From Actinomycetota bacterium (GTDB lineage Bacteria; Actinomycetota; Acidimicrobiia; Acidimicrobiales; Acidimicrobilacustridaceae), in contig SYBH01000160.1 in the NCBI GenBank assembly GCA_005787345.1, positions 1 through 44,722 on the forward strand: a DNA stretch of 44,722 bases. Reading direction: 5' to 3'. This document shows positions 1 through 44,722 of this stretch, in pieces. The translations under genes were made by a program, and so were the position numbers. Position 1 is the first letter of the stretch; each line of letters opens with the position of its first letter. Below the pieces are notes generated by a model that had not been told where the DNA came from, did not search any database, and was given only the letters and a program-made list of their open reading frames with translations.

Positions 1-1235
1 ACGATCGGACAACGGCTGCCGCCAATGTGTTCGTGATACCACATCCACGCTTCAGGATTAATGGACTCACCCACTGAACCGAGCAGACGCAACGACGAAA
101 GATCGTGCTTTTGCGGTTCTTGTTCGCCCCACTTCATGAACATACGGATGGCGGTGGGAGCGGTGTAGAGCTGCGTAACGCCGTAGCGCTCGATGATGTC
201 CCACATGCGATCTTTACCAGGCGTATCAGGAGTGCCTTCGTAGAGCACTGAGGTAGCGCCGTTCGCCAGTGGTCCGTAGACGATGTAACTGTGGCCAGTC
301 ACCCAACCAATGTCGGCTGAACACCAATACACATCAGTTTCGGGCTTGAGGTCAAAGACGTACTTGTAGGTGAATGCGACCTGCGTGAGATAGCCGCCGG
401 TGGTGTGCATGATGCCCTTGGGCTTGGCCGTCGTGCCCGAGGTGTAGAGCAGATACAACAACTGCTCGGAATCCATGGGTTCTGCTGGGCATTCGGGCGA
501 GGCCGAAGCCATGAGGTCGTGGTACCAGTGATCGCGACCTTCAACCATGGTGACGTCAGAGTTCGTTCGCTGCACGACGACGACATCGGTCACTGTGGGA
601 CACGACTCCATTGCCATATCGACATTCGGCTTCAAGAGCGAGGGAGCACCTCGTCGATAACCCCCGTCGGCGGTGATGATGACTTTGCATTCGCCGTCAT
701 GCACTCGATCAATGATTGAGTCGGGCGAGAAGCCACCAAAGATCACCGAGTGAGCAACGCCGATCCGGGTGCATGCCAACATCGCAACAGGAAGTTCAGG
801 AATCATCGGCATGTAGATGGCAACACGATCACCCTTCTCAAGGCCAAGACCCTTGAGCACGTTGGCGAACTTCTTCACCTCGTCGAGAAGGTTGGCGTAG
901 GTGATGGTGCGCGTATCGCCGGGTTCACCTTCCCAGTGATAGGCAACGCGATCGCCAATGCCATTGGCGACGTGGCGATCGAGGCAGTTCTCGGAAACAT
1001 TCAGGCTTCCACCAACGAACCACTTGGCGAATGGAAGCTCCCATTCAAGGGTGGTTTCGAAATCGGAGTTCCAGGTGAGCAGTTCACGGGCCTGACGAGC
1101 CCAAAACGCCTCGTAATCAGCGTCGGCCTCGCGGTACAGCGAGTCGTCAGAAGTGAGAGCGGCCTCTTTGAACTCCGGCGATGGTGGAAAGGTGCGCTCT
1201 TCAAGGAAGTAGTCCTCGATCGTCGGTTCGGTCAT
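1..1235 (-). CDS. acsA: Acetyl-CoA synthetase, N-terminal part (gene runs off the window)
   Basis: AMP-forming acetate:CoA ligase, which activates acetate to acetyl-CoA through acetyl-adenylate in the cytoplasm. About 411 residues are visible out of the roughly 650 usual for the family; the C-terminus lies beyond base 1. The reading frame is open from the ATG at 1233-1235 to the window edge. It shows the family N-terminus (start [10 protein letters not shown]), an ITADGG(Y)RRG segment, and the adenylate-forming P-loop [11 protein letters not shown], where the usual TSGTTGKPKG has one Gly replaced by Ala. An AAGGGGG Shine-Dalgarno lies about 6 bases upstream of the ATG. It sits 66 bases after the META-domain gene on the same strand. 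Family assignment is secure. Confidence 0.93.
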
Positions 1236-1301
1236 GACGGTCCCCCTTAACGGATGGCGACGGTTCGCCGCATCGACGAAGTGAGCCTAATGAAGGACCG
1301 C

Positions 1302-1706
1302 CTATTCGATCTCTCGCTCGAGGCGAATGGGCCCAGAAGCACTGGGAATCTCTATAAATGACGGCGATCCCCAAACGACGCTGATCGATTCCGGAAGACT
1401 CGGGGCAGGAATGGCGCAACCAACTGCAGTTGAGGAGCCTTCCGTGAAGTCGAACGTCACCTCGGAATCTTTGAGGTTGTACTGCGCCCCACCGGTGTTA
1501 CACCCGTTACGAAACATGAAATGGGAACCGTCAGTGAACCAGAGAAAAACTTCGATATCTCCTCCTCCAAATTCGACGGGGACCTCATACGTACCGACCC
1601 AACGGCCTTCGACGGACGTGTTCGAGCTTAAAGATCGCGAAAACAGGAGAATTCCGGCGAAGATAACTAAGGAGCCTACTGACAGTGCAACGAACAATTT
1701 TTTCAT
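1302..1706 (-). CDS. Membrane-anchored META/HslJ-like domain protein
   Basis: A 134-residue protein starting at the ATG at 1704-1706 (MKKLFVALSV). That start is preferred over in-frame upstream starts because it falls 6 bases after the stop of the protease gene and begins a signal/anchor segment (residues 4-22). The rest is one small beta-rich domain with a GRWVGTY opening and an RNGCNT segment near residues 66-71, resembling META/HslJ domains, which typically carry a GCN motif. There is no lipobox cysteine after the hydrophobic segment, so it is probably an anchored extracytoplasmic protein rather than a lipoprotein. C69 and C97 could form a disulfide. META domains are often linked to stress or protease functions, but no role can be assigned here beyond co-location with a secreted protease. 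Confidence 0.6.
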   Translation of the reverse strand: MKKLFVALSVGSLVIFAGILLFSRSLSSNTSVEGRWVGTYEVPVEFGGGDIEVFLWFTDGSHFMFRNGCNTGGAQYNLKDSEVTFDFTEGSSTAVGCAIPAPSLPESISVVWGSPSFIEIPSASGPIRLEREIE

Positions 1707-1711
1707 CGCAC

Positions 1712-2563
1712 TCAATTCGTTAGTGGGGTAATTCCCCAGTAGTTCATGATGTAGGGCAGATGGCTGAGAATCGAATTCGCTGCGCAACTTTCTGTTCGAC
1801 AGGTTTTCCCGCTCATCAGACCGACCCCCAAAGAACCGAAAATAGAGTCCCAGTAAAACGCTCCACCGCTATCTCCGCCGCGGCTCTGTGCGGTTGATAC
1901 CCGAAACACGGGGCTCGGTTGATACATGTACCCACTTGGGGAATAGTTCTTCTGAGTAATTGGACCGCACTTCTCAGAAAGGTTGCTAAACCCGTCTAAA
2001 CCTGCTGTAGTCACTCCCGAATGACAGATGATTGCTCCAACTGAGTCTGAGTTTAGGCCAATCCAACCACTTATCTGATGAGCCCAATCTGCGTAATTCA
2101 CGTGAATTCGGCCAAATGTCGCTCGGCCCGAAACTGCCGAAGCAATAAGTTCGGCATCAAACGTACTTTGGTCGCAGCAGTAGTAGATCTTGTAATTGCG
2201 CGCAACTACGGGACCAAGTGTTTGCCCACCTTGATAGGTGGTTTCATTTAGTGAGTAACAGTGCCCAGCGGTGAGCAACATGTTCCCGTAGGCAGTTGCT
2301 ACTCCGAATCCGGTTGTGCAAGTGGGGCCGCCATAGACGGCAAGTCCCGCGAAGACCGTTCCATAAGGTTGATATTGAGACTTCAGCGTGCTGGGACTGT
2401 TCCCTTCAATTCGCAGTTCACCGAACCGTACTTCTGGAACAAATTCCATAATCCGTTCGATTGATCGGGGCTCACTCGCAGAGAACCCTACTGTTCCTGA
2501 CCAGAAATCAAGCCAATAGGCCGAATCAGTCAATCTCAGTACCTCAACCGAATCTTCAACCAA
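1712..2563 (-). CDS. Trypsin-like (S1 family) serine protease catalytic domain, out of frame with its pro-region
   Basis: Catalytic part of a secreted chymotrypsin-fold protease. Counting from the TTG at 2561-2563, the triad is visible as His101 (LLTAGHC), Asp136 (TFDAEL) and Ser232 (GGDSGG). Several cysteine pairs suit an extracytoplasmic enzyme. By itself this frame lacks a signal peptide. The signal peptide and pro-region are in the preceding frame (2536-3177), and the two frames overlap by 28 bases. This frame is already open further upstream, and in it bases 2560-2599 encode ASTVELTNSDGELV, a natural continuation of the pro-region. A one-base frame change near 2597-2610 therefore best explains the pair: a real frameshift mutation, an assembly error, or less likely programmed -1 frameshifting. 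Substrate unknown. Confidence 0.75.
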   Translation of the reverse strand: MVEDSVEVLRLTDSAYWLDFWSGTVGFSASEPRSIERIMEFVPEVRFGELRIEGNSPSTLKSQYQPYGTVFAGLAVYGGPTCTTGFGVATAYGNMLLTAGHCYSLNETTYQGGQTLGPVVARNYKIYYCCDQSTFDAELIASAVSGRATFGRIHVNYADWAHQISGWIGLNSDSVGAIICHSGVTTAGLDGFSNLSEKCGPITQKNYSPSGYMYQPSPVFRVSTAQSRGGDSGGAFYWDSIFGSLGVGLMSGKTCRTESCAANSILSHLPYIMNYWGITPLTN

Positions 2564-3177
2564 CTCCCCATCAGAGTTCGTGAGTTCGACGGTCGAGGCG
2601 CAACGACGAAATTCACACGACCCACGTAGTCGCTGCCGAAGACTTGAAGCACCGCAGACTGGACCGAAGCTGACGGCTTCTCCAATAGAAAATCGATGAC
2701 GAATGCCCCAGTCGAAACGTCTGCACGAATTCGCGATTCAATGAAATCCGTACCCGCCAGGATCGCTCTCTCGTTGGCTTGAAATGACAACTTCTGCAAC
2801 TTCGCCCTCTGAATCATTCTTCCAGCTTCGGCAACGCTCAACGTAAGCCCAGCAAAGTCAGAGGTGCTGATAGCCACCAGTGCATCGCCTGCGTCGCCAT
2901 TTAGGAGAGAGCGAACTCTGTCTGGATCGGAATCGAGACCCACCGCAGCCCTGAGGTCAACGATCCGATCCAAGTCCTTTTCACTTACTTCCACAGGGGA
3001 AACGAATCGCGATTCGGCACGAAGAATCCGAAGTTCCTCGACAGAAAGGTGTACGTCAGCTGACGCCAGCCGGATGACATCCGCTGGATCGTTGGGTTGT
3101 GCAGCAGACGCGTAACTCACTGCTTGATAACCCAAAACCAAAATTCCAACGAGAACAATCCAACAAATCCGCCTCAC
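2536..3177 (-). CDS. Signal peptide and pro-region of the adjacent serine protease (frameshifted N-terminal part)
   Basis: 213 residues. An N-terminal signal peptide (MRRICWIVLVGILVLGYQAV, likely cleaved near ASA) is followed by a helical, charged region of about 170 residues with no catalytic motif, and then a VQSAVLQVFGSDYVGRVNFVVA segment resembling the end of streptogrisin-type pro-peptides. The last ~20 residues in this frame look non-native (PRPSNSRTLMGSWLKIRLRY), while the other frame reads smoothly into the protease. Pro-region plus catalytic domain would make a precursor of about 488 residues. The pro-peptide role is inferred from position and general composition, since no specific family signature is visible. 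The G+C of this stretch is lower than in the respiratory genes. Confidence 0.6.
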   Translation of the reverse strand: MRRICWIVLVGILVLGYQAVSYASAAQPNDPADVIRLASADVHLSVEELRILRAESRFVSPVEVSEKDLDRIVDLRAAVGLDSDPDRVRSLLNGDAGDALVAISTSDFAGLTLSVAEAGRMIQRAKLQKLSFQANERAILAGTDFIESRIRADVSTGAFVIDFLLEKPSASVQSAVLQVFGSDYVGRVNFVVAPRPSNSRTLMGSWLKIRLRY

Positions 3178-3216
3178 AACTCCCCCATTAGCCTGTGCCG
3201 CCTGTCACACCGTATA

Positions 3217-4317
3217 TCACTTCCGCCATTCAAGAACGACGAAATCTCCGAGGCCGCTGGGCTCAAGCAGCGCTTCTGCTTCGCCGATACGGCTGCGGGC
3301 CCTCAATGCAGCAACGTCGGGAGCCGATGCGTGTTCGATCCAGATCCTGCGTCCCTCTTCGACGAGCTGATCGATACCTAGACGTTTCAGGAACTCTCGT
3401 TGTGTCGTCAGCACGGTCGGTTCCATCACGGTTGCAAGTTGATCAACGGCGACATCGGTGGTGATGTCCCACGCTCCGGGAGCATCGAGTGGATGTCCGC
3501 CGCGTTCTTGATCTGCGAATGTTCGTAACCAGCCCATTTCCGAACGAGCGGCGATCTCTGCGGTTGTTGCGCCGTAGTCAATGACAATCACCACACCACA
3601 TTCGACACGATCAATCGCTGCAGCAAGCCATTGCACCGCGTGTTCATGGAGCGGCATCCACTCCCCCGCCGCCGCCTGGGACAACACCGAAACGAGCGCA
3701 ATGGGAACTTCTGCTGGAACTACCTCAAACTCAAGACCATCTTCGGCGTGATGTACGTCGAGTCGTTCGAAGTTTCCTGAGCCGTCATGACGAACAATGT
3801 CGAAGGCGAGATTGTCGAGAAGTTCGTTGGCCAAAACCACACCCGTGACTCCATACGGTGCAATCGGGCTTGATGAGAAGCGCGGACCAGGACCAGCGAC
3901 CCGCATGAACGTATTGAGCCCGCCAGCGTCGAGGTCGCCCATCCATCCATCAAGGTGCACTGCGTGCAACGCGCGTTGCTCGGCGGAACGTTCCACCATC
4001 ACATAGCGAAGTGCTGACGCGCATTCCGGTGCCGCGAATGCGATGGAACGGGCGAGTGTTCCCGGCCCAGCCCCGCATTCAACAACGACGAAAACCTCGG
4101 GTGAACCCAATGCGAACCATTCCTCGTCGAGACGGCGAGCGAGTAACGCACCAAACAATGGTCCAACCTCGGGACTGGTTAAGAAATCTCCGCGACGACC
4201 GGCACGACCAGTGGTCGCGTAGAAACCAATCGACTCGTCATAGAGCGCAATGTCCATGTACTGCGCAAAGGACATCGTTGTTCCGACCGGGAACCGGGAG
4301 CGGAACTCGTTGGACAT
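3217..4317 (-). CDS. SAM-dependent methyltransferase, MidA/NDUFAF7 family (putative complex I assembly factor)
   Basis: 366 residues. The N-terminus shows the family pattern (FAQYMDIALYDESIGFYA, then GDFLTSPEVGPLFG), followed by a class I SAM-binding loop VECGAGPGTL at about residues 79-88, and later VVLANELLDNLAFD and VIVIDYGAT. The mitochondrial homologue NDUFAF7 symmetrically dimethylates an arginine in NDUFS2 (the NuoD counterpart) and is needed for complex I assembly. Bacterial members are mostly uncharacterised. Here the ATG at 4317 lies 6 bases after the nuoN2 stop, so it is the last gene of the respiratory block. The target arginine is present in both NuoD copies (R119 in NuoD1, R89 in NuoD2). 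The function in NuoD methylation is inferred from family and context. Confidence 0.85.
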   Translation of the reverse strand: MSNEFRSRFPVGTTMSFAQYMDIALYDESIGFYATTGRAGRRGDFLTSPEVGPLFGALLARRLDEEWFALGSPEVFVVVECGAGPGTLARSIAFAAPECASALRYVMVERSAEQRALHAVHLDGWMGDLDAGGLNTFMRVAGPGPRFSSSPIAPYGVTGVVLANELLDNLAFDIVRHDGSGNFERLDVHHAEDGLEFEVVPAEVPIALVSVLSQAAAGEWMPLHEHAVQWLAAAIDRVECGVVIVIDYGATTAEIAARSEMGWLRTFADQERGGHPLDAPGAWDITTDVAVDQLATVMEPTVLTTQREFLKRLGIDQLVEEGRRIWIEHASAPDVAALRARSRIGEAEALLEPSGLGDFVVLEWRK

Positions 4318-4323
4318 GTTCGA

Positions 4324-5835
4324 TCAGCGCAGTAGTGAGAACAATGTGATGTGGTCAGTGAAGTGCGTAAGCGCTCCAGGGAAGACACCCCACACAAGGG
4401 TGACGGCCACGGTGATGATGAGGGCGAACGACAGCGATGCCGGCACCTTGATCGGAGTGCGGTCGCCGTCGGGAGCTTCGTCCATCCACATCACGCGGAT
4501 AAGGCGACCGTAGTAACCAAATGCGATCACCGAGTTGAGGCCCACAATGACGGCGAGCACATAACCCGACGCGGTTCCGGCCGAAGCCAACGAACTGAAG
4601 ATTGACAGTTTGGCGAACCAACCAGCTGCCGGCGGAATACCCGCAAGCGAAAATAAGAAGATCGTCATGCACACCGTGAGGGCCGGGGCGTAGGAGAACA
4701 GACCGCCGAAACTCTTAATCTCACCTGAGCGCGTCTTACGGGCAACGGCCAGCACGACAGCAAATGCACCGAGGTTCATGCCTGCGTAGATGAGTAGGTA
4801 GACAACGATTGACCGGAGTGCTTCGCTTCCTGTGCCGAGAGTGGCTCCTGCAACCGCGAGCGGAGCGAGGATGTAGCCAGCCTGGGCGATACCGGAGTAG
4901 GCCAGCATGCGCACGACATTGGTCTGCCGAAGGGCAATGAGATTGCCAACTGTCATGGAAAGCGCGGCGAGCGCCCACATGAGCGGTTCCCAAACATCGT
5001 GACGACCGTAGAAACCAATGAAGAGAACGTTGAGGATGGCGACGAAGCCAGCAGCCTTTGAAGCAACTGCGAGGAACGACGTAACCGGGGTAGGCGCACC
5101 TTCGTAGGTATCGGGCGCCCACTGATGGAACGGCACCGCAGACACCTTGAAGGCAAAGCCGATAAGCACGAAAGCGATTCCCAGCGTGATGATCGGCTGC
5201 GAAGAAACGTAGGAGCCAAGTTCGGCCCCGATGTCAACGAGCAGGGTCGAACCAGTGATGCCGAAGATGAGCGACATGCCGTACAGCAGAATCGCTGAAG
5301 CGAAAACGCCCATGAGGTAGTACTTGAGGCCTGCTTCGTTGCTGTTCTGATCGCGCTTTCGCCATGCCGCCAACATGTAGGCCGGAATGGAAACAAGCTC
5401 AAGAGCAATGAAGATGCTGATGAGATCACGGGCAGACGCCATGACCACCATGCCAAGTACCGATGAAAGCAAGAGCGTGTAGTACTCGCCTTCGTGGTAA
5501 TCGCCTTCCGCGATGTAATTGGTCGAAAGCAGAATCACGACGTAGCCGGCAACAAGAAAAAGCGCTTTCAGAACGAGCGCGTAATTGTCGACAACAAAGC
5601 CGCCGCCAAACATGGCTCGATCAACACCGTCGTAGGCAAGGGTGGCGATCGGAATCAGAGCCAGAAGCAGACCAATTCCAGCAATCGACGATGACGCCCA
5701 GCGTGAGCGCTCACCGGTGAACACGTCGACGAGAATCAACACCACGATGGTCGCGGCCACGATGATTTCGGGCGCGAGGGCGTGGTAGTCGAGGCTGGGA
5801 GCGGTCCAGGCGAATGTCAACAACTGGGCGAGCAA
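4324..5835 (-). CDS. nuoN2: NADH-quinone oxidoreductase subunit N, second complex I
   Basis: 503 residues, polytopic antiporter-like proton-pumping subunit of the membrane arm. It has the typical NuoN run SIFIALELVSIPAYMLAAW with the conserved TM5 Glu, a lysine-bearing GLKYYLMG segment, and VSAVPFHQWAPDTYEGAPTPVT. The start is TTG at 5833-5835, supported by GGAGG eight bases upstream; it follows the nuoM2 stop by 4 bases. Length is normal for NuoN. About 40% of residues look different from NuoN1, so this is a diverged paralogue and not a recent copy. It is the last Nuo subunit of the 11-gene set. Confidence 0.95.
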   Translation of the reverse strand: MLAQLLTFAWTAPSLDYHALAPEIIVAATIVVLILVDVFTGERSRWASSSIAGIGLLLALIPIATLAYDGVDRAMFGGGFVVDNYALVLKALFLVAGYVVILLSTNYIAEGDYHEGEYYTLLLSSVLGMVVMASARDLISIFIALELVSIPAYMLAAWRKRDQNSNEAGLKYYLMGVFASAILLYGMSLIFGITGSTLLVDIGAELGSYVSSQPIITLGIAFVLIGFAFKVSAVPFHQWAPDTYEGAPTPVTSFLAVASKAAGFVAILNVLFIGFYGRHDVWEPLMWALAALSMTVGNLIALRQTNVVRMLAYSGIAQAGYILAPLAVAGATLGTGSEALRSIVVYLLIYAGMNLGAFAVVLAVARKTRSGEIKSFGGLFSYAPALTVCMTIFLFSLAGIPPAAGWFAKLSIFSSLASAGTASGYVLAVIVGLNSVIAFGYYGRLIRVMWMDEAPDGDRTPIKVPASLSFALIITVAVTLVWGVFPGALTHFTDHITLFSLLR

Positions 5836-5839
5836 CGGA

Positions 5840-7399
5840 TCAGCCTCCGAGCCCGTTCACGATCGAGATCGTGCGAGAAACAGCACCATCAGTGACCTTG
5901 AAGATGATGTTGGGAACAAAGCCGAGCACGACGATGAGTATGAGGATCGGGGTCCACGCCAACCATTCGCTAAACGTGACGTCGTGCAGATGCGGATCCT
6001 CTTCGAATTCCTTCGACGGAACACCGAAGCCCACACGCTGATACATCCAGAGCAAGTAGGCCGCAGACAAGACCGTTCCTATGGCGGCGATCACCATGAG
6101 TACACGGAAGAACGCAACGTTGAGGCCAAGACCTGGTTCGTATGCCGCCAAAATCGCCGGGAATTCGCCCCAGAAGCCAGCAAGGCCGGGAAGGCCCAGC
6201 GAAGCCATGACCGAGAAGCCCAGGATCCAGCCCATACGCGGCATCGACTTGAGCATGCCGCCCAGTCGAGAGATATCGAGGGTGTGGTAGCGGTCTTTCG
6301 CGGAACCAGCCACAAAGAAGAGCATGCCGGTAATAAGACCGTGGGCAACCATGCCGAAGATCGCAGCTTGGAAACCGAAGGTTGTGAGTGTGGCGATGCC
6401 AAGCATCACAAAACCCATGTGCGACACCGACGAGAACGCAATGAGTCGTTTCATGTCGGTCTGCGCCAAACAGCACAATGCGCCGTAGATGATGCCGATG
6501 ACGGCAAGCAATCCGATGAACGGTGCCCACTTTTCGGCTGCGCCTGGGAGGATCGGGATGGCGATGCGGATGAAACCGTAGGTACCGAGTTTCAGAAGCA
6601 CCGCAGCCAGAATGACCGAGCCAACGGTTGGTGCCTGTGTGTGGGCATCGGGCAACCACGTGTGGAACGGGAACATCGGGACCTTGATACCGAAGCCGAT
6701 GAACATGCCACCGAAGATCCAGAGGGCTGCACCAGTGGAAATGCCTGTGGCGAGTTCCGGAAGGAGACGCACATCGAATGAATGCATCATCTGGCCGTCG
6801 ACCGAGACCTTGTCGGAGAGGAAATACAACGCAAGGAAGGCAACGATCATCAGTGCCGAACCAAAAAGCGTGTACAGGAAGAACTTGAGCGATGCGTACT
6901 GACGCTTTTCGCCACCCCATACGCCGATCATGAAATACATCGGCAGAAGCACAACCTCGAAGAAGACGAAGAACAGGATGAGATCCTGCGCAACGAACGA
7001 ACCGAGCATGCCGGTTTCGAGGATGAGAATGAGGATGAGGAACGCCTTGGGGTTCTTCGGCTCCGGAAAACGGTTCCAGGAATAGATGATGCACAGCGGC
7101 ACGATTAACAGCGTGAGAGCAATCATCGGCAGAGAAATGCCATCGATACCCACGATGTAGCGACTGTTGATGATCGGGATCCATGCCATATCGACTACGA
7201 ACTGCAGGCGACCGCTCGCGTCGTAGTCAAAGTTGGTCATGAGCAAGATGCCGATGAACCCAACCACGAGGCTGGCCGCAAGAGCGACAACCTTATGGAA
7301 CTGCTCTTTGGCTTTGGGCACGACCAACATGGCGAGTGCTCCCACGAGGGGGAGGAACACCATAAGGCTGATACCCCAACTGTTCAGGAAATCTTTCAT
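5840..7399 (-). CDS. nuoM2: NADH-quinone oxidoreductase subunit M, second complex I
   Basis: 519 residues, antiporter-like membrane subunit of about 14 TM helices. Signatures include the TM5 Glu in FFEVVLLPMYFMIGVWGG, the KFFLYTLFGSALM lysine segment, KVPMFPFHTWLPDAHTQAPT, and LIAFSSVSHMGFVMLG. ATG start at 7397-7399, 17 bases after the nuoL2 stop. Contributes a proton channel to the membrane arm of the NuoEFG-less complex. No unusual insertions seen. Confidence 0.95.
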   Translation of the reverse strand: MKDFLNSWGISLMVFLPLVGALAMLVVPKAKEQFHKVVALAASLVVGFIGILLMTNFDYDASGRLQFVVDMAWIPIINSRYIVGIDGISLPMIALTLLIVPLCIIYSWNRFPEPKNPKAFLILILILETGMLGSFVAQDLILFFVFFEVVLLPMYFMIGVWGGEKRQYASLKFFLYTLFGSALMIVAFLALYFLSDKVSVDGQMMHSFDVRLLPELATGISTGAALWIFGGMFIGFGIKVPMFPFHTWLPDAHTQAPTVGSVILAAVLLKLGTYGFIRIAIPILPGAAEKWAPFIGLLAVIGIIYGALCCLAQTDMKRLIAFSSVSHMGFVMLGIATLTTFGFQAAIFGMVAHGLITGMLFFVAGSAKDRYHTLDISRLGGMLKSMPRMGWILGFSVMASLGLPGLAGFWGEFPAILAAYEPGLGLNVAFFRVLMVIAAIGTVLSAAYLLWMYQRVGFGVPSKEFEEDPHLHDVTFSEWLAWTPILILIVVLGFVPNIIFKVTDGAVSRTISIVNGLGG

Positions 7400-7416
7400 C
7401 GAATTGTCCTGGGCTC

Positions 7417-9597
7417 CTAGACGACGAACACGAGTACACCGGCGAGGACTACCGCGCCGGCAAAGAGGATCGAGGCGTACTGCTGGACCTTGCCGGTCTG
7501 GATCTTCCGAAGCAGTTGACCTGCTCCTTCAGAACCCTGACCAGATCCGTTGACTGCTCCATCGATGATGATCTGGTCAGCAACGGCATAGACGACGCCA
7601 GCAATTTTGCGGGCGCCATTGCCAATGCCGTTCACGGCACCATCGATGATGTTTTGGTTAGACCAGTTCGCAGCGCGGGCAAGCGGACCCGTTGTGCTTC
7701 CGGCGATAACGCCTGTGTAGAGATTGTCGAGGTAGTACTTATTCTCGAGGAACGTGTAACCAGCGTGTGCGATCTTGCTCCGCGAAGTCAGGCCATGCGG
7801 GCCGCGGTTCTTCTCGTAGTACTGGTAGGCGACAAACAAACCACCAGCCGCAAGAATCGTCGACGCAATCGCCAACCACGGAGTGAACGGAGCATGAGCA
7901 ATCGGCGGGAATGCAAATGTGGGTTCAACAAAATGCTCGAACCTCGTCGTGAAGCTCCCGGGCAATTTGAAACCGAAGAACGACTTGGGAAAGTTCGTGA
8001 AGCCCAACACAACAGCGCATCCGGCAAGGATGATGAGCGGAACCGTGATGACCCTCGGTGACTCGTGAGGATGGGCATGACCGCGGTATTTGCCCCAGAA
8101 GGTCATCCAGTAGGCGCGACCCATGTATGCGGCTGTAAGAAACGCCGTAATCAGACCAAAGATCAACATGATCGTGTACGCGTTCTCTTGGCCGTTCGCA
8201 GAGCCAGCGAGAATTTCATCTTTCGACCAGAATCCCGCCAGGGGGAAGATACCGGCGAGCGCGAGTGTCGCAATCAGGAAGGTCGCATGCGTGACTGGCA
8301 TCTTCTTGCGGAGACCACCCATTTCGCGCATATCGAAGGTGTGATGACACGCGTGGGCCACCGAACCGGCGCCAAGGAACAAACACGCCTTGAAGAACGC
8401 GTGAGTGAAGAGATGGAACACACCAGCGGTCCATGCACCAACCCCCAAAGCCATGACCATGTACCCGAGCTGCGAAATCGTCGAGTACGCCAACACCTTC
8501 TTGAGATCGGTCTGAACGAATGCGAGCAAACCACCAATGATTGTGGTGAACCCGCCAATGAAGGCCACATAATGGAATGTGCTGCTTCCGATAGCTAGGC
8601 CAGAGAAGAACACGCCATAAAGGCGAGCGATCAGATACACACCCGCAACAACCATGGTTGCTGCGTGAATAAGTGCCGACACCGGAGTTGGTCCTGCCAT
8701 GGCATCAGGCAACCACGTATGCAACGGAAACTGGCCCGACTTCGATGTGACGCCGCCAAAGAGACACAACGCGCCGACAAGAAGCAGCGTGGTGTTCGCG
8801 TTTCCTGACAACGCGTATTCATTGAGGTGAAGAACGTTGAAGCTGCTGCCCCCAGCCGCAAAGAACGTAATGATCACACCGAGAATGAGGCCGATATCGC
8901 CTACACGGTTTGTGAGGAACGCCTTGAGTGCTGCATCGGTGTTCTTCTTCTCTTCCCACCAATGGCCGATGAGTCCAAATGAACAGACTCCAACTAGCTC
9001 CCAGCCCATCAGCATCTGCAGCGTGTTCGAACTGAGCACGTAGAAGAGCATCGATGCAGTGAACAAAGACAAAAACGCGTAGTAATGCGTAAAGCGCACA
9101 TCGCCGCGCAAGTACTCGGTTGAGTAAATATGCACGAGCAAAGAAATAATGCAGACGGTGATCAGCATCATGGCGGCGAGGCCGTCAACAAGCGTGCCCA
9201 TCTCGAATTGCAAGCCACCGATCTGGAACCAAGTGACCGTGCGCACAACCGGCGGGACGCTTTCGTCCGATGCGCCATAGGAGTCAGTCGCAACTGTTTC
9301 GCCGGAATCCTTTGTGGCAGCGTTGACCTCTTCGCTAATGGTTTGGCCCGTCTGAGGGGTGAGGCCATTCGCTTGTACGATCTCGGCCGCAAGTGCAGTC
9401 CCCGTCGGCGGGTTATTGACGCGATTGATCCAGTTGCCGGCAACGACGACCGAAAGGATGAGGCAAATTGATACTGAGGCGATACCAATGCCTGCAGTCA
9501 CTTTGGTACCCCAACGCTTACCAAAGAAAAGGATGACCAGGAACGACACCGCCATGAGGGCGGGGATGATCCAGACCTTGTCGATCATGTTCAACAC
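7417..9597 (-). CDS. nuoL2: NADH-quinone oxidoreductase subunit L, second complex I, with extra loop and duplicated C-terminal motif
   Basis: 726 residues, longer than NuoL1 (668). Core signatures are clear: QMLMGWELVGVCSFGLIGHWW, KSGQFPLHTWLPDAMAGPTP, KKVLAYSTISQLGYM. Two additions stand out. First, a loop of about 45 residues near positions 60-115, rich in small and acidic residues, sits before the third TM segment. Second, the motif IIDGAVNG occurs twice, exactly 27 residues apart, near the C-terminal lateral helix; NuoL1 has one. The GTG at 9597 is chosen because GAAGGG lies 9 bases upstream; ATG at 9588 is the alternative. Acts as the distal proton pump with the long lateral helix. Confidence 0.94.
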   Translation of the reverse strand: MLNMIDKVWIIPALMAVSFLVILFFGKRWGTKVTAGIGIASVSICLILSVVVAGNWINRVNNPPTGTALAAEIVQANGLTPQTGQTISEEVNAATKDSGETVATDSYGASDESVPPVVRTVTWFQIGGLQFEMGTLVDGLAAMMLITVCIISLLVHIYSTEYLRGDVRFTHYYAFLSLFTASMLFYVLSSNTLQMLMGWELVGVCSFGLIGHWWEEKKNTDAALKAFLTNRVGDIGLILGVIITFFAAGGSSFNVLHLNEYALSGNANTTLLLVGALCLFGGVTSKSGQFPLHTWLPDAMAGPTPVSALIHAATMVVAGVYLIARLYGVFFSGLAIGSSTFHYVAFIGGFTTIIGGLLAFVQTDLKKVLAYSTISQLGYMVMALGVGAWTAGVFHLFTHAFFKACLFLGAGSVAHACHHTFDMREMGGLRKKMPVTHATFLIATLALAGIFPLAGFWSKDEILAGSANGQENAYTIMLIFGLITAFLTAAYMGRAYWMTFWGKYRGHAHPHESPRVITVPLIILAGCAVVLGFTNFPKSFFGFKLPGSFTTRFEHFVEPTFAFPPIAHAPFTPWLAIASTILAAGGLFVAYQYYEKNRGPHGLTSRSKIAHAGYTFLENKYYLDNLYTGVIAGSTTGPLARAANWSNQNIIDGAVNGIGNGARKIAGVVYAVADQIIIDGAVNGSGQGSEGAGQLLRKIQTGKVQQYASILFAGAVVLAGVLVFVV

Positions 9598-9602
9598 AAC
9601 GA

Positions 9603-9917
9603 TCAGCCCTTCAGCATGTCGACATCATCGATGTTGATGCTCTGTCGGTTCCGATAGATGAGTAAGACAAGTGCGAGGCCAACGCCAACCTCGGCAGCCG
9701 CAACGGCGATAACGAAGAGGGCGAACACCTGACCAGAAACGTTGGCCAAGTCATTGACATGCCAGTAGGCGCCGAAAGCGACAAGGTTGATGTTCACCGC
9801 ATTGAGAATGAGTTCAATCGACATGAGAACGAGCACGCCGTTCTTGCGAGCGAGCACTCCATAGACGCCGATACAGAAAAGAATGGCGGCGAGAAGGAGG
9901 AACTGATTGAGAAACAT
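9603..9917 (-). CDS. nuoK2: NADH-quinone oxidoreductase subunit K, second complex I
   Basis: 104 residues, three TM helices, related to MrpC. The conserved membrane glutamates are in LMSIELILNAVNINLV and AAAEVGVGLALVLL. The ATG at 9915-9917 overlaps the nuoJ2 stop by one base, indicating translational coupling. Length is typical for the family (about 100). Confidence 0.95.
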   Translation of the reverse strand: MFLNQFLLLAAILFCIGVYGVLARKNGVLVLMSIELILNAVNINLVAFGAYWHVNDLANVSGQVFALFVIAVAAAEVGVGLALVLLIYRNRQSINIDDVDMLKG

Positions 9918-10426
9918 CAGTCACGCCTCGCAATCACAATGGCGCCGATAAGCGCAGCGAGCAGAAGCACTGACAGCACCTCGAAGGGAAGGAGGTAGGT
10001 GGAGAAAATGGAATCGCTTACCTCGGCGGTTCGCTGCACCATCAGGTCACCGAACTCGGTGTCGCCGAAACCGTCGATGAGCGAGTAACCCATGAGGCCG
10101 AGTAGCGCTATCCCGATGCCTGCACCAATGAACTTCGCAGACTTCTTGTTATCGAGGTCATCATCGTTACCGGTTTTGGCTCGGGTAAGCATGATGCCGA
10201 ACAGAAACAGCACGATGATTGCGCCGAGATAGACGAGTACCTGCGTGATGGCGACAAATTCCGCGGCGAGAAGGATGTACTGGGCCGCAGCACCAGAAAG
10301 CACGAGTACCAACCACAACGCAGCATGCATGACGTTCTTTGTTGTCACTACACGGATCGCACCTACCACCATCAACGCAGCAATAATGTAGAACGCGATA
10401 TTTTGAGCGACAAGCAGGGCGAGCAT
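9917..10426 (-). CDS. nuoJ2: NADH-quinone oxidoreductase subunit J, second complex I
   Basis: 169 residues, about five TM helices. NuoJ features seen are NVMHAALWLVLVLSGAAAQYILL, followed by FVAITQVLVYLGAIIVLFLFGIML, the TM3 region with the pi-bulge of the E-channel. It is shorter than NuoJ1 (200) because the C-terminal tail is missing. Overlaps the nuoI2 stop by one base. Confidence 0.94.
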   Translation of the reverse strand: MLALLVAQNIAFYIIAALMVVGAIRVVTTKNVMHAALWLVLVLSGAAAQYILLAAEFVAITQVLVYLGAIIVLFLFGIMLTRAKTGNDDDLDNKKSAKFIGAGIGIALLGLMGYSLIDGFGDTEFGDLMVQRTAEVSDSIFSTYLLPFEVLSVLLLAALIGAIVIARRD

Positions 10427-10935
10427 CAGCGCGGCACCTTCTTGACTTTGGCATCGGCGCCAGACTCGTAGGGCTCAAAATCAGGGACAGTCTGCATCCA
10501 CTGATCGAGACGACTCTTGTCGTGAAGGAGATCAGCAATGCGGACCTCGGAGTACTCATACTCAGGGCTCCAGAAAAGCGCATCGAATGGACAAACCTCA
10601 ACGCAAATGCCGCAGTACATGCACAACGAGAAATCGATATCAAAGCGATCAAGTTCGTTCTTCTGGCGCGGCTTGCCACCTTCGCGACGAGGCGGTGCGA
10701 GGTACTTGTGCGCTTCGATGAAGATGCACCAATCGGGGCATTCACGAGCACACAACATGCACGACGTGCAGTTCTCTTCGTGCAGCGCAATGACACCACG
10801 GGCACGCGGAGAAACTTCCTCACGCTCGTGCGGATAGCGCGTGGTCTGCGGACCGTCCTTGAGGGTCTTCACCATCTCGCCGAACGTGACGCCAAGACCC
10901 TTAATGAGTCCGGGAACCTTGGGCTTGGGGGGCAT
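10426..10935 (-). CDS. nuoI2: NADH-quinone oxidoreductase subunit I (2x[4Fe-4S]), second complex I
   Basis: 169 residues. Two complete [4Fe-4S] motifs: C56, C59, C62, C66 ([12 protein letters not shown]) and C105, C108, C111, C115 ([12 protein letters not shown]), giving clusters N6a and N6b. These carry electrons toward N2 in NuoB2. It ends after a short tail, unlike NuoI1 with its His-rich extension. In a complex without NuoEFG, NuoI is the usual docking point for the electron-input partner (ferredoxin in the cyanobacterial and chloroplast NDH). Overlaps the nuoH2 stop by one base. Confidence 0.95.
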
Positions 10936-11972
10936 CAGAGCACCACCTTAAACACAGCAGTGACGACAATATTCAAAAGAGCCAACGGGATGAGGACCTT
11001 CCAGGCAAGGCTCTGGAGCTGATCTTCACGGAATCGTGGGTAGGTAAACCGCACCCAGAAGATGATGAAGGCAACCACCATCACCTTGGCGAACAACACG
11101 ATCGGACCAAGCACGTAGTACCAGTCGCTCGACGTGGGAAGCCACGGTACTGCCCAACCGCCCAGGAACAACACCGCAGCAATCGCAGCAAATGCGAAGG
11201 CCGTTGCGAATTCGGCCAAGAAGAAGATGAGGAAACGGAAGCCGGTGTATTCGACCTGATAACCGGAAACGATTTCCGATTCCGCAACCGGCATATCGAA
11301 CGGGGGCTGAGTGAGTTCGGCTTGCACCGCTGCGATGAAGATGAAAAAGCCCACAAACTGCGTGAGGATGTAGGGAAAGCCGATGCCGCCCCATCCGAAG
11401 ATTGAGCCGTCGGCTTGTGCGAAGACAATGCCGTTCAGACTCATTGTTCCGGCCTGAATGATCACGCCGACGACAGCGAGCACCATCGGGAGTTCGTATG
11501 CAATGAGCTGACCGGCGGCGCGAAGCGCTCCCATGAGCGAGTACTTGTTCGCCGACGCCCAACCTGCCATGAGTACACCGATCACCGAAAGCGATGAAAC
11601 GGCAAGCACGAAAAACACACCAACGTCGAGGTCAGCGACAACAAGACGCATTGACGTCGGAAGCGCAACATAGAGAAGCAGCGTCGACATGAGCACCACA
11701 AGAGGCGCGACCTTGAAAACCCAACGATCGGCACCATTCGGCGAGATGTCTTCCTTCTGAAGGAACTTCACACCGTCCGCAAGAAGCTGCAACGTTCCGC
11801 GCGGGCCTGCTTCTTGCGGACCAAGACGGCTCTGCATCCAGGACATGATCTTGAACAAGAAGACCATGCCGAGAATGAGTGCCGTGGTGGGCACAACCGC
11901 ACTGACAACAACGACCTTGATGAGGGTCGAAAGCCAATACGGCGGATCAAAAGCAGCGAGAAGAAGTGTCAT
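10935..11972 (-). CDS. nuoH2: NADH-quinone oxidoreductase subunit H, second complex I
   Basis: 345 residues, eight-helix subunit that forms the quinone chamber with NuoB and NuoD. Shows [25 protein letters not shown] and the conserved acidic loop [23 protein letters not shown]. The ATG overlaps the nuoD2 stop by 4 bases (ATGA). Loop and length are normal, so the quinone site has its H-side residues even though NuoD2 carries a substitution. Confidence 0.95.
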
Positions 11973-13144
11973 CGGTCGATGTCACCCAAAATGAAGTAGA
12001 GGCTTCCGAGGATTGAGATGAGATCGGGAACGTACGCACCCCGAGCCACCCAAGGAACGACGGAAATATTGTTGAACGATGCCGACCGAATCTTGACTCG
12101 GAAGGGAACGAGATCGCCCTTCGACACGACGTAGTAACCCATTTCGCCGAGAGGATTCTCGGTCGCGACATAGGCCTCGCCCTCGGGCACCTTGATGATG
12201 CGCGGGACCTTGGCCATGACTGGACCACTCGGAATGGTGTCGAGAAGTTGCTTGACGATCTTTGCCGCTTCACGGGTTTCTTGAAGTCGGACCCACGTGC
12301 GAGCGAAGCAGTCGCCATCGGGATGTGTCCATACCTTCCAGTCGGCCTTGTCATAGACGAGACCCGGAGGACAGTTGTCTCGGCGAAGATCCCAGTCGAC
12401 GCCAGAGGCACGAAGGTTGGCGCCGGAAAGGCCATAAGAAAGCGCGATTTCAGCGGGGATAACGCCGATGCCGCGTGTACGGGCCTGGAAGATTTCGTTG
12501 CCTACGAGAAGATCTTCTATCTCGTCGCAAAAGGCAAGGAGTTTGTCCATCGCCGTATGCGAGGACTCGATCCAACCCTTCGGGAGATCGTCCTTGAGAC
12601 CGCCAATGCGATCGAAGTTCGGATGGAAACGACCACCGGTGGCTGACTCAATTTGGTTGAGCACCCACTCGCGATCGCGGAACGCGTAGAAAAGAGCGGT
12701 CATGCCACCGAGCTGTAGACCAAAGTCACCAAGGAAGAGTGAGATGTTCGCGATTCGCGACATTTCGAAAAGGATGGTGCGGATCCACTGCGCACGGGGC
12801 GGTGCTTCCACACCCATGAGCTTTTCGGCGGCGAGGATGAATGGAACCTCGTTGGCGAAACTTCCGAGCCAATCGATGCGATTGATAAGGGCGTTGATCT
12901 GCGGGTAGGTACGAACCTCGGTGAGCTTTTCATAGCCACGATGCATGTAGCCGCACATCGGCTCAGCGGAGATGACCTGTTCGCCGTCGAGACGAGCGAT
13001 GATGCGCAGCGTGCCGTGTGTAGCCGGATGCTGCGGGCCCATGTTGAGGGTCATGCCCTCGGTTTCGAAATCGAGGTTGACGCGATTGTCGACAGCTTCG
13101 GCGGCGAGAGCGGCAACTGATTGCGGATCACTGACGGCGGTCAT
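11969..13144 (-). CDS. nuoD2: NADH-quinone oxidoreductase subunit D, second complex I, with Tyr-to-Trp at the quinone site
   Basis: 391 residues, 49-kDa-type subunit that holds the quinone head-group pocket with NuoB2. GPQHPATHG at residues 36-44 keeps the pocket histidine (H43). The segment equivalent to T. thermophilus Nqo4 R84-M-D-Y87 reads R89-I-D-W92. The arginine next to cluster N2 is kept, but the quinone-binding tyrosine is replaced by tryptophan (codon TGG, plus-strand bases 12869-12871). NuoD1 has the usual Tyr (Y122). The rest (FHPNFDRIGGLKDDLP, GVIPAEIALSYGLSGANLRASG) looks functional. ATG at 13142-13144 overlaps the nuoC2 stop. Confidence 0.95.
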   Translation of the reverse strand: MTAVSDPQSVAALAAEAVDNRVNLDFETEGMTLNMGPQHPATHGTLRIIARLDGEQVISAEPMCGYMHRGYEKLTEVRTYPQINALINRIDWLGSFANEVPFILAAEKLMGVEAPPRAQWIRTILFEMSRIANISLFLGDFGLQLGGMTALFYAFRDREWVLNQIESATGGRFHPNFDRIGGLKDDLPKGWIESSHTAMDKLLAFCDEIEDLLVGNEIFQARTRGIGVIPAEIALSYGLSGANLRASGVDWDLRRDNCPPGLVYDKADWKVWTHPDGDCFARTWVRLQETREAAKIVKQLLDTIPSGPVMAKVPRIIKVPEGEAYVATENPLGEMGYYVVSKGDLVPFRVKIRSASFNNISVVPWVARGAYVPDLISILGSLYFILGDIDR

Positions 13145-13815
13145 TCTCCCTCTCCTTCCTCGTCGGCAACACCGGGCATTGGTTCGACATCAACAATGCC
13201 GGGCCACGGGCGAACCCGACGAGCCAGCAACGGAAAGTCCTTGCGAAGGGGATGGCCTACAAAATCGGCAGGCAAATACAGGTTGATCATGTTCGGATGT
13301 CCGTCGAAAGAAAAGCCGAACATTTCGCGAGCTTCACGTTCGTGCCAGTTCGCACCGGCATAGACGTTCGACCATGTACCTGCAGTGAGATCGTTGTCGG
13401 GGAGGTCGCACTTGAATGTGATTCCCATCCCGGCACTAATTGAATAGACACGGGCAAGAAGTTGGAAACGGGTTTCGCCGCCGGCATAACCCTGCACCAT
13501 TGCTTCTGGTTCCTTTGCAGGTGCACCGGAAACAATGCGGTCTTCTTGTGAATCCATGTCGCGACCGAATGGCGATGGAAGCCAATCGATCGCCGAGAGA
13601 AAGTCGAAAAAGCGATAGCCCATGGCCTTCGCTACTTCAGCAGCGGCGACCCAGTTCGCACGATCAACGCGAATCCAGAGGTCGTCTCCGGGACGAATAT
13701 GCGAACCGACAACACCGTCACCAAGGCGCGCAGTGACTTCGGCCAGAACGGCCTCTCGCGCCTCGTCGATTTGGGGCGCTGTCGCTTCGGGCGTCTCAGT
13801 CTCAGGCGACGACAA
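13141..13815 (-). CDS. nuoC2: NADH-quinone oxidoreductase subunit C, second complex I
   Basis: About 224 residues, 30-kDa-type peripheral-arm subunit. The core reads [11 protein letters not shown] ... [10 protein letters not shown] ... [20 protein letters not shown] ... [14 protein letters not shown], all family hallmarks. The start is uncertain. TTG at 13813-13815 has GGAAGG about 9 bases upstream; GTG at 13822-13824 is in frame but has the GGAAGG directly against it. Either start overlaps the 3' end of nuoB2. Longer than NuoC1 (176) through an acidic C-terminal end and a middle insertion. Confidence 0.88.
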
Positions 13816-14302
13816 TTGGCTCACCCTTCCAACGCTCGGCCATGTCCTCGTGGGCAATGCGCTCCTGCAAAAGGACGACGCCTTCAAGGAGGGCTTCGGG
13901 ACGTGGTGGGCAACCGGGGACGTAAACGTCAACCGGAATCAACTGATCGACACCTTTAGTGACCGAGTAACTGTCCCAGTAGGGGCCACCGCAATTAGCG
14001 CACGATCCCATGGAGATGACGTACTTGGGGTCAGGCATCTGCTCGTAGAGACGAACGACGGCCGGTGCAAGTTTGTCGGTGACCGTGCCGGCGATAACTA
14101 CGAGGTCGGCCTGGCGGGGGCTGGCGGGAAATGGGATGACGCCAAGACGCATCACGTCATAACGCGGAGACCCGAATGCGGCACCCATTTCGATAGCGCA
14201 ACACGCAAGACCCCACTGGTAGGCCCAGATGGAATACTTCCGAGAAATATTCAGGAGTTTGGCAAGCGGCTTAGGCAGCCTGCCGCTTTCGACTAAGCCC
14301 AT
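13802..14302 (-). CDS. nuoB2: NADH-quinone oxidoreductase subunit B, second complex I
   Basis: 166 residues, PSST-type subunit carrying the terminal [4Fe-4S] cluster N2. The ligands are all present: tandem C34-C35 ([10 protein letters not shown]), C101 (GSCANCGG) and C131 (PGCPPRPE). The ATG at 14300-14302 is used because it starts just before the nuoA2 stop at 14293; the open frame extends upstream inside nuoA2 but without family similarity. An extra cysteine (C104) next to C101 is a common variant of this loop. Confidence 0.95.
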
Positions 14303-14667
14303 TGAAGCACCTTCTTGCGCCAGGCATACAGGAGACCGAGGGCCAAGATGACAACGAAAATCAACATCTCGACCAGACCGAAGACGCCGTAGATTTCGAG
14401 CCGTGTCGCCCACGGGAATATGAAAACCGCTTCAACGTCGAACATGACGAAGAGGAGGGCATAGATGTAATAGCGAATTTGGCTTTGCGACCAGCCGCTA
14501 CCGACCGGATCAACACCGGATTCATAAACCAGATACTTCTGTTCCTGAGGGCGCGTTGGTCGAAAGATTTTGCCGATGCCGAGAAGACCGGCCCCGAGGC
14601 CGATACCCACGCCTGCGAAAATTGCGACGGTGAGGTACTGCCTGACGAAATCGGAGTACTCAATCAT
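14293..14667 (-). CDS. nuoA2: NADH-quinone oxidoreductase subunit A, second complex I
   Basis: 124 residues, three TM helices. Hallmarks are [15 protein letters not shown] (the TM1-2 loop that normally carries the Cys-containing YECG; here the Cys is Ser) and [22 protein letters not shown] with its conserved Asp/Glu. NuoA1 has the usual YECG. The gene starts 74 bases after nuoN1, the largest gap inside the complex I region, with GGGGA just before the ATG. This gap is where a separate promoter for the second set would have to lie, but I see no convincing promoter. Confidence 0.95.
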
Positions 14668-14741
14668 CGTTCCCCGACACTACAGAAGGGCCGAACATGG
14701 CATGAAATCCTTGTGGCATAGAGCAATTCAATCTTTGGCGA

Positions 14742-16433
14742 TCAACGACCAGCGGTGGTGGACCCAGAGGTGGATCCGGCCGCGCCGAGGTTGAGTGAGT
14801 CGGTGGGAGGAGCAGAGTGCACCACTGCCGGAGTGGCGTCGCGGGCAGGATCAAGCAGGAGATCTGGGAAAAGGCCGTAACCGATCGTGACGACAACGCA
14901 GATCGCGATGGCGAGACCAGCGGCAAAGGGCACATGAAGCCGCTTTGACCGATCGATGACATCTTCGGTCCCGTCGTCGCCACCAGACATGAACATGGCC
15001 ACGATGATCCGGAGATACAGGAAGGCGGAGATAACGGCGGAAACCATCGCAATGATCGCCAAAGGAACAGCGTGGGCGTCAGCCGCAGCGGTGATCGAGA
15101 GGAACTTGGCGAAGAAGCCGGCGGTGAACGGAACACCCGCCTGAGCCAAGAGCATGACGATAAAGGAACCGGCCAACCATGGGTTCGAGCGAACAAGGCC
15201 GTTGTAGTCGGAAAGCTGATGGTTCCCATCGCCCTTACGCCCCACGATCGCAACTACACCAAATGAGCCCGCCACCATGAAGGTATAGACCGCCACATAA
15301 AAGGCTGCGGCAGTGACGCCGTTGGCACTGTTGGCCTGGATTGCCATGAGAATGAAACCCGCATGGCTAATTGAGGAGTAGGCCAGCATGCGCTTGACGT
15401 TGCTCTGAACGATTGCGAGCGCCGCACCGACGACCATCGACAGGATTGCCAACACGTAGACGATGGGCTTCCAGGTCGAGGCGTAGTTCGGGAAGGTCAA
15501 CATGAACACGCGAACCAGACCGGCAACTGCTGCAGCCTTCACACCGGACGCCATCCATGCGGTTGCCGGCGTGGGAGCACCGTCGTAGACGTCGGGGCTC
15601 CAAGCGTGGAACGGAACTGCCGAAATCTTGAACGCCAAGCCAACGAGCACGAGCACGAGACCAAGCAGAAGAAGACCGTTATGGATCGGGACAACCGCCG
15701 CCATGAAATCTCGGATATCGGCAAAGTTGGTCGAGCCGGTTGCGCCGTAGAGCATCGCGATCCCATACAGAAGGAACGCTGACGAGAATGCCCCCAAGAT
15801 GAAGTACTTGAGTCCGGACTCTTGCGACTGCACACGGCGCAGGTTCATGCCCGCCAGAACGTAGACAGCAATGGAGAGTGTCTCGAGGCCGATGAACAGA
15901 ACGATGAGGTCGTTCGACATCGCCATGATGACGCCACCAACAGCGGAAAGAAGAAGCAGGACATAAAACTCAGGGCCCGTCATGGACTCGCGACGCAGGA
16001 AACCATCGGCCAACAACGCAGCTAAAACCACGCCAAGACATAACACGATCGTGATGAAGAGCGAGAAGCCATCGATGCCAACTGCTCCCCCAGCGGTACT
16101 GAATGGACCGGTCTGCGATTGATCGAGGTCCCACCACAGCAGCGAATCCCATCCCTGCACACGCGCCCACATTGGCACCGAGCTGACTGCTGCAGCTATG
16201 GCGATTGCAACTGTGGTCAGCGTGAACAGACCCTTTGGCTCACGCTTCTTCAAGAACGAAGAGAACGTGAGTGTGAGTAACGCGCCGACCAGCAAAATGA
16301 TCATCGGCAGCAGCGCCAGCCAGTCGATTGACGGCCCAGCAACTTGCACGATTCCCGAATCGAGTGTTTCGGCACCTACATCGCCACCGCGAAGCATGCT
16401 GGGGTCGACCTGAGCGAAAAGTGAAGCGATCAC
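14742..16433 (-). CDS. nuoN: NADH-quinone oxidoreductase subunit N, 14-subunit complex I
   Basis: 563 residues, antiporter-like membrane subunit. Shows LIVLFIGLETLSIAVYVLAGM with the TM5 Glu, GLKYFILGAFSSAFLLYG, KISAVPFHAWSPDVYDGAPTPATA and MLAYSSISHAGFILMA. The start is GTG at 16431-16433, overlapping the nuoM stop by 4 bases. It ends with a small-residue tail (AAGSTSGSTTAGR). Last gene of the first complex I set. Confidence 0.95.
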   Translation of the reverse strand: MIASLFAQVDPSMLRGGDVGAETLDSGIVQVAGPSIDWLALLPMIILLVGALLTLTFSSFLKKREPKGLFTLTTVAIAIAAAVSSVPMWARVQGWDSLLWWDLDQSQTGPFSTAGGAVGIDGFSLFITIVLCLGVVLAALLADGFLRRESMTGPEFYVLLLLSAVGGVIMAMSNDLIVLFIGLETLSIAVYVLAGMNLRRVQSQESGLKYFILGAFSSAFLLYGIAMLYGATGSTNFADIRDFMAAVVPIHNGLLLLGLVLVLVGLAFKISAVPFHAWSPDVYDGAPTPATAWMASGVKAAAVAGLVRVFMLTFPNYASTWKPIVYVLAILSMVVGAALAIVQSNVKRMLAYSSISHAGFILMAIQANSANGVTAAAFYVAVYTFMVAGSFGVVAIVGRKGDGNHQLSDYNGLVRSNPWLAGSFIVMLLAQAGVPFTAGFFAKFLSITAAADAHAVPLAIIAMVSAVISAFLYLRIIVAMFMSGGDDGTEDVIDRSKRLHVPFAAGLAIAICVVVTIGYGLFPDLLLDPARDATPAVVHSAPPTDSLNLGAAGSTSGSTTAGR

Positions 16434-18082
16434 TGGTTCGCTCCCTGTCCGTCGGTGGCTACACCAAGAGAGTTTTCACCGGTCTTCGAAGGCGAGGACT
16501 CGGCAAGGTAAAGGAGATCAGCACCCTTGCGGGTGACTGGCTCGCGGAACCCTTCGACTTGCACCTCGAGTCGAGTCACAACTCGCTTCACCGACGGCTC
16601 TATGCGGTCGAGAACCGGCTTCGGGTAAATGCCGAGGAAGATAATGAGACCGACAAGCGGGACCATGACGAGCTTTTCCGAAATCTTGAGATCCGGAAAG
16701 TTCTTGTTCGCTTCGTCGGGTTCGCCTTGGAACACACGCTGATAGGCCCAAAGCAAATAGAGCGCAGCAACGATCACACCGGTTGCGGCGATGACTGCCC
16801 ACCAACGATTCGCAACGAAGGTGCCGACAAGTACAAGGAATTCGCCAACAAAGCCGTTCAGGCCAGGGACGCCAATCGACGCAAGCATCACAAGCGTGAA
16901 CACGCCAGCAAAGATCGGGGCCACCTTTGCGATTCCATTGAGCTCGGAGATCTCGTAGGTATGGCGACGCGAGTAGAGAAAGCCCAGAAGGATGAACAAC
17001 GCACCTGTGGTGATGCCGTGGTTAACCATCTGAAGCACAGATCCTTGAATACCTTCAACATTCAGCGCGAACAGGCCCATGAGAGCAAAGCCCATGTGTG
17101 CGACTGATGAGTAGGCAACGAGACGCTTGAGGTTGCGCTGCATCGCCGCGACGATGCCGCCGTAGACCACACCGATCGTGGCCAAGGTGAGCATCACCGG
17201 TGCGAACCACACCGTTGCCTCGGGGAACAGTTCAAGTCCGTAACGAAGGAAACCGTAGGTACCGAGCTTGAGGAGGATGCCGGCGAGGTCAATCGAACCT
17301 GCAGTCGGAGCCTCGGTATGCGCATCGGGCAGCCATGTGTGGAATGGGAACGATGGAACCTTCACTGCGAAGGCAATCGCCATACCCAAGAACAACCAAC
17401 GACCGGTACTGGTCGCCAAATTGTCTGTGGCGATGATCTTGGTGAAATCGAATGACACGCCGCCGTTGTCGCCAGCACCGGCGAGAACCGCAAGCGTGAC
17501 GATCGAGACCAGCATGAACGCTGATCCGAGCATTGTGTAAAGGAAGAACTTCGTCGCGGCGTAGATCCGACGGCCGTGACCCCACTTACCGATGAGCATG
17601 TAGAGGGGCACAAGGGTGATCTCGAACATCAAGAAGAAGAGGAAGAGATCAAGCGCAAGGAATGCACCCATACAGCCCGCCATGAGGAGGGTGAGCCATG
17701 CGTAATAGCCCTTGGGGCTGTGGTCCGGTTTCGCAGCGAAGAGCGCGATCGGGAACAAGATGCCCGTGAGCACAACAAGGAAAAGTGAGATGCCGTCGAC
17801 GCCTAGGAAGAACTTGATGTCGAGCGACTGCACCCAGGTCTGCTGAACCACGAACTGGAATCCAGCATCATCGGTCTTGAACTGAACGAGCAACGCAATG
17901 CTCAAAATTCCGGTGAGCAGCGCGGTGAGGATCGCCATCTGTCGTGAAAGTTCCGGGCGAGAACTCGGCATGAGAGCGATAAGGACCGCACCGACGGCTG
18001 GAACGAAGATCAGTGCAGGAAGAATCGGGAACGATGCGGAACCGCCCGCAGCAAACACGGTGGAAAGTAGTGAGGCGCTCAT
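16430..18082 (-). CDS. nuoM: NADH-quinone oxidoreductase subunit M, 14-subunit complex I
   Basis: 550 residues. Family signatures are LFLFFLMFEITLVPLYMLIGKWG (TM5 Glu), KFFLYTMLGSAFMLV, KVPSFPFHTWLPDAHTEAPT and LVAYSSVAHMGFALMG. A hydrophilic C-terminal tail of about 55 residues follows the last TM helix. The ATG overlaps the nuoL stop by one base. Proton-pumping antiporter-like subunit between NuoL and NuoN. Confidence 0.95.
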   Translation of the reverse strand: MSASLLSTVFAAGGSASFPILPALIFVPAVGAVLIALMPSSRPELSRQMAILTALLTGILSIALLVQFKTDDAGFQFVVQQTWVQSLDIKFFLGVDGISLFLVVLTGILFPIALFAAKPDHSPKGYYAWLTLLMAGCMGAFLALDLFLFFLMFEITLVPLYMLIGKWGHGRRIYAATKFFLYTMLGSAFMLVSIVTLAVLAGAGDNGGVSFDFTKIIATDNLATSTGRWLFLGMAIAFAVKVPSFPFHTWLPDAHTEAPTAGSIDLAGILLKLGTYGFLRYGLELFPEATVWFAPVMLTLATIGVVYGGIVAAMQRNLKRLVAYSSVAHMGFALMGLFALNVEGIQGSVLQMVNHGITTGALFILLGFLYSRRHTYEISELNGIAKVAPIFAGVFTLVMLASIGVPGLNGFVGEFLVLVGTFVANRWWAVIAATGVIVAALYLLWAYQRVFQGEPDEANKNFPDLKISEKLVMVPLVGLIIFLGIYPKPVLDRIEPSVKRVVTRLEVQVEGFREPVTRKGADLLYLAESSPSKTGENSLGVATDGQGANQ

Positions 18083-20088
18083 CAGAGACTCACCTGCGTC
18101 ATGACGAATGCAACGATCAGAATGGCTCCAACACCGATCATGAGTGCGTACCAGCGCACGTAGCCGTTCTCGATGGCGCGGAGTCGGGACGCACCACCGC
18201 GGGTGGCCCGTCCGACGCCATTCACTGCACCATCGATAACCACCTTGTCGAACATGGCGATGAGTTCAAAGCCTTTACGACCAATCCCACCCATGAACTT
18301 TGTGATGCTTTGGTCGATATACCAACCGTTGGCGAAGAACGGGAGTTCAATGCGACGCGGATCCACTTTGTTCTTCAGATACACCAAGTAGGCAGCGAAG
18401 ATACCGAGAAGCGCGATCGTCGTTGAGAGGGCCAGTTCAAAGGTGAGTTGGAAGGCGCCAAGATCAAAGTCAGCTTGGTTCTCGCCAACGACTGGCTCAA
18501 GCCAGTTGTTGAGGAACTCAAGGTTGTGAGTGAACGGAAGGTTCAGGAAACCGGCAATCGCGGCGAAGAATGCCAGCACCACAAGAGGCACCAACATTGG
18601 CCATTTCGATTCGTGCGGATGCACTGCACCATGGCCAGCACCGGCGTGCGCGTCTTCGTGTCCACCATCATTTTCATCGGCGGGGGCATCGGCATGTTCG
18701 TTCGAATCGGCGACATCGGAAGCCGTATGAGCCTTGAGGTTGGCGAGTTCGCCCTCGGCTGATTCGCCCCAACGAGCATCACCGTAGAAGACGCGGAATA
18801 CAAGACGGCTCATGTAGAACGCTGTGAGCAACGCAGTGATGAGGCCAATCACATAAAGGATCGGACTCTTATGAAGTGCATACGCAAGGATGTCGTCCTT
18901 CGACCAGAAGCCTGAGAACGGCGGGACACCGGCGATAGCAAGCCAGCCAATGATGAACGTGACTGCGGTGACCGGCATAACTTTGCGCAAAGCGCCCATG
19001 CGACGCATGTCTTGCTCATCGTGCATTCCGTGGATGACTGAACCAGCACCAAGGAAGAGCAACGCCTTGAAGAATGCGTGCGTGATCATGTGGAAGATCG
19101 CTGCGGTGTATCCGCCGACACCTATAGCCAAAAACATGTATCCGAGCTGACTAACGGTTGAGTATGCGAGGACCTTCTTAATGTCCTGTTGAGCCATAGC
19201 GATCGTCGCAGCGAGAAATGCTGTCGCAATGCCGACGATGGCGATCATCCAAGGAATCCAGGATGCCGAAGCGGCGATGATCGGGTTCACACGAACGAGC
19301 AAGTACACGCCTGCAGTCACCATCGTTGCAGCGTGAATAAGTGCCGACACTGGGGTGGGGCCAGCCATGGCGTCGGGCAACCAGATAAACAACGGAATCT
19401 GTGCTGACTTACCAATGGCACCAACAAACAGCATCAGTGCAATGAACGTCGCCGTGGTTTCCGCGAGTCCCGGAGATAACGGAAGGAACTCTGTATAGGT
19501 AACGGTCCCAAAGGCGAAGAACGTCATGAAGATTGCGACCATGAAGCCCCAATCGCCAACGCGGTTGGTGATGAACGCTTTCTTGCCAGCGCTGGCGTTC
19601 TCGTCCTTTTCAAACCAGAACGCGATGAGGAAGTACGAACAAGCACCCACGCCTTCCCAGCCAAGGAACGTCAGCACCAAGTTGTCGCCGAGAACGAGGA
19701 TGAGCATCGAGAATACGAACAGGTTCAGGTACATGAAAAAACGCGGGAAGCGACTGTCTCCATGCATGTACCCAATTGAGTAGAGATGGATGAGAGATGC
19801 GATACCCGTTACAAACAGCACCATCGCCATAGAAAGCGGATCAAGCAAGAAACCAATATCGACGCTGAAGTTGCCAGCAGGGATCCATTCGAACAACGAA
19901 AGTTCGTAGGTGTGTTCGGGCTCGCCCCAAAGTCCGGCGAACACAACACAGGCAGTTACGAACGCAAGGGCGACCGCACCCGTACCGATCCAACCAGCCC
20001 GCGGCTCACCAATGCGCTTACCGAAAAACACCAAGATCAGGAAACCTGCAAGCGGCAGTGCAGGGATTAACCAGACGAGTCCGACCAT
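18082..20088 (-). CDS. nuoL: NADH-quinone oxidoreductase subunit L, 14-subunit complex I, with His/Asp-rich cytoplasmic loop
   Basis: 668 residues. Core signatures are LTFLGWEGVGACSYFLIAFWF, KSAQIPLFIWLPDAMAGPTPVSALIHAATMV and KKVLAYSTVSQLGYMFLA. A low-complexity loop of roughly 55 residues (about positions 450-505, bases ~18575-18740) interrupts the usual link before the VHPHESKWPM segment. It is rich in Glu, Asp, Ala and His (for example GGHEDAHAGAGHG). NuoL2 has only the short GHAHPHES equivalent. A single VIDGAVNG motif precedes the C-terminal TM helix. ATG start 5 bases after the nuoK stop. Confidence 0.95.
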   Translation of the reverse strand: MVGLVWLIPALPLAGFLILVFFGKRIGEPRAGWIGTGAVALAFVTACVVFAGLWGEPEHTYELSLFEWIPAGNFSVDIGFLLDPLSMAMVLFVTGIASLIHLYSIGYMHGDSRFPRFFMYLNLFVFSMLILVLGDNLVLTFLGWEGVGACSYFLIAFWFEKDENASAGKKAFITNRVGDWGFMVAIFMTFFAFGTVTYTEFLPLSPGLAETTATFIALMLFVGAIGKSAQIPLFIWLPDAMAGPTPVSALIHAATMVTAGVYLLVRVNPIIAASASWIPWMIAIVGIATAFLAATIAMAQQDIKKVLAYSTVSQLGYMFLAIGVGGYTAAIFHMITHAFFKALLFLGAGSVIHGMHDEQDMRRMGALRKVMPVTAVTFIIGWLAIAGVPPFSGFWSKDDILAYALHKSPILYVIGLITALLTAFYMSRLVFRVFYGDARWGESAEGELANLKAHTASDVADSNEHADAPADENDGGHEDAHAGAGHGAVHPHESKWPMLVPLVVLAFFAAIAGFLNLPFTHNLEFLNNWLEPVVGENQADFDLGAFQLTFELALSTTIALLGIFAAYLVYLKNKVDPRRIELPFFANGWYIDQSITKFMGGIGRKGFELIAMFDKVVIDGAVNGVGRATRGGASRLRAIENGYVRWYALMIGVGAILIVAFVMTQVSL

Positions 20089-20093
20089 GTCCC

Positions 20094-20402
20094 CTATCCC
20101 CTCAGTGTCCGAAGGTCATCGGCGGTAGCGCCGGGACGGCGACGTGCCATCGCCACGATGAGGGCCAAGCCCACGACAACTTCGGCAGCGGCGACAACCA
20201 TCACGAAGAAGACGATGATCTGACCAGAGATGTCATCAAGCATCTTTCCGAATGTCACGAACGAAAGGTTCACGGCGTTGAGCATGAGTTCGACGCACAT
20301 GATCATGACGAGTGGATTGCGGCGGATGAGAACGCCGACGCCACCGATCACAAAAAGGATCGCCGAGAGCATCAGGTACGCGAGTGAGAGGTTTGAGCTC
20401 AT
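20094..20402 (-). CDS. nuoK: NADH-quinone oxidoreductase subunit K, 14-subunit complex I
   Basis: 102 residues, three TM helices. Conserved glutamates appear in [16 protein letters not shown] and [18 protein letters not shown] at 20400-20402 overlaps the nuoJ stop by one base. Typical family length. Confidence 0.95.
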
Positions 20403-21004
20403 CAGTGCGCCCCTTCCTCGGGAATGGCGGTCAGTGGTTCGTCGCCCGTATCGGTCATGGATTCCGGCTCAGGTATGGGCTGGAGATCGCGGGGGCGGCG
20501 GGAAAGAACAACCGCTCCGACAACAGCGATAGTGAGAAGACCGGCAGTGACTTCAAGCGCAAAGACGTAGGTCGTGAACAACTCGGTACCGATCTGCGTG
20601 ACGTTCGAGACCGTGGGCGAGAGAGCGCCAGTGACTGATCGTGAACCGGTGACGATCGCGTCCTTACCAATAATGATGATGGCAAGCATCGCTCCGAGAA
20701 AAAGCAGCCCTACGAGTCCGGCAAGAAGTCGTTGGCCAACGAGGGGTTCGGTATCAAGGTCCTCTTCGCGATCGACGCCCAAAAGCATCATGACAAAGAG
20801 GATCAACACGACAATGGCGCCGGTGTAGACGATGACCTGCACAACGGCGAGCAGTTCGGCGCCGAGGTTCAGGAAAAGCACGGCGATTCCGAACAGGGTC
20901 GCAATAAGACTGAGAGCGGCATGCACGGGGTTGCGTGAGGCAACGACTCCAAGTCCCCCGGCAAGCACGATGAGCGCACTCACGATAAAAACGGCAGTTT
21001 CCAT
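20402..21004 (-). CDS. nuoJ: NADH-quinone oxidoreductase subunit J, 14-subunit complex I
   Basis: 200 residues, five TM helices. [50 protein letters not shown] covers the TM2-TM3 core. A cytoplasmic tail of about 40 residues with Pro and acidic residues follows TM5 and is absent from NuoJ2. ATG start 2 bases after the nuoI stop. Confidence 0.95.
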
Positions 21005-21006
21005 GA

Positions 21007-21762
21007 TCAGAGATCACCGCCGCGTTCGTGGTGCTCGTCGTGGTGCTCGTCGTGGTGCTCATCGTGATGCTCGTCATGTCCTGGCGAAACGTGCTCGGGA
21101 GATCCCGGCGCATGATCCTCATGACCATGACCGTGTTCGTCGATCATCTCGCTAGGAGTAGCCAGGGAGTCCTTGACGTCCTGCGCAGCTTCAGGCGCAC
21201 GAATGCCATAGCCAAGTTCGCCCGACCAACCAACAACACCTTCAAAGGCTGCAGAACCAGAGGGTGACGTTGCGCGCATCCAAGCAGAGGTCGGCAGATC
21301 TTCGCCGGCTCGCCAGTCTTCCCACGGCATCTTCTGAGGCATGCCATCGTCGTCGACAACGAGTTCGGTCTTGGTGTAGATCGCGTCGGCGCGATTTGTG
21401 AACGAGAACTCGAACATCTTGCTCTCGGTAATGGCTTCGGTCGGGCAGGCTTCGACACAAAGATCACAGTGGATGCACCGGAGATAGTTGATCTCGTAGA
21501 TGTAGCCAAAACGCTCTCCGGGAGAAACTGGGTCCTCAATCGGATTGTCAGCGCCACGTACGAAGATGCACTTCGCGGGACAAACACCAGCGCAGAGTTC
21601 GCAACCGATGCACTTTTCCATTCCGTCTTCGTAACGATTGAGAACGTGACGACCGTGAACACGAATCGGCTTGGGCGCCTTTTCTTTCGGATACTGCGTT
21701 GTCACGCGTTGCTTGCGGCCGATTTGGCGCAGGCTGACGAGAAAACCACCGAGGTAACCCAT
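21007..21762 (-). CDS. nuoI: NADH-quinone oxidoreductase subunit I, 14-subunit complex I, with His-rich repeat tail
   Basis: 251 residues. The ferredoxin-like core has C51, C54, C57, C61 (CIGCELCAGVCP) and C96, C99, C102, C106 (CIHCDLCVEACP) for clusters N6a and N6b. The last ~42 residues (210-251) form a His/Asp/Glu tail that includes four tandem DEHH units encoded by four 12-base repeats. Such a tail is not part of the conserved NuoI fold and is missing from NuoI2. It could bind divalent metal (Zn, Ni) or act as a pH-sensitive surface; both are guesses. The ATG overlaps the nuoH stop by one base. Confidence 0.95.
   Translation of the reverse strand: MGYLGGFLVSLRQIGRKQRVTTQYPKEKAPKPIRVHGRHVLNRYEDGMEKCIGCELCAGVCPAKCIFVRGADNPIEDPVSPGERFGYIYEINYLRCIHCDLCVEACPTEAITESKMFEFSFTNRADAIYTKTELVVDDDGMPQKMPWEDWRAGEDLPTSAWMRATSPSGSAAFEGVVGWSGELGYGIRAPEAAQDVKDSLATPSEMIDEHGHGHEDHAPGSPEHVSPGHDEHHDEHHDEHHDEHHERGGDL
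21028..21075 (-). repeat. Four tandem 12-bp repeats coding for DEHH in the NuoI tail
   Basis: On the plus strand the unit is GTGGTGCTCGTC at 21028-21039 and 21040-21051, with one- or two-base variants at 21052-21063 and 21064-21075. Read on the minus strand it encodes D-E-H-H four times in frame. Near-identical units suggest recent expansion by slippage, so copy number may vary between strains without breaking the frame. Confidence 0.9.
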
Positions 21763-22976
21763 CAGTCAACCACCCCTTCGAGTCGGCGAGCTTTCGAGGT
21801 TGCAATCGCTGCCTTGAGAAGTCCGTAGCCAGTAAGGCCTACGACAACACCGATTGCAACAGTAATGAACCCGTTCCAGTTCTGATCACGCGCAACCCAG
21901 AACGTGGCGAGAAGGAGAATCCATCCGAGTGAAAGCGGAATGAGCACCTTCCAGCCAAGGTCCATGAGTTGGTCATAGCGAACACGAGGAACCGTGCTGC
22001 GCACCCAAACGAACAAGAAGAGGAACCCAGTCATCTTGAGGAGGAACCAGATGACTCCCCACAGCCAACCTGGGCCAAGAAGCGCAGGACCGGCGGGGCC
22101 ACCCAAGAAGAGGGTGACGATGATGGCAGCCATGGTTACGGAGTTCATGAACTCGGCAACAAAGAAGAGTGCAAAACGAATAGATGAATACTCGGTGTGA
22201 TAGCTGCCGACGAGTTCCTGTTCCGCTTCAACAAGGTCGAATGGCGGACGATTGAGTTCCGCTTGGCTTGCAAGCAAGAAGACCACGAACGGCACAAACC
22301 CTGTGGCAATGAGATTCCAATTGGGGATGAAGCCGCCCAAACCGCTACCGGCCTGCGCCATCACGATGCCGTGCGTACTAAGCGTCCCCGTCGTGAGCAC
22401 AACCGCACACACCGAAAGCCCGAGTGCCGCTTCATAAGAGACCATCTGTGCCGAAGCGCGAACAGAACCAATGAGCGGATACTTCGAGCCTGATGACCAA
22501 CCAGCAAGCATGACGCCGTAAACCGCAATTGATGACATAGCAAGAGCAAAAAGGATGCCGATCGCGGGATCGGCGAGTTGCAGATAGGTCGTACGCCCAA
22601 AGATCTCGACCGATCCATCGTGACCATTACTGAAATCGCCGCCGAATGGAACGATGGTGAAAAGCAAGAACGCTGGTACCACGGTGAGCAGTGGCGCCAA
22701 AATAAAGACCCGACGCTCGGCCCTGTCGGGGATGAGATCTTCTTTAAAGAAGAACTTGATGCCGTCGGCGAGTGTCTGAAGGATGCCGAAGGGGCCTGCA
22801 GTGTTGGGGCCTACTCGATTCTGGAAATCGCTAACAACCTTGCGTTCGAACCAGATCATCAACATGGTCGCCACCAAAAGGAATGCGAACACGCATACGA
22901 CTTTCAGGATGACGATAAGCACAACAGCAAGATCGATTTGACCAGAGAGAAGCGGATCACCACCGAGCATGTTCAT
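21762..22976 (-). CDS. nuoH: NADH-quinone oxidoreductase subunit H, 14-subunit complex I
   Basis: 404 residues, longer than NuoH2 (345) because of an extra C-terminal TM helix and basic tail (VAIGVVVGLTGYGLL and on). Quinone-chamber loop NRPPFDLVEAEQELVGSYHTEYSS is present, as is FQNRVGPNTAGPFGILQTLADGIKFF. ATG at 22974-22976 overlaps the nuoG stop by 4 bases. Confidence 0.95.
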   Translation of the reverse strand: MNMLGGDPLLSGQIDLAVVLIVILKVVCVFAFLLVATMLMIWFERKVVSDFQNRVGPNTAGPFGILQTLADGIKFFFKEDLIPDRAERRVFILAPLLTVVPAFLLFTIVPFGGDFSNGHDGSVEIFGRTTYLQLADPAIGILFALAMSSIAVYGVMLAGWSSGSKYPLIGSVRASAQMVSYEAALGLSVCAVVLTTGTLSTHGIVMAQAGSGLGGFIPNWNLIATGFVPFVVFLLASQAELNRPPFDLVEAEQELVGSYHTEYSSIRFALFFVAEFMNSVTMAAIIVTLFLGGPAGPALLGPGWLWGVIWFLLKMTGFLFLFVWVRSTVPRVRYDQLMDLGWKVLIPLSLGWILLLATFWVARDQNWNGFITVAIGVVVGLTGYGLLKAAIATSKARRLEGVVD

Positions 22977-25645
22977 GATGCGGTCTCGATCCTGACTTCG
23001 GCGACGAGTTCATCGGTAGACACAAGGTCGCTCACACGCCCATCGGCCTGATTCACAATCATCGCAGCAACACCACGAGGAACGCCCGGATCAGATTGCA
23101 CGGTGACGTTCACCGACGCCTTTGCCGTACGAACGATCGCGCGTCCACCGGAGGCGACACCGAGGCGATCAAACTCCCACGGATTCAACGAAACGATCGA
23201 CCCGGCAGCGAGCGGCGCAAGCGAGGGTGCCGACTGCACAAGCGTGCCCTGGTCGTACAGCTTTCGAGATGCGACAAGACGGAAGCCGTAGGAATCGACG
23301 GGTGGAGACACAACGGCCTCGATCGGCATGAACTGAACGAAGGGAGGCATGGAGCCAGCAACGTCGGAGTCGTCGGAGATGATCTCGATCAGACCTTCGA
23401 CGTCGTCATCGGTTTCTTCAACAACAACGTCGGCGGTGACGTCGACCTCGGCGCCATCTTCGGACACCGTCACGGTTTCGTCAATGATCACAATGTCATC
23501 GTCTTCTTCATCGATGATGACAACAACATCGAGCGGAAGCAGGATGCCATCGGGCGAACCCTCGGCGATTGCCTGATCAAGAGCCAGGTACGCAGGAGCT
23601 ACTGCGGAAATCTCAGCGAGGACATCACCGAAACTTTCGAAACCAAGATCGGTGCCAAGTCGGCTCGAAACCTCGGCGGCGAGCATCCAGTCGGCACGCG
23701 AGGTTCCCGGCGGAGTTACGCGGTGTGAAAGCGTGCTGACGCGGCCCTCGATGTTCGTGGTTGTGCCTGACTTTTCGGCAAAGCCTGCAGCAGCAAGTAC
23801 AACGTCGGCGCGCTTACTTGAAGAATTGAGTGCCGTATCGACCGCGAGCACCGTGCGTGCACCAGTGAGACCACGTTCAGCAAGATCAGCATCGGGGAAG
23901 TCAGAAAGTGGATCGGCGCCCAAAAGAACAAGGACATCGATGCGGCCGTCGGCAGCTGCTCGCAGGATGCCTTCTGTATCGAGACCGGTTGCACTTGGCA
24001 TTGTCGGCCACACCTCGGCGTACCACTCGGCACCATCCTCGAGTGTGACGCGACCGGGAAGAAGTCCCGGAGCAAGGCCCATGTCGAGTGCGCCGCGCAC
24101 GTTTGAACGACGCAATGCCGAGAGGAACGTGGTGTCGGGACGTGCGTTGAGAATTGCAGAGGCTGCAGCGACCGTGATGCTTGCCGATTCGGCGAGCGAT
24201 GCACGACCGAGCACAACAGTGATCGGGCCGGCCGATGCAGAAAGAGCGGCACGAGCTTTTTCGAGTTCTTCAGCAGAAACACCGGCAATTTCACGATCGA
24301 TTGCTGCCAAGCCCATGAGCGCAGCGACGACATCGGCGGTTTCGCCTGGGCGAGGATGCACCGACGCAGCGGTAAGCGAAGAGATACCGCTCGAACGAGG
24401 TGAAACCTCGACGATGGTGACGCGATCTTCGACAACGGCGTGACGAAGACGGAGGAACAGAACGGGAAGTTCTTCCTTGACATCGGGACCGAGCAGCAAA
24501 ACGGTGCCGCCAGGAGCACAAACCTCGTCGATTGTTGCACTCGGAAGACCGAGAACCACGTGGGCAGGAAGTCCATCACCGAGTTGAGCGTCGACATTGT
24601 CGGTAGCAAGAACACCCTTGAACAGTTTCGACCATGCGTAGGCATCTTCGTTGGTGAGACGTGAACCACCGATGACGCCAATCGACTGCGCTGAAGATGC
24701 GTTGCCGAGCGCATTTGCGAAACGACCCAGTGCGTCGGACCACTTGGCCGAAACTAAGCCGGACCCGTCGCGAACCAGTGGCTCAGCAAGTCGCTCATCA
24801 GATGTCACGACCTCGCTGGAGAAACGGCCCTTATCGCAGAGCCAACCCCAGTTAACCGGATCGATATCGACACCTGCGAAACGTTGGACCTGATCGCGAG
24901 AGGAGTCGATAGAGATACGACATCCGACCGAACAGGTCTGGCAGGTGGACTCGGTGGTCTCAAGATCCCACGGACGAGCTTTGAATCGATAGGTCGATGC
25001 GGTTAGTGCGCCAACTGGGCAGATCTGCACAGTGTTGCCACTGAAGTACGAAGCAAACGGTTCATCAGGGAATGTGTTGACTTCGGTGTTGTTCCCACGA
25101 TGAATGAAGTGAATAAGCGGATCGCCAGCAACTTCCTTTGCGAAACGTGTACAACGGTCGCAAAGGATGCAGCGTTCGCGATCGAGAAGCACAAGGTCGC
25201 TGATTGGAATCGGCTTTTCCTTGTGCCGCTTCTCTTCAACAAAGCGACTCTCACCGGGGCCGTAGGCCATGGTCTGATCCTGGAGCGGACATTCGCCGCC
25301 CTTGTCACAGACTGGACAGTCGAGAGGATGGTTCGCGAGGAGGAACTCGAGGATTCCGTCCTGTGCTTTCTTTGTGACTGCCGATTCAGTATCGGCCTTC
25401 ATGCCAGGAGTGCACTCGATCATGCAGCTGGGCTGAAGTGCTGGCCCACGGCCTGTGTCGACTTCGACCAAGCACATGCGGCACATACCAACCGGATTCA
25501 TTCGCTCGTGGTAACAGAACCGCGGAATGTAGGTGCCGATGCGTTCGGCGGCATCGATGAGCAGCTCGCCCTTACGGGCAATGACCTCAACGCCATTGAT
25601 TTCGACGGCGACGCCGTCAACGGGGGTCACCTCGGACTCAGCCAT
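22973..25645 (-). CDS. nuoG: NADH-quinone oxidoreductase subunit G, 14-subunit complex I, with acidic insertion
   Basis: 890 residues, 75-kDa-type Fe-S subunit. All cluster sites are readable: N1b C44, C55, C58, C74; N5 H106, C110, C113, C119; N4 C159, C162, C165, C209; and the additional N7 site C235, C238, C242, C270, which only some bacteria keep. A molybdopterin-oxidoreductase-like domain follows. At about residues 703-764 an acidic, Val/Ile-rich insertion (for example IIDEEDDDIVIIDE) interrupts the C-terminal region. ATG at 25643-25645 overlaps the nuoF stop by 8 bases. There is no counterpart in the second complex I. Confidence 0.96.
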   Translation of the reverse strand: MAESEVTPVDGVAVEINGVEVIARKGELLIDAAERIGTYIPRFCYHERMNPVGMCRMCLVEVDTGRGPALQPSCMIECTPGMKADTESAVTKKAQDGILEFLLANHPLDCPVCDKGGECPLQDQTMAYGPGESRFVEEKRHKEKPIPISDLVLLDRERCILCDRCTRFAKEVAGDPLIHFIHRGNNTEVNTFPDEPFASYFSGNTVQICPVGALTASTYRFKARPWDLETTESTCQTCSVGCRISIDSSRDQVQRFAGVDIDPVNWGWLCDKGRFSSEVVTSDERLAEPLVRDGSGLVSAKWSDALGRFANALGNASSAQSIGVIGGSRLTNEDAYAWSKLFKGVLATDNVDAQLGDGLPAHVVLGLPSATIDEVCAPGGTVLLLGPDVKEELPVLFLRLRHAVVEDRVTIVEVSPRSSGISSLTAASVHPRPGETADVVAALMGLAAIDREIAGVSAEELEKARAALSASAGPITVVLGRASLAESASITVAAASAILNARPDTTFLSALRRSNVRGALDMGLAPGLLPGRVTLEDGAEWYAEVWPTMPSATGLDTEGILRAAADGRIDVLVLLGADPLSDFPDADLAERGLTGARTVLAVDTALNSSSKRADVVLAAAGFAEKSGTTTNIEGRVSTLSHRVTPPGTSRADWMLAAEVSSRLGTDLGFESFGDVLAEISAVAPAYLALDQAIAEGSPDGILLPLDVVVIIDEEDDDIVIIDETVTVSEDGAEVDVTADVVVEETDDDVEGLIEIISDDSDVAGSMPPFVQFMPIEAVVSPPVDSYGFRLVASRKLYDQGTLVQSAPSLAPLAAGSIVSLNPWEFDRLGVASGGRAIVRTAKASVNVTVQSDPGVPRGVAAMIVNQADGRVSDLVSTDELVAEVRIETAS

Positions 25646-26981
25646 GCGAGGACGCCTTCGTGATGGTCACGGGAATTGAGTGACGAGCCTCTTCGGCCTG
25701 CGTAATACGCGCCTCGAACTCGGGGCGGAAACGCTGCAGGGCCGATGCGATCGGCGACACTGCTGACGGACCAAGAGGGCAAATCGTTGTCTGCTTCGGG
25801 GGCCATGCGATTCCTGGGGAAATGTTGTCGGAAACGTCGAGGAGCAGTTCAAGATCACTGGGACGGCCATATCCGTCTTGGATTCGCTGCAAGATGTTTT
25901 CCAACCAAGTCGTGCCTTCACGACACGGGGTGCACTTGCCACAAGATTCACGGGCGAAGAACCGAACAATTCGCAGACACGCTTTGACTGCATCGGTGGT
26001 CTCGTCCATGACGACAACTGCGCCAGAACCAAGCATTGAGCCGGCGCGATCGACAGTGACTTTTTCAAGCGGAAGGTCGAGGTGCTCTTCAAAGAACCAC
26101 GGAGCCGATGCGCCACCAGGGATATACGCCTTGAGCGCACGATCGCCGAGAATGCCACCCGCGTACTGGGGGGCGTAAATGAGATCGCGGAAGGTGGTGA
26201 CGCCGTATTCGACCTCAAACACACCTGGGTTCTTGACGTGACCAGAGACTGCGAACATGCGCGTACCGCGCGATGTTTCCGCACCCAGCGCAGCAAAAGC
26301 TTCGCCGCCATTCGTGACGATCCAAGGCAGATTCGAAAGTGTCTCGACGTTATTCACGATTGTGGGCTGCATGTACAAGCCCTTAGCCGCCGGGAAGTAC
26401 GGAGGCTTAAGACGCGGCATACCGCGATTGCCTTCAAGACTTTCGATGAGTGCAGTTTCTTCGCCCACGATGTAGGCGCCAGCACCCCATGAAAGAACGA
26501 CATCGACAGAGAAGTCAGAACCAAGGATGTTCTTGCCGACATAACCGGCGGCATAGGCGTCGTTCAGGGCTGCAGCGATGCGCTCTTGAGCAAGCGGCAT
26601 TTCGCCACGCACATACAGGAATGCTTGGCCGCATCCGATTGCGTAACACGCGAGCAGAACACCTTCGATGAGTTGATGAGGATCACGCTCCATAAGGAGA
26701 CGGTCCTTATAGGTGCCCGGTTCGGACTCGTCGCCGTTGACAACGAGATAACGCGGCCACACGTTTACGGGAGCAAGACCCCACTTCACCCCTGCGGGGA
26801 AACCTGCTCCACCACGACCAAGAAGGGTTGCGGTCTTTACCTCGTCGGCCACAGCGGTCGGGCCCATCGAGAGCGCTTTGCGCAATGCCTGATAGCCACC
26901 GGTGGCTTCATACCCGGCAAGCATGAAGCTGTCGGCATTATCGAAACGTGAAGTAATGATGCGGGGAGCATCGGTAATCAC
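25638..26981 (-). CDS. nuoF: NADH-quinone oxidoreductase subunit F (NADH/FMN-binding)
   Basis: 447 residues. GRGGAGFPAG at residues 55-64 is the NADH/FMN-binding loop. The N3 [4Fe-4S] ligands are C347, C350, C353 (SCGKCTPCREGT) and C401 (TICPLG). This is the NADH-oxidising subunit; the window holds only one copy, so only one of the two complex I sets has its own NADH input. Start GTG at 26979-26981, overlapping the nuoE stop by 4 bases. Confidence 0.96.
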   Translation of the reverse strand: MITDAPRIITSRFDNADSFMLAGYEATGGYQALRKALSMGPTAVADEVKTATLLGRGGAGFPAGVKWGLAPVNVWPRYLVVNGDESEPGTYKDRLLMERDPHQLIEGVLLACYAIGCGQAFLYVRGEMPLAQERIAAALNDAYAAGYVGKNILGSDFSVDVVLSWGAGAYIVGEETALIESLEGNRGMPRLKPPYFPAAKGLYMQPTIVNNVETLSNLPWIVTNGGEAFAALGAETSRGTRMFAVSGHVKNPGVFEVEYGVTTFRDLIYAPQYAGGILGDRALKAYIPGGASAPWFFEEHLDLPLEKVTVDRAGSMLGSGAVVVMDETTDAVKACLRIVRFFARESCGKCTPCREGTTWLENILQRIQDGYGRPSDLELLLDVSDNISPGIAWPPKQTTICPLGPSAVSPIASALQRFRPEFEARITQAEEARHSIPVTITKASSHG

Positions 26982-27592
26982 TTGACGCCCTCCCCCGCTG
27001 CTGCGACCCAGACTGGTGCGGTCTTGTCTTCGGGAGTCACGACACCAGCGCGTCGGTCCTCGGGAATGTGCTGACGAACTTCAGCCAGCACTCCGTGGGA
27101 CGGAATATCAGAGCGGCGGCCAGCGCGAAGGTCATTCACAAGTTGATCGAATCCTTCATTCGAGATGCGATGCTCGTAGCGATAGTTCACCTGCAGGCAC
27201 GGGGCCTCGGTGCACGCAGCGATGCATTCGACATCTTCAAGAGTGAAAAGGCCATCGGAGGTTGTTTGTCCCGGGCGAATACCGAGTGTCTTTTCGGCAT
27301 GAGCAAGGAGTTCCTCGCCGCCACGAAGCTGACAAGAAATGTTGGTGCAGATGTTCACCATGTAACGGCCAACGGGTTCCATCTTGAACATCTCGTAGAA
27401 CGATGCGGTTCCGAGAACTTCTGCTGATGAAACACCAACAAGTTCGCCGATATGGGCCATTGCCTCGTCGGTGAGATGACCGTCTTGCTCCTGCGCGAGA
27501 TGTAGCAAAGGAATGAGCGCCGACTTCGGACGCGGGTAGTTTCCGATGATCTCGCGGGCGAGTTCAACGTTGTCATTCGAAAGACGAGCCAT
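26978..27592 (-). CDS. nuoE: NADH-quinone oxidoreductase subunit E ([2Fe-2S])
   Basis: 204 residues with an N-terminal helical domain and a thioredoxin-like fold holding cluster N1a: C82 and C87 (CTNISC), C123 and C127 (CIAAC). The ATG at 27590-27592 is used because it overlaps the nuoD stop (shared T at 27592) and begins at the family N-terminus. The open frame continues upstream into nuoD without similarity. A C-terminal extension of about 45 residues follows the core. Confidence 0.95.
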   Translation of the reverse strand: MARLSNDNVELAREIIGNYPRPKSALIPLLHLAQEQDGHLTDEAMAHIGELVGVSSAEVLGTASFYEMFKMEPVGRYMVNICTNISCQLRGGEELLAHAEKTLGIRPGQTTSDGLFTLEDVECIAACTEAPCLQVNYRYEHRISNEGFDQLVNDLRAGRRSDIPSHGVLAEVRQHIPEDRRAGVVTPEDKTAPVWVAAAGEGVK

Positions 27593-28926
27593 CAGCGGTC
27601 GACCTCCCCGAGGATGGGATCGACGCTTGAGATGATGGCGACAGCGTCGGCCACGAGACTGCCGTGCATGAGATGCGGAAGGCTCTGCAAATTCACAAAA
27701 CTTGGGGCACGGACGTGCATGCGGTACGGCTTCGAAGAACCATCGCTCACGATGTAGCAGCCAAGTTCGCCTCGAGGAGATTCGATCGAGACATAGGCCT
27801 CGCCCTCGGGAACCTTGAAACCTTCGGTGAAGATCTTGAAGTGGTGAATGAGAGCTTCCATGGACTCGTCGATGCGCGCACGCGGTGGTGGCGTCACTTT
27901 CTTGTCTTGGATGCGATAATCGCCCTTCGGCATTTTCTCGAGGCACTGACGAACGATCTTCATTGACTCGTGAATTTCAGCGAGACGAATTGCGTATCGG
28001 TCGAAACAGTCACCGTACGAACCAACGACGACGTCGAAGTCAATCTGGTCGAACGCGAGATACGGCATGTCGCGTCGAAGGTCCCAGTCGTAACCCGTTG
28101 ATCGGAGAATCGGGCCGGTGACGCCAAGCGCAAGACATTCTTCGGCTGTGATGGCTCCGACGCCTTGAAGTCGCTCACGAAAAATCGGTTGCTGATTCAA
28201 CAAGGTGTCGTATTCGGCAAGCCGACCAGGGAGCATGTCGAGAAGACGCAGAACGCTGTCTCGCCATCCGTCGGGAAGATCGGCAGCAACACCGCCGGGA
28301 CGGATGTAGTTGTGGTTCATGCGGAGGCCAGTGACTTCCTGAAGGAAGCGAAGCGCCTCTTCACGTTCACGCCATCCGTAAAGCATCATCGACACTGCAC
28401 CAAGGTCCATGCCGTTGGTGGCCATAAAGAGCAAGTGGGAAGAGATGCGATTCATCTCGGTCATGAGCATGCGGATCCAGATCGCACGTTCAGGAACCTC
28501 AATATCGAGCAACTTTTCGACAGTGAGCGAGAAGGCAAGTTCGGTGAACAACGGCGCTGCGTAATCCATGCGCGTCACGTTGGTGGGGCCCTGCAAGTAG
28601 GTGAGTTCTTCGCCCGTGCGTTCCATGCCGGTGTGGAGATAACCGATAATCGGCTTACAACGAAGAACGGTCTCGCCCTGAAGTTCAAGCATGAGACGCA
28701 ACACGCCGTGTGTCGATGGATGCTGCGGACCCATGTTGATGATCATGGTTTCGTCGTCGGGAACCTGTTCACGCTCTGCGGCGAGCGCGTCGTTCTCGGA
28801 CAATCGAAGAACCGCGCCAAGTTCGCGAAGACGTTCGCCGGCTGCGACAACATCGGCTGAAGTCATTTCCTGACCCCCTCCGGAGGTCTGATTCACATTC
28901 GTGGGAAGTTCGTGAGTTGCGGTCAT
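27592..28926 (-). CDS. nuoD: NADH-quinone oxidoreductase subunit D, 14-subunit complex I
   Basis: 444 residues from the ATG at 28924-28926, 4 bases after the nuoC stop. About 60 N-terminal residues precede the core. GPQHPSTHG (66-74) carries the quinone-site H73, and TRMDY (118-122) carries both the N2-adjacent R119, the arginine methylated by NDUFAF7 in mitochondria, and the quinone-site Y122. Later RMNHNYIRPGGVAADLP and YDWDLRRDMPY are typical. All catalytic positions look standard, in contrast to NuoD2. Confidence 0.96.
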   Translation of the reverse strand: MTATHELPTNVNQTSGGGQEMTSADVVAAGERLRELGAVLRLSENDALAAEREQVPDDETMIINMGPQHPSTHGVLRLMLELQGETVLRCKPIIGYLHTGMERTGEELTYLQGPTNVTRMDYAAPLFTELAFSLTVEKLLDIEVPERAIWIRMLMTEMNRISSHLLFMATNGMDLGAVSMMLYGWREREEALRFLQEVTGLRMNHNYIRPGGVAADLPDGWRDSVLRLLDMLPGRLAEYDTLLNQQPIFRERLQGVGAITAEECLALGVTGPILRSTGYDWDLRRDMPYLAFDQIDFDVVVGSYGDCFDRYAIRLAEIHESMKIVRQCLEKMPKGDYRIQDKKVTPPPRARIDESMEALIHHFKIFTEGFKVPEGEAYVSIESPRGELGCYIVSDGSSKPYRMHVRAPSFVNLQSLPHLMHGSLVADAVAIISSVDPILGEVDR

Positions 28927-28930
28927 GAGA

Positions 28931-29461
28931 TCAACGATTCGCGGGAGCACCCTTGAACTGCACTGGAATACGACCAGAGTCGTAGTCCTTGCGCAGTGGG
29001 TGTCCGATCCAGTCCTCGGGCATGAGGATGCGGGTGAGATCAGGGTGGCCTTCGAACGCAATACCAAACATGTCGAAGGTTTCGCGCTCCATCGCCTCGG
29101 TGCCGGGATAGAGATTGAACGCGCTCGGAAACACTGCGTCGGTCTCGGGTACCTGTACTCGCAAACGAAGACGAGCGCGTTCGCGATGGTTAATGAGGTT
29201 GACGACAACTTCGAACCGCTCGGGTTCTATGCCGGCGGGAAGCTGACGCGAATCGTTGGTGAGGTAGTCAACACCACAAAGATCGATTACGGAGTGGTAC
29301 CCAGCGGCATGCAGTGTCGCGAGCAGCGCGGAATAGGTTTCGCGAGTTGGATGCACTACAAGCTGCCCGTGAGAACGAGTGAGCAACGTATCGAAAAGTG
29401 TTTCGGGTGCGATCTCAGCTGGGGTGTCAGCCTCGCCACCTTGGGCGTCGATGTCGGTCAT
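28931..29461 (-). CDS. nuoC: NADH-quinone oxidoreductase subunit C, 14-subunit complex I
   Basis: 176 residues. Core: YHSVIDLCGVDYLT, FEVVVNLINH, EAMERETFDMFGIAFEGHPDLTRILMPEDWIGHPLRKDY. ATG at 29459-29461, 2 bases after the nuoB stop. Peripheral-arm subunit that packs against NuoD and NuoI. Confidence 0.95.
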   Translation of the reverse strand: MTDIDAQGGEADTPAEIAPETLFDTLLTRSHGQLVVHPTRETYSALLATLHAAGYHSVIDLCGVDYLTNDSRQLPAGIEPERFEVVVNLINHRERARLRLRVQVPETDAVFPSAFNLYPGTEAMERETFDMFGIAFEGHPDLTRILMPEDWIGHPLRKDYDSGRIPVQFKGAPANR

Positions 29462-29463
29462 GT

Positions 29464-30051
29464 TCAGCCCTGACCCAGGGTGACAGGCACAGGACCAGAA
29501 GGACCCATCTGTTCAACAATCAGACCAGCACCCTCACCATCGCGGCGAGTGAGTTCGCCATTTTTGATCTTGTCGTGAAGGGTCAAAATTGCGTGCATCA
29601 GTGTTTCCGGTGATGGCGGGCAACCCGGTGCATACACATCGACGGGAACAATCTGATCAACACCCTGCACGATGGCGTAGTTATTGAACATGCCTCCGGA
29701 AGATGCGCAAACGCCCATCGAGATAACCCATTTGGGTTCCATCATCTGGTCGTAGATCTGACGAAGCACCGGTGCCATCTTTTGCGACACGCGACCAGCA
29801 ACGATCATGAGATCGGCCTGACGCGGCGAAGCGCGAAACGTTTCCATGCCGTAACGAGCAAGGTCGTAGTGCGGTCCACCTGCAGCCATCATTTCGAGCG
29901 CGCAACAAGCAAGACCGAACGTGGCGGGCATGACGCTGTGGCGACGGGCCCACTTGACAAGCTCCTCGAGCGTGCCAGTGAAAAAATTGTGGCTGAGTCC
30001 TTCAAGGCCGGACTCAAGGAGTCCGCCGGTGGGCCTGGTCTCGCTTGACAC
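29464..30051 (-). CDS. nuoB: NADH-quinone oxidoreductase subunit B, 14-subunit complex I
   Basis: 195 residues. N2 cluster ligands are C49-C50 ([10 protein letters not shown]), C115 (GVCASSGG) and C144 (PGCPPSPE). Start GTG at 30049-30051, directly adjoining the nuoA stop. A C-terminal extension of about 35 residues ([13 protein letters not shown] and on) is present and absent from NuoB2. Confidence 0.95.
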
Positions 30052-30510
30052 TTATGCAGCCTCTCCAGTGGAACGGCCTTCGAGGCCGACGCGACGGATG
30101 GTGCTCGTCGCTGTACGGGCAGGCGAAACGGCCTCAGAACGACGAAGCCGCTTAACCGGGCCCCAATCAAGGGCACCGTTGCCGATGAGGTAGACGAACG
30201 ACTCGAATACCGCAGCAGTAAAAATGAGGATCGCTGCAATTCCATACCAACCGAGCGAACGGAACACAACAGCGAAGGGGAACAGGAAAATGATTTCAAT
30301 GTCGAACACGATGAAGATCATGGCGACGAGAAAGAATTTCACCGGGAAGCGATCCGGCGGTCCCTCATCGGGAACGATGCCGCATTCGTAGGGAGACGAC
30401 TTGGCTTCAGATGGTCGACGGGGGGCGAGAAGCTGCGAAACGACGCGGCTCACTGCGGCGAAGATGATCGCCAGCACAAGCATTGCGAAGATTGGCAGAT
30501 ACTGCCCCAC
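30052..30510 (-). CDS. nuoA: NADH-quinone oxidoreductase subunit A, 14-subunit complex I
   Basis: 152 residues. The SSPYECGIVP loop with its conserved Cys and FLVAMIFIVFDIEIIFLFPFA identify NuoA. A basic C-terminal tail of about 30 residues makes it longer than NuoA2. Start GTG at 30508-30510, 5 bases after the stop of the upstream membrane protein. There is therefore no room for a separate promoter: complex I follows the cytochrome bc genes in the same transcription unit. Confidence 0.94.
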   Translation of the reverse strand: MGQYLPIFAMLVLAIIFAAVSRVVSQLLAPRRPSEAKSSPYECGIVPDEGPPDRFPVKFFLVAMIFIVFDIEIIFLFPFAVVFRSLGWYGIAAILIFTAAVFESFVYLIGNGALDWGPVKRLRRSEAVSPARTATSTIRRVGLEGRSTGEAA

Positions 30511-30515
30511 TCTGG

Positions 30516-31460
30516 TCAGCTCTCCTTCGAGGCTGCTTCAGCCATCGCCTTGTTCTGCATAAGCGTCTTGTCACGGTTGTGCAAAGCCCATGCGGACAAG
30601 ATAAACAGCGAAACTGAAATCACGAACCACAGGAACGGAATGACACGCTCGTTTCCTATGTCACGAATCAGAACAACGGAAATCACTGGCTGCGAGGGAT
30701 CGACCTTCGGAAGTGGTGGCGCCTGACCAGGGATAGGGGTCTGCGGAATGACCTTCTGAACCTGCACCACGGTGTAGTTCTTCGGGTTCTTGATCTGCAA
30801 TGCAGAGGTGATGCGATGCTGCACTCGACAAATCGTGCCGCCGTCGGGGCAGTCGTCCTTAAGCGTGGGCTTACCGCCGTAGTTCCAGACATTCAGTTTC
30901 TTGTAGTCGGAACTCGTCGAAAAGATTCCAGACGCAATCAGTTCAAGATCTGCTGCCGATTGCGCTTCACCCGCGTTTGCGGCACCAACAAGTGCCCAAC
31001 CATTGAGAGCTTCGGTGTTGAGATACTCCGAAATGATCGCCGGATTGTTTTGCTGAAGGTCTGAGAGCGTGAAGCCGTTGGGAAACTCATTTGCGAGATC
31101 GGGGTTCTGCGCAATGATCTCGTCATCAGTCGTTAGCGACGCAGGATCAATCAATTTATTCAGTACATCGACCTTGGCTTGATCGTTGTCGCCGTTGACG
31201 TAGATCTCAACCGGCTTCCACGTTGCAATATTGCCGCGCGGGCCAATGGCCGGAGGCGTAAGCCACCAGATAAATGTAAGGATTGCGAGCCAACCGAACA
31301 GTCCGGAGAGCGCAACAAGGAAACCCAAACGAGAACCGAGATTGGTGCCGAGGATCAGGTAGACCGAGCCCATAAGGACGACGACACCGACCATGACGAT
31401 GAGAATGCCGCGGATTCCTGGGTCCCATGAGATTCCAGCAATGATCTGAAGTGTTTGCAT
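30516..31460 (-). CDS. Unrecognised membrane protein between cytochrome c and nuoA
   Basis: 314 residues from the ATG at 31458-31460, which overlaps the upstream cytochrome c stop by one base. Two TM helices near the N-terminus (about 13-35 and 42-65, the second ending in FIWWLTPP) are followed by a globular region of about 200 residues facing one side. One TM helix then lies near residues 270-292 (FLWFVISVSLFILSAWAL), with a cytoplasmic tail. The globular part has two cysteines (DDCPDGGTICR) but no haem, Fe-S or nucleotide motif that I recognise. A Pro-rich stretch precedes the last helix. Its position between the bc complex and complex I suggests an accessory or supercomplex-linking subunit, which is inference only. 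Confidence 0.75.
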   Translation of the reverse strand: MQTLQIIAGISWDPGIRGILIVMVGVVVLMGSVYLILGTNLGSRLGFLVALSGLFGWLAILTFIWWLTPPAIGPRGNIATWKPVEIYVNGDNDQAKVDVLNKLIDPASLTTDDEIIAQNPDLANEFPNGFTLSDLQQNNPAIISEYLNTEALNGWALVGAANAGEAQSAADLELIASGIFSTSSDYKKLNVWNYGGKPTLKDDCPDGGTICRVQHRITSALQIKNPKNYTVVQVQKVIPQTPIPGQAPPLPKVDPSQPVISVVLIRDIGNERVIPFLWFVISVSLFILSAWALHNRDKTLMQNKAMAEAASKES

Positions 31461-32560
31461 CAGAGGCTCCGCTCGTAGGCAACGACCGCTGCAATTTGTA
31501 CAGGCGTGAGCATGACCTGATCTGGATTCATGATTGCAGTCTTGGGATCCTGCGCATTCGGGTTCGTGCCGAAGCTGCCCATGCGACCGCTTGACCAACC
31601 GTTAATGCCGTAGGCAGTACCCATCTTGGGATAGGCCGAAACATATGCTTCCTGCTGCGCCGCAACAGGGAACTGGCGAATTGCTGCTCCGCCGGTGAGG
31701 TTCGGGCCCATGCCGCCACCACCCGCAACCTTTGCTTGGCCGATCGACCATCCTGCTGTGTGGCAACGACCACAGGAATACGCGCCACCGGCAAAACCAT
31801 CGGAGTACCCAAGGTTGAAGACCGCTTCGCCAAGGGTTTTGTACATTCCCCCGGGAATGGTGCAGTTGTTGTCAGCGTCGGCAGCACAGGTCTTGTCGAG
31901 TTCCTTCTGCACTGCCATCTGAGATTCTGCAGCCGGAAGCTGGATCGAGGTGAGATACGCAATGACCTCTTCAATCTGCTGCTCGGTAAGCGGGCCACCA
32001 CCAGGAGCACCCCAGGCCGGCATCGGCGAGTAACCACGGCCGTAGTTCAGGATGTAGGTGACCTGTTCCGGCGTATAGCGATACATGATGGTGTCGAGGG
32101 CGGGAGACTTCCACGGCACCTGATCGACATAGGCACCAGTCACAGGGTCAAGGATCGTGTAGCTCGCCACGCCACCGATACCTTGCGGACCATGACAACC
32201 AGCGCACTGTGCGCCATTGACGTAGATGTCTTCTCCACGTGAAATCGCGACCTCTTCGAATCGCTCCACCATGCCCTCTTGGCGACCCGGTTCAGCAAGC
32301 CAATAGAGCGGAAGTGTCAGAGCAATCACACCAAGAGCAACGAGGCCAAGTCCGAGAGTTCGATCAAGTTTCTTGGTCTCGAGTTCTTCGTCGTCCATGT
32401 ACGGCTTGCGGTTGGCGGCCAGTTCAACTTCAGAACCAACCTCGGCGCGGCCCTTGCGTACGTTGACAGCAATTGCAACGACAAACGCAATAAGGAGGAG
32501 AACGGCAATGACGTAGCCAACCGTCTTCTGAGCGACCGCCAACAGATAAAGATCCTGCAT
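31460..32560 (-). CDS. Membrane-anchored dihaem cytochrome c of the bc complex
   Basis: 366 residues from the ATG at 32558-32560, overlapping the Rieske stop by one base. Two TM helices (about 12-33 and 68-87) are separated by a cytoplasmic loop. Two c-type haem domains follow: C119-A-G-C-H123 with a later SPMPAW methionine, and C263-G-R-C-H267. Actinobacterial QcrC is also dihaem but is usually anchored differently, so this is a functional analogue of cytochrome cc or c1 in the bc complex, accepting electrons from the Rieske centre. A CAADADNNC loop between the haem domains could be disulfide-bonded. Assigning it to a named QcrC orthologue would be unsafe. Confidence 0.88.
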   Translation of the reverse strand: MQDLYLLAVAQKTVGYVIAVLLLIAFVVAIAVNVRKGRAEVGSEVELAANRKPYMDDEELETKKLDRTLGLGLVALGVIALTLPLYWLAEPGRQEGMVERFEEVAISRGEDIYVNGAQCAGCHGPQGIGGVASYTILDPVTGAYVDQVPWKSPALDTIMYRYTPEQVTYILNYGRGYSPMPAWGAPGGGPLTEQQIEEVIAYLTSIQLPAAESQMAVQKELDKTCAADADNNCTIPGGMYKTLGEAVFNLGYSDGFAGGAYSCGRCHTAGWSIGQAKVAGGGGMGPNLTGGAAIRQFPVAAQQEAYVSAYPKMGTAYGINGWSSGRMGSFGTNPNAQDPKTAIMNPDQVMLTPVQIAAVVAYERSL

Positions 32561-33411
32561 CAGTGACTTCCTCCGCTCACGCAATGCGGACCTTCGGCTT
32601 CTTGCCCAGTGGTGTTGGTTCCGATTGCCGGCCCTTGGAAGACCTGACCGGTGTCGACGGTGAGCACTTCGCCAATCACTGAAGTTGCAAAGCGGTCCAT
32701 ACCTCGCGGCGAAGGACCACCTTTCTTCTCCCCTGCCAGGTTGTACTGCGAACCGTGGCATGGGCATTCAAACCATTGCGAGGTCACACACGAAGGGACG
32801 CGGCATCCGAGGTGCGGGCACTTTTGGTAAAGGGCAACGACGCCCGCTTCCATCGAGGGAATGACACCTGGGGGGTAGACCGCTTTCGCCTTCTCGATTG
32901 CGGACGTTGGATACGCCGTCAGCCACATGCGGCCTTCCGCGGAATACAAGAAGCCCTTGTTTGCAGCGATTTTGGCAAGAACATCGGACACTGTGCCCAC
33001 ACGAATCTTGGAACCGAAGCCACCCTTCGGCATCGGCCAGAGGAAGGCAAGGGTCGCTGCGCCAAAGCCTGAAAGGCTGAGTCCAATCATCACGATGATG
33101 GAACGGTTGAAAAATTTGCGGCGCGAGATGCCAATCGTGTCGGCATCAGGAGCGACGAACGGTGCAACATCAGCCGAGACCGTTGCGGGAGCGGCTGGTC
33201 GACGATCAAGCGCCGCCGATGCCTCGACCTGACGACCGGAAACGCCGACCATTTCAGATTCGTCGAGTGCAGATGCGGGCTTGTCCCGCTTGACGGTTTC
33301 GCGACTGAGTGCGCCAGTAGCACCACCACTGTCACGCCGGCGTGACGCAGCGAACAACACCACGCCAGCAAGAACAACGACGACGGGAAGAACGATGACT
33401 AAAGGATTCAT
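32560..33411 (-). CDS. Rieske [2Fe-2S] protein of the bc complex
   Basis: 283 residues from the ATG at 33409-33411, with GGAG 8 bases upstream. An N-terminal TM helix (4-22) comes first, then a hydrophilic stretch. Next is a twin-arginine-like motif SRRKFF at 96-101 followed by a second TM helix (104-126), as expected for Tat-dependent insertion of the folded Rieske domain. The cluster motifs are CPHLGC (198-203) and CPCHGS (216-221), with a further Cys208. It passes electrons from quinol at the Qo site to the cytochrome c encoded next. The upstream N-terminal extension of the open frame has no similarity and was excluded. Confidence 0.93.
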   Translation of the reverse strand: MNPLVIVLPVVVVLAGVVLFAASRRRDSGGATGALSRETVKRDKPASALDESEMVGVSGRQVEASAALDRRPAAPATVSADVAPFVAPDADTIGISRRKFFNRSIIVMIGLSLSGFGAATLAFLWPMPKGGFGSKIRVGTVSDVLAKIAANKGFLYSAEGRMWLTAYPTSAIEKAKAVYPPGVIPSMEAGVVALYQKCPHLGCRVPSCVTSQWFECPCHGSQYNLAGEKKGGPSPRGMDRFATSVIGEVLTVDTGQVFQGPAIGTNTTGQEAEGPHCVSGGSH

Positions 33412-33436
33412 TTGGGGGACTCCTGCATTTGTGCCA

Positions 33437-34219
33437 TCACAACTCGAAGAACATGCCGCCGGTCCACGGCGCCACAAAGATGAAGCCAGGACCACGGAAG
33501 AAGGAACCGATAATGACAAGTACCGCCCAGAACATCATCTGAACCGTGAACAACGAGATCGCAAACTTGCGGTCTTCGGGTTTATTCGACGGATTTTTGT
33601 CGAGGTACGGCGAGAGAATGAGCAAGAAGATGCCCATGCCCGGGATGGTCACACCGGCGACCATGGGGTGGAACATGGTGAGCAATTCCTGAAGACCGAG
33701 GAAGTACCAAGGAGCCTTCGACGGGTTCGGGGTTTCGTTGAGATTGGCCAGTTCAAGCAATGGCGCATTCACGAAAATTGAGAAGATCAACGTGAAGACT
33801 GTGATCGCAAGAGCAGCCACGAACTCAACGGCGAGAAGATGCGGCCAGGTATGGACCTTGTCGACTGGTGTGGCCTTGAGATCTTGGATGGAACCGGCCT
33901 TCACCACGGTGAGGAGGCGCTGGGTGTGACCGCCGGGGCCAGTTGCGGTGGGAGGCGGTGCAGCATCCATAACGGCGGTTGCGACGCCACCGCCAGAAGC
34001 GGACGGCGCTGCAACTTCGGCGCCACCTTCCTTCTTGGCCTTTGCCGACTTGGAGCGCTCGAGTAAATGAGCCGGGATACGGCTGTCGCCTGCGCTAGGC
34101 GCCTCGGCGGCAGGTTCAGTGACCGCTTCGGCGGGCGCGTCCTCGCCTGCGGCCTTGGCTGCTGCCTTGGCTTTCGCTTCCTCGGCTCGCTTACGGAGAT
34201 GTTCGGGGATCTCTGTCAT
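33437..34219 (-). CDS. Cytochrome b C-terminal half (subunit IV-like) with an Ala/Lys/Glu-rich N-terminal extension
   Basis: 260 residues from the ATG at 34217-34219, 10 bases after the stop of the b6-like gene. Residues 1-125 are soluble and low-complexity, and contain two copies of a short motif (IPEHLRKRAE at 4-13; IPAHLLERSK at 48-57) also found at the N-terminus of the divergently encoded cytochrome c. Three TM helices follow (about 128-152, 183-205, 228-250). The Qo-site segment reads KAPWYFLG with A169-P170-W171-Y172, so the glutamate of the classical PEWY motif is absent. Works together with the b6-like subunit as a split cytochrome b. Confidence 0.9.
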   Translation of the reverse strand: MTEIPEHLRKRAEEAKAKAAAKAAGEDAPAEAVTEPAAEAPSAGDSRIPAHLLERSKSAKAKKEGGAEVAAPSASGGGVATAVMDAAPPPTATGPGGHTQRLLTVVKAGSIQDLKATPVDKVHTWPHLLAVEFVAALAITVFTLIFSIFVNAPLLELANLNETPNPSKAPWYFLGLQELLTMFHPMVAGVTIPGMGIFLLILSPYLDKNPSNKPEDRKFAISLFTVQMMFWAVLVIIGSFFRGPGFIFVAPWTGGMFFEL

Positions 34220-34229
34220 GGCTCCTCGA

Positions 34230-35018
34230 TCACAACGGTCCGGAGATGCCGCCATCCTTGCGGACCCGCCAGAAATGGATCGCAAGGAAAATGACGGTCA
34301 CGAAAGGAACAAATAACACATGCAATACGTACCAACGCAACAAGGTGTCGGTACCGATTTCCTTACCACCAAGGAGCACGAATCTCACTTGATCGCCGAA
34401 CACCGGGGTGTAGCCCATCATGTTCGTACCCACCGTCACCGCCCAGAGTGCGAGCTGATCCCACGGAAGGAGGTAGCCGGTGAAGGAAAGAAGAAGAGTG
34501 AGGGTCAAAAGAATGACGCCAATCACCCAGTTGAACTCTCGAGGTGGCTTGTACGCGCCGTGGTAAAAGACACGAGCCATATGAAGGAAGACCGTCAGCA
34601 CCATGAGGTGGGCGGCCCATCTATGCATATTTCGCACAAGAAGACCAAAGGCCACTGAGGTCTGAAGGGTATAAATGTCGTTCCAAGCCTGCGCCGCGGT
34701 TGGGCGGTAGAAGAACATCAGGAAAATGCCTGTGATCGTCAGCAGGATGAAGAGGAAGAAACTGAGACCGCCCAAGCAGAGGGTGTAACTGACCTTGACC
34801 GCGTGTCGCTTCACCTTCACCGGATGAAGGTGATAGAGCACGCTGTTCATGATCACGTAAGAACGATTACGGGGGCTGTCGGTGTAGCCCTTACGAAACA
34901 CCGATCCAGGGCGGAAAATTGAATTCCAGGCCTGAGAGCCTTGCGTTTTGTCGACGACTTCACTCACGCGCTGGGCGGGGGTTTTCTTCCCGCTGGGGCG
35001 CTCCATGGTCTTTGCCAA
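34230..35018 (-). CDS. Cytochrome b6-like subunit of the bc complex (split cytochrome b)
   Basis: 262 residues from TTG at 35016-35018, supported by GGAG 8 bases upstream. Four TM helices carry the bis-histidine haem ligands H132/H146 (14 apart) and H233/H248 (15 apart), the same spacing as cytochrome b6. C81 in YTLCLGG aligns with the b6 cysteine that covalently binds haem ci/cn, and the protein ends in GGISGPL like b6. Hence a b6f-like or Bacillus-like menaquinol:cytochrome c reductase rather than the fused QcrB of most Actinobacteria. The N-terminal 60 residues are hydrophilic. Confidence 0.94.
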   Translation of the reverse strand: MAKTMERPSGKKTPAQRVSEVVDKTQGSQAWNSIFRPGSVFRKGYTDSPRNRSYVIMNSVLYHLHPVKVKRHAVKVSYTLCLGGLSFFLFILLTITGIFLMFFYRPTAAQAWNDIYTLQTSVAFGLLVRNMHRWAAHLMVLTVFLHMARVFYHGAYKPPREFNWVIGVILLTLTLLLSFTGYLLPWDQLALWAVTVGTNMMGYTPVFGDQVRFVLLGGKEIGTDTLLRWYVLHVLFVPFVTVIFLAIHFWRVRKDGGISGPL

Positions 35019-35037
35019 GGCAGTTACTCCGTGTGAG

Positions 35038-35060
35038 CCGGGATCGAGGATCGGTCCCGG
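35038..35060 (-). other. Intercistronic hairpin ahead of the cytochrome b6-like gene
   Basis: Inverted repeat with arms 35038-35047 and 35051-35060 and a 3-base loop. In the minus-strand transcript the stem is 6 GC-rich pairs, one C/A mismatch, then 3 pairs. No T-run follows it, so it is not an ordinary intrinsic terminator. A pyrimidine-rich tract precedes it. It lies in the only >100-base gap of the bc segment and could be an mRNA processing or stability element. Confidence 0.5.
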
Positions 35061-35125
35061 GAGGGTGGTTCGAGTTCAGTAGGTACAGAAAAGACGGAAA
35101 GAAGAGCGAAAAACAAGGTGTAGCA

Positions 35126-35542
35126 CTATCCGAGACGCATCCCGTAGCCGTAGCCATGAGTTGGCATTCGCTGGTGGGAGTCACCATCAGCCGGTGCAGC
35201 GCCGACCTTTCCAAGAATAATGACACCAGTTGGGCACCTATCGACGCAAAGCGCGCAACGGGTACAAACATCATCGTCGATAAGGAACACAGAATGGTCA
35301 CCGGGGTCTTCACCGGGAAGTTCGGTGCCAACGGCCTCATCGATGGAAGAAGTGCGGACGAGGTGGATGCACTTCCACGGGCAAATATCGACGCATCCTT
35401 CGCAGGTGATGCACTCGGATTGGTCGATATGGATGAACTGCTTGGGCTTGACCGCCTTTGACAACCATTCCGCGTCGACTTCCCGCAAGACGTAATCGTC
35501 GCGGAACTCCGGCATCGGGGGATTGGCGTCAATGCGGGCCAT
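35126..35542 (-). CDS. 2x[4Fe-4S] ferredoxin-like protein in the bc gene block
   Basis: 138 residues, soluble. Two complete motifs: C44, C47, C50, C54 (CITCEGCVDICP) and C93, C96, C99, C103 (CTRCALCVDRCP), with about 38 residues between them. A 40-residue N-terminal extension and a Gly/Tyr-rich C-terminus flank the core. ATG at 35540-35542, 2 bases after the upstream stop. It may be a subunit or electron partner of the bc complex, or the electron donor for the NuoEFG-less complex I encoded downstream. The sequence cannot decide between these. Confidence 0.9.
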   Translation of the reverse strand: MARIDANPPMPEFRDDYVLREVDAEWLSKAVKPKQFIHIDQSECITCEGCVDICPWKCIHLVRTSSIDEAVGTELPGEDPGDHSVFLIDDDVCTRCALCVDRCPTGVIILGKVGAAPADGDSHQRMPTHGYGYGMRLG

Positions 35543-35544
35543 AA

Positions 35545-36000
35545 TCAGCTCTTCCGGATCAGGGGACGGCCGTACTCGGAAGTGGCGGAGGCCTGAGCCG
35601 TTTCAGCGGCAGCAGCACGCTTGCCACGGTTCTGCCACCAGACCCACAGGAAAATCTGGGCGCCAAAGATGACGACATAGATGAGCACCGCAGCAACGTC
35701 GCGCAGCGTCTGGTACGAAATCGTGATCGGGTTCCAGCCATCGAGCGACTGCGGCTTGAGGATCCCGCCAGGGCCCAAAAGAATGTTGTCGGGGCGCCAA
35801 CCGAGTTCGTTGTCGGCCCATGTCAAGAAGAGATGAGGAACAACCCCATAGACCCAAAACATAAGGAAAAAGGCATAAACGGACGCGACCATGGCCTCGC
35901 CCCATGTAAGCGGTGTCCCTACTGGACGTCGCTTGGCCATCGGAATCACAAGTGCGGTCAATAGAACCGCCACAAGCAACGATGCGGTGAACGCAACCAC
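35545..36000 (-). CDS. Small 3-TM membrane protein, first gene of the respiratory block
   Basis: 151 residues from GTG at 35998-36000, chosen because GGGAGG lies about 9 bases upstream and the product then starts directly with a TM helix (VVAFTASLLVAVLL). The other TM segments lie near residues 37-57 and 100-122 (ending FLWVWW). A hydrophilic loop with many Trp, Gly and Pro residues links TM2 and TM3. The open frame continues upstream with no similarity. I do not recognise the family. Its place ahead of ferredoxin and cytochrome b suggests an accessory bc subunit. Confidence 0.72.
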   Translation of the reverse strand: MVAFTASLLVAVLLTALVIPMAKRRPVGTPLTWGEAMVASVYAFFLMFWVYGVVPHLFLTWADNELGWRPDNILLGPGGILKPQSLDGWNPITISYQTLRDVAAVLIYVVIFGAQIFLWVWWQNRGKRAAAAETAQASATSEYGRPLIRKS

Positions 36001-36304
36001 CCGGGTTGGCCTCCCTCGTGAACGTTTGCACAAATGATACGGACAAAACTGTGCCGGGCCCGGGCAGGCCGGTCCGGCGCTTTCATTGTCTAGCACCGCC
36101 GCAAGGGGGTTGAGACATTCCGGGGGTCATTCGCGGACGTGACATTTCACCGGACAACTTTCGCGAACTCTCCTCCTCGATACTTGGCTCTGCCCTCTCC
36201 GCGTCGTCTAGGTTTGACCCGGTACGGCCGGTGTCCGTCGGCTTCGCCGGCAGCCCTGCCCGATCACTGCTCCCGTCTCTCTCCCCGTCCGCTTCGGAGG
36301 AACC
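36001..36304. promoter_or_regulatory. Divergent intergenic region between the respiratory block and cytochrome c
   Basis: 304 bases without a gene, holding the start signals of both divergent units. On the minus strand TATCAT (plus-strand bases 36034-36039) fits an actinobacterial -10 box about 34-39 bases before the GTG, without a good -35. On the plus strand TTGGCT (36184-36189) and TAGGTT (36209-36214) form a weak -35/-10 pair with 19-base spacing. The middle is very GC-rich with a GCCCGGGC palindrome (36056-36063 region). No strong operator could be identified. Promoter positions are tentative. Confidence 0.4.
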
Positions 36305-37105
36305 GTGACCGAAGTTCCTGAGCATCTGCTCAAGCGCTCTAAAGACCGTCGGACCTCGCTCGATGGTGGAACACCTGCTGCTGATGCGGCACCGGCCGCC
36401 GAGAGCGCACCGGTAGAGAAAGCAACCGCTTCGGCGGCTGCTGCACCGGCTGCGGTTGCGCCCGCCGCTGTACCTGAACCGGTGCCGCCCTATGTCGAAG
36501 CCGCCATTAAGCGCAAGAAGATCCCCATCTGGGCGATACCGGTGTTGGCATTCCTCCCTCTGTGGGCCGTCATGTACATCGGTGGCCTTTCTCCGGCCGC
36601 CAGCGGTGAACCTTCACAGTTGGCAACCGGAGCCACGATCTACACCGCGTACTGCGCGAGTTGCCATGGTGCTGCCGGTGGCGGCGGTGTTGGTCGTGCC
36701 ATGAACGAAGGCAACTTGGTCAAGACCTTCCCCGACATCATCGGTCAACTTGAGTTTGTGTGGATCGGTTCAAACGGGACTGGCCCCGCTGGCACGCCCT
36801 ATGGCGATCCCGCTCGCGACGGCGGACAACACAAAACGTTGAGTTACAACGGAAACCCGATGCCCAACTTCGATAAGTCACTTAGTCAGGCAGAGTTGCT
36901 TGCGGTCATCCGCTACGAGTGGGAAACGCTTTCGGGCGGCGAAACCACCGTTGATGCAGACGGAAACATCACCTACGCCGACGGGAAGCCAATGCTGAAC
37001 GCAGCGGGCGAACTCATCACGCCCGAAGGCACGCCGTTGTTCGATACGACCGGCAAGCTCACGATCCAACCAAACTGGACAATGCCGGTTGGTTCAAACT
37101 CGTAA
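36305..37105 (+). CDS. Membrane-anchored monohaem cytochrome c
   Basis: 266 residues from GTG at 36305-36307, with GGAGG 4-5 bases upstream. The N-terminus EVPEHLLKRSK (3-13) repeats the motif found twice in the subunit IV-like protein. An Ala/Pro-rich linker (20-62) follows, then one TM helix (about 74-94), and an extracytoplasmic cytochrome c domain with C117-A-S-C-H121 and a likely Met ligand in GNPMPNF. The final part carries a DGNITYADGKPML repeat-like stretch. Probably shuttles electrons from the bc complex to a terminal oxidase encoded elsewhere. Divergent from the bc genes, so it can be co-regulated through the shared intergenic region. Confidence 0.9.
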   Translation: MTEVPEHLLKRSKDRRTSLDGGTPAADAAPAAESAPVEKATASAAAAPAAVAPAAVPEPVPPYVEAAIKRKKIPIWAIPVLAFLPLWAVMYIGGLSPAASGEPSQLATGATIYTAYCASCHGAAGGGGVGRAMNEGNLVKTFPDIIGQLEFVWIGSNGTGPAGTPYGDPARDGGQHKTLSYNGNPMPNFDKSLSQAELLAVIRYEWETLSGGETTVDADGNITYADGKPMLNAAGELITPEGTPLFDTTGKLTIQPNWTMPVGSNS

Positions 37106-37128
37106 GACTCGCCAGACACATTCGTTGA

Positions 37129-37156
37129 AAAGAACCCCGCTTCGGTGGGGTTCTTT
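37129..37156 (+). terminator. Intrinsic terminator between convergent cytochrome c and hemL
   Basis: A 12-pair stem (AAGAACCCCGC arm, TTCG tetraloop, then the complementary arm containing GGGGTTCTT) ends in a short T-run. It starts 24 bases after the cytochrome c stop and lies 48 bases before the end of hemL on the opposite strand. The A-tract on the 5' side lets it act in both directions. Confidence 0.88.
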
Positions 37157-37203
37157 CGCGTTCAGACCCCTGCCATTATCGCATTGCGATCAACGCAGCG
37201 TGA

Positions 37204-38469
37204 TCACCGCGACGCGACTGCGACAGCGGCGGCGTGTGCTGCATCGCTAATCGCTGTGAGTACTTCGTCGTTGTGTGCCAAACCTGGGAACATCACTTCG
37301 TACGCCCCAGGAGCAATCGCAACACCGCGATCAAGAAGCTCATGAAAGAACACCGCATACATCGCTTCGTCGGTTGTGCATGCGCTCACATAATCGGTTG
37401 GTGGTGTGTCACCAAAGAACAACCCAACAAGAGTGGCGAAGCGCGGAACGCATACTGAGATACCAGCCGCCCCGAACGCGTTCACAAATGAGCCAGCCAG
37501 ACATTCGGCGCGAGACTCGATCAACGCATAGGCGTCATCATCGAGCAGCGAAAGCGCAGCAAGACCAGCAGCAGTTGCAAGGGGATTACCTGACAACGTT
37601 CCTGCTTGGTAGACCGGACCAAGTGGAGCGAGATTGTCCATGATCTCGGCGCGTCCGCCAAAAGCACCGACAGGCAAACCGCCACCAATGATCTTTCCGA
37701 ATGCAGTGAGATCAGGAGTAACACCAAGAAGCTGCTGTGCACCGCCGCGCGCAACGCGAAAACCAGTGATGACTTCGTCGAAGATCAATAGTGCGCCAAC
37801 GCGATTGCATTCACTTCGAAGACCTTCGAGAAATCCGGGAGCGGGCGGGACAATTCCCATATTTGCGGCACAGGGTTCAACGATTACCGCGGCGAATGTT
37901 TCATCAAGCGTTGGTACGACGTTGTAAGGCGCAACGACAGTGTCGGCGATTGCGTTGTCAGTAACGCCTGCCGACGCCGGAATACCAAGAGAGGCCATCG
38001 CAGTTCCGCCAGAAACAAGCAGACCATCACTATGCCCGTGGTAATTGCCTGCGAACTTGAGAATTTTTGGTCGCCCAGTTGCACCACGAGCGACGCGAAT
38101 CGCACTCATCGTTGCTTCAGTTCCGCTATTCACCATGCGCAACTTCTCGCAGGAGGGAACTCGTTCGTTGATTGCTTCAGCGAGTTCAACTTCGCGAGGA
38201 GTAGGTGCTCCAAATGAGGTTCCATCGACCGCTGCTTTTTGAATTGCTTCGATGATCTTTGGGTGAGCATGCCCAGCGATGATCGCTCCGTAACTCTGCA
38301 CGAGATCAAGGAACGTTGTTCCTTCGACATCAGTCACGCGCGCGCCGCTACCGCTCGCAACGAAATACGGGGTACCGCCCACTGAGCGGAATGCTCGAAC
38401 TGGTGAATTCACTCCACCCGGGATGACGCGCTGGCCGCGTTCAAACAGTGACTCGTTTGTTTGTGTCAT
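37204..38469 (-). CDS. hemL: Glutamate-1-semialdehyde 2,1-aminomutase
   Basis: 421 residues, PLP enzyme converting glutamate-1-semialdehyde to 5-aminolevulinate in the C5 route to haem. Signatures: PGGVNSPVRAFRSVGG near the start, NSGTEATMSAIR, LIFDEVITGFRVARGG, and the PLP lysine K259 in TAFGKIIGGGLPVGAFGG. ATG at 38467-38469 gives the family N-terminus MTQTNESLFERG. It follows hemB by 4 bases, so both are co-translated. Confidence 0.96.
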   Translation of the reverse strand: MTQTNESLFERGQRVIPGGVNSPVRAFRSVGGTPYFVASGSGARVTDVEGTTFLDLVQSYGAIIAGHAHPKIIEAIQKAAVDGTSFGAPTPREVELAEAINERVPSCEKLRMVNSGTEATMSAIRVARGATGRPKILKFAGNYHGHSDGLLVSGGTAMASLGIPASAGVTDNAIADTVVAPYNVVPTLDETFAAVIVEPCAANMGIVPPAPGFLEGLRSECNRVGALLIFDEVITGFRVARGGAQQLLGVTPDLTAFGKIIGGGLPVGAFGGRAEIMDNLAPLGPVYQAGTLSGNPLATAAGLAALSLLDDDAYALIESRAECLAGSFVNAFGAAGISVCVPRFATLVGLFFGDTPPTDYVSACTTDEAMYAVFFHELLDRGVAIAPGAYEVMFPGLAHNDEVLTAISDAAHAAAVAVASR

Positions 38470-38473
38470 GAGC

Positions 38474-39457
38474 TCAATCGTTGAGAAGTTCGGCGACATC
38501 GCGCGCGAAGTACGTAAGAACCATGTCGGCGCCCGCGCGTCGAATGGAGGTGAGTTGCTCGATGGCGACGGCGTCTCCATCGATCCATCCACGCTCTGCC
38601 GCTGCTTTGACCATCGCGTATTCGCCAGACACGTGATAGGCGGCCATGGGAATGTCGACTTCTTGGCGAGCCCTCGCGATGATGTCGAGATAGGACATCG
38701 CCGGCTTCACCATCGCGATGTCGGCGCCTTCAAGAATGTCTTGACGAATCTCTTCGAGCGACTCTCGAGCGTTTGCAGGGTCTTGCTGGTACCCCTTGCG
38801 ATCGCCACCGTCTTTGATCGTGACATCGACTGCATCGCGGAACGGACCGTAAAGCGCCGATGCGTATTTCGCGGAATACGCCATGATCGCCGTCTCGATG
38901 AAGTCTTCTTCGTCGAGTGCATCGCGGATTGCTGCAACTGCGCCGTCCATCATTCCTGAAGGGGCGACGATGTCAGCTCCGGCGGTTGCTTGGGCAATTG
39001 CGACGTTCGCGTAGAGGTCAAGCGTTGCGTCGTTGTCAACGCTGCCATGGCCGTCGAGAACCCCGCAGTGGCCATGGGTGGTGTATTCATCGAGACAAAG
39101 ATCAGCCATGAGGACAACGCGATCGCCAAACGTGTCGCGCAACTCACGCAATGCAATTTGGACGATGCCGTCTGGATTCCAGGCGCCCGAACCAATGTCA
39201 TCCTTAGTTTCGGGCACTCCAAAAAGGATGACTCCCGGAACACCGAGACCCACGAGATCGGCAACCTCGGCACGAAGCGAACCAAGCGTGTGTTGCATCA
39301 CGCCCGGAATCGATGTAATCGGCTGCGGTTCTGTGATTCCCTCACGCACGAAAAGGGGTGCAATGAGATCGTCGGGGGAGAGACGCGTTTCAGCGACCAT
39401 CCGTCGGAGAGTAGGTGTGCGTCGAAGGCGACGAAGTCGGCGTTGAGGGAAACTCAT
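38474..39457 (-). CDS. hemB: Delta-aminolevulinic acid dehydratase (porphobilinogen synthase)
   Basis: 327 residues; condenses two 5-aminolevulinate molecules to porphobilinogen. Visible are RLRRTPTLRRMVAET at the N-terminus, the metal-binding stretch LCLDEYTTHGHCG (two Cys and an Asp where the E. coli-type zinc site has three Cys), APSGMMDGAVAAIR, and the Schiff-base lysine in MVKPAMSYLDII. ATG at 39455-39457, 11 bases after the cobA-hemD stop. Confidence 0.96.
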   Translation of the reverse strand: MSFPQRRLRRLRRTPTLRRMVAETRLSPDDLIAPLFVREGITEPQPITSIPGVMQHTLGSLRAEVADLVGLGVPGVILFGVPETKDDIGSGAWNPDGIVQIALRELRDTFGDRVVLMADLCLDEYTTHGHCGVLDGHGSVDNDATLDLYANVAIAQATAGADIVAPSGMMDGAVAAIRDALDEEDFIETAIMAYSAKYASALYGPFRDAVDVTIKDGGDRKGYQQDPANARESLEEIRQDILEGADIAMVKPAMSYLDIIARARQEVDIPMAAYHVSGEYAMVKAAAERGWIDGDAVAIEQLTSIRRAGADMVLTYFARDVAELLND

Positions 39458-39468
39458 TGGCGCAGAGC

Positions 39469-41004
39469 CTAGGCACGTCGCTGTTGGCGACCGAATCGGG
39501 GGCCACGACTGGAACGTCGGGGGGTCTTCTTCTTCGGTGCAGTCGGGTGTGCACTGCGTTCAACGAGCGCATCGACAAGTCCGTCGATGGTGTGGACTTC
39601 GGCGATCACGTCGACACGAAGACCAGCCCGACGCGCCGCGTCTGCCGTGATTGGACCAATGCACGCAACGAGCTTGGGAAGCGTGTCGACCCCGAATGCC
39701 GCAACCCAATTGTCAACCGTTGATGCGGAAGTGAAGGTGACGATGTCGGCGCCAATGATTCCTTCGCGCTCGGCGTCGGAGGGTTCGACTGGAATTGTTC
39801 GATAGGCATCGACAACATCGACGCGCCATCCCAAATCTCGCAATCCGTCGGGTAGAACGTCGCGAGCAACCTCGGCACGCGCAAGCAAGACTCGCCGTTC
39901 ATCCGTGTCGTGAGGAAGTGGAAATGCTTCGAGCAGCGATTCGGCAATAAACCGTTCGGGAACGATGTCGGCCACAAGGTTGTGGTCAGCCAGAACTTCG
40001 GCGGTTCCTGGACCAATTGCTGCGAGTTTCACACCGGCAAGATCGCGTCCGTCGCGGAGTCGCTCGCAGAATCGAGCCGCGCCATTTGCCGACGTCAGCA
40101 CGACCCAGTCATAGGAGGTGGCCTGCGCAACTGCAGCGTCCAACGCCGCGCCTTCGTCGAGTGGATCAACAATTTCAATGGTGGGCACAATCAGCGCGTC
40201 GGCACCTTCGTCTCGTAACCGATCGGCGAGCACCGACGACTGATGCCGAGGCCGCGTCACAATCACTTTCTTGCCAAAGAGAGGCCGTGATTCAAACCAC
40301 GAAAGATCCATTGCCGCGACCTGTCCGACAACGATCACGCTCGGCGACGCCAATTGTTCCTGAGCGATTGCTGAAAGTGTTGACCGCACGGTGTGTTGTT
40401 CGGGCCGCGTGCCCCAACGAATTGCTGCTGCGGGTGTATCGGGGGCGAGGCCGCCGGCCAGAAGTCGTTCGACGATCTTTGGCAACCGGCCAATCCCCAT
40501 AAGGATCACGATGGTTCCGCCCAATTGTGCGGCGGCTTCCCAATTGACCTCGTCGCTCTTGTCGGGATCCTCATGACCAGTAATGACGGTAAATGAGGTG
40601 GACGAGTGGCGCAGCGTCACGGGAATGCCCGCATACGCAGGAACGGCGATCGCCGAGGTCACCCCGGGCACGACCTCGTAATGAAGGCCCGCAGCGGCGA
40701 GAGCCGCTGCCTCCTCTCCCCCACGGGCAAAGACGAACGGGTCTCCGCCTTTGAGACGAACGACTGTCAGACCCTGCTTGGCCTTTTCAACGAGCAATGC
40801 ATTGATGTCATCCTGAGCCATCACCACTTGACCCGCCGATTTCGCGACGCTGATTCGCTCGGCCCCGGGCGGGGCCAGATCGAGCAAAGCGCTGACAGAA
40901 AGCCGGTCGTAGACCACGACATCGGCCATGGCCAAGGCCTCTGCACCACGAAGCGTCAGCAATCCCGGATCGCCCGGCCCAGCTCCGACGAGAAACACAG
41001 TCAC
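39469..41004 (-). CDS. Fused uroporphyrinogen-III C-methyltransferase / uroporphyrinogen-III synthase
   Basis: 511 residues. Residues 1-~240 form the CobA/SUMT domain (VGAGPGDPGLLTLRG, VRLKGGDPFVFARGGEE, TPAAAIRWGT), which methylates uroporphyrinogen III toward sirohaem and cobalamin. Residues ~245-485 form HemD (VIVTRPRHQ, VLTSANGA, IGPITADAARRAG), which makes uroporphyrinogen III. Such CobA-HemD fusions are common in Actinobacteria. A basic tail of about 25 residues (PKKKTPRRSSRGPRFG) ends the protein. Start GTG at 41002-41004. First gene of the hem cluster and divergent from whiB. Confidence 0.94.
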   Translation of the reverse strand: MTVFLVGAGPGDPGLLTLRGAEALAMADVVVYDRLSVSALLDLAPPGAERISVAKSAGQVVMAQDDINALLVEKAKQGLTVVRLKGGDPFVFARGGEEAAALAAAGLHYEVVPGVTSAIAVPAYAGIPVTLRHSSTSFTVITGHEDPDKSDEVNWEAAAQLGGTIVILMGIGRLPKIVERLLAGGLAPDTPAAAIRWGTRPEQHTVRSTLSAIAQEQLASPSVIVVGQVAAMDLSWFESRPLFGKKVIVTRPRHQSSVLADRLRDEGADALIVPTIEIVDPLDEGAALDAAVAQATSYDWVVLTSANGAARFCERLRDGRDLAGVKLAAIGPGTAEVLADHNLVADIVPERFIAESLLEAFPLPHDTDERRVLLARAEVARDVLPDGLRDLGWRVDVVDAYRTIPVEPSDAEREGIIGADIVTFTSASTVDNWVAAFGVDTLPKLVACIGPITADAARRAGLRVDVIAEVHTIDGLVDALVERSAHPTAPKKKTPRRSSRGPRFGRQQRRA

Positions 41005-41075
41005 TGTTTGAGCCTAGGGCGAAGGCCTGTAACTAGGCCCCTTGGGCCCCTTATGTCCAAGGTCACAGGGCATCT

Positions 41076-41115
41076 CGGAAGCTTTTCCGCGATTCGGAAA
41101 TATTTAGCGCTAAAT
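41076..41115 (+). promoter_or_regulatory. Inverted repeats upstream of the whiB-like gene
   Basis: Three copies of one 5-base arm alternate in orientation: CGGAA (41076-41080), TTCCG (41085-41089), CGGAA (41095-41099). The middle arm can pair with either neighbour. Next to it is a perfect 14-base palindrome ATTTAGCGCTAAAT (41102-41115), ending 54 bases before the ATG. The palindrome fits a dimeric-regulator operator; the alternating arms could be operators or alternative leader hairpins. The regulator is unknown. Confidence 0.5.
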
Positions 41116-41169
41116 TCAGTTACACGTCATGACAACGACGTCACTCGGTTCACGAACCCAGGAGTTGAG

Positions 41170-41472
41170 ATGGAATCCATGTTGCTCGCAGTTGCTCGAC
41201 CCGAATGGATGGATCACGCCTCGTGCAAGGGTCGAACAAACCTTTTCTTTGGTATCGCTGGCGAACGTCCGGAACGCCGGGTTCGCCGTGAAGCAACCGC
41301 TCGTGCGATGTGCGCGGCGTGTCCTGTGAATTTTGAATGTCGAGAATTGGCTCGCGACAACCGTGAAAATGGTTTTTGGGGTGGCGAGAACGAAGAAGAA
41401 CGCGCCGCAGCCGGTCACTCTCCTCGTTCAATTAGCCGTCGCTCCGTGCAAGACGCAGCTCGCGCATCCTGA
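41170..41472 (+). CDS. WhiB-family Fe-S transcriptional regulator
   Basis: 100 residues from the ATG at 41170-41172, with AGGAG 6 bases upstream. The four cluster cysteines are C19, C48, C51, C57 (CAACPVNFEC), followed by the G(F)WGG turn at 68-72 and a basic C-terminus (SRRSVQD) expected to bind DNA. WhiB proteins sense O2, NO or redox state through a [4Fe-4S] cluster and act with the sigma factor. The subclass cannot be fixed. The open frame upstream of the chosen start lacks similarity. Its 3' end is only 3 bases from the convergent photolyase stop. Confidence 0.93.
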   Translation: MESMLLAVARPEWMDHASCKGRTNLFFGIAGERPERRVRREATARAMCAACPVNFECRELARDNRENGFWGGENEEERAAAGHSPRSISRRSVQDAARAS

Positions 41473-41475
41473 AAC

Positions 41476-42870
41476 TCAGCGCTTCACTGCCCCGTACGCC
41501 TCGAGCACACGTCCGCGGCTGAACGCAAGATCAACAATCGGTTCGGGATAGTCCACACCAATTTCAATGCCGGCAGCTGCGAGTTCAAGCGGACCGGTAG
41601 CCCACGGTTCATGGATTGCTGACGCATCAAGACTTGCGAGTTCCGGAACCCATCGTCGGATGTAGTCACCGTTCGCGTCGAAGCGCTGACTTTGCAGAAT
41701 CGGATTGAACACTCGGTTGTACGGGGATGCATCGGGACCAGTGCCTGCAACCCATTGCCAATTCCCAACATTCTGCGAAACATCTGCGTCGAGCAGTACG
41801 TGCCGGAAATAGCGTTCGCCGCGTCGCCAATCAATCAGCAAATTTTTTACAAGAAACGACGCTGTGACCATCCGTACACGGTTATGCATCCAACCAGTCT
41901 CACGAAGTTGCCGCATGCCCGCGTCAACGAACGGGTAACCAGTGCGACCGTTCTTCCATGCTTCAAAACCTTTGTCGTCTTGTCGCCATTGGATTGCGGC
42001 GTACTGCGGCTTCATGGGTTGTTCAACGAGCGTTGGTGTTGCGATCAACATATGCGCATACCAATCGCGCCATGCGAGTTGACGGACTAACGCTGCGCGT
42101 CCAGCAGTTGATTCTCCGACCACCTGAGCAACTCGGCGCGGTGACAGTGTTCCGAAACGAAGGTCAATCGACAACTGCGAAGTTCCGAGGAGCGACGGTG
42201 TGTTTCGATCTTCGTCGTAGGTATCGGCTCGAGCAACTGCGAGGTCAAGTCGTGCGAGCGCTCCGCGTTCTCCAGCCAGAGCTGCCTCTCCGACTTCTCC
42301 GTCAAGAACTGGGTAGTCACCCTCGATCTTCGGCAGTGCGTCGCCGGGATCGTTTGTGAGTATCGCATCGCCCGACGTCGGCCAAGGTGTCCAGGGCGTA
42401 CGCTCCCACACACGGAAAAAGGGCGTGAACACCTGCGAAAGCGAACCGGCCTTGGTCTGAATGTGGCCTGGTTCGTGCACCAAGGTTCCCCACTCGGGCA
42501 CTAATTCAACGGCGCTCGCATCGAGAGCTGCTCGCACTGCATCGTCACGTTCGGCGGCATACGGCGTCACATCGTGATTCACATGAACAGCGGAGACGCC
42601 GAGTCGACCAGCTTCTTGTGGGACAACAACTCGTGGGTCGCCAACCCGAACAAGAAGTCGACCGCCGTGTTCGGAAAGGGCTGCGTCGAGCGCCCCGACA
42701 TCACCAAGAAGGCGGATGACACGACGCGAACTCGCGCGGTCGAACAACGCGGGATCTACAACGAAAAGAGCGGTGACCTGACTATGTTCCGAGGTTGCCG
42801 CCGCCCATGCGGGATTGTCATCAAGACGGAGATCGCGGCGAAACCACACCAATCCCGACGTTGATGACAT
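41476..42870 (-). CDS. phr: Deoxyribodipyrimidine photo-lyase (class I type)
   Basis: 464 residues from the ATG at 42868-42870. N-terminal antenna domain LVWFRRDLRLDDNPAW; C-terminal FAD domain with LRFGTLSPRRVAQ, LAWRDWY, GRTGYPFVDAGMRQLRETGWMHNRVRMV, and the FAD-binding NWQWVAGTGPDASPYNRVFNP. Light-dependent repair of pyrimidine dimers. It starts 5 bases after the dehydrogenase-like gene, so both are likely co-transcribed. CPD rather than 6-4 specificity is likely from the overall sequence but not proven. Confidence 0.93.
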   Translation of the reverse strand: MSSTSGLVWFRRDLRLDDNPAWAAATSEHSQVTALFVVDPALFDRASSRRVIRLLGDVGALDAALSEHGGRLLVRVGDPRVVVPQEAGRLGVSAVHVNHDVTPYAAERDDAVRAALDASAVELVPEWGTLVHEPGHIQTKAGSLSQVFTPFFRVWERTPWTPWPTSGDAILTNDPGDALPKIEGDYPVLDGEVGEAALAGERGALARLDLAVARADTYDEDRNTPSLLGTSQLSIDLRFGTLSPRRVAQVVGESTAGRAALVRQLAWRDWYAHMLIATPTLVEQPMKPQYAAIQWRQDDKGFEAWKNGRTGYPFVDAGMRQLRETGWMHNRVRMVTASFLVKNLLIDWRRGERYFRHVLLDADVSQNVGNWQWVAGTGPDASPYNRVFNPILQSQRFDANGDYIRRWVPELASLDASAIHEPWATGPLELAAAGIEIGVDYPEPIVDLAFSRGRVLEAYGAVKR

Positions 42871-42875
42871 GGCGA

Positions 42876-43763
42876 TCAGGCGATCGGTCGGCCGAAGGGG
42901 ACAGCCGCCCAACTTTCAAGAAATGCTTCCGCTACCTCACACGCACCAAGGAGCGGACCATTCGGAGCGTCGATGATTTGAGCGATTGCATCACCAACAA
43001 GCGCAGCGGCATCGGTTGACGAACTATCAACTGGCCATGCGGCGAGGTGCCCTGACGTTGTGACGAAATCAGGAAGAACAACAACGCTGGCTCGTTCAAA
43101 CGCAGCGAGGGCTTTCGCCGTGACAGGCATGGGGCCGCTCGGCACAAGTATCCGGGCTTTCACGTTGTCGGCGTTTGCGTGACCGATAAGGCCGACTTTG
43201 GAACCAGCAACCAAGATTTCGACATCGGCATGAAGAACTGCGTTGGCGTCTTCAGAAACATCGAGCTCGACCACCGTTGCGCCTGCGGTGCGGAAGAGAT
43301 CAACGAGTGATGATGTCATCGCATCGAAAGTTTCAATCGCAACTGTGCGCCCTGAAAGACCACCACTTGCCTGATCTGCTGCAGCGACGATGCCCGCGGC
43401 AGTCAGCGCGTCGCGATCAGACCACCAGGCTTCGGGACGCGGATCACGGGAGCGAAGACCAGCAAGATCGTCAGCCGAAATCCCACGACCAGCGCTGAGG
43501 TGAACGGTTGCGAAGGAATCTTCGGCTAACTCCGTGGCAAACGAACTGATGGCCTCAGCTTTCGCATCAACCGGTGCGTTCACCGCTGCTGATGCACCCG
43601 AAACCTTGCGGCCAAAAAACGCATACCGGTAGGTCTCAGAACGAGCGAGCCAAGTCACTCCGTCGACAAGCACCTTGGGTGCGGAACGGACGATACCGAC
43701 CGCCGTCGGAGCATCATCAAGATCGATCACGACAAATCCGTCGGCTGAAGTGAGTTTGCGCAT
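42876..43763 (-). CDS. Glu/Leu-dehydrogenase-like protein, probably catalytically inactive
   Basis: 295 residues from the ATG at 43761-43763. The longer open frame upstream is antisense to ppa and is excluded. The order of elements follows Glu/Leu/Phe/Val dehydrogenases: LARSETYRYAFFG corresponds to LARSMTYKNALAG, SGAS to the GG(A/G)K active-site segment, then a Rossmann-like half (GRTVAIETFDAM, GATVVELDV, KARILVPSGPMPVT, VVVLPDFVTTSGHLAAW). The lysines of the active site are R46 and S58 here, and the GxGxxG nucleotide loop is lost. Hence a diverged paralogue, perhaps regulatory. The family link is by pattern and moderate in strength. Confidence 0.72.
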   Translation of the reverse strand: MRKLTSADGFVVIDLDDAPTAVGIVRSAPKVLVDGVTWLARSETYRYAFFGRKVSGASAAVNAPVDAKAEAISSFATELAEDSFATVHLSAGRGISADDLAGLRSRDPRPEAWWSDRDALTAAGIVAAADQASGGLSGRTVAIETFDAMTSSLVDLFRTAGATVVELDVSEDANAVLHADVEILVAGSKVGLIGHANADNVKARILVPSGPMPVTAKALAAFERASVVVLPDFVTTSGHLAAWPVDSSSTDAAALVGDAIAQIIDAPNGPLLGACEVAEAFLESWAAVPFGRPIA

Positions 43764-43841
43764 AGTCACGGTCGGTGAGTCTCGCACAGTCGCCGAACAC
43801 GTCCTTCCTCGGAAAGACATGGAACCGGGCAGAATGGCGAA

Positions 43842-44333
43842 ATGGAAACCATCGATGTCGTCATCGAAATCCCCCGAGGCAGCCGAAATAAGTACGAGAT
43901 AGACCATGAAACTGGCCGTATCCGCCTCGATCGCCGCCTCTTCTCCGCCACGACCTACCCCACCGAGTACGGCTTCATCCCCGACACACTCTCCGAAGAC
44001 GGCGACCCTCTCGATGTCCTCGTACTCACCGAGGACCCCACCTTCCCGGGGTGCTGGATTCATGTCCGCCCCGTCGGCGTGATGTGGATGACCGATGACG
44101 CTGGCCGCGACGCCAAGATTCTGTGTGTTCACCACCGCGAACCCCGATGGCGCGATGCGGTCGACATCGATGACATCCCCGCCGAAACACTCGCCGAGAT
44201 CAAGCACTTCTTTTCGATCTACAAAGATCTCGAACCCGAAAAGTTCTCCGATGTCGGTGATTTCGAAGGACGCGCCTCGGCATGGACCGAAATCGAAACA
44301 TCTCTCGCTCGTTACGTCCCCGGAAAACACTGA
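43842..44333 (+). CDS. ppa: Inorganic pyrophosphatase (family I)
   Basis: 163 residues, a cytoplasmic Mg-dependent enzyme that hydrolyses pyrophosphate. Family I signature EDGDPLDVLVLT carries the metal-binding aspartates; IEIPRGSRNKYEID near the N-terminus and YPTEYGFIPDTL are typical. ATG at 43842-43844, 78 bases from the divergent dehydrogenase-like start. Length is normal for the prokaryotic enzyme. Confidence 0.96.
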   Translation: METIDVVIEIPRGSRNKYEIDHETGRIRLDRRLFSATTYPTEYGFIPDTLSEDGDPLDVLVLTEDPTFPGCWIHVRPVGVMWMTDDAGRDAKILCVHHREPRWRDAVDIDDIPAETLAEIKHFFSIYKDLEPEKFSDVGDFEGRASAWTEIETSLARYVPGKH

Positions 44334-44350
44334 TTCCGTTGCGCCAATCT

Positions 44351-44367
44351 GGGAATGAGCAATTCCC
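44351..44367 (+). other. Short inverted repeat between ppa and the peroxiredoxin gene
   Basis: GGGAAT and ATTCCC (44351-44356, 44362-44367) are separated by 5 bases, 18 bases after the ppa stop. There is no T-run, so as a terminator it would be weak. It could equally be an operator for the peroxiredoxin gene 80 bases downstream. Confidence 0.3.
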
Positions 44368-44447
44368 GACCTACGGGGTCGACTTTTGCGCCTGAGTGGG
44401 TCATGATGTCGCCCCACCCACTTTCGAGCCACGGAGGCTTCCGAAAC

Positions 44448-44722
44448 ATGGCACTACGGCTTGGCGATATCGCCCCCGACTTCACCACTGACACCACGCA
44501 GGGCAGCGTTTCCTTCCACGATTGGAAGGGCGACTCTTGGTCCATTCTCTTTTCTCATCCGAAGGACTTCACTCCGGTCTGCACCACCGAACTTGGCACC
44601 GTTGCCAAACTCAAGCCCGAATGGGACAAGCGAAACGTGAAGCCGATCGGCCTTTCGGTGGACCCAGTCGACTCCCACATTTCTTGGGAAGGCGACATCG
44701 AAGAAACCCAAGGCCAGGCCGT
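44448..44722 (+). CDS. Peroxiredoxin (AhpC/TSA, Prx6-like), N-terminal part, runs off the window
   Basis: 91 residues are visible from the ATG at 44448-44450, with GGAGG about 11 bases upstream. The thioredoxin-fold N-terminus ([12 protein letters not shown]), the peroxidatic motif [14 protein letters not shown] with C45, and [17 protein letters not shown] fit the Prx6/1-Cys group. Reduces hydroperoxides. Any resolving cysteine would be outside the window. Confidence 0.9.

Follow-up and report, generated by a model that had tools for sequence, protein, structure and literature searches.

We assign a probability of roughly 0.6 to the reading that the window (the whole stretch of Actinomycetota DNA that was analysed, 44,722 nucleotides) encodes two complexes I, the second of which would be a proton-pumping quinone reductase with a rebuilt quinone site, modified by a MidA-type enzyme and supplied with electrons by F420H2 or ferredoxin as a soluble low-potential carrier. 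Complex 1 would be an ordinary Thermus-type NADH:quinone pump. Complex 2 would be an 11-subunit core, made of the quinone module and the proton-pumping arm, with no NADH module. Electrons from the carrier would enter it at the NuoI2 clusters and pass through cluster N2 in NuoB2 to quinone, and protons would be pumped by NuoL2, NuoM2, NuoN2 and NuoH2. Its quinone pocket appears to have been rebuilt, with Trp for the headgroup Tyr and Glu or Gln for the paired Asp, the His being kept. During assembly, the neighbouring MidA-type enzyme would dimethylate Arg69 of NuoD2 near N2, as NDUFAF7 does on Arg85 of NDUFS2.

Organization and integrity of the two gene sets

All 25 nuo genes of the window are present on the minus strand, have open frames and match curated models. 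Set 1 is a complete nuoA-N (30510-14742), and set 2 (14667-4324) consists of A, B, C, D, H, I, J, K, L, M and N, without E, F and G. The features are as follows.

30052..30510, minus strand: nuoA1, NCBIfam NuoA models
29464..30051, minus strand: nuoB1, curated model; AGR, the Thermus-type Arg of the N2 switch
28931..29461, minus strand: nuoC1, curated model
27592..28866, minus strand: nuoD1, curated model; HTG (Thr), Tyr at the quinone position
26978..27592, minus strand: nuoE1, curated model
25638..26981, minus strand: nuoF1, curated model; sole PF01512 match in its genome
22973..25645, minus strand: nuoG1, curated model
21762..22976, minus strand: nuoH1, curated model
21007..21762, minus strand: nuoI1, curated model
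20402..21004, minus strand: nuoJ1, curated model
20094..20402, minus strand: nuoK1, curated model
18082..20088, minus strand: nuoL1, curated model
16430..18082, minus strand: nuoM1, curated model
14742..16433, minus strand: nuoN1, curated model
14293..14667, minus strand: nuoA2, curated model; 74 bp past nuoN1
13802..14302, minus strand: nuoB2, curated model; AGT (mitochondrial-type), N2 cysteines intact
13141..13740, minus strand: nuoC2, curated model; start codon unsettled, frame open to 13932
11969..13144, minus strand: nuoD2; HRG (Arg69), Trp92 replacing the quinone Tyr, Gln at the Asp139 position
10935..11972, minus strand: nuoH2, curated model; aligned to solved chains
10426..10935, minus strand: nuoI2; two 4Fe-4S motifs, presumed electron entry
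9917..10426, minus strand: nuoJ2, curated model
9603..9917, minus strand: nuoK2, curated model
7417..9597, minus strand: nuoL2, curated model; 726 aa
5840..7399, minus strand: nuoM2, curated model; aligned to a solved chain
4324..5835, minus strand: nuoN2, curated model; aligned to a solved chain
3217..4317, minus strand: MidA/NDUFAF7-type methyltransferase, PF02636; 6 bp past nuoN2

Intergenic gaps within set 2 range from -10 to +61 bp, with the start of nuoC2 unsettled. NuoL2 carries about 50 extra residues ahead of its conserved core compared with the solved chain 7z7r_L. A scan of the window against Rfam gave zero matches at the gathering score, and a tRNA search found none. Paralogues of the two sets share 28-47% identity, and the succession of a full 14-gene set and a diverged 11-gene set that a sequence-only reading had described is borne out. 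The same is true of the missing NADH module: the genome, an 82% complete MAG, has two NuoD and a single NuoF, which sits in set 1. Since nuoN1 directly precedes nuoA2 also in G076 and G038, each a single contig, the adjacency of the sets is no assembly artefact.

Set 2 is not decaying, as the sequence-only reading had concluded. In addition to the open frames, NuoI2 has two intact CxxCxxCxxxCP motifs and NuoB2 retains the ligands of CC, SMGSC and PGCP. The Glu and Lys of the NuoL2, NuoM2 and NuoN2 channels and the acidic loop of NuoH2, which we take to be the key channel residues, align with those of solved chains. The claim of intact ligands and channel glutamates was thus correct, but it does not extend to every catalytic residue, since the quinone Tyr of NuoD2 is replaced by Trp. 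That the products of set 2 assemble into one complex we infer from these features.

Distribution and known counterparts

The placement of an 11-gene set behind a 14-gene set, previously regarded as unusual, turned out to be common in the order: an orthologue of NuoD2 (at least 73% identity) is found in 52 of 61 genomes, including that of the window. Counted by hand, NuoD1 and NuoD2 share a contig in 35 of these 52 genomes (among them G031, with a cut NuoD1), and the two genes are about 15-23 kb apart in 34 of the 35. The locus tally of 45 wrongly took in two complex-1 loci (L077 and L196). Across the phylum, the NuoD2 clade is present in 100 of 296 genomes, where membership means E <=1.2e-107, a limit taken from the 174-row tree described below and not from a tree of all 100; the lists behind this and the related co-occurrence counts were typed by hand.

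A second nuo cluster without EFG has already been published for Ca. Actinomarinales (in the excerpted text of PMC7771536), and the existence of such a cluster is in itself known. What is new is the Trp in NuoD2, the opposite N2 switches, the MidA linkage and the occurrence of NuoD2 without NuoD1 or NuoF. In the portion of the open-access literature listings that was covered, no paper was found on a phylum-wide Trp in NuoD2 or on MidA beside nuo2. According to the same excerpt, the two clusters of Ca. Actinomarinales are split by heliorhodopsin and iron genes, unlike those described here; the Ca. Actinomarina locus L120 falls in the NuoD2 clade, and its nuoN2 is followed by a weak MidA match (23% identity). 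In Streptomyces, nuoD2 lies outside the second cluster, near a PF02636 gene. The Streptomyces-like genome G083 (L195, which the NuoD tree places among named Streptomyces) has a second cluster of A2, B2, C2 and H2-N2, with nuoD2 about 200 kb away.

Set 2 has the 11 genes of the known 11-subunit complexes, no EFG, and intact ligands and channel residues, and its neighbours in the trees are for the most part such sets from Chloroflexota, Bacteroidota and Bacillota. It differs by the Trp at the quinone Tyr, Glu or Gln at the Asp139 position, the attached MidA gene, and its location downstream of both a 14-gene set and a cytochrome bc region. Cyanobacterial and plastid NDH-1 also has 11 core subunits and no NADH module, and its L, N and H chains are the closest of the solved ones, but NdhH keeps the Tyr where NuoD2 has Trp. 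The F420H2 dehydrogenase Fpo/Fqo resembles set 2 in its 11-type core and in the possible F420 input. However, there is no fpoF in the set-2 cluster, the FrhB-like gene lies on another contig, and the FpoD model scores NuoD2 far below its cut-off (321 of 600 bits); no set-2 protein exceeded the cut-off of any Fpo-type model.

Ancestry of the two sets

In a NuoD tree of 61 rows, hand-picked for the tree and its AU test (11 of 25 NuoD1, 20 of 108 NuoD2 and 30 of 40 others), NuoD1 joins Thermus (support 100/96) and then the 14-gene sets, and NuoD2 forms a single clade (100/100) whose neighbours are mostly 11-gene sets. A tree of joined NuoB, NuoD, NuoH and NuoK (5 NuoD1-type, 17 NuoD2-type and 23 other rows) has a deep split supported at 90/68. 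A faster NuoD tree of 174 rows, left from 188 once loci L001-L024, identical copies and proteins shorter than 330 residues had been taken out, shows the NuoD2 clade spanning the phylum. This tree placed Thermus beside NuoD2 (support 87) and not beside NuoD1, and it included the frame-broken NuoD1 of L217, which was excluded from the residue counts and from the 61-row tree. Sets of family f53 that have nuoF and nuoG also lie on the NuoD2 side of the tree.

Could set 2 have arisen by tandem duplication of set 1, recently or within the phylum, and have been drifting since? The head-to-tail placement would fit this, and a common clade is not rejected with NuoD alone (AU p 0.054, 61 rows). With the four joined subunits, a single clade of both sets is rejected (AU p 0.0055), and the low identity between paralogues, the opposite switch residues at N2 and the phylum-wide NuoD2 clade likewise stand against a duplication, which we consider extremely improbable. 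Recent tandem duplication was the very case that the sequence-only reading had set against its own interpretation. On the evidence of the trees, the two sets are complexes I of separate ancestry, with the doubts that come from NuoD alone, from the 90/68 support of the deep split, from the placement of Thermus and from the f53 sets.

The quinone site and cluster N2

The position of the quinone-headgroup Tyr (Y87 in Thermus) is occupied by Trp in 108 of 108 NuoD2, and by Tyr in all 25 NuoD1 and all 40 other NuoD. NuoD2 proteins also have Glu or Gln at the paired Asp139 position (Gln in the window), while the His is retained. Counted over all loci, the motif combinations were R+W (130), T+Y (26) and R+Y (27), with three odd matches. 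The headgroup Tyr is regarded as conserved and essential in complex I mechanisms (passages of PMC7434922, PMC8119997 and PMC7567858). Tyr variants of the Yarrowia enzyme hardly reduced Q9 (passages of PMC7567858), which makes quinone reduction by a Trp enzyme uncertain.

The piericidin producer S. mobaraensis has complex I genes with Trp replacing Tyr108 (PMC7567858, in the part available), and the Trp of NuoD2 might accordingly confer self-resistance to actinobacterial quinone-site inhibitors such as piericidin, set 2 being an inhibitor-proof back-up. This is improbable, given that the Trp is found in each of the 108 NuoD2 sampled across the phylum, Ca. Actinomarina included, and that in the Streptomyces-like genus g76 the Tyr is retained in NuoD1; inhibitor tolerance may be a mere by-product. 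Instead, we tentatively suggest, at somewhat less than even odds, that a phylum-wide lineage of complex I functions with Trp at the position of the quinone Tyr, is matured by the linked MidA and is fed by F420H2 or ferredoxin.

At cluster N2, set 1 has the Thermus-type Thr/Arg pair (NuoD1 HTG, NuoB1 AGR), whereas set 2 has the mitochondrial-type Arg/Thr pair (NuoD2 HRG, NuoB2 AGT). This switch is described in the excerpted text of PMC8042128. In our survey of the switch motifs, the best-match labels also take in loci from other phyla, no motif was found in 16 frames of NuoD and 3 of NuoB, and a single NuoD match is off.

A MidA-type methyltransferase linked to set 2

The MidA-type protein matches PF02636 with 99.1 bits (gathering score 23.3). 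Without correction for relatedness, PF02636 is present in 68 of the 100 NuoD2-clade genomes versus 12 of 196 others. It shares a contig with nuoD2 in 47 of the 68, at a distance of at most 12 kb in 43, and of 32 named loci with an orphan nuoD2, 28 have a MidA match nearby. Among frames of at least 110 residues, the MidA family was the widest neighbour cluster (22 of 61 stretches), the clusters being judged by eye from representatives only and not all being named. PF02636 is absent from 32 of the 100 genomes, and the Arg is still kept in those sampled. The E. coli Arg equivalent to Arg69 is not methylated (PMC8042128, as excerpted). In the case of NDUFAF7/MidA and Arg85 of NDUFS2, a PF02636 protein is likewise linked to NuoD with a target Arg; here the candidate target belongs to a second, 11-subunit complex. 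By this analogy, dimethylation of Arg69 in NuoD2, next to cluster N2, is the most likely role of the enzyme during assembly. With opposite N2 switches, and a methyltransferase gene linked to one set only, the role of the modification can be compared within one organism.

Electron donor of complex 2

The sequence-only reading had left ferredoxin and borrowed NuoEFG as alternatives and had overlooked F420H2. If set 2 borrowed the NuoEFG of set 1, one NADH module would serve two alternative membrane arms, and set 2 would work as a second NADH dehydrogenase. The contiguous and probably co-transcribed sets, the single NuoF of the genome, and a PF01512 gene in 93 of the 100 NuoD2-clade genomes (lists compared by hand) are all compatible with this. 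Yet NuoD2 occurs without NuoD1 and without any PF01512 match in four genomes (G159, G180, G221 and G338), indicating that shared NuoEFG is not required. The first three belong to one genus and are 94-97% complete, G338 is 100% complete, and the set-2 cluster was read in all but G180, where NuoD2 alone was seen. NuoD2 also groups among mostly 11-gene complexes, and borrowing is therefore unlikely.

A serious but lesser possibility is that reduced ferredoxin or flavodoxin feeds set 2 directly, the mode of cyanobacterial NDH-1 and the one suggested for Desulfitobacterium. This agrees with the resemblance of NuoL2, NuoN2 and NuoH2 to NDH-1 among solved chains, with the intact NuoI2, with a ferredoxin model published for an 11-subunit enzyme (PMC11238625, in part) and with G338, which has set 2 and no F420 ligase match. 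POR_N, of 2-oxoacid:ferredoxin oxidoreductase, is however missing in 20 of 21 genomes of the same genus, 19 of them with NuoD2, and this enzyme is unlikely as the partner there. No conserved donor gene stood out beside set 2 in the 61 stretches, a count limited to frames of at least 110 residues, in which a small ferredoxin gene would be missed.

F420 ligase is found in 94 of the 100 NuoD2-clade genomes, including that of the window, versus 77 of 196 others (not corrected for relatedness). Six NuoD2-clade genomes lack it, the complete G338 among them, so a strict requirement for F420 is unsupported. The genome also encodes, on another contig, an FrhB/FpoF-like protein that scores below the curated cut-offs of both FrhB and FpoF; an FrhB-like gene is present in 58 of the 61 genomes, including all nine without a NuoD2 orthologue. 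We hold F420H2, delivered by this protein encoded elsewhere, as a possible donor here, ranked slightly above direct docking of ferredoxin and still short of an even chance.

Implications

If the proposed Trp lineage is real, quinone protonation in complex I would not need the headgroup Tyr, and the Trp reported for the piericidin producer would not be a resistance change but the residue that this second complex normally has. A natural and widespread Trp enzyme beside a Tyr enzyme in one cell would make the claim of an essential Tyr directly testable. Finally, F420H2 or ferredoxin may discharge its electrons into respiration through set 2, a concrete candidate for such an outlet in a large bacterial phylum.

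Two complex I gene sets and their distribution

The contig, here in its entirety and drawn from a MAG that is 82% complete, carries a full 14-gene nuo set followed by a second set devoid of nuoE, nuoF and nuoG. Gaps are operon-like and frames open throughout the nuo block, and on gene content and open frames the sequence-only reading was right.

30516-36096, minus strand: quinol-cytochrome region with matches to cytochrome b, Rieske and cytochrome c, directly before nuoA1
30510-14742, minus strand: nuoA1-N1, complete 14-gene set
14667-4324, minus strand: nuoA2, B2, C2, D2, H2, I2, J2, K2, L2, M2, N2, starting 74 bp after nuoN1
3217-4317, minus strand: PF02636 methyltransferase gene, 6 bp past nuoN2

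Complex III and both complexes I form one block in the window; the N- and C-terminal parts of cytochrome b (within 30516-36096, minus strand) lie in two frames. At 1712-3177 (minus strand), two overlapping frames jointly resemble a secreted serine protease, with a GDSGG-like motif in the second; neither has a Pfam match, and either the reading frame is broken here or two genes are present.

The tandem had been called unusual, a label that the counts contradict: a NuoD2 orthologue occurs in 52 of the 61 genomes of the order-level sample, own genome included, and 100 of 296 genomes of the phylum hold the NuoD2 clade (E <= 1.2e-107, a limit picked from a 174-row NuoD tree). By hand count, one contig carries both nuoD1 and nuoD2 in 35 of the 52 (including G031, whose NuoD1 is cut), spaced about 15-23 kb apart in 34 and 31 kb in G042. 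The adjacency in the window cannot be blamed on assembly, since nuoN1 also stands just before nuoA2 in the single-contig genomes G076 and G038. Not every locus has so tight an arrangement: among 45 loci where 4.5 kb or more is visible ahead of nuoB2 (two of them complex-1 loci included by mistake), the distance from the end of an N gene to nuoB2 was at most 2.2 kb in 11, 2.2-6 kb in 10, and farther or out of view in 24. A second nuo cluster without EFG has already been published for Ca. Actinomarinales, where F420 was suggested (PMC7771536). A contig of G196 (C498; family group f44, 640 contigs) has a NuoD2 80% identical to that of the window and is probably a stray. The complex-1 nuoD of G038 (L217) seems split into two frames, in two overlapping pieces.

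Ancestry of the second set

Paralogous subunits of the two sets are 28-47% identical. The nearest named NuoD2 (94%) comes from a record labelled Acidobacteria bacterium, followed by Ilumatobacter, Ilumatobacteraceae, Acidimicrobiaceae and Acidimicrobiales. The NuoD1 of the phylum joins Thermus Nqo4 (100/96) in a NuoD tree of 61 rows, 14-gene sets coming next, and NuoD2 forms a single clade (100/100), on a side consisting mostly of 11-gene sets (Chloroflexota, Bacteroidota, Bacillota) and NdhH, together with family f53 sets having nuoF and nuoG. In three f53 loci (L087, L088, L098) nuoF- and nuoG-like genes sit in odd order between nuoH and nuoJ of an otherwise A-N cluster. A quicker 174-row tree, which contained the broken L217, placed Thermus beside NuoD2 instead (support 87). 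Constraining NuoD1 and NuoD2 together cost 29.8 log units on NuoD alone and was not rejected (AU p 0.054); when NuoB, D, H and K were concatenated into 917 columns for 45 rows, it cost 57.2 (AU p 0.0055), and the deep split had support of 90/68. On the four joined subunits we thus reject set 2 as a duplicate of set 1, including the recent tandem duplication that the sequence-only reading had named as one outcome that would overturn it.

Quinone site and N2 switch

At the position of the tyrosine for the quinone headgroup (Thermus Y87, ovine Y108, Yarrowia Y144; PMC8119997, PMC7434922), 108/108 NuoD2 have Trp. The Tyr is kept in 25/25 NuoD1 and in 40/40 others, Thermus and NdhH included, these being the nearest relatives found rather than a sample of all NuoD. 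The position of its partner Asp139 holds Glu or Gln in all 108 NuoD2. NuoD1 has Asp or Glu there, and the others have Asp (34), Asn (3) or Glu (3). Only the Trp92 column and that of nearby Met67 separate NuoD2 at a 95% threshold. Tyrosine variants in Yarrowia are hardly able to reduce Q9, and the Trp was remarked on in 2020 in the complex I genes of the piericidin producer S. mobaraensis (PMC7567858). Because NuoD1 of the Streptomyces-like genus g76 retains the Tyr, extrapolation from the sampled NuoD2 suggests that the S. mobaraensis Trp may be an ordinary NuoD2 residue.

In T. thermophilus, Thr occupies the NDUFS2-Arg position beside cluster N2, and a NuoB Arg fills that space (PMC8042128). 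Set 1 is of the Thermus type in the window and 20/20 extra loci (HTG in NuoD1, GR in NuoB1). Arg stands at the switch position in 108/108 NuoD2, and GT in 97 of the 98 frames with NuoB2 as best match, a count that takes in other phyla; the motif was not located in the remaining frame.

The AlphaFold model of NuoD2 has a mean pLDDT of 84, and by sequence its nearest solved chains are Thermus Nqo4 and then NdhH. NuoL2, NuoN2 and NuoH2 are closest to NDH-1 chains, and NuoM2 to 8qby_M, a Paracoccus chain.

A linked methyltransferase

The gene behind nuoN2 matches PF02636 (99.1 bits), to which NDUFAF7/MidA belong. NDUFAF7 methylates Arg85 of NDUFS2 (PMC3829151). PF02636 was matched in 68/100 NuoD2-clade genomes versus 12/196 others (raw counts, kinship ignored). 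Of the 68, 47 carry it on the contig of nuoD2, 43 of them at a distance of at most 12 kb. Where nuoD2 lies apart from set 2, in 32 named loci (Streptomyces, Actinomadura, Kitasatospora, Micromonospora and others), a MidA match lies within about 11 kb in 28, often at 1-2 kb. Leaving out the own genome, NuoB2 was found elsewhere in 18 of 19 genomes with a detached nuoD2, the exception (G204) having only a NuoB1-like match, and D-less set-2 clusters were read in L195, L218, L222 and L224. That the MidA gene stays by nuoD2 while the other set-2 genes lie at a different site points to NuoD2 as its target. Methylation of the NuoD2 Arg is hypothetical, since this Arg is also present where MidA was not found. 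Orphan nuoD2 genes near a PF02636 gene are seen in L080, L081, L099, L100, L125 and other Streptomyces(-like) loci; in G083 (L195), A2, B2, C2 and H2-N2 form the D-less cluster, away from the orphan.

Electron input

Borrowed NuoEFG and ferredoxin had been put forward as alternative inputs to complex 2. Four genomes with NuoD2 (G159, G180, G221, G338; set-2 cluster read in three) have neither a PF01512 (NuoF) match nor NuoD1, and therefore set 2 does not need to share NuoEFG. Ferredoxin stays in contention, although the POR_N profile was matched in only 1/21 own-genus genomes. F420 ligase occurs in the own genome and in 94/100 NuoD2-clade genomes versus 77/196 others (raw counts, kinship ignored), and was not found in six of the clade, G338 among them. 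On another contig (C160; L194:5844-7079, minus strand) the own genome encodes an FrhB/FpoF-like protein that shows weak 4Fe-4S matches at its N-terminus and scores below both curated model cut-offs; its resemblance is to the FrhB of F420-reducing hydrogenase (E 3e-41). This family is present in 58/61 genomes, including all nine lacking a NuoD2 orthologue, and is thus not specific to set 2. Its gene adjoins TIGR03843, TIGR03847 and MSMEG_4193-family genes. Taken together, the ligase distribution, the FrhB/FpoF-like protein and the scarcity of POR_N would make F420H2 a slight favourite as donor, with ferredoxin a near second.

Judged from sequence and gene context, set 2 would represent a second, NADH-free line of complex I, and its interest lies in the rebuilt quinone site and linked methyltransferase of this line, not in the rarity of the tandem.
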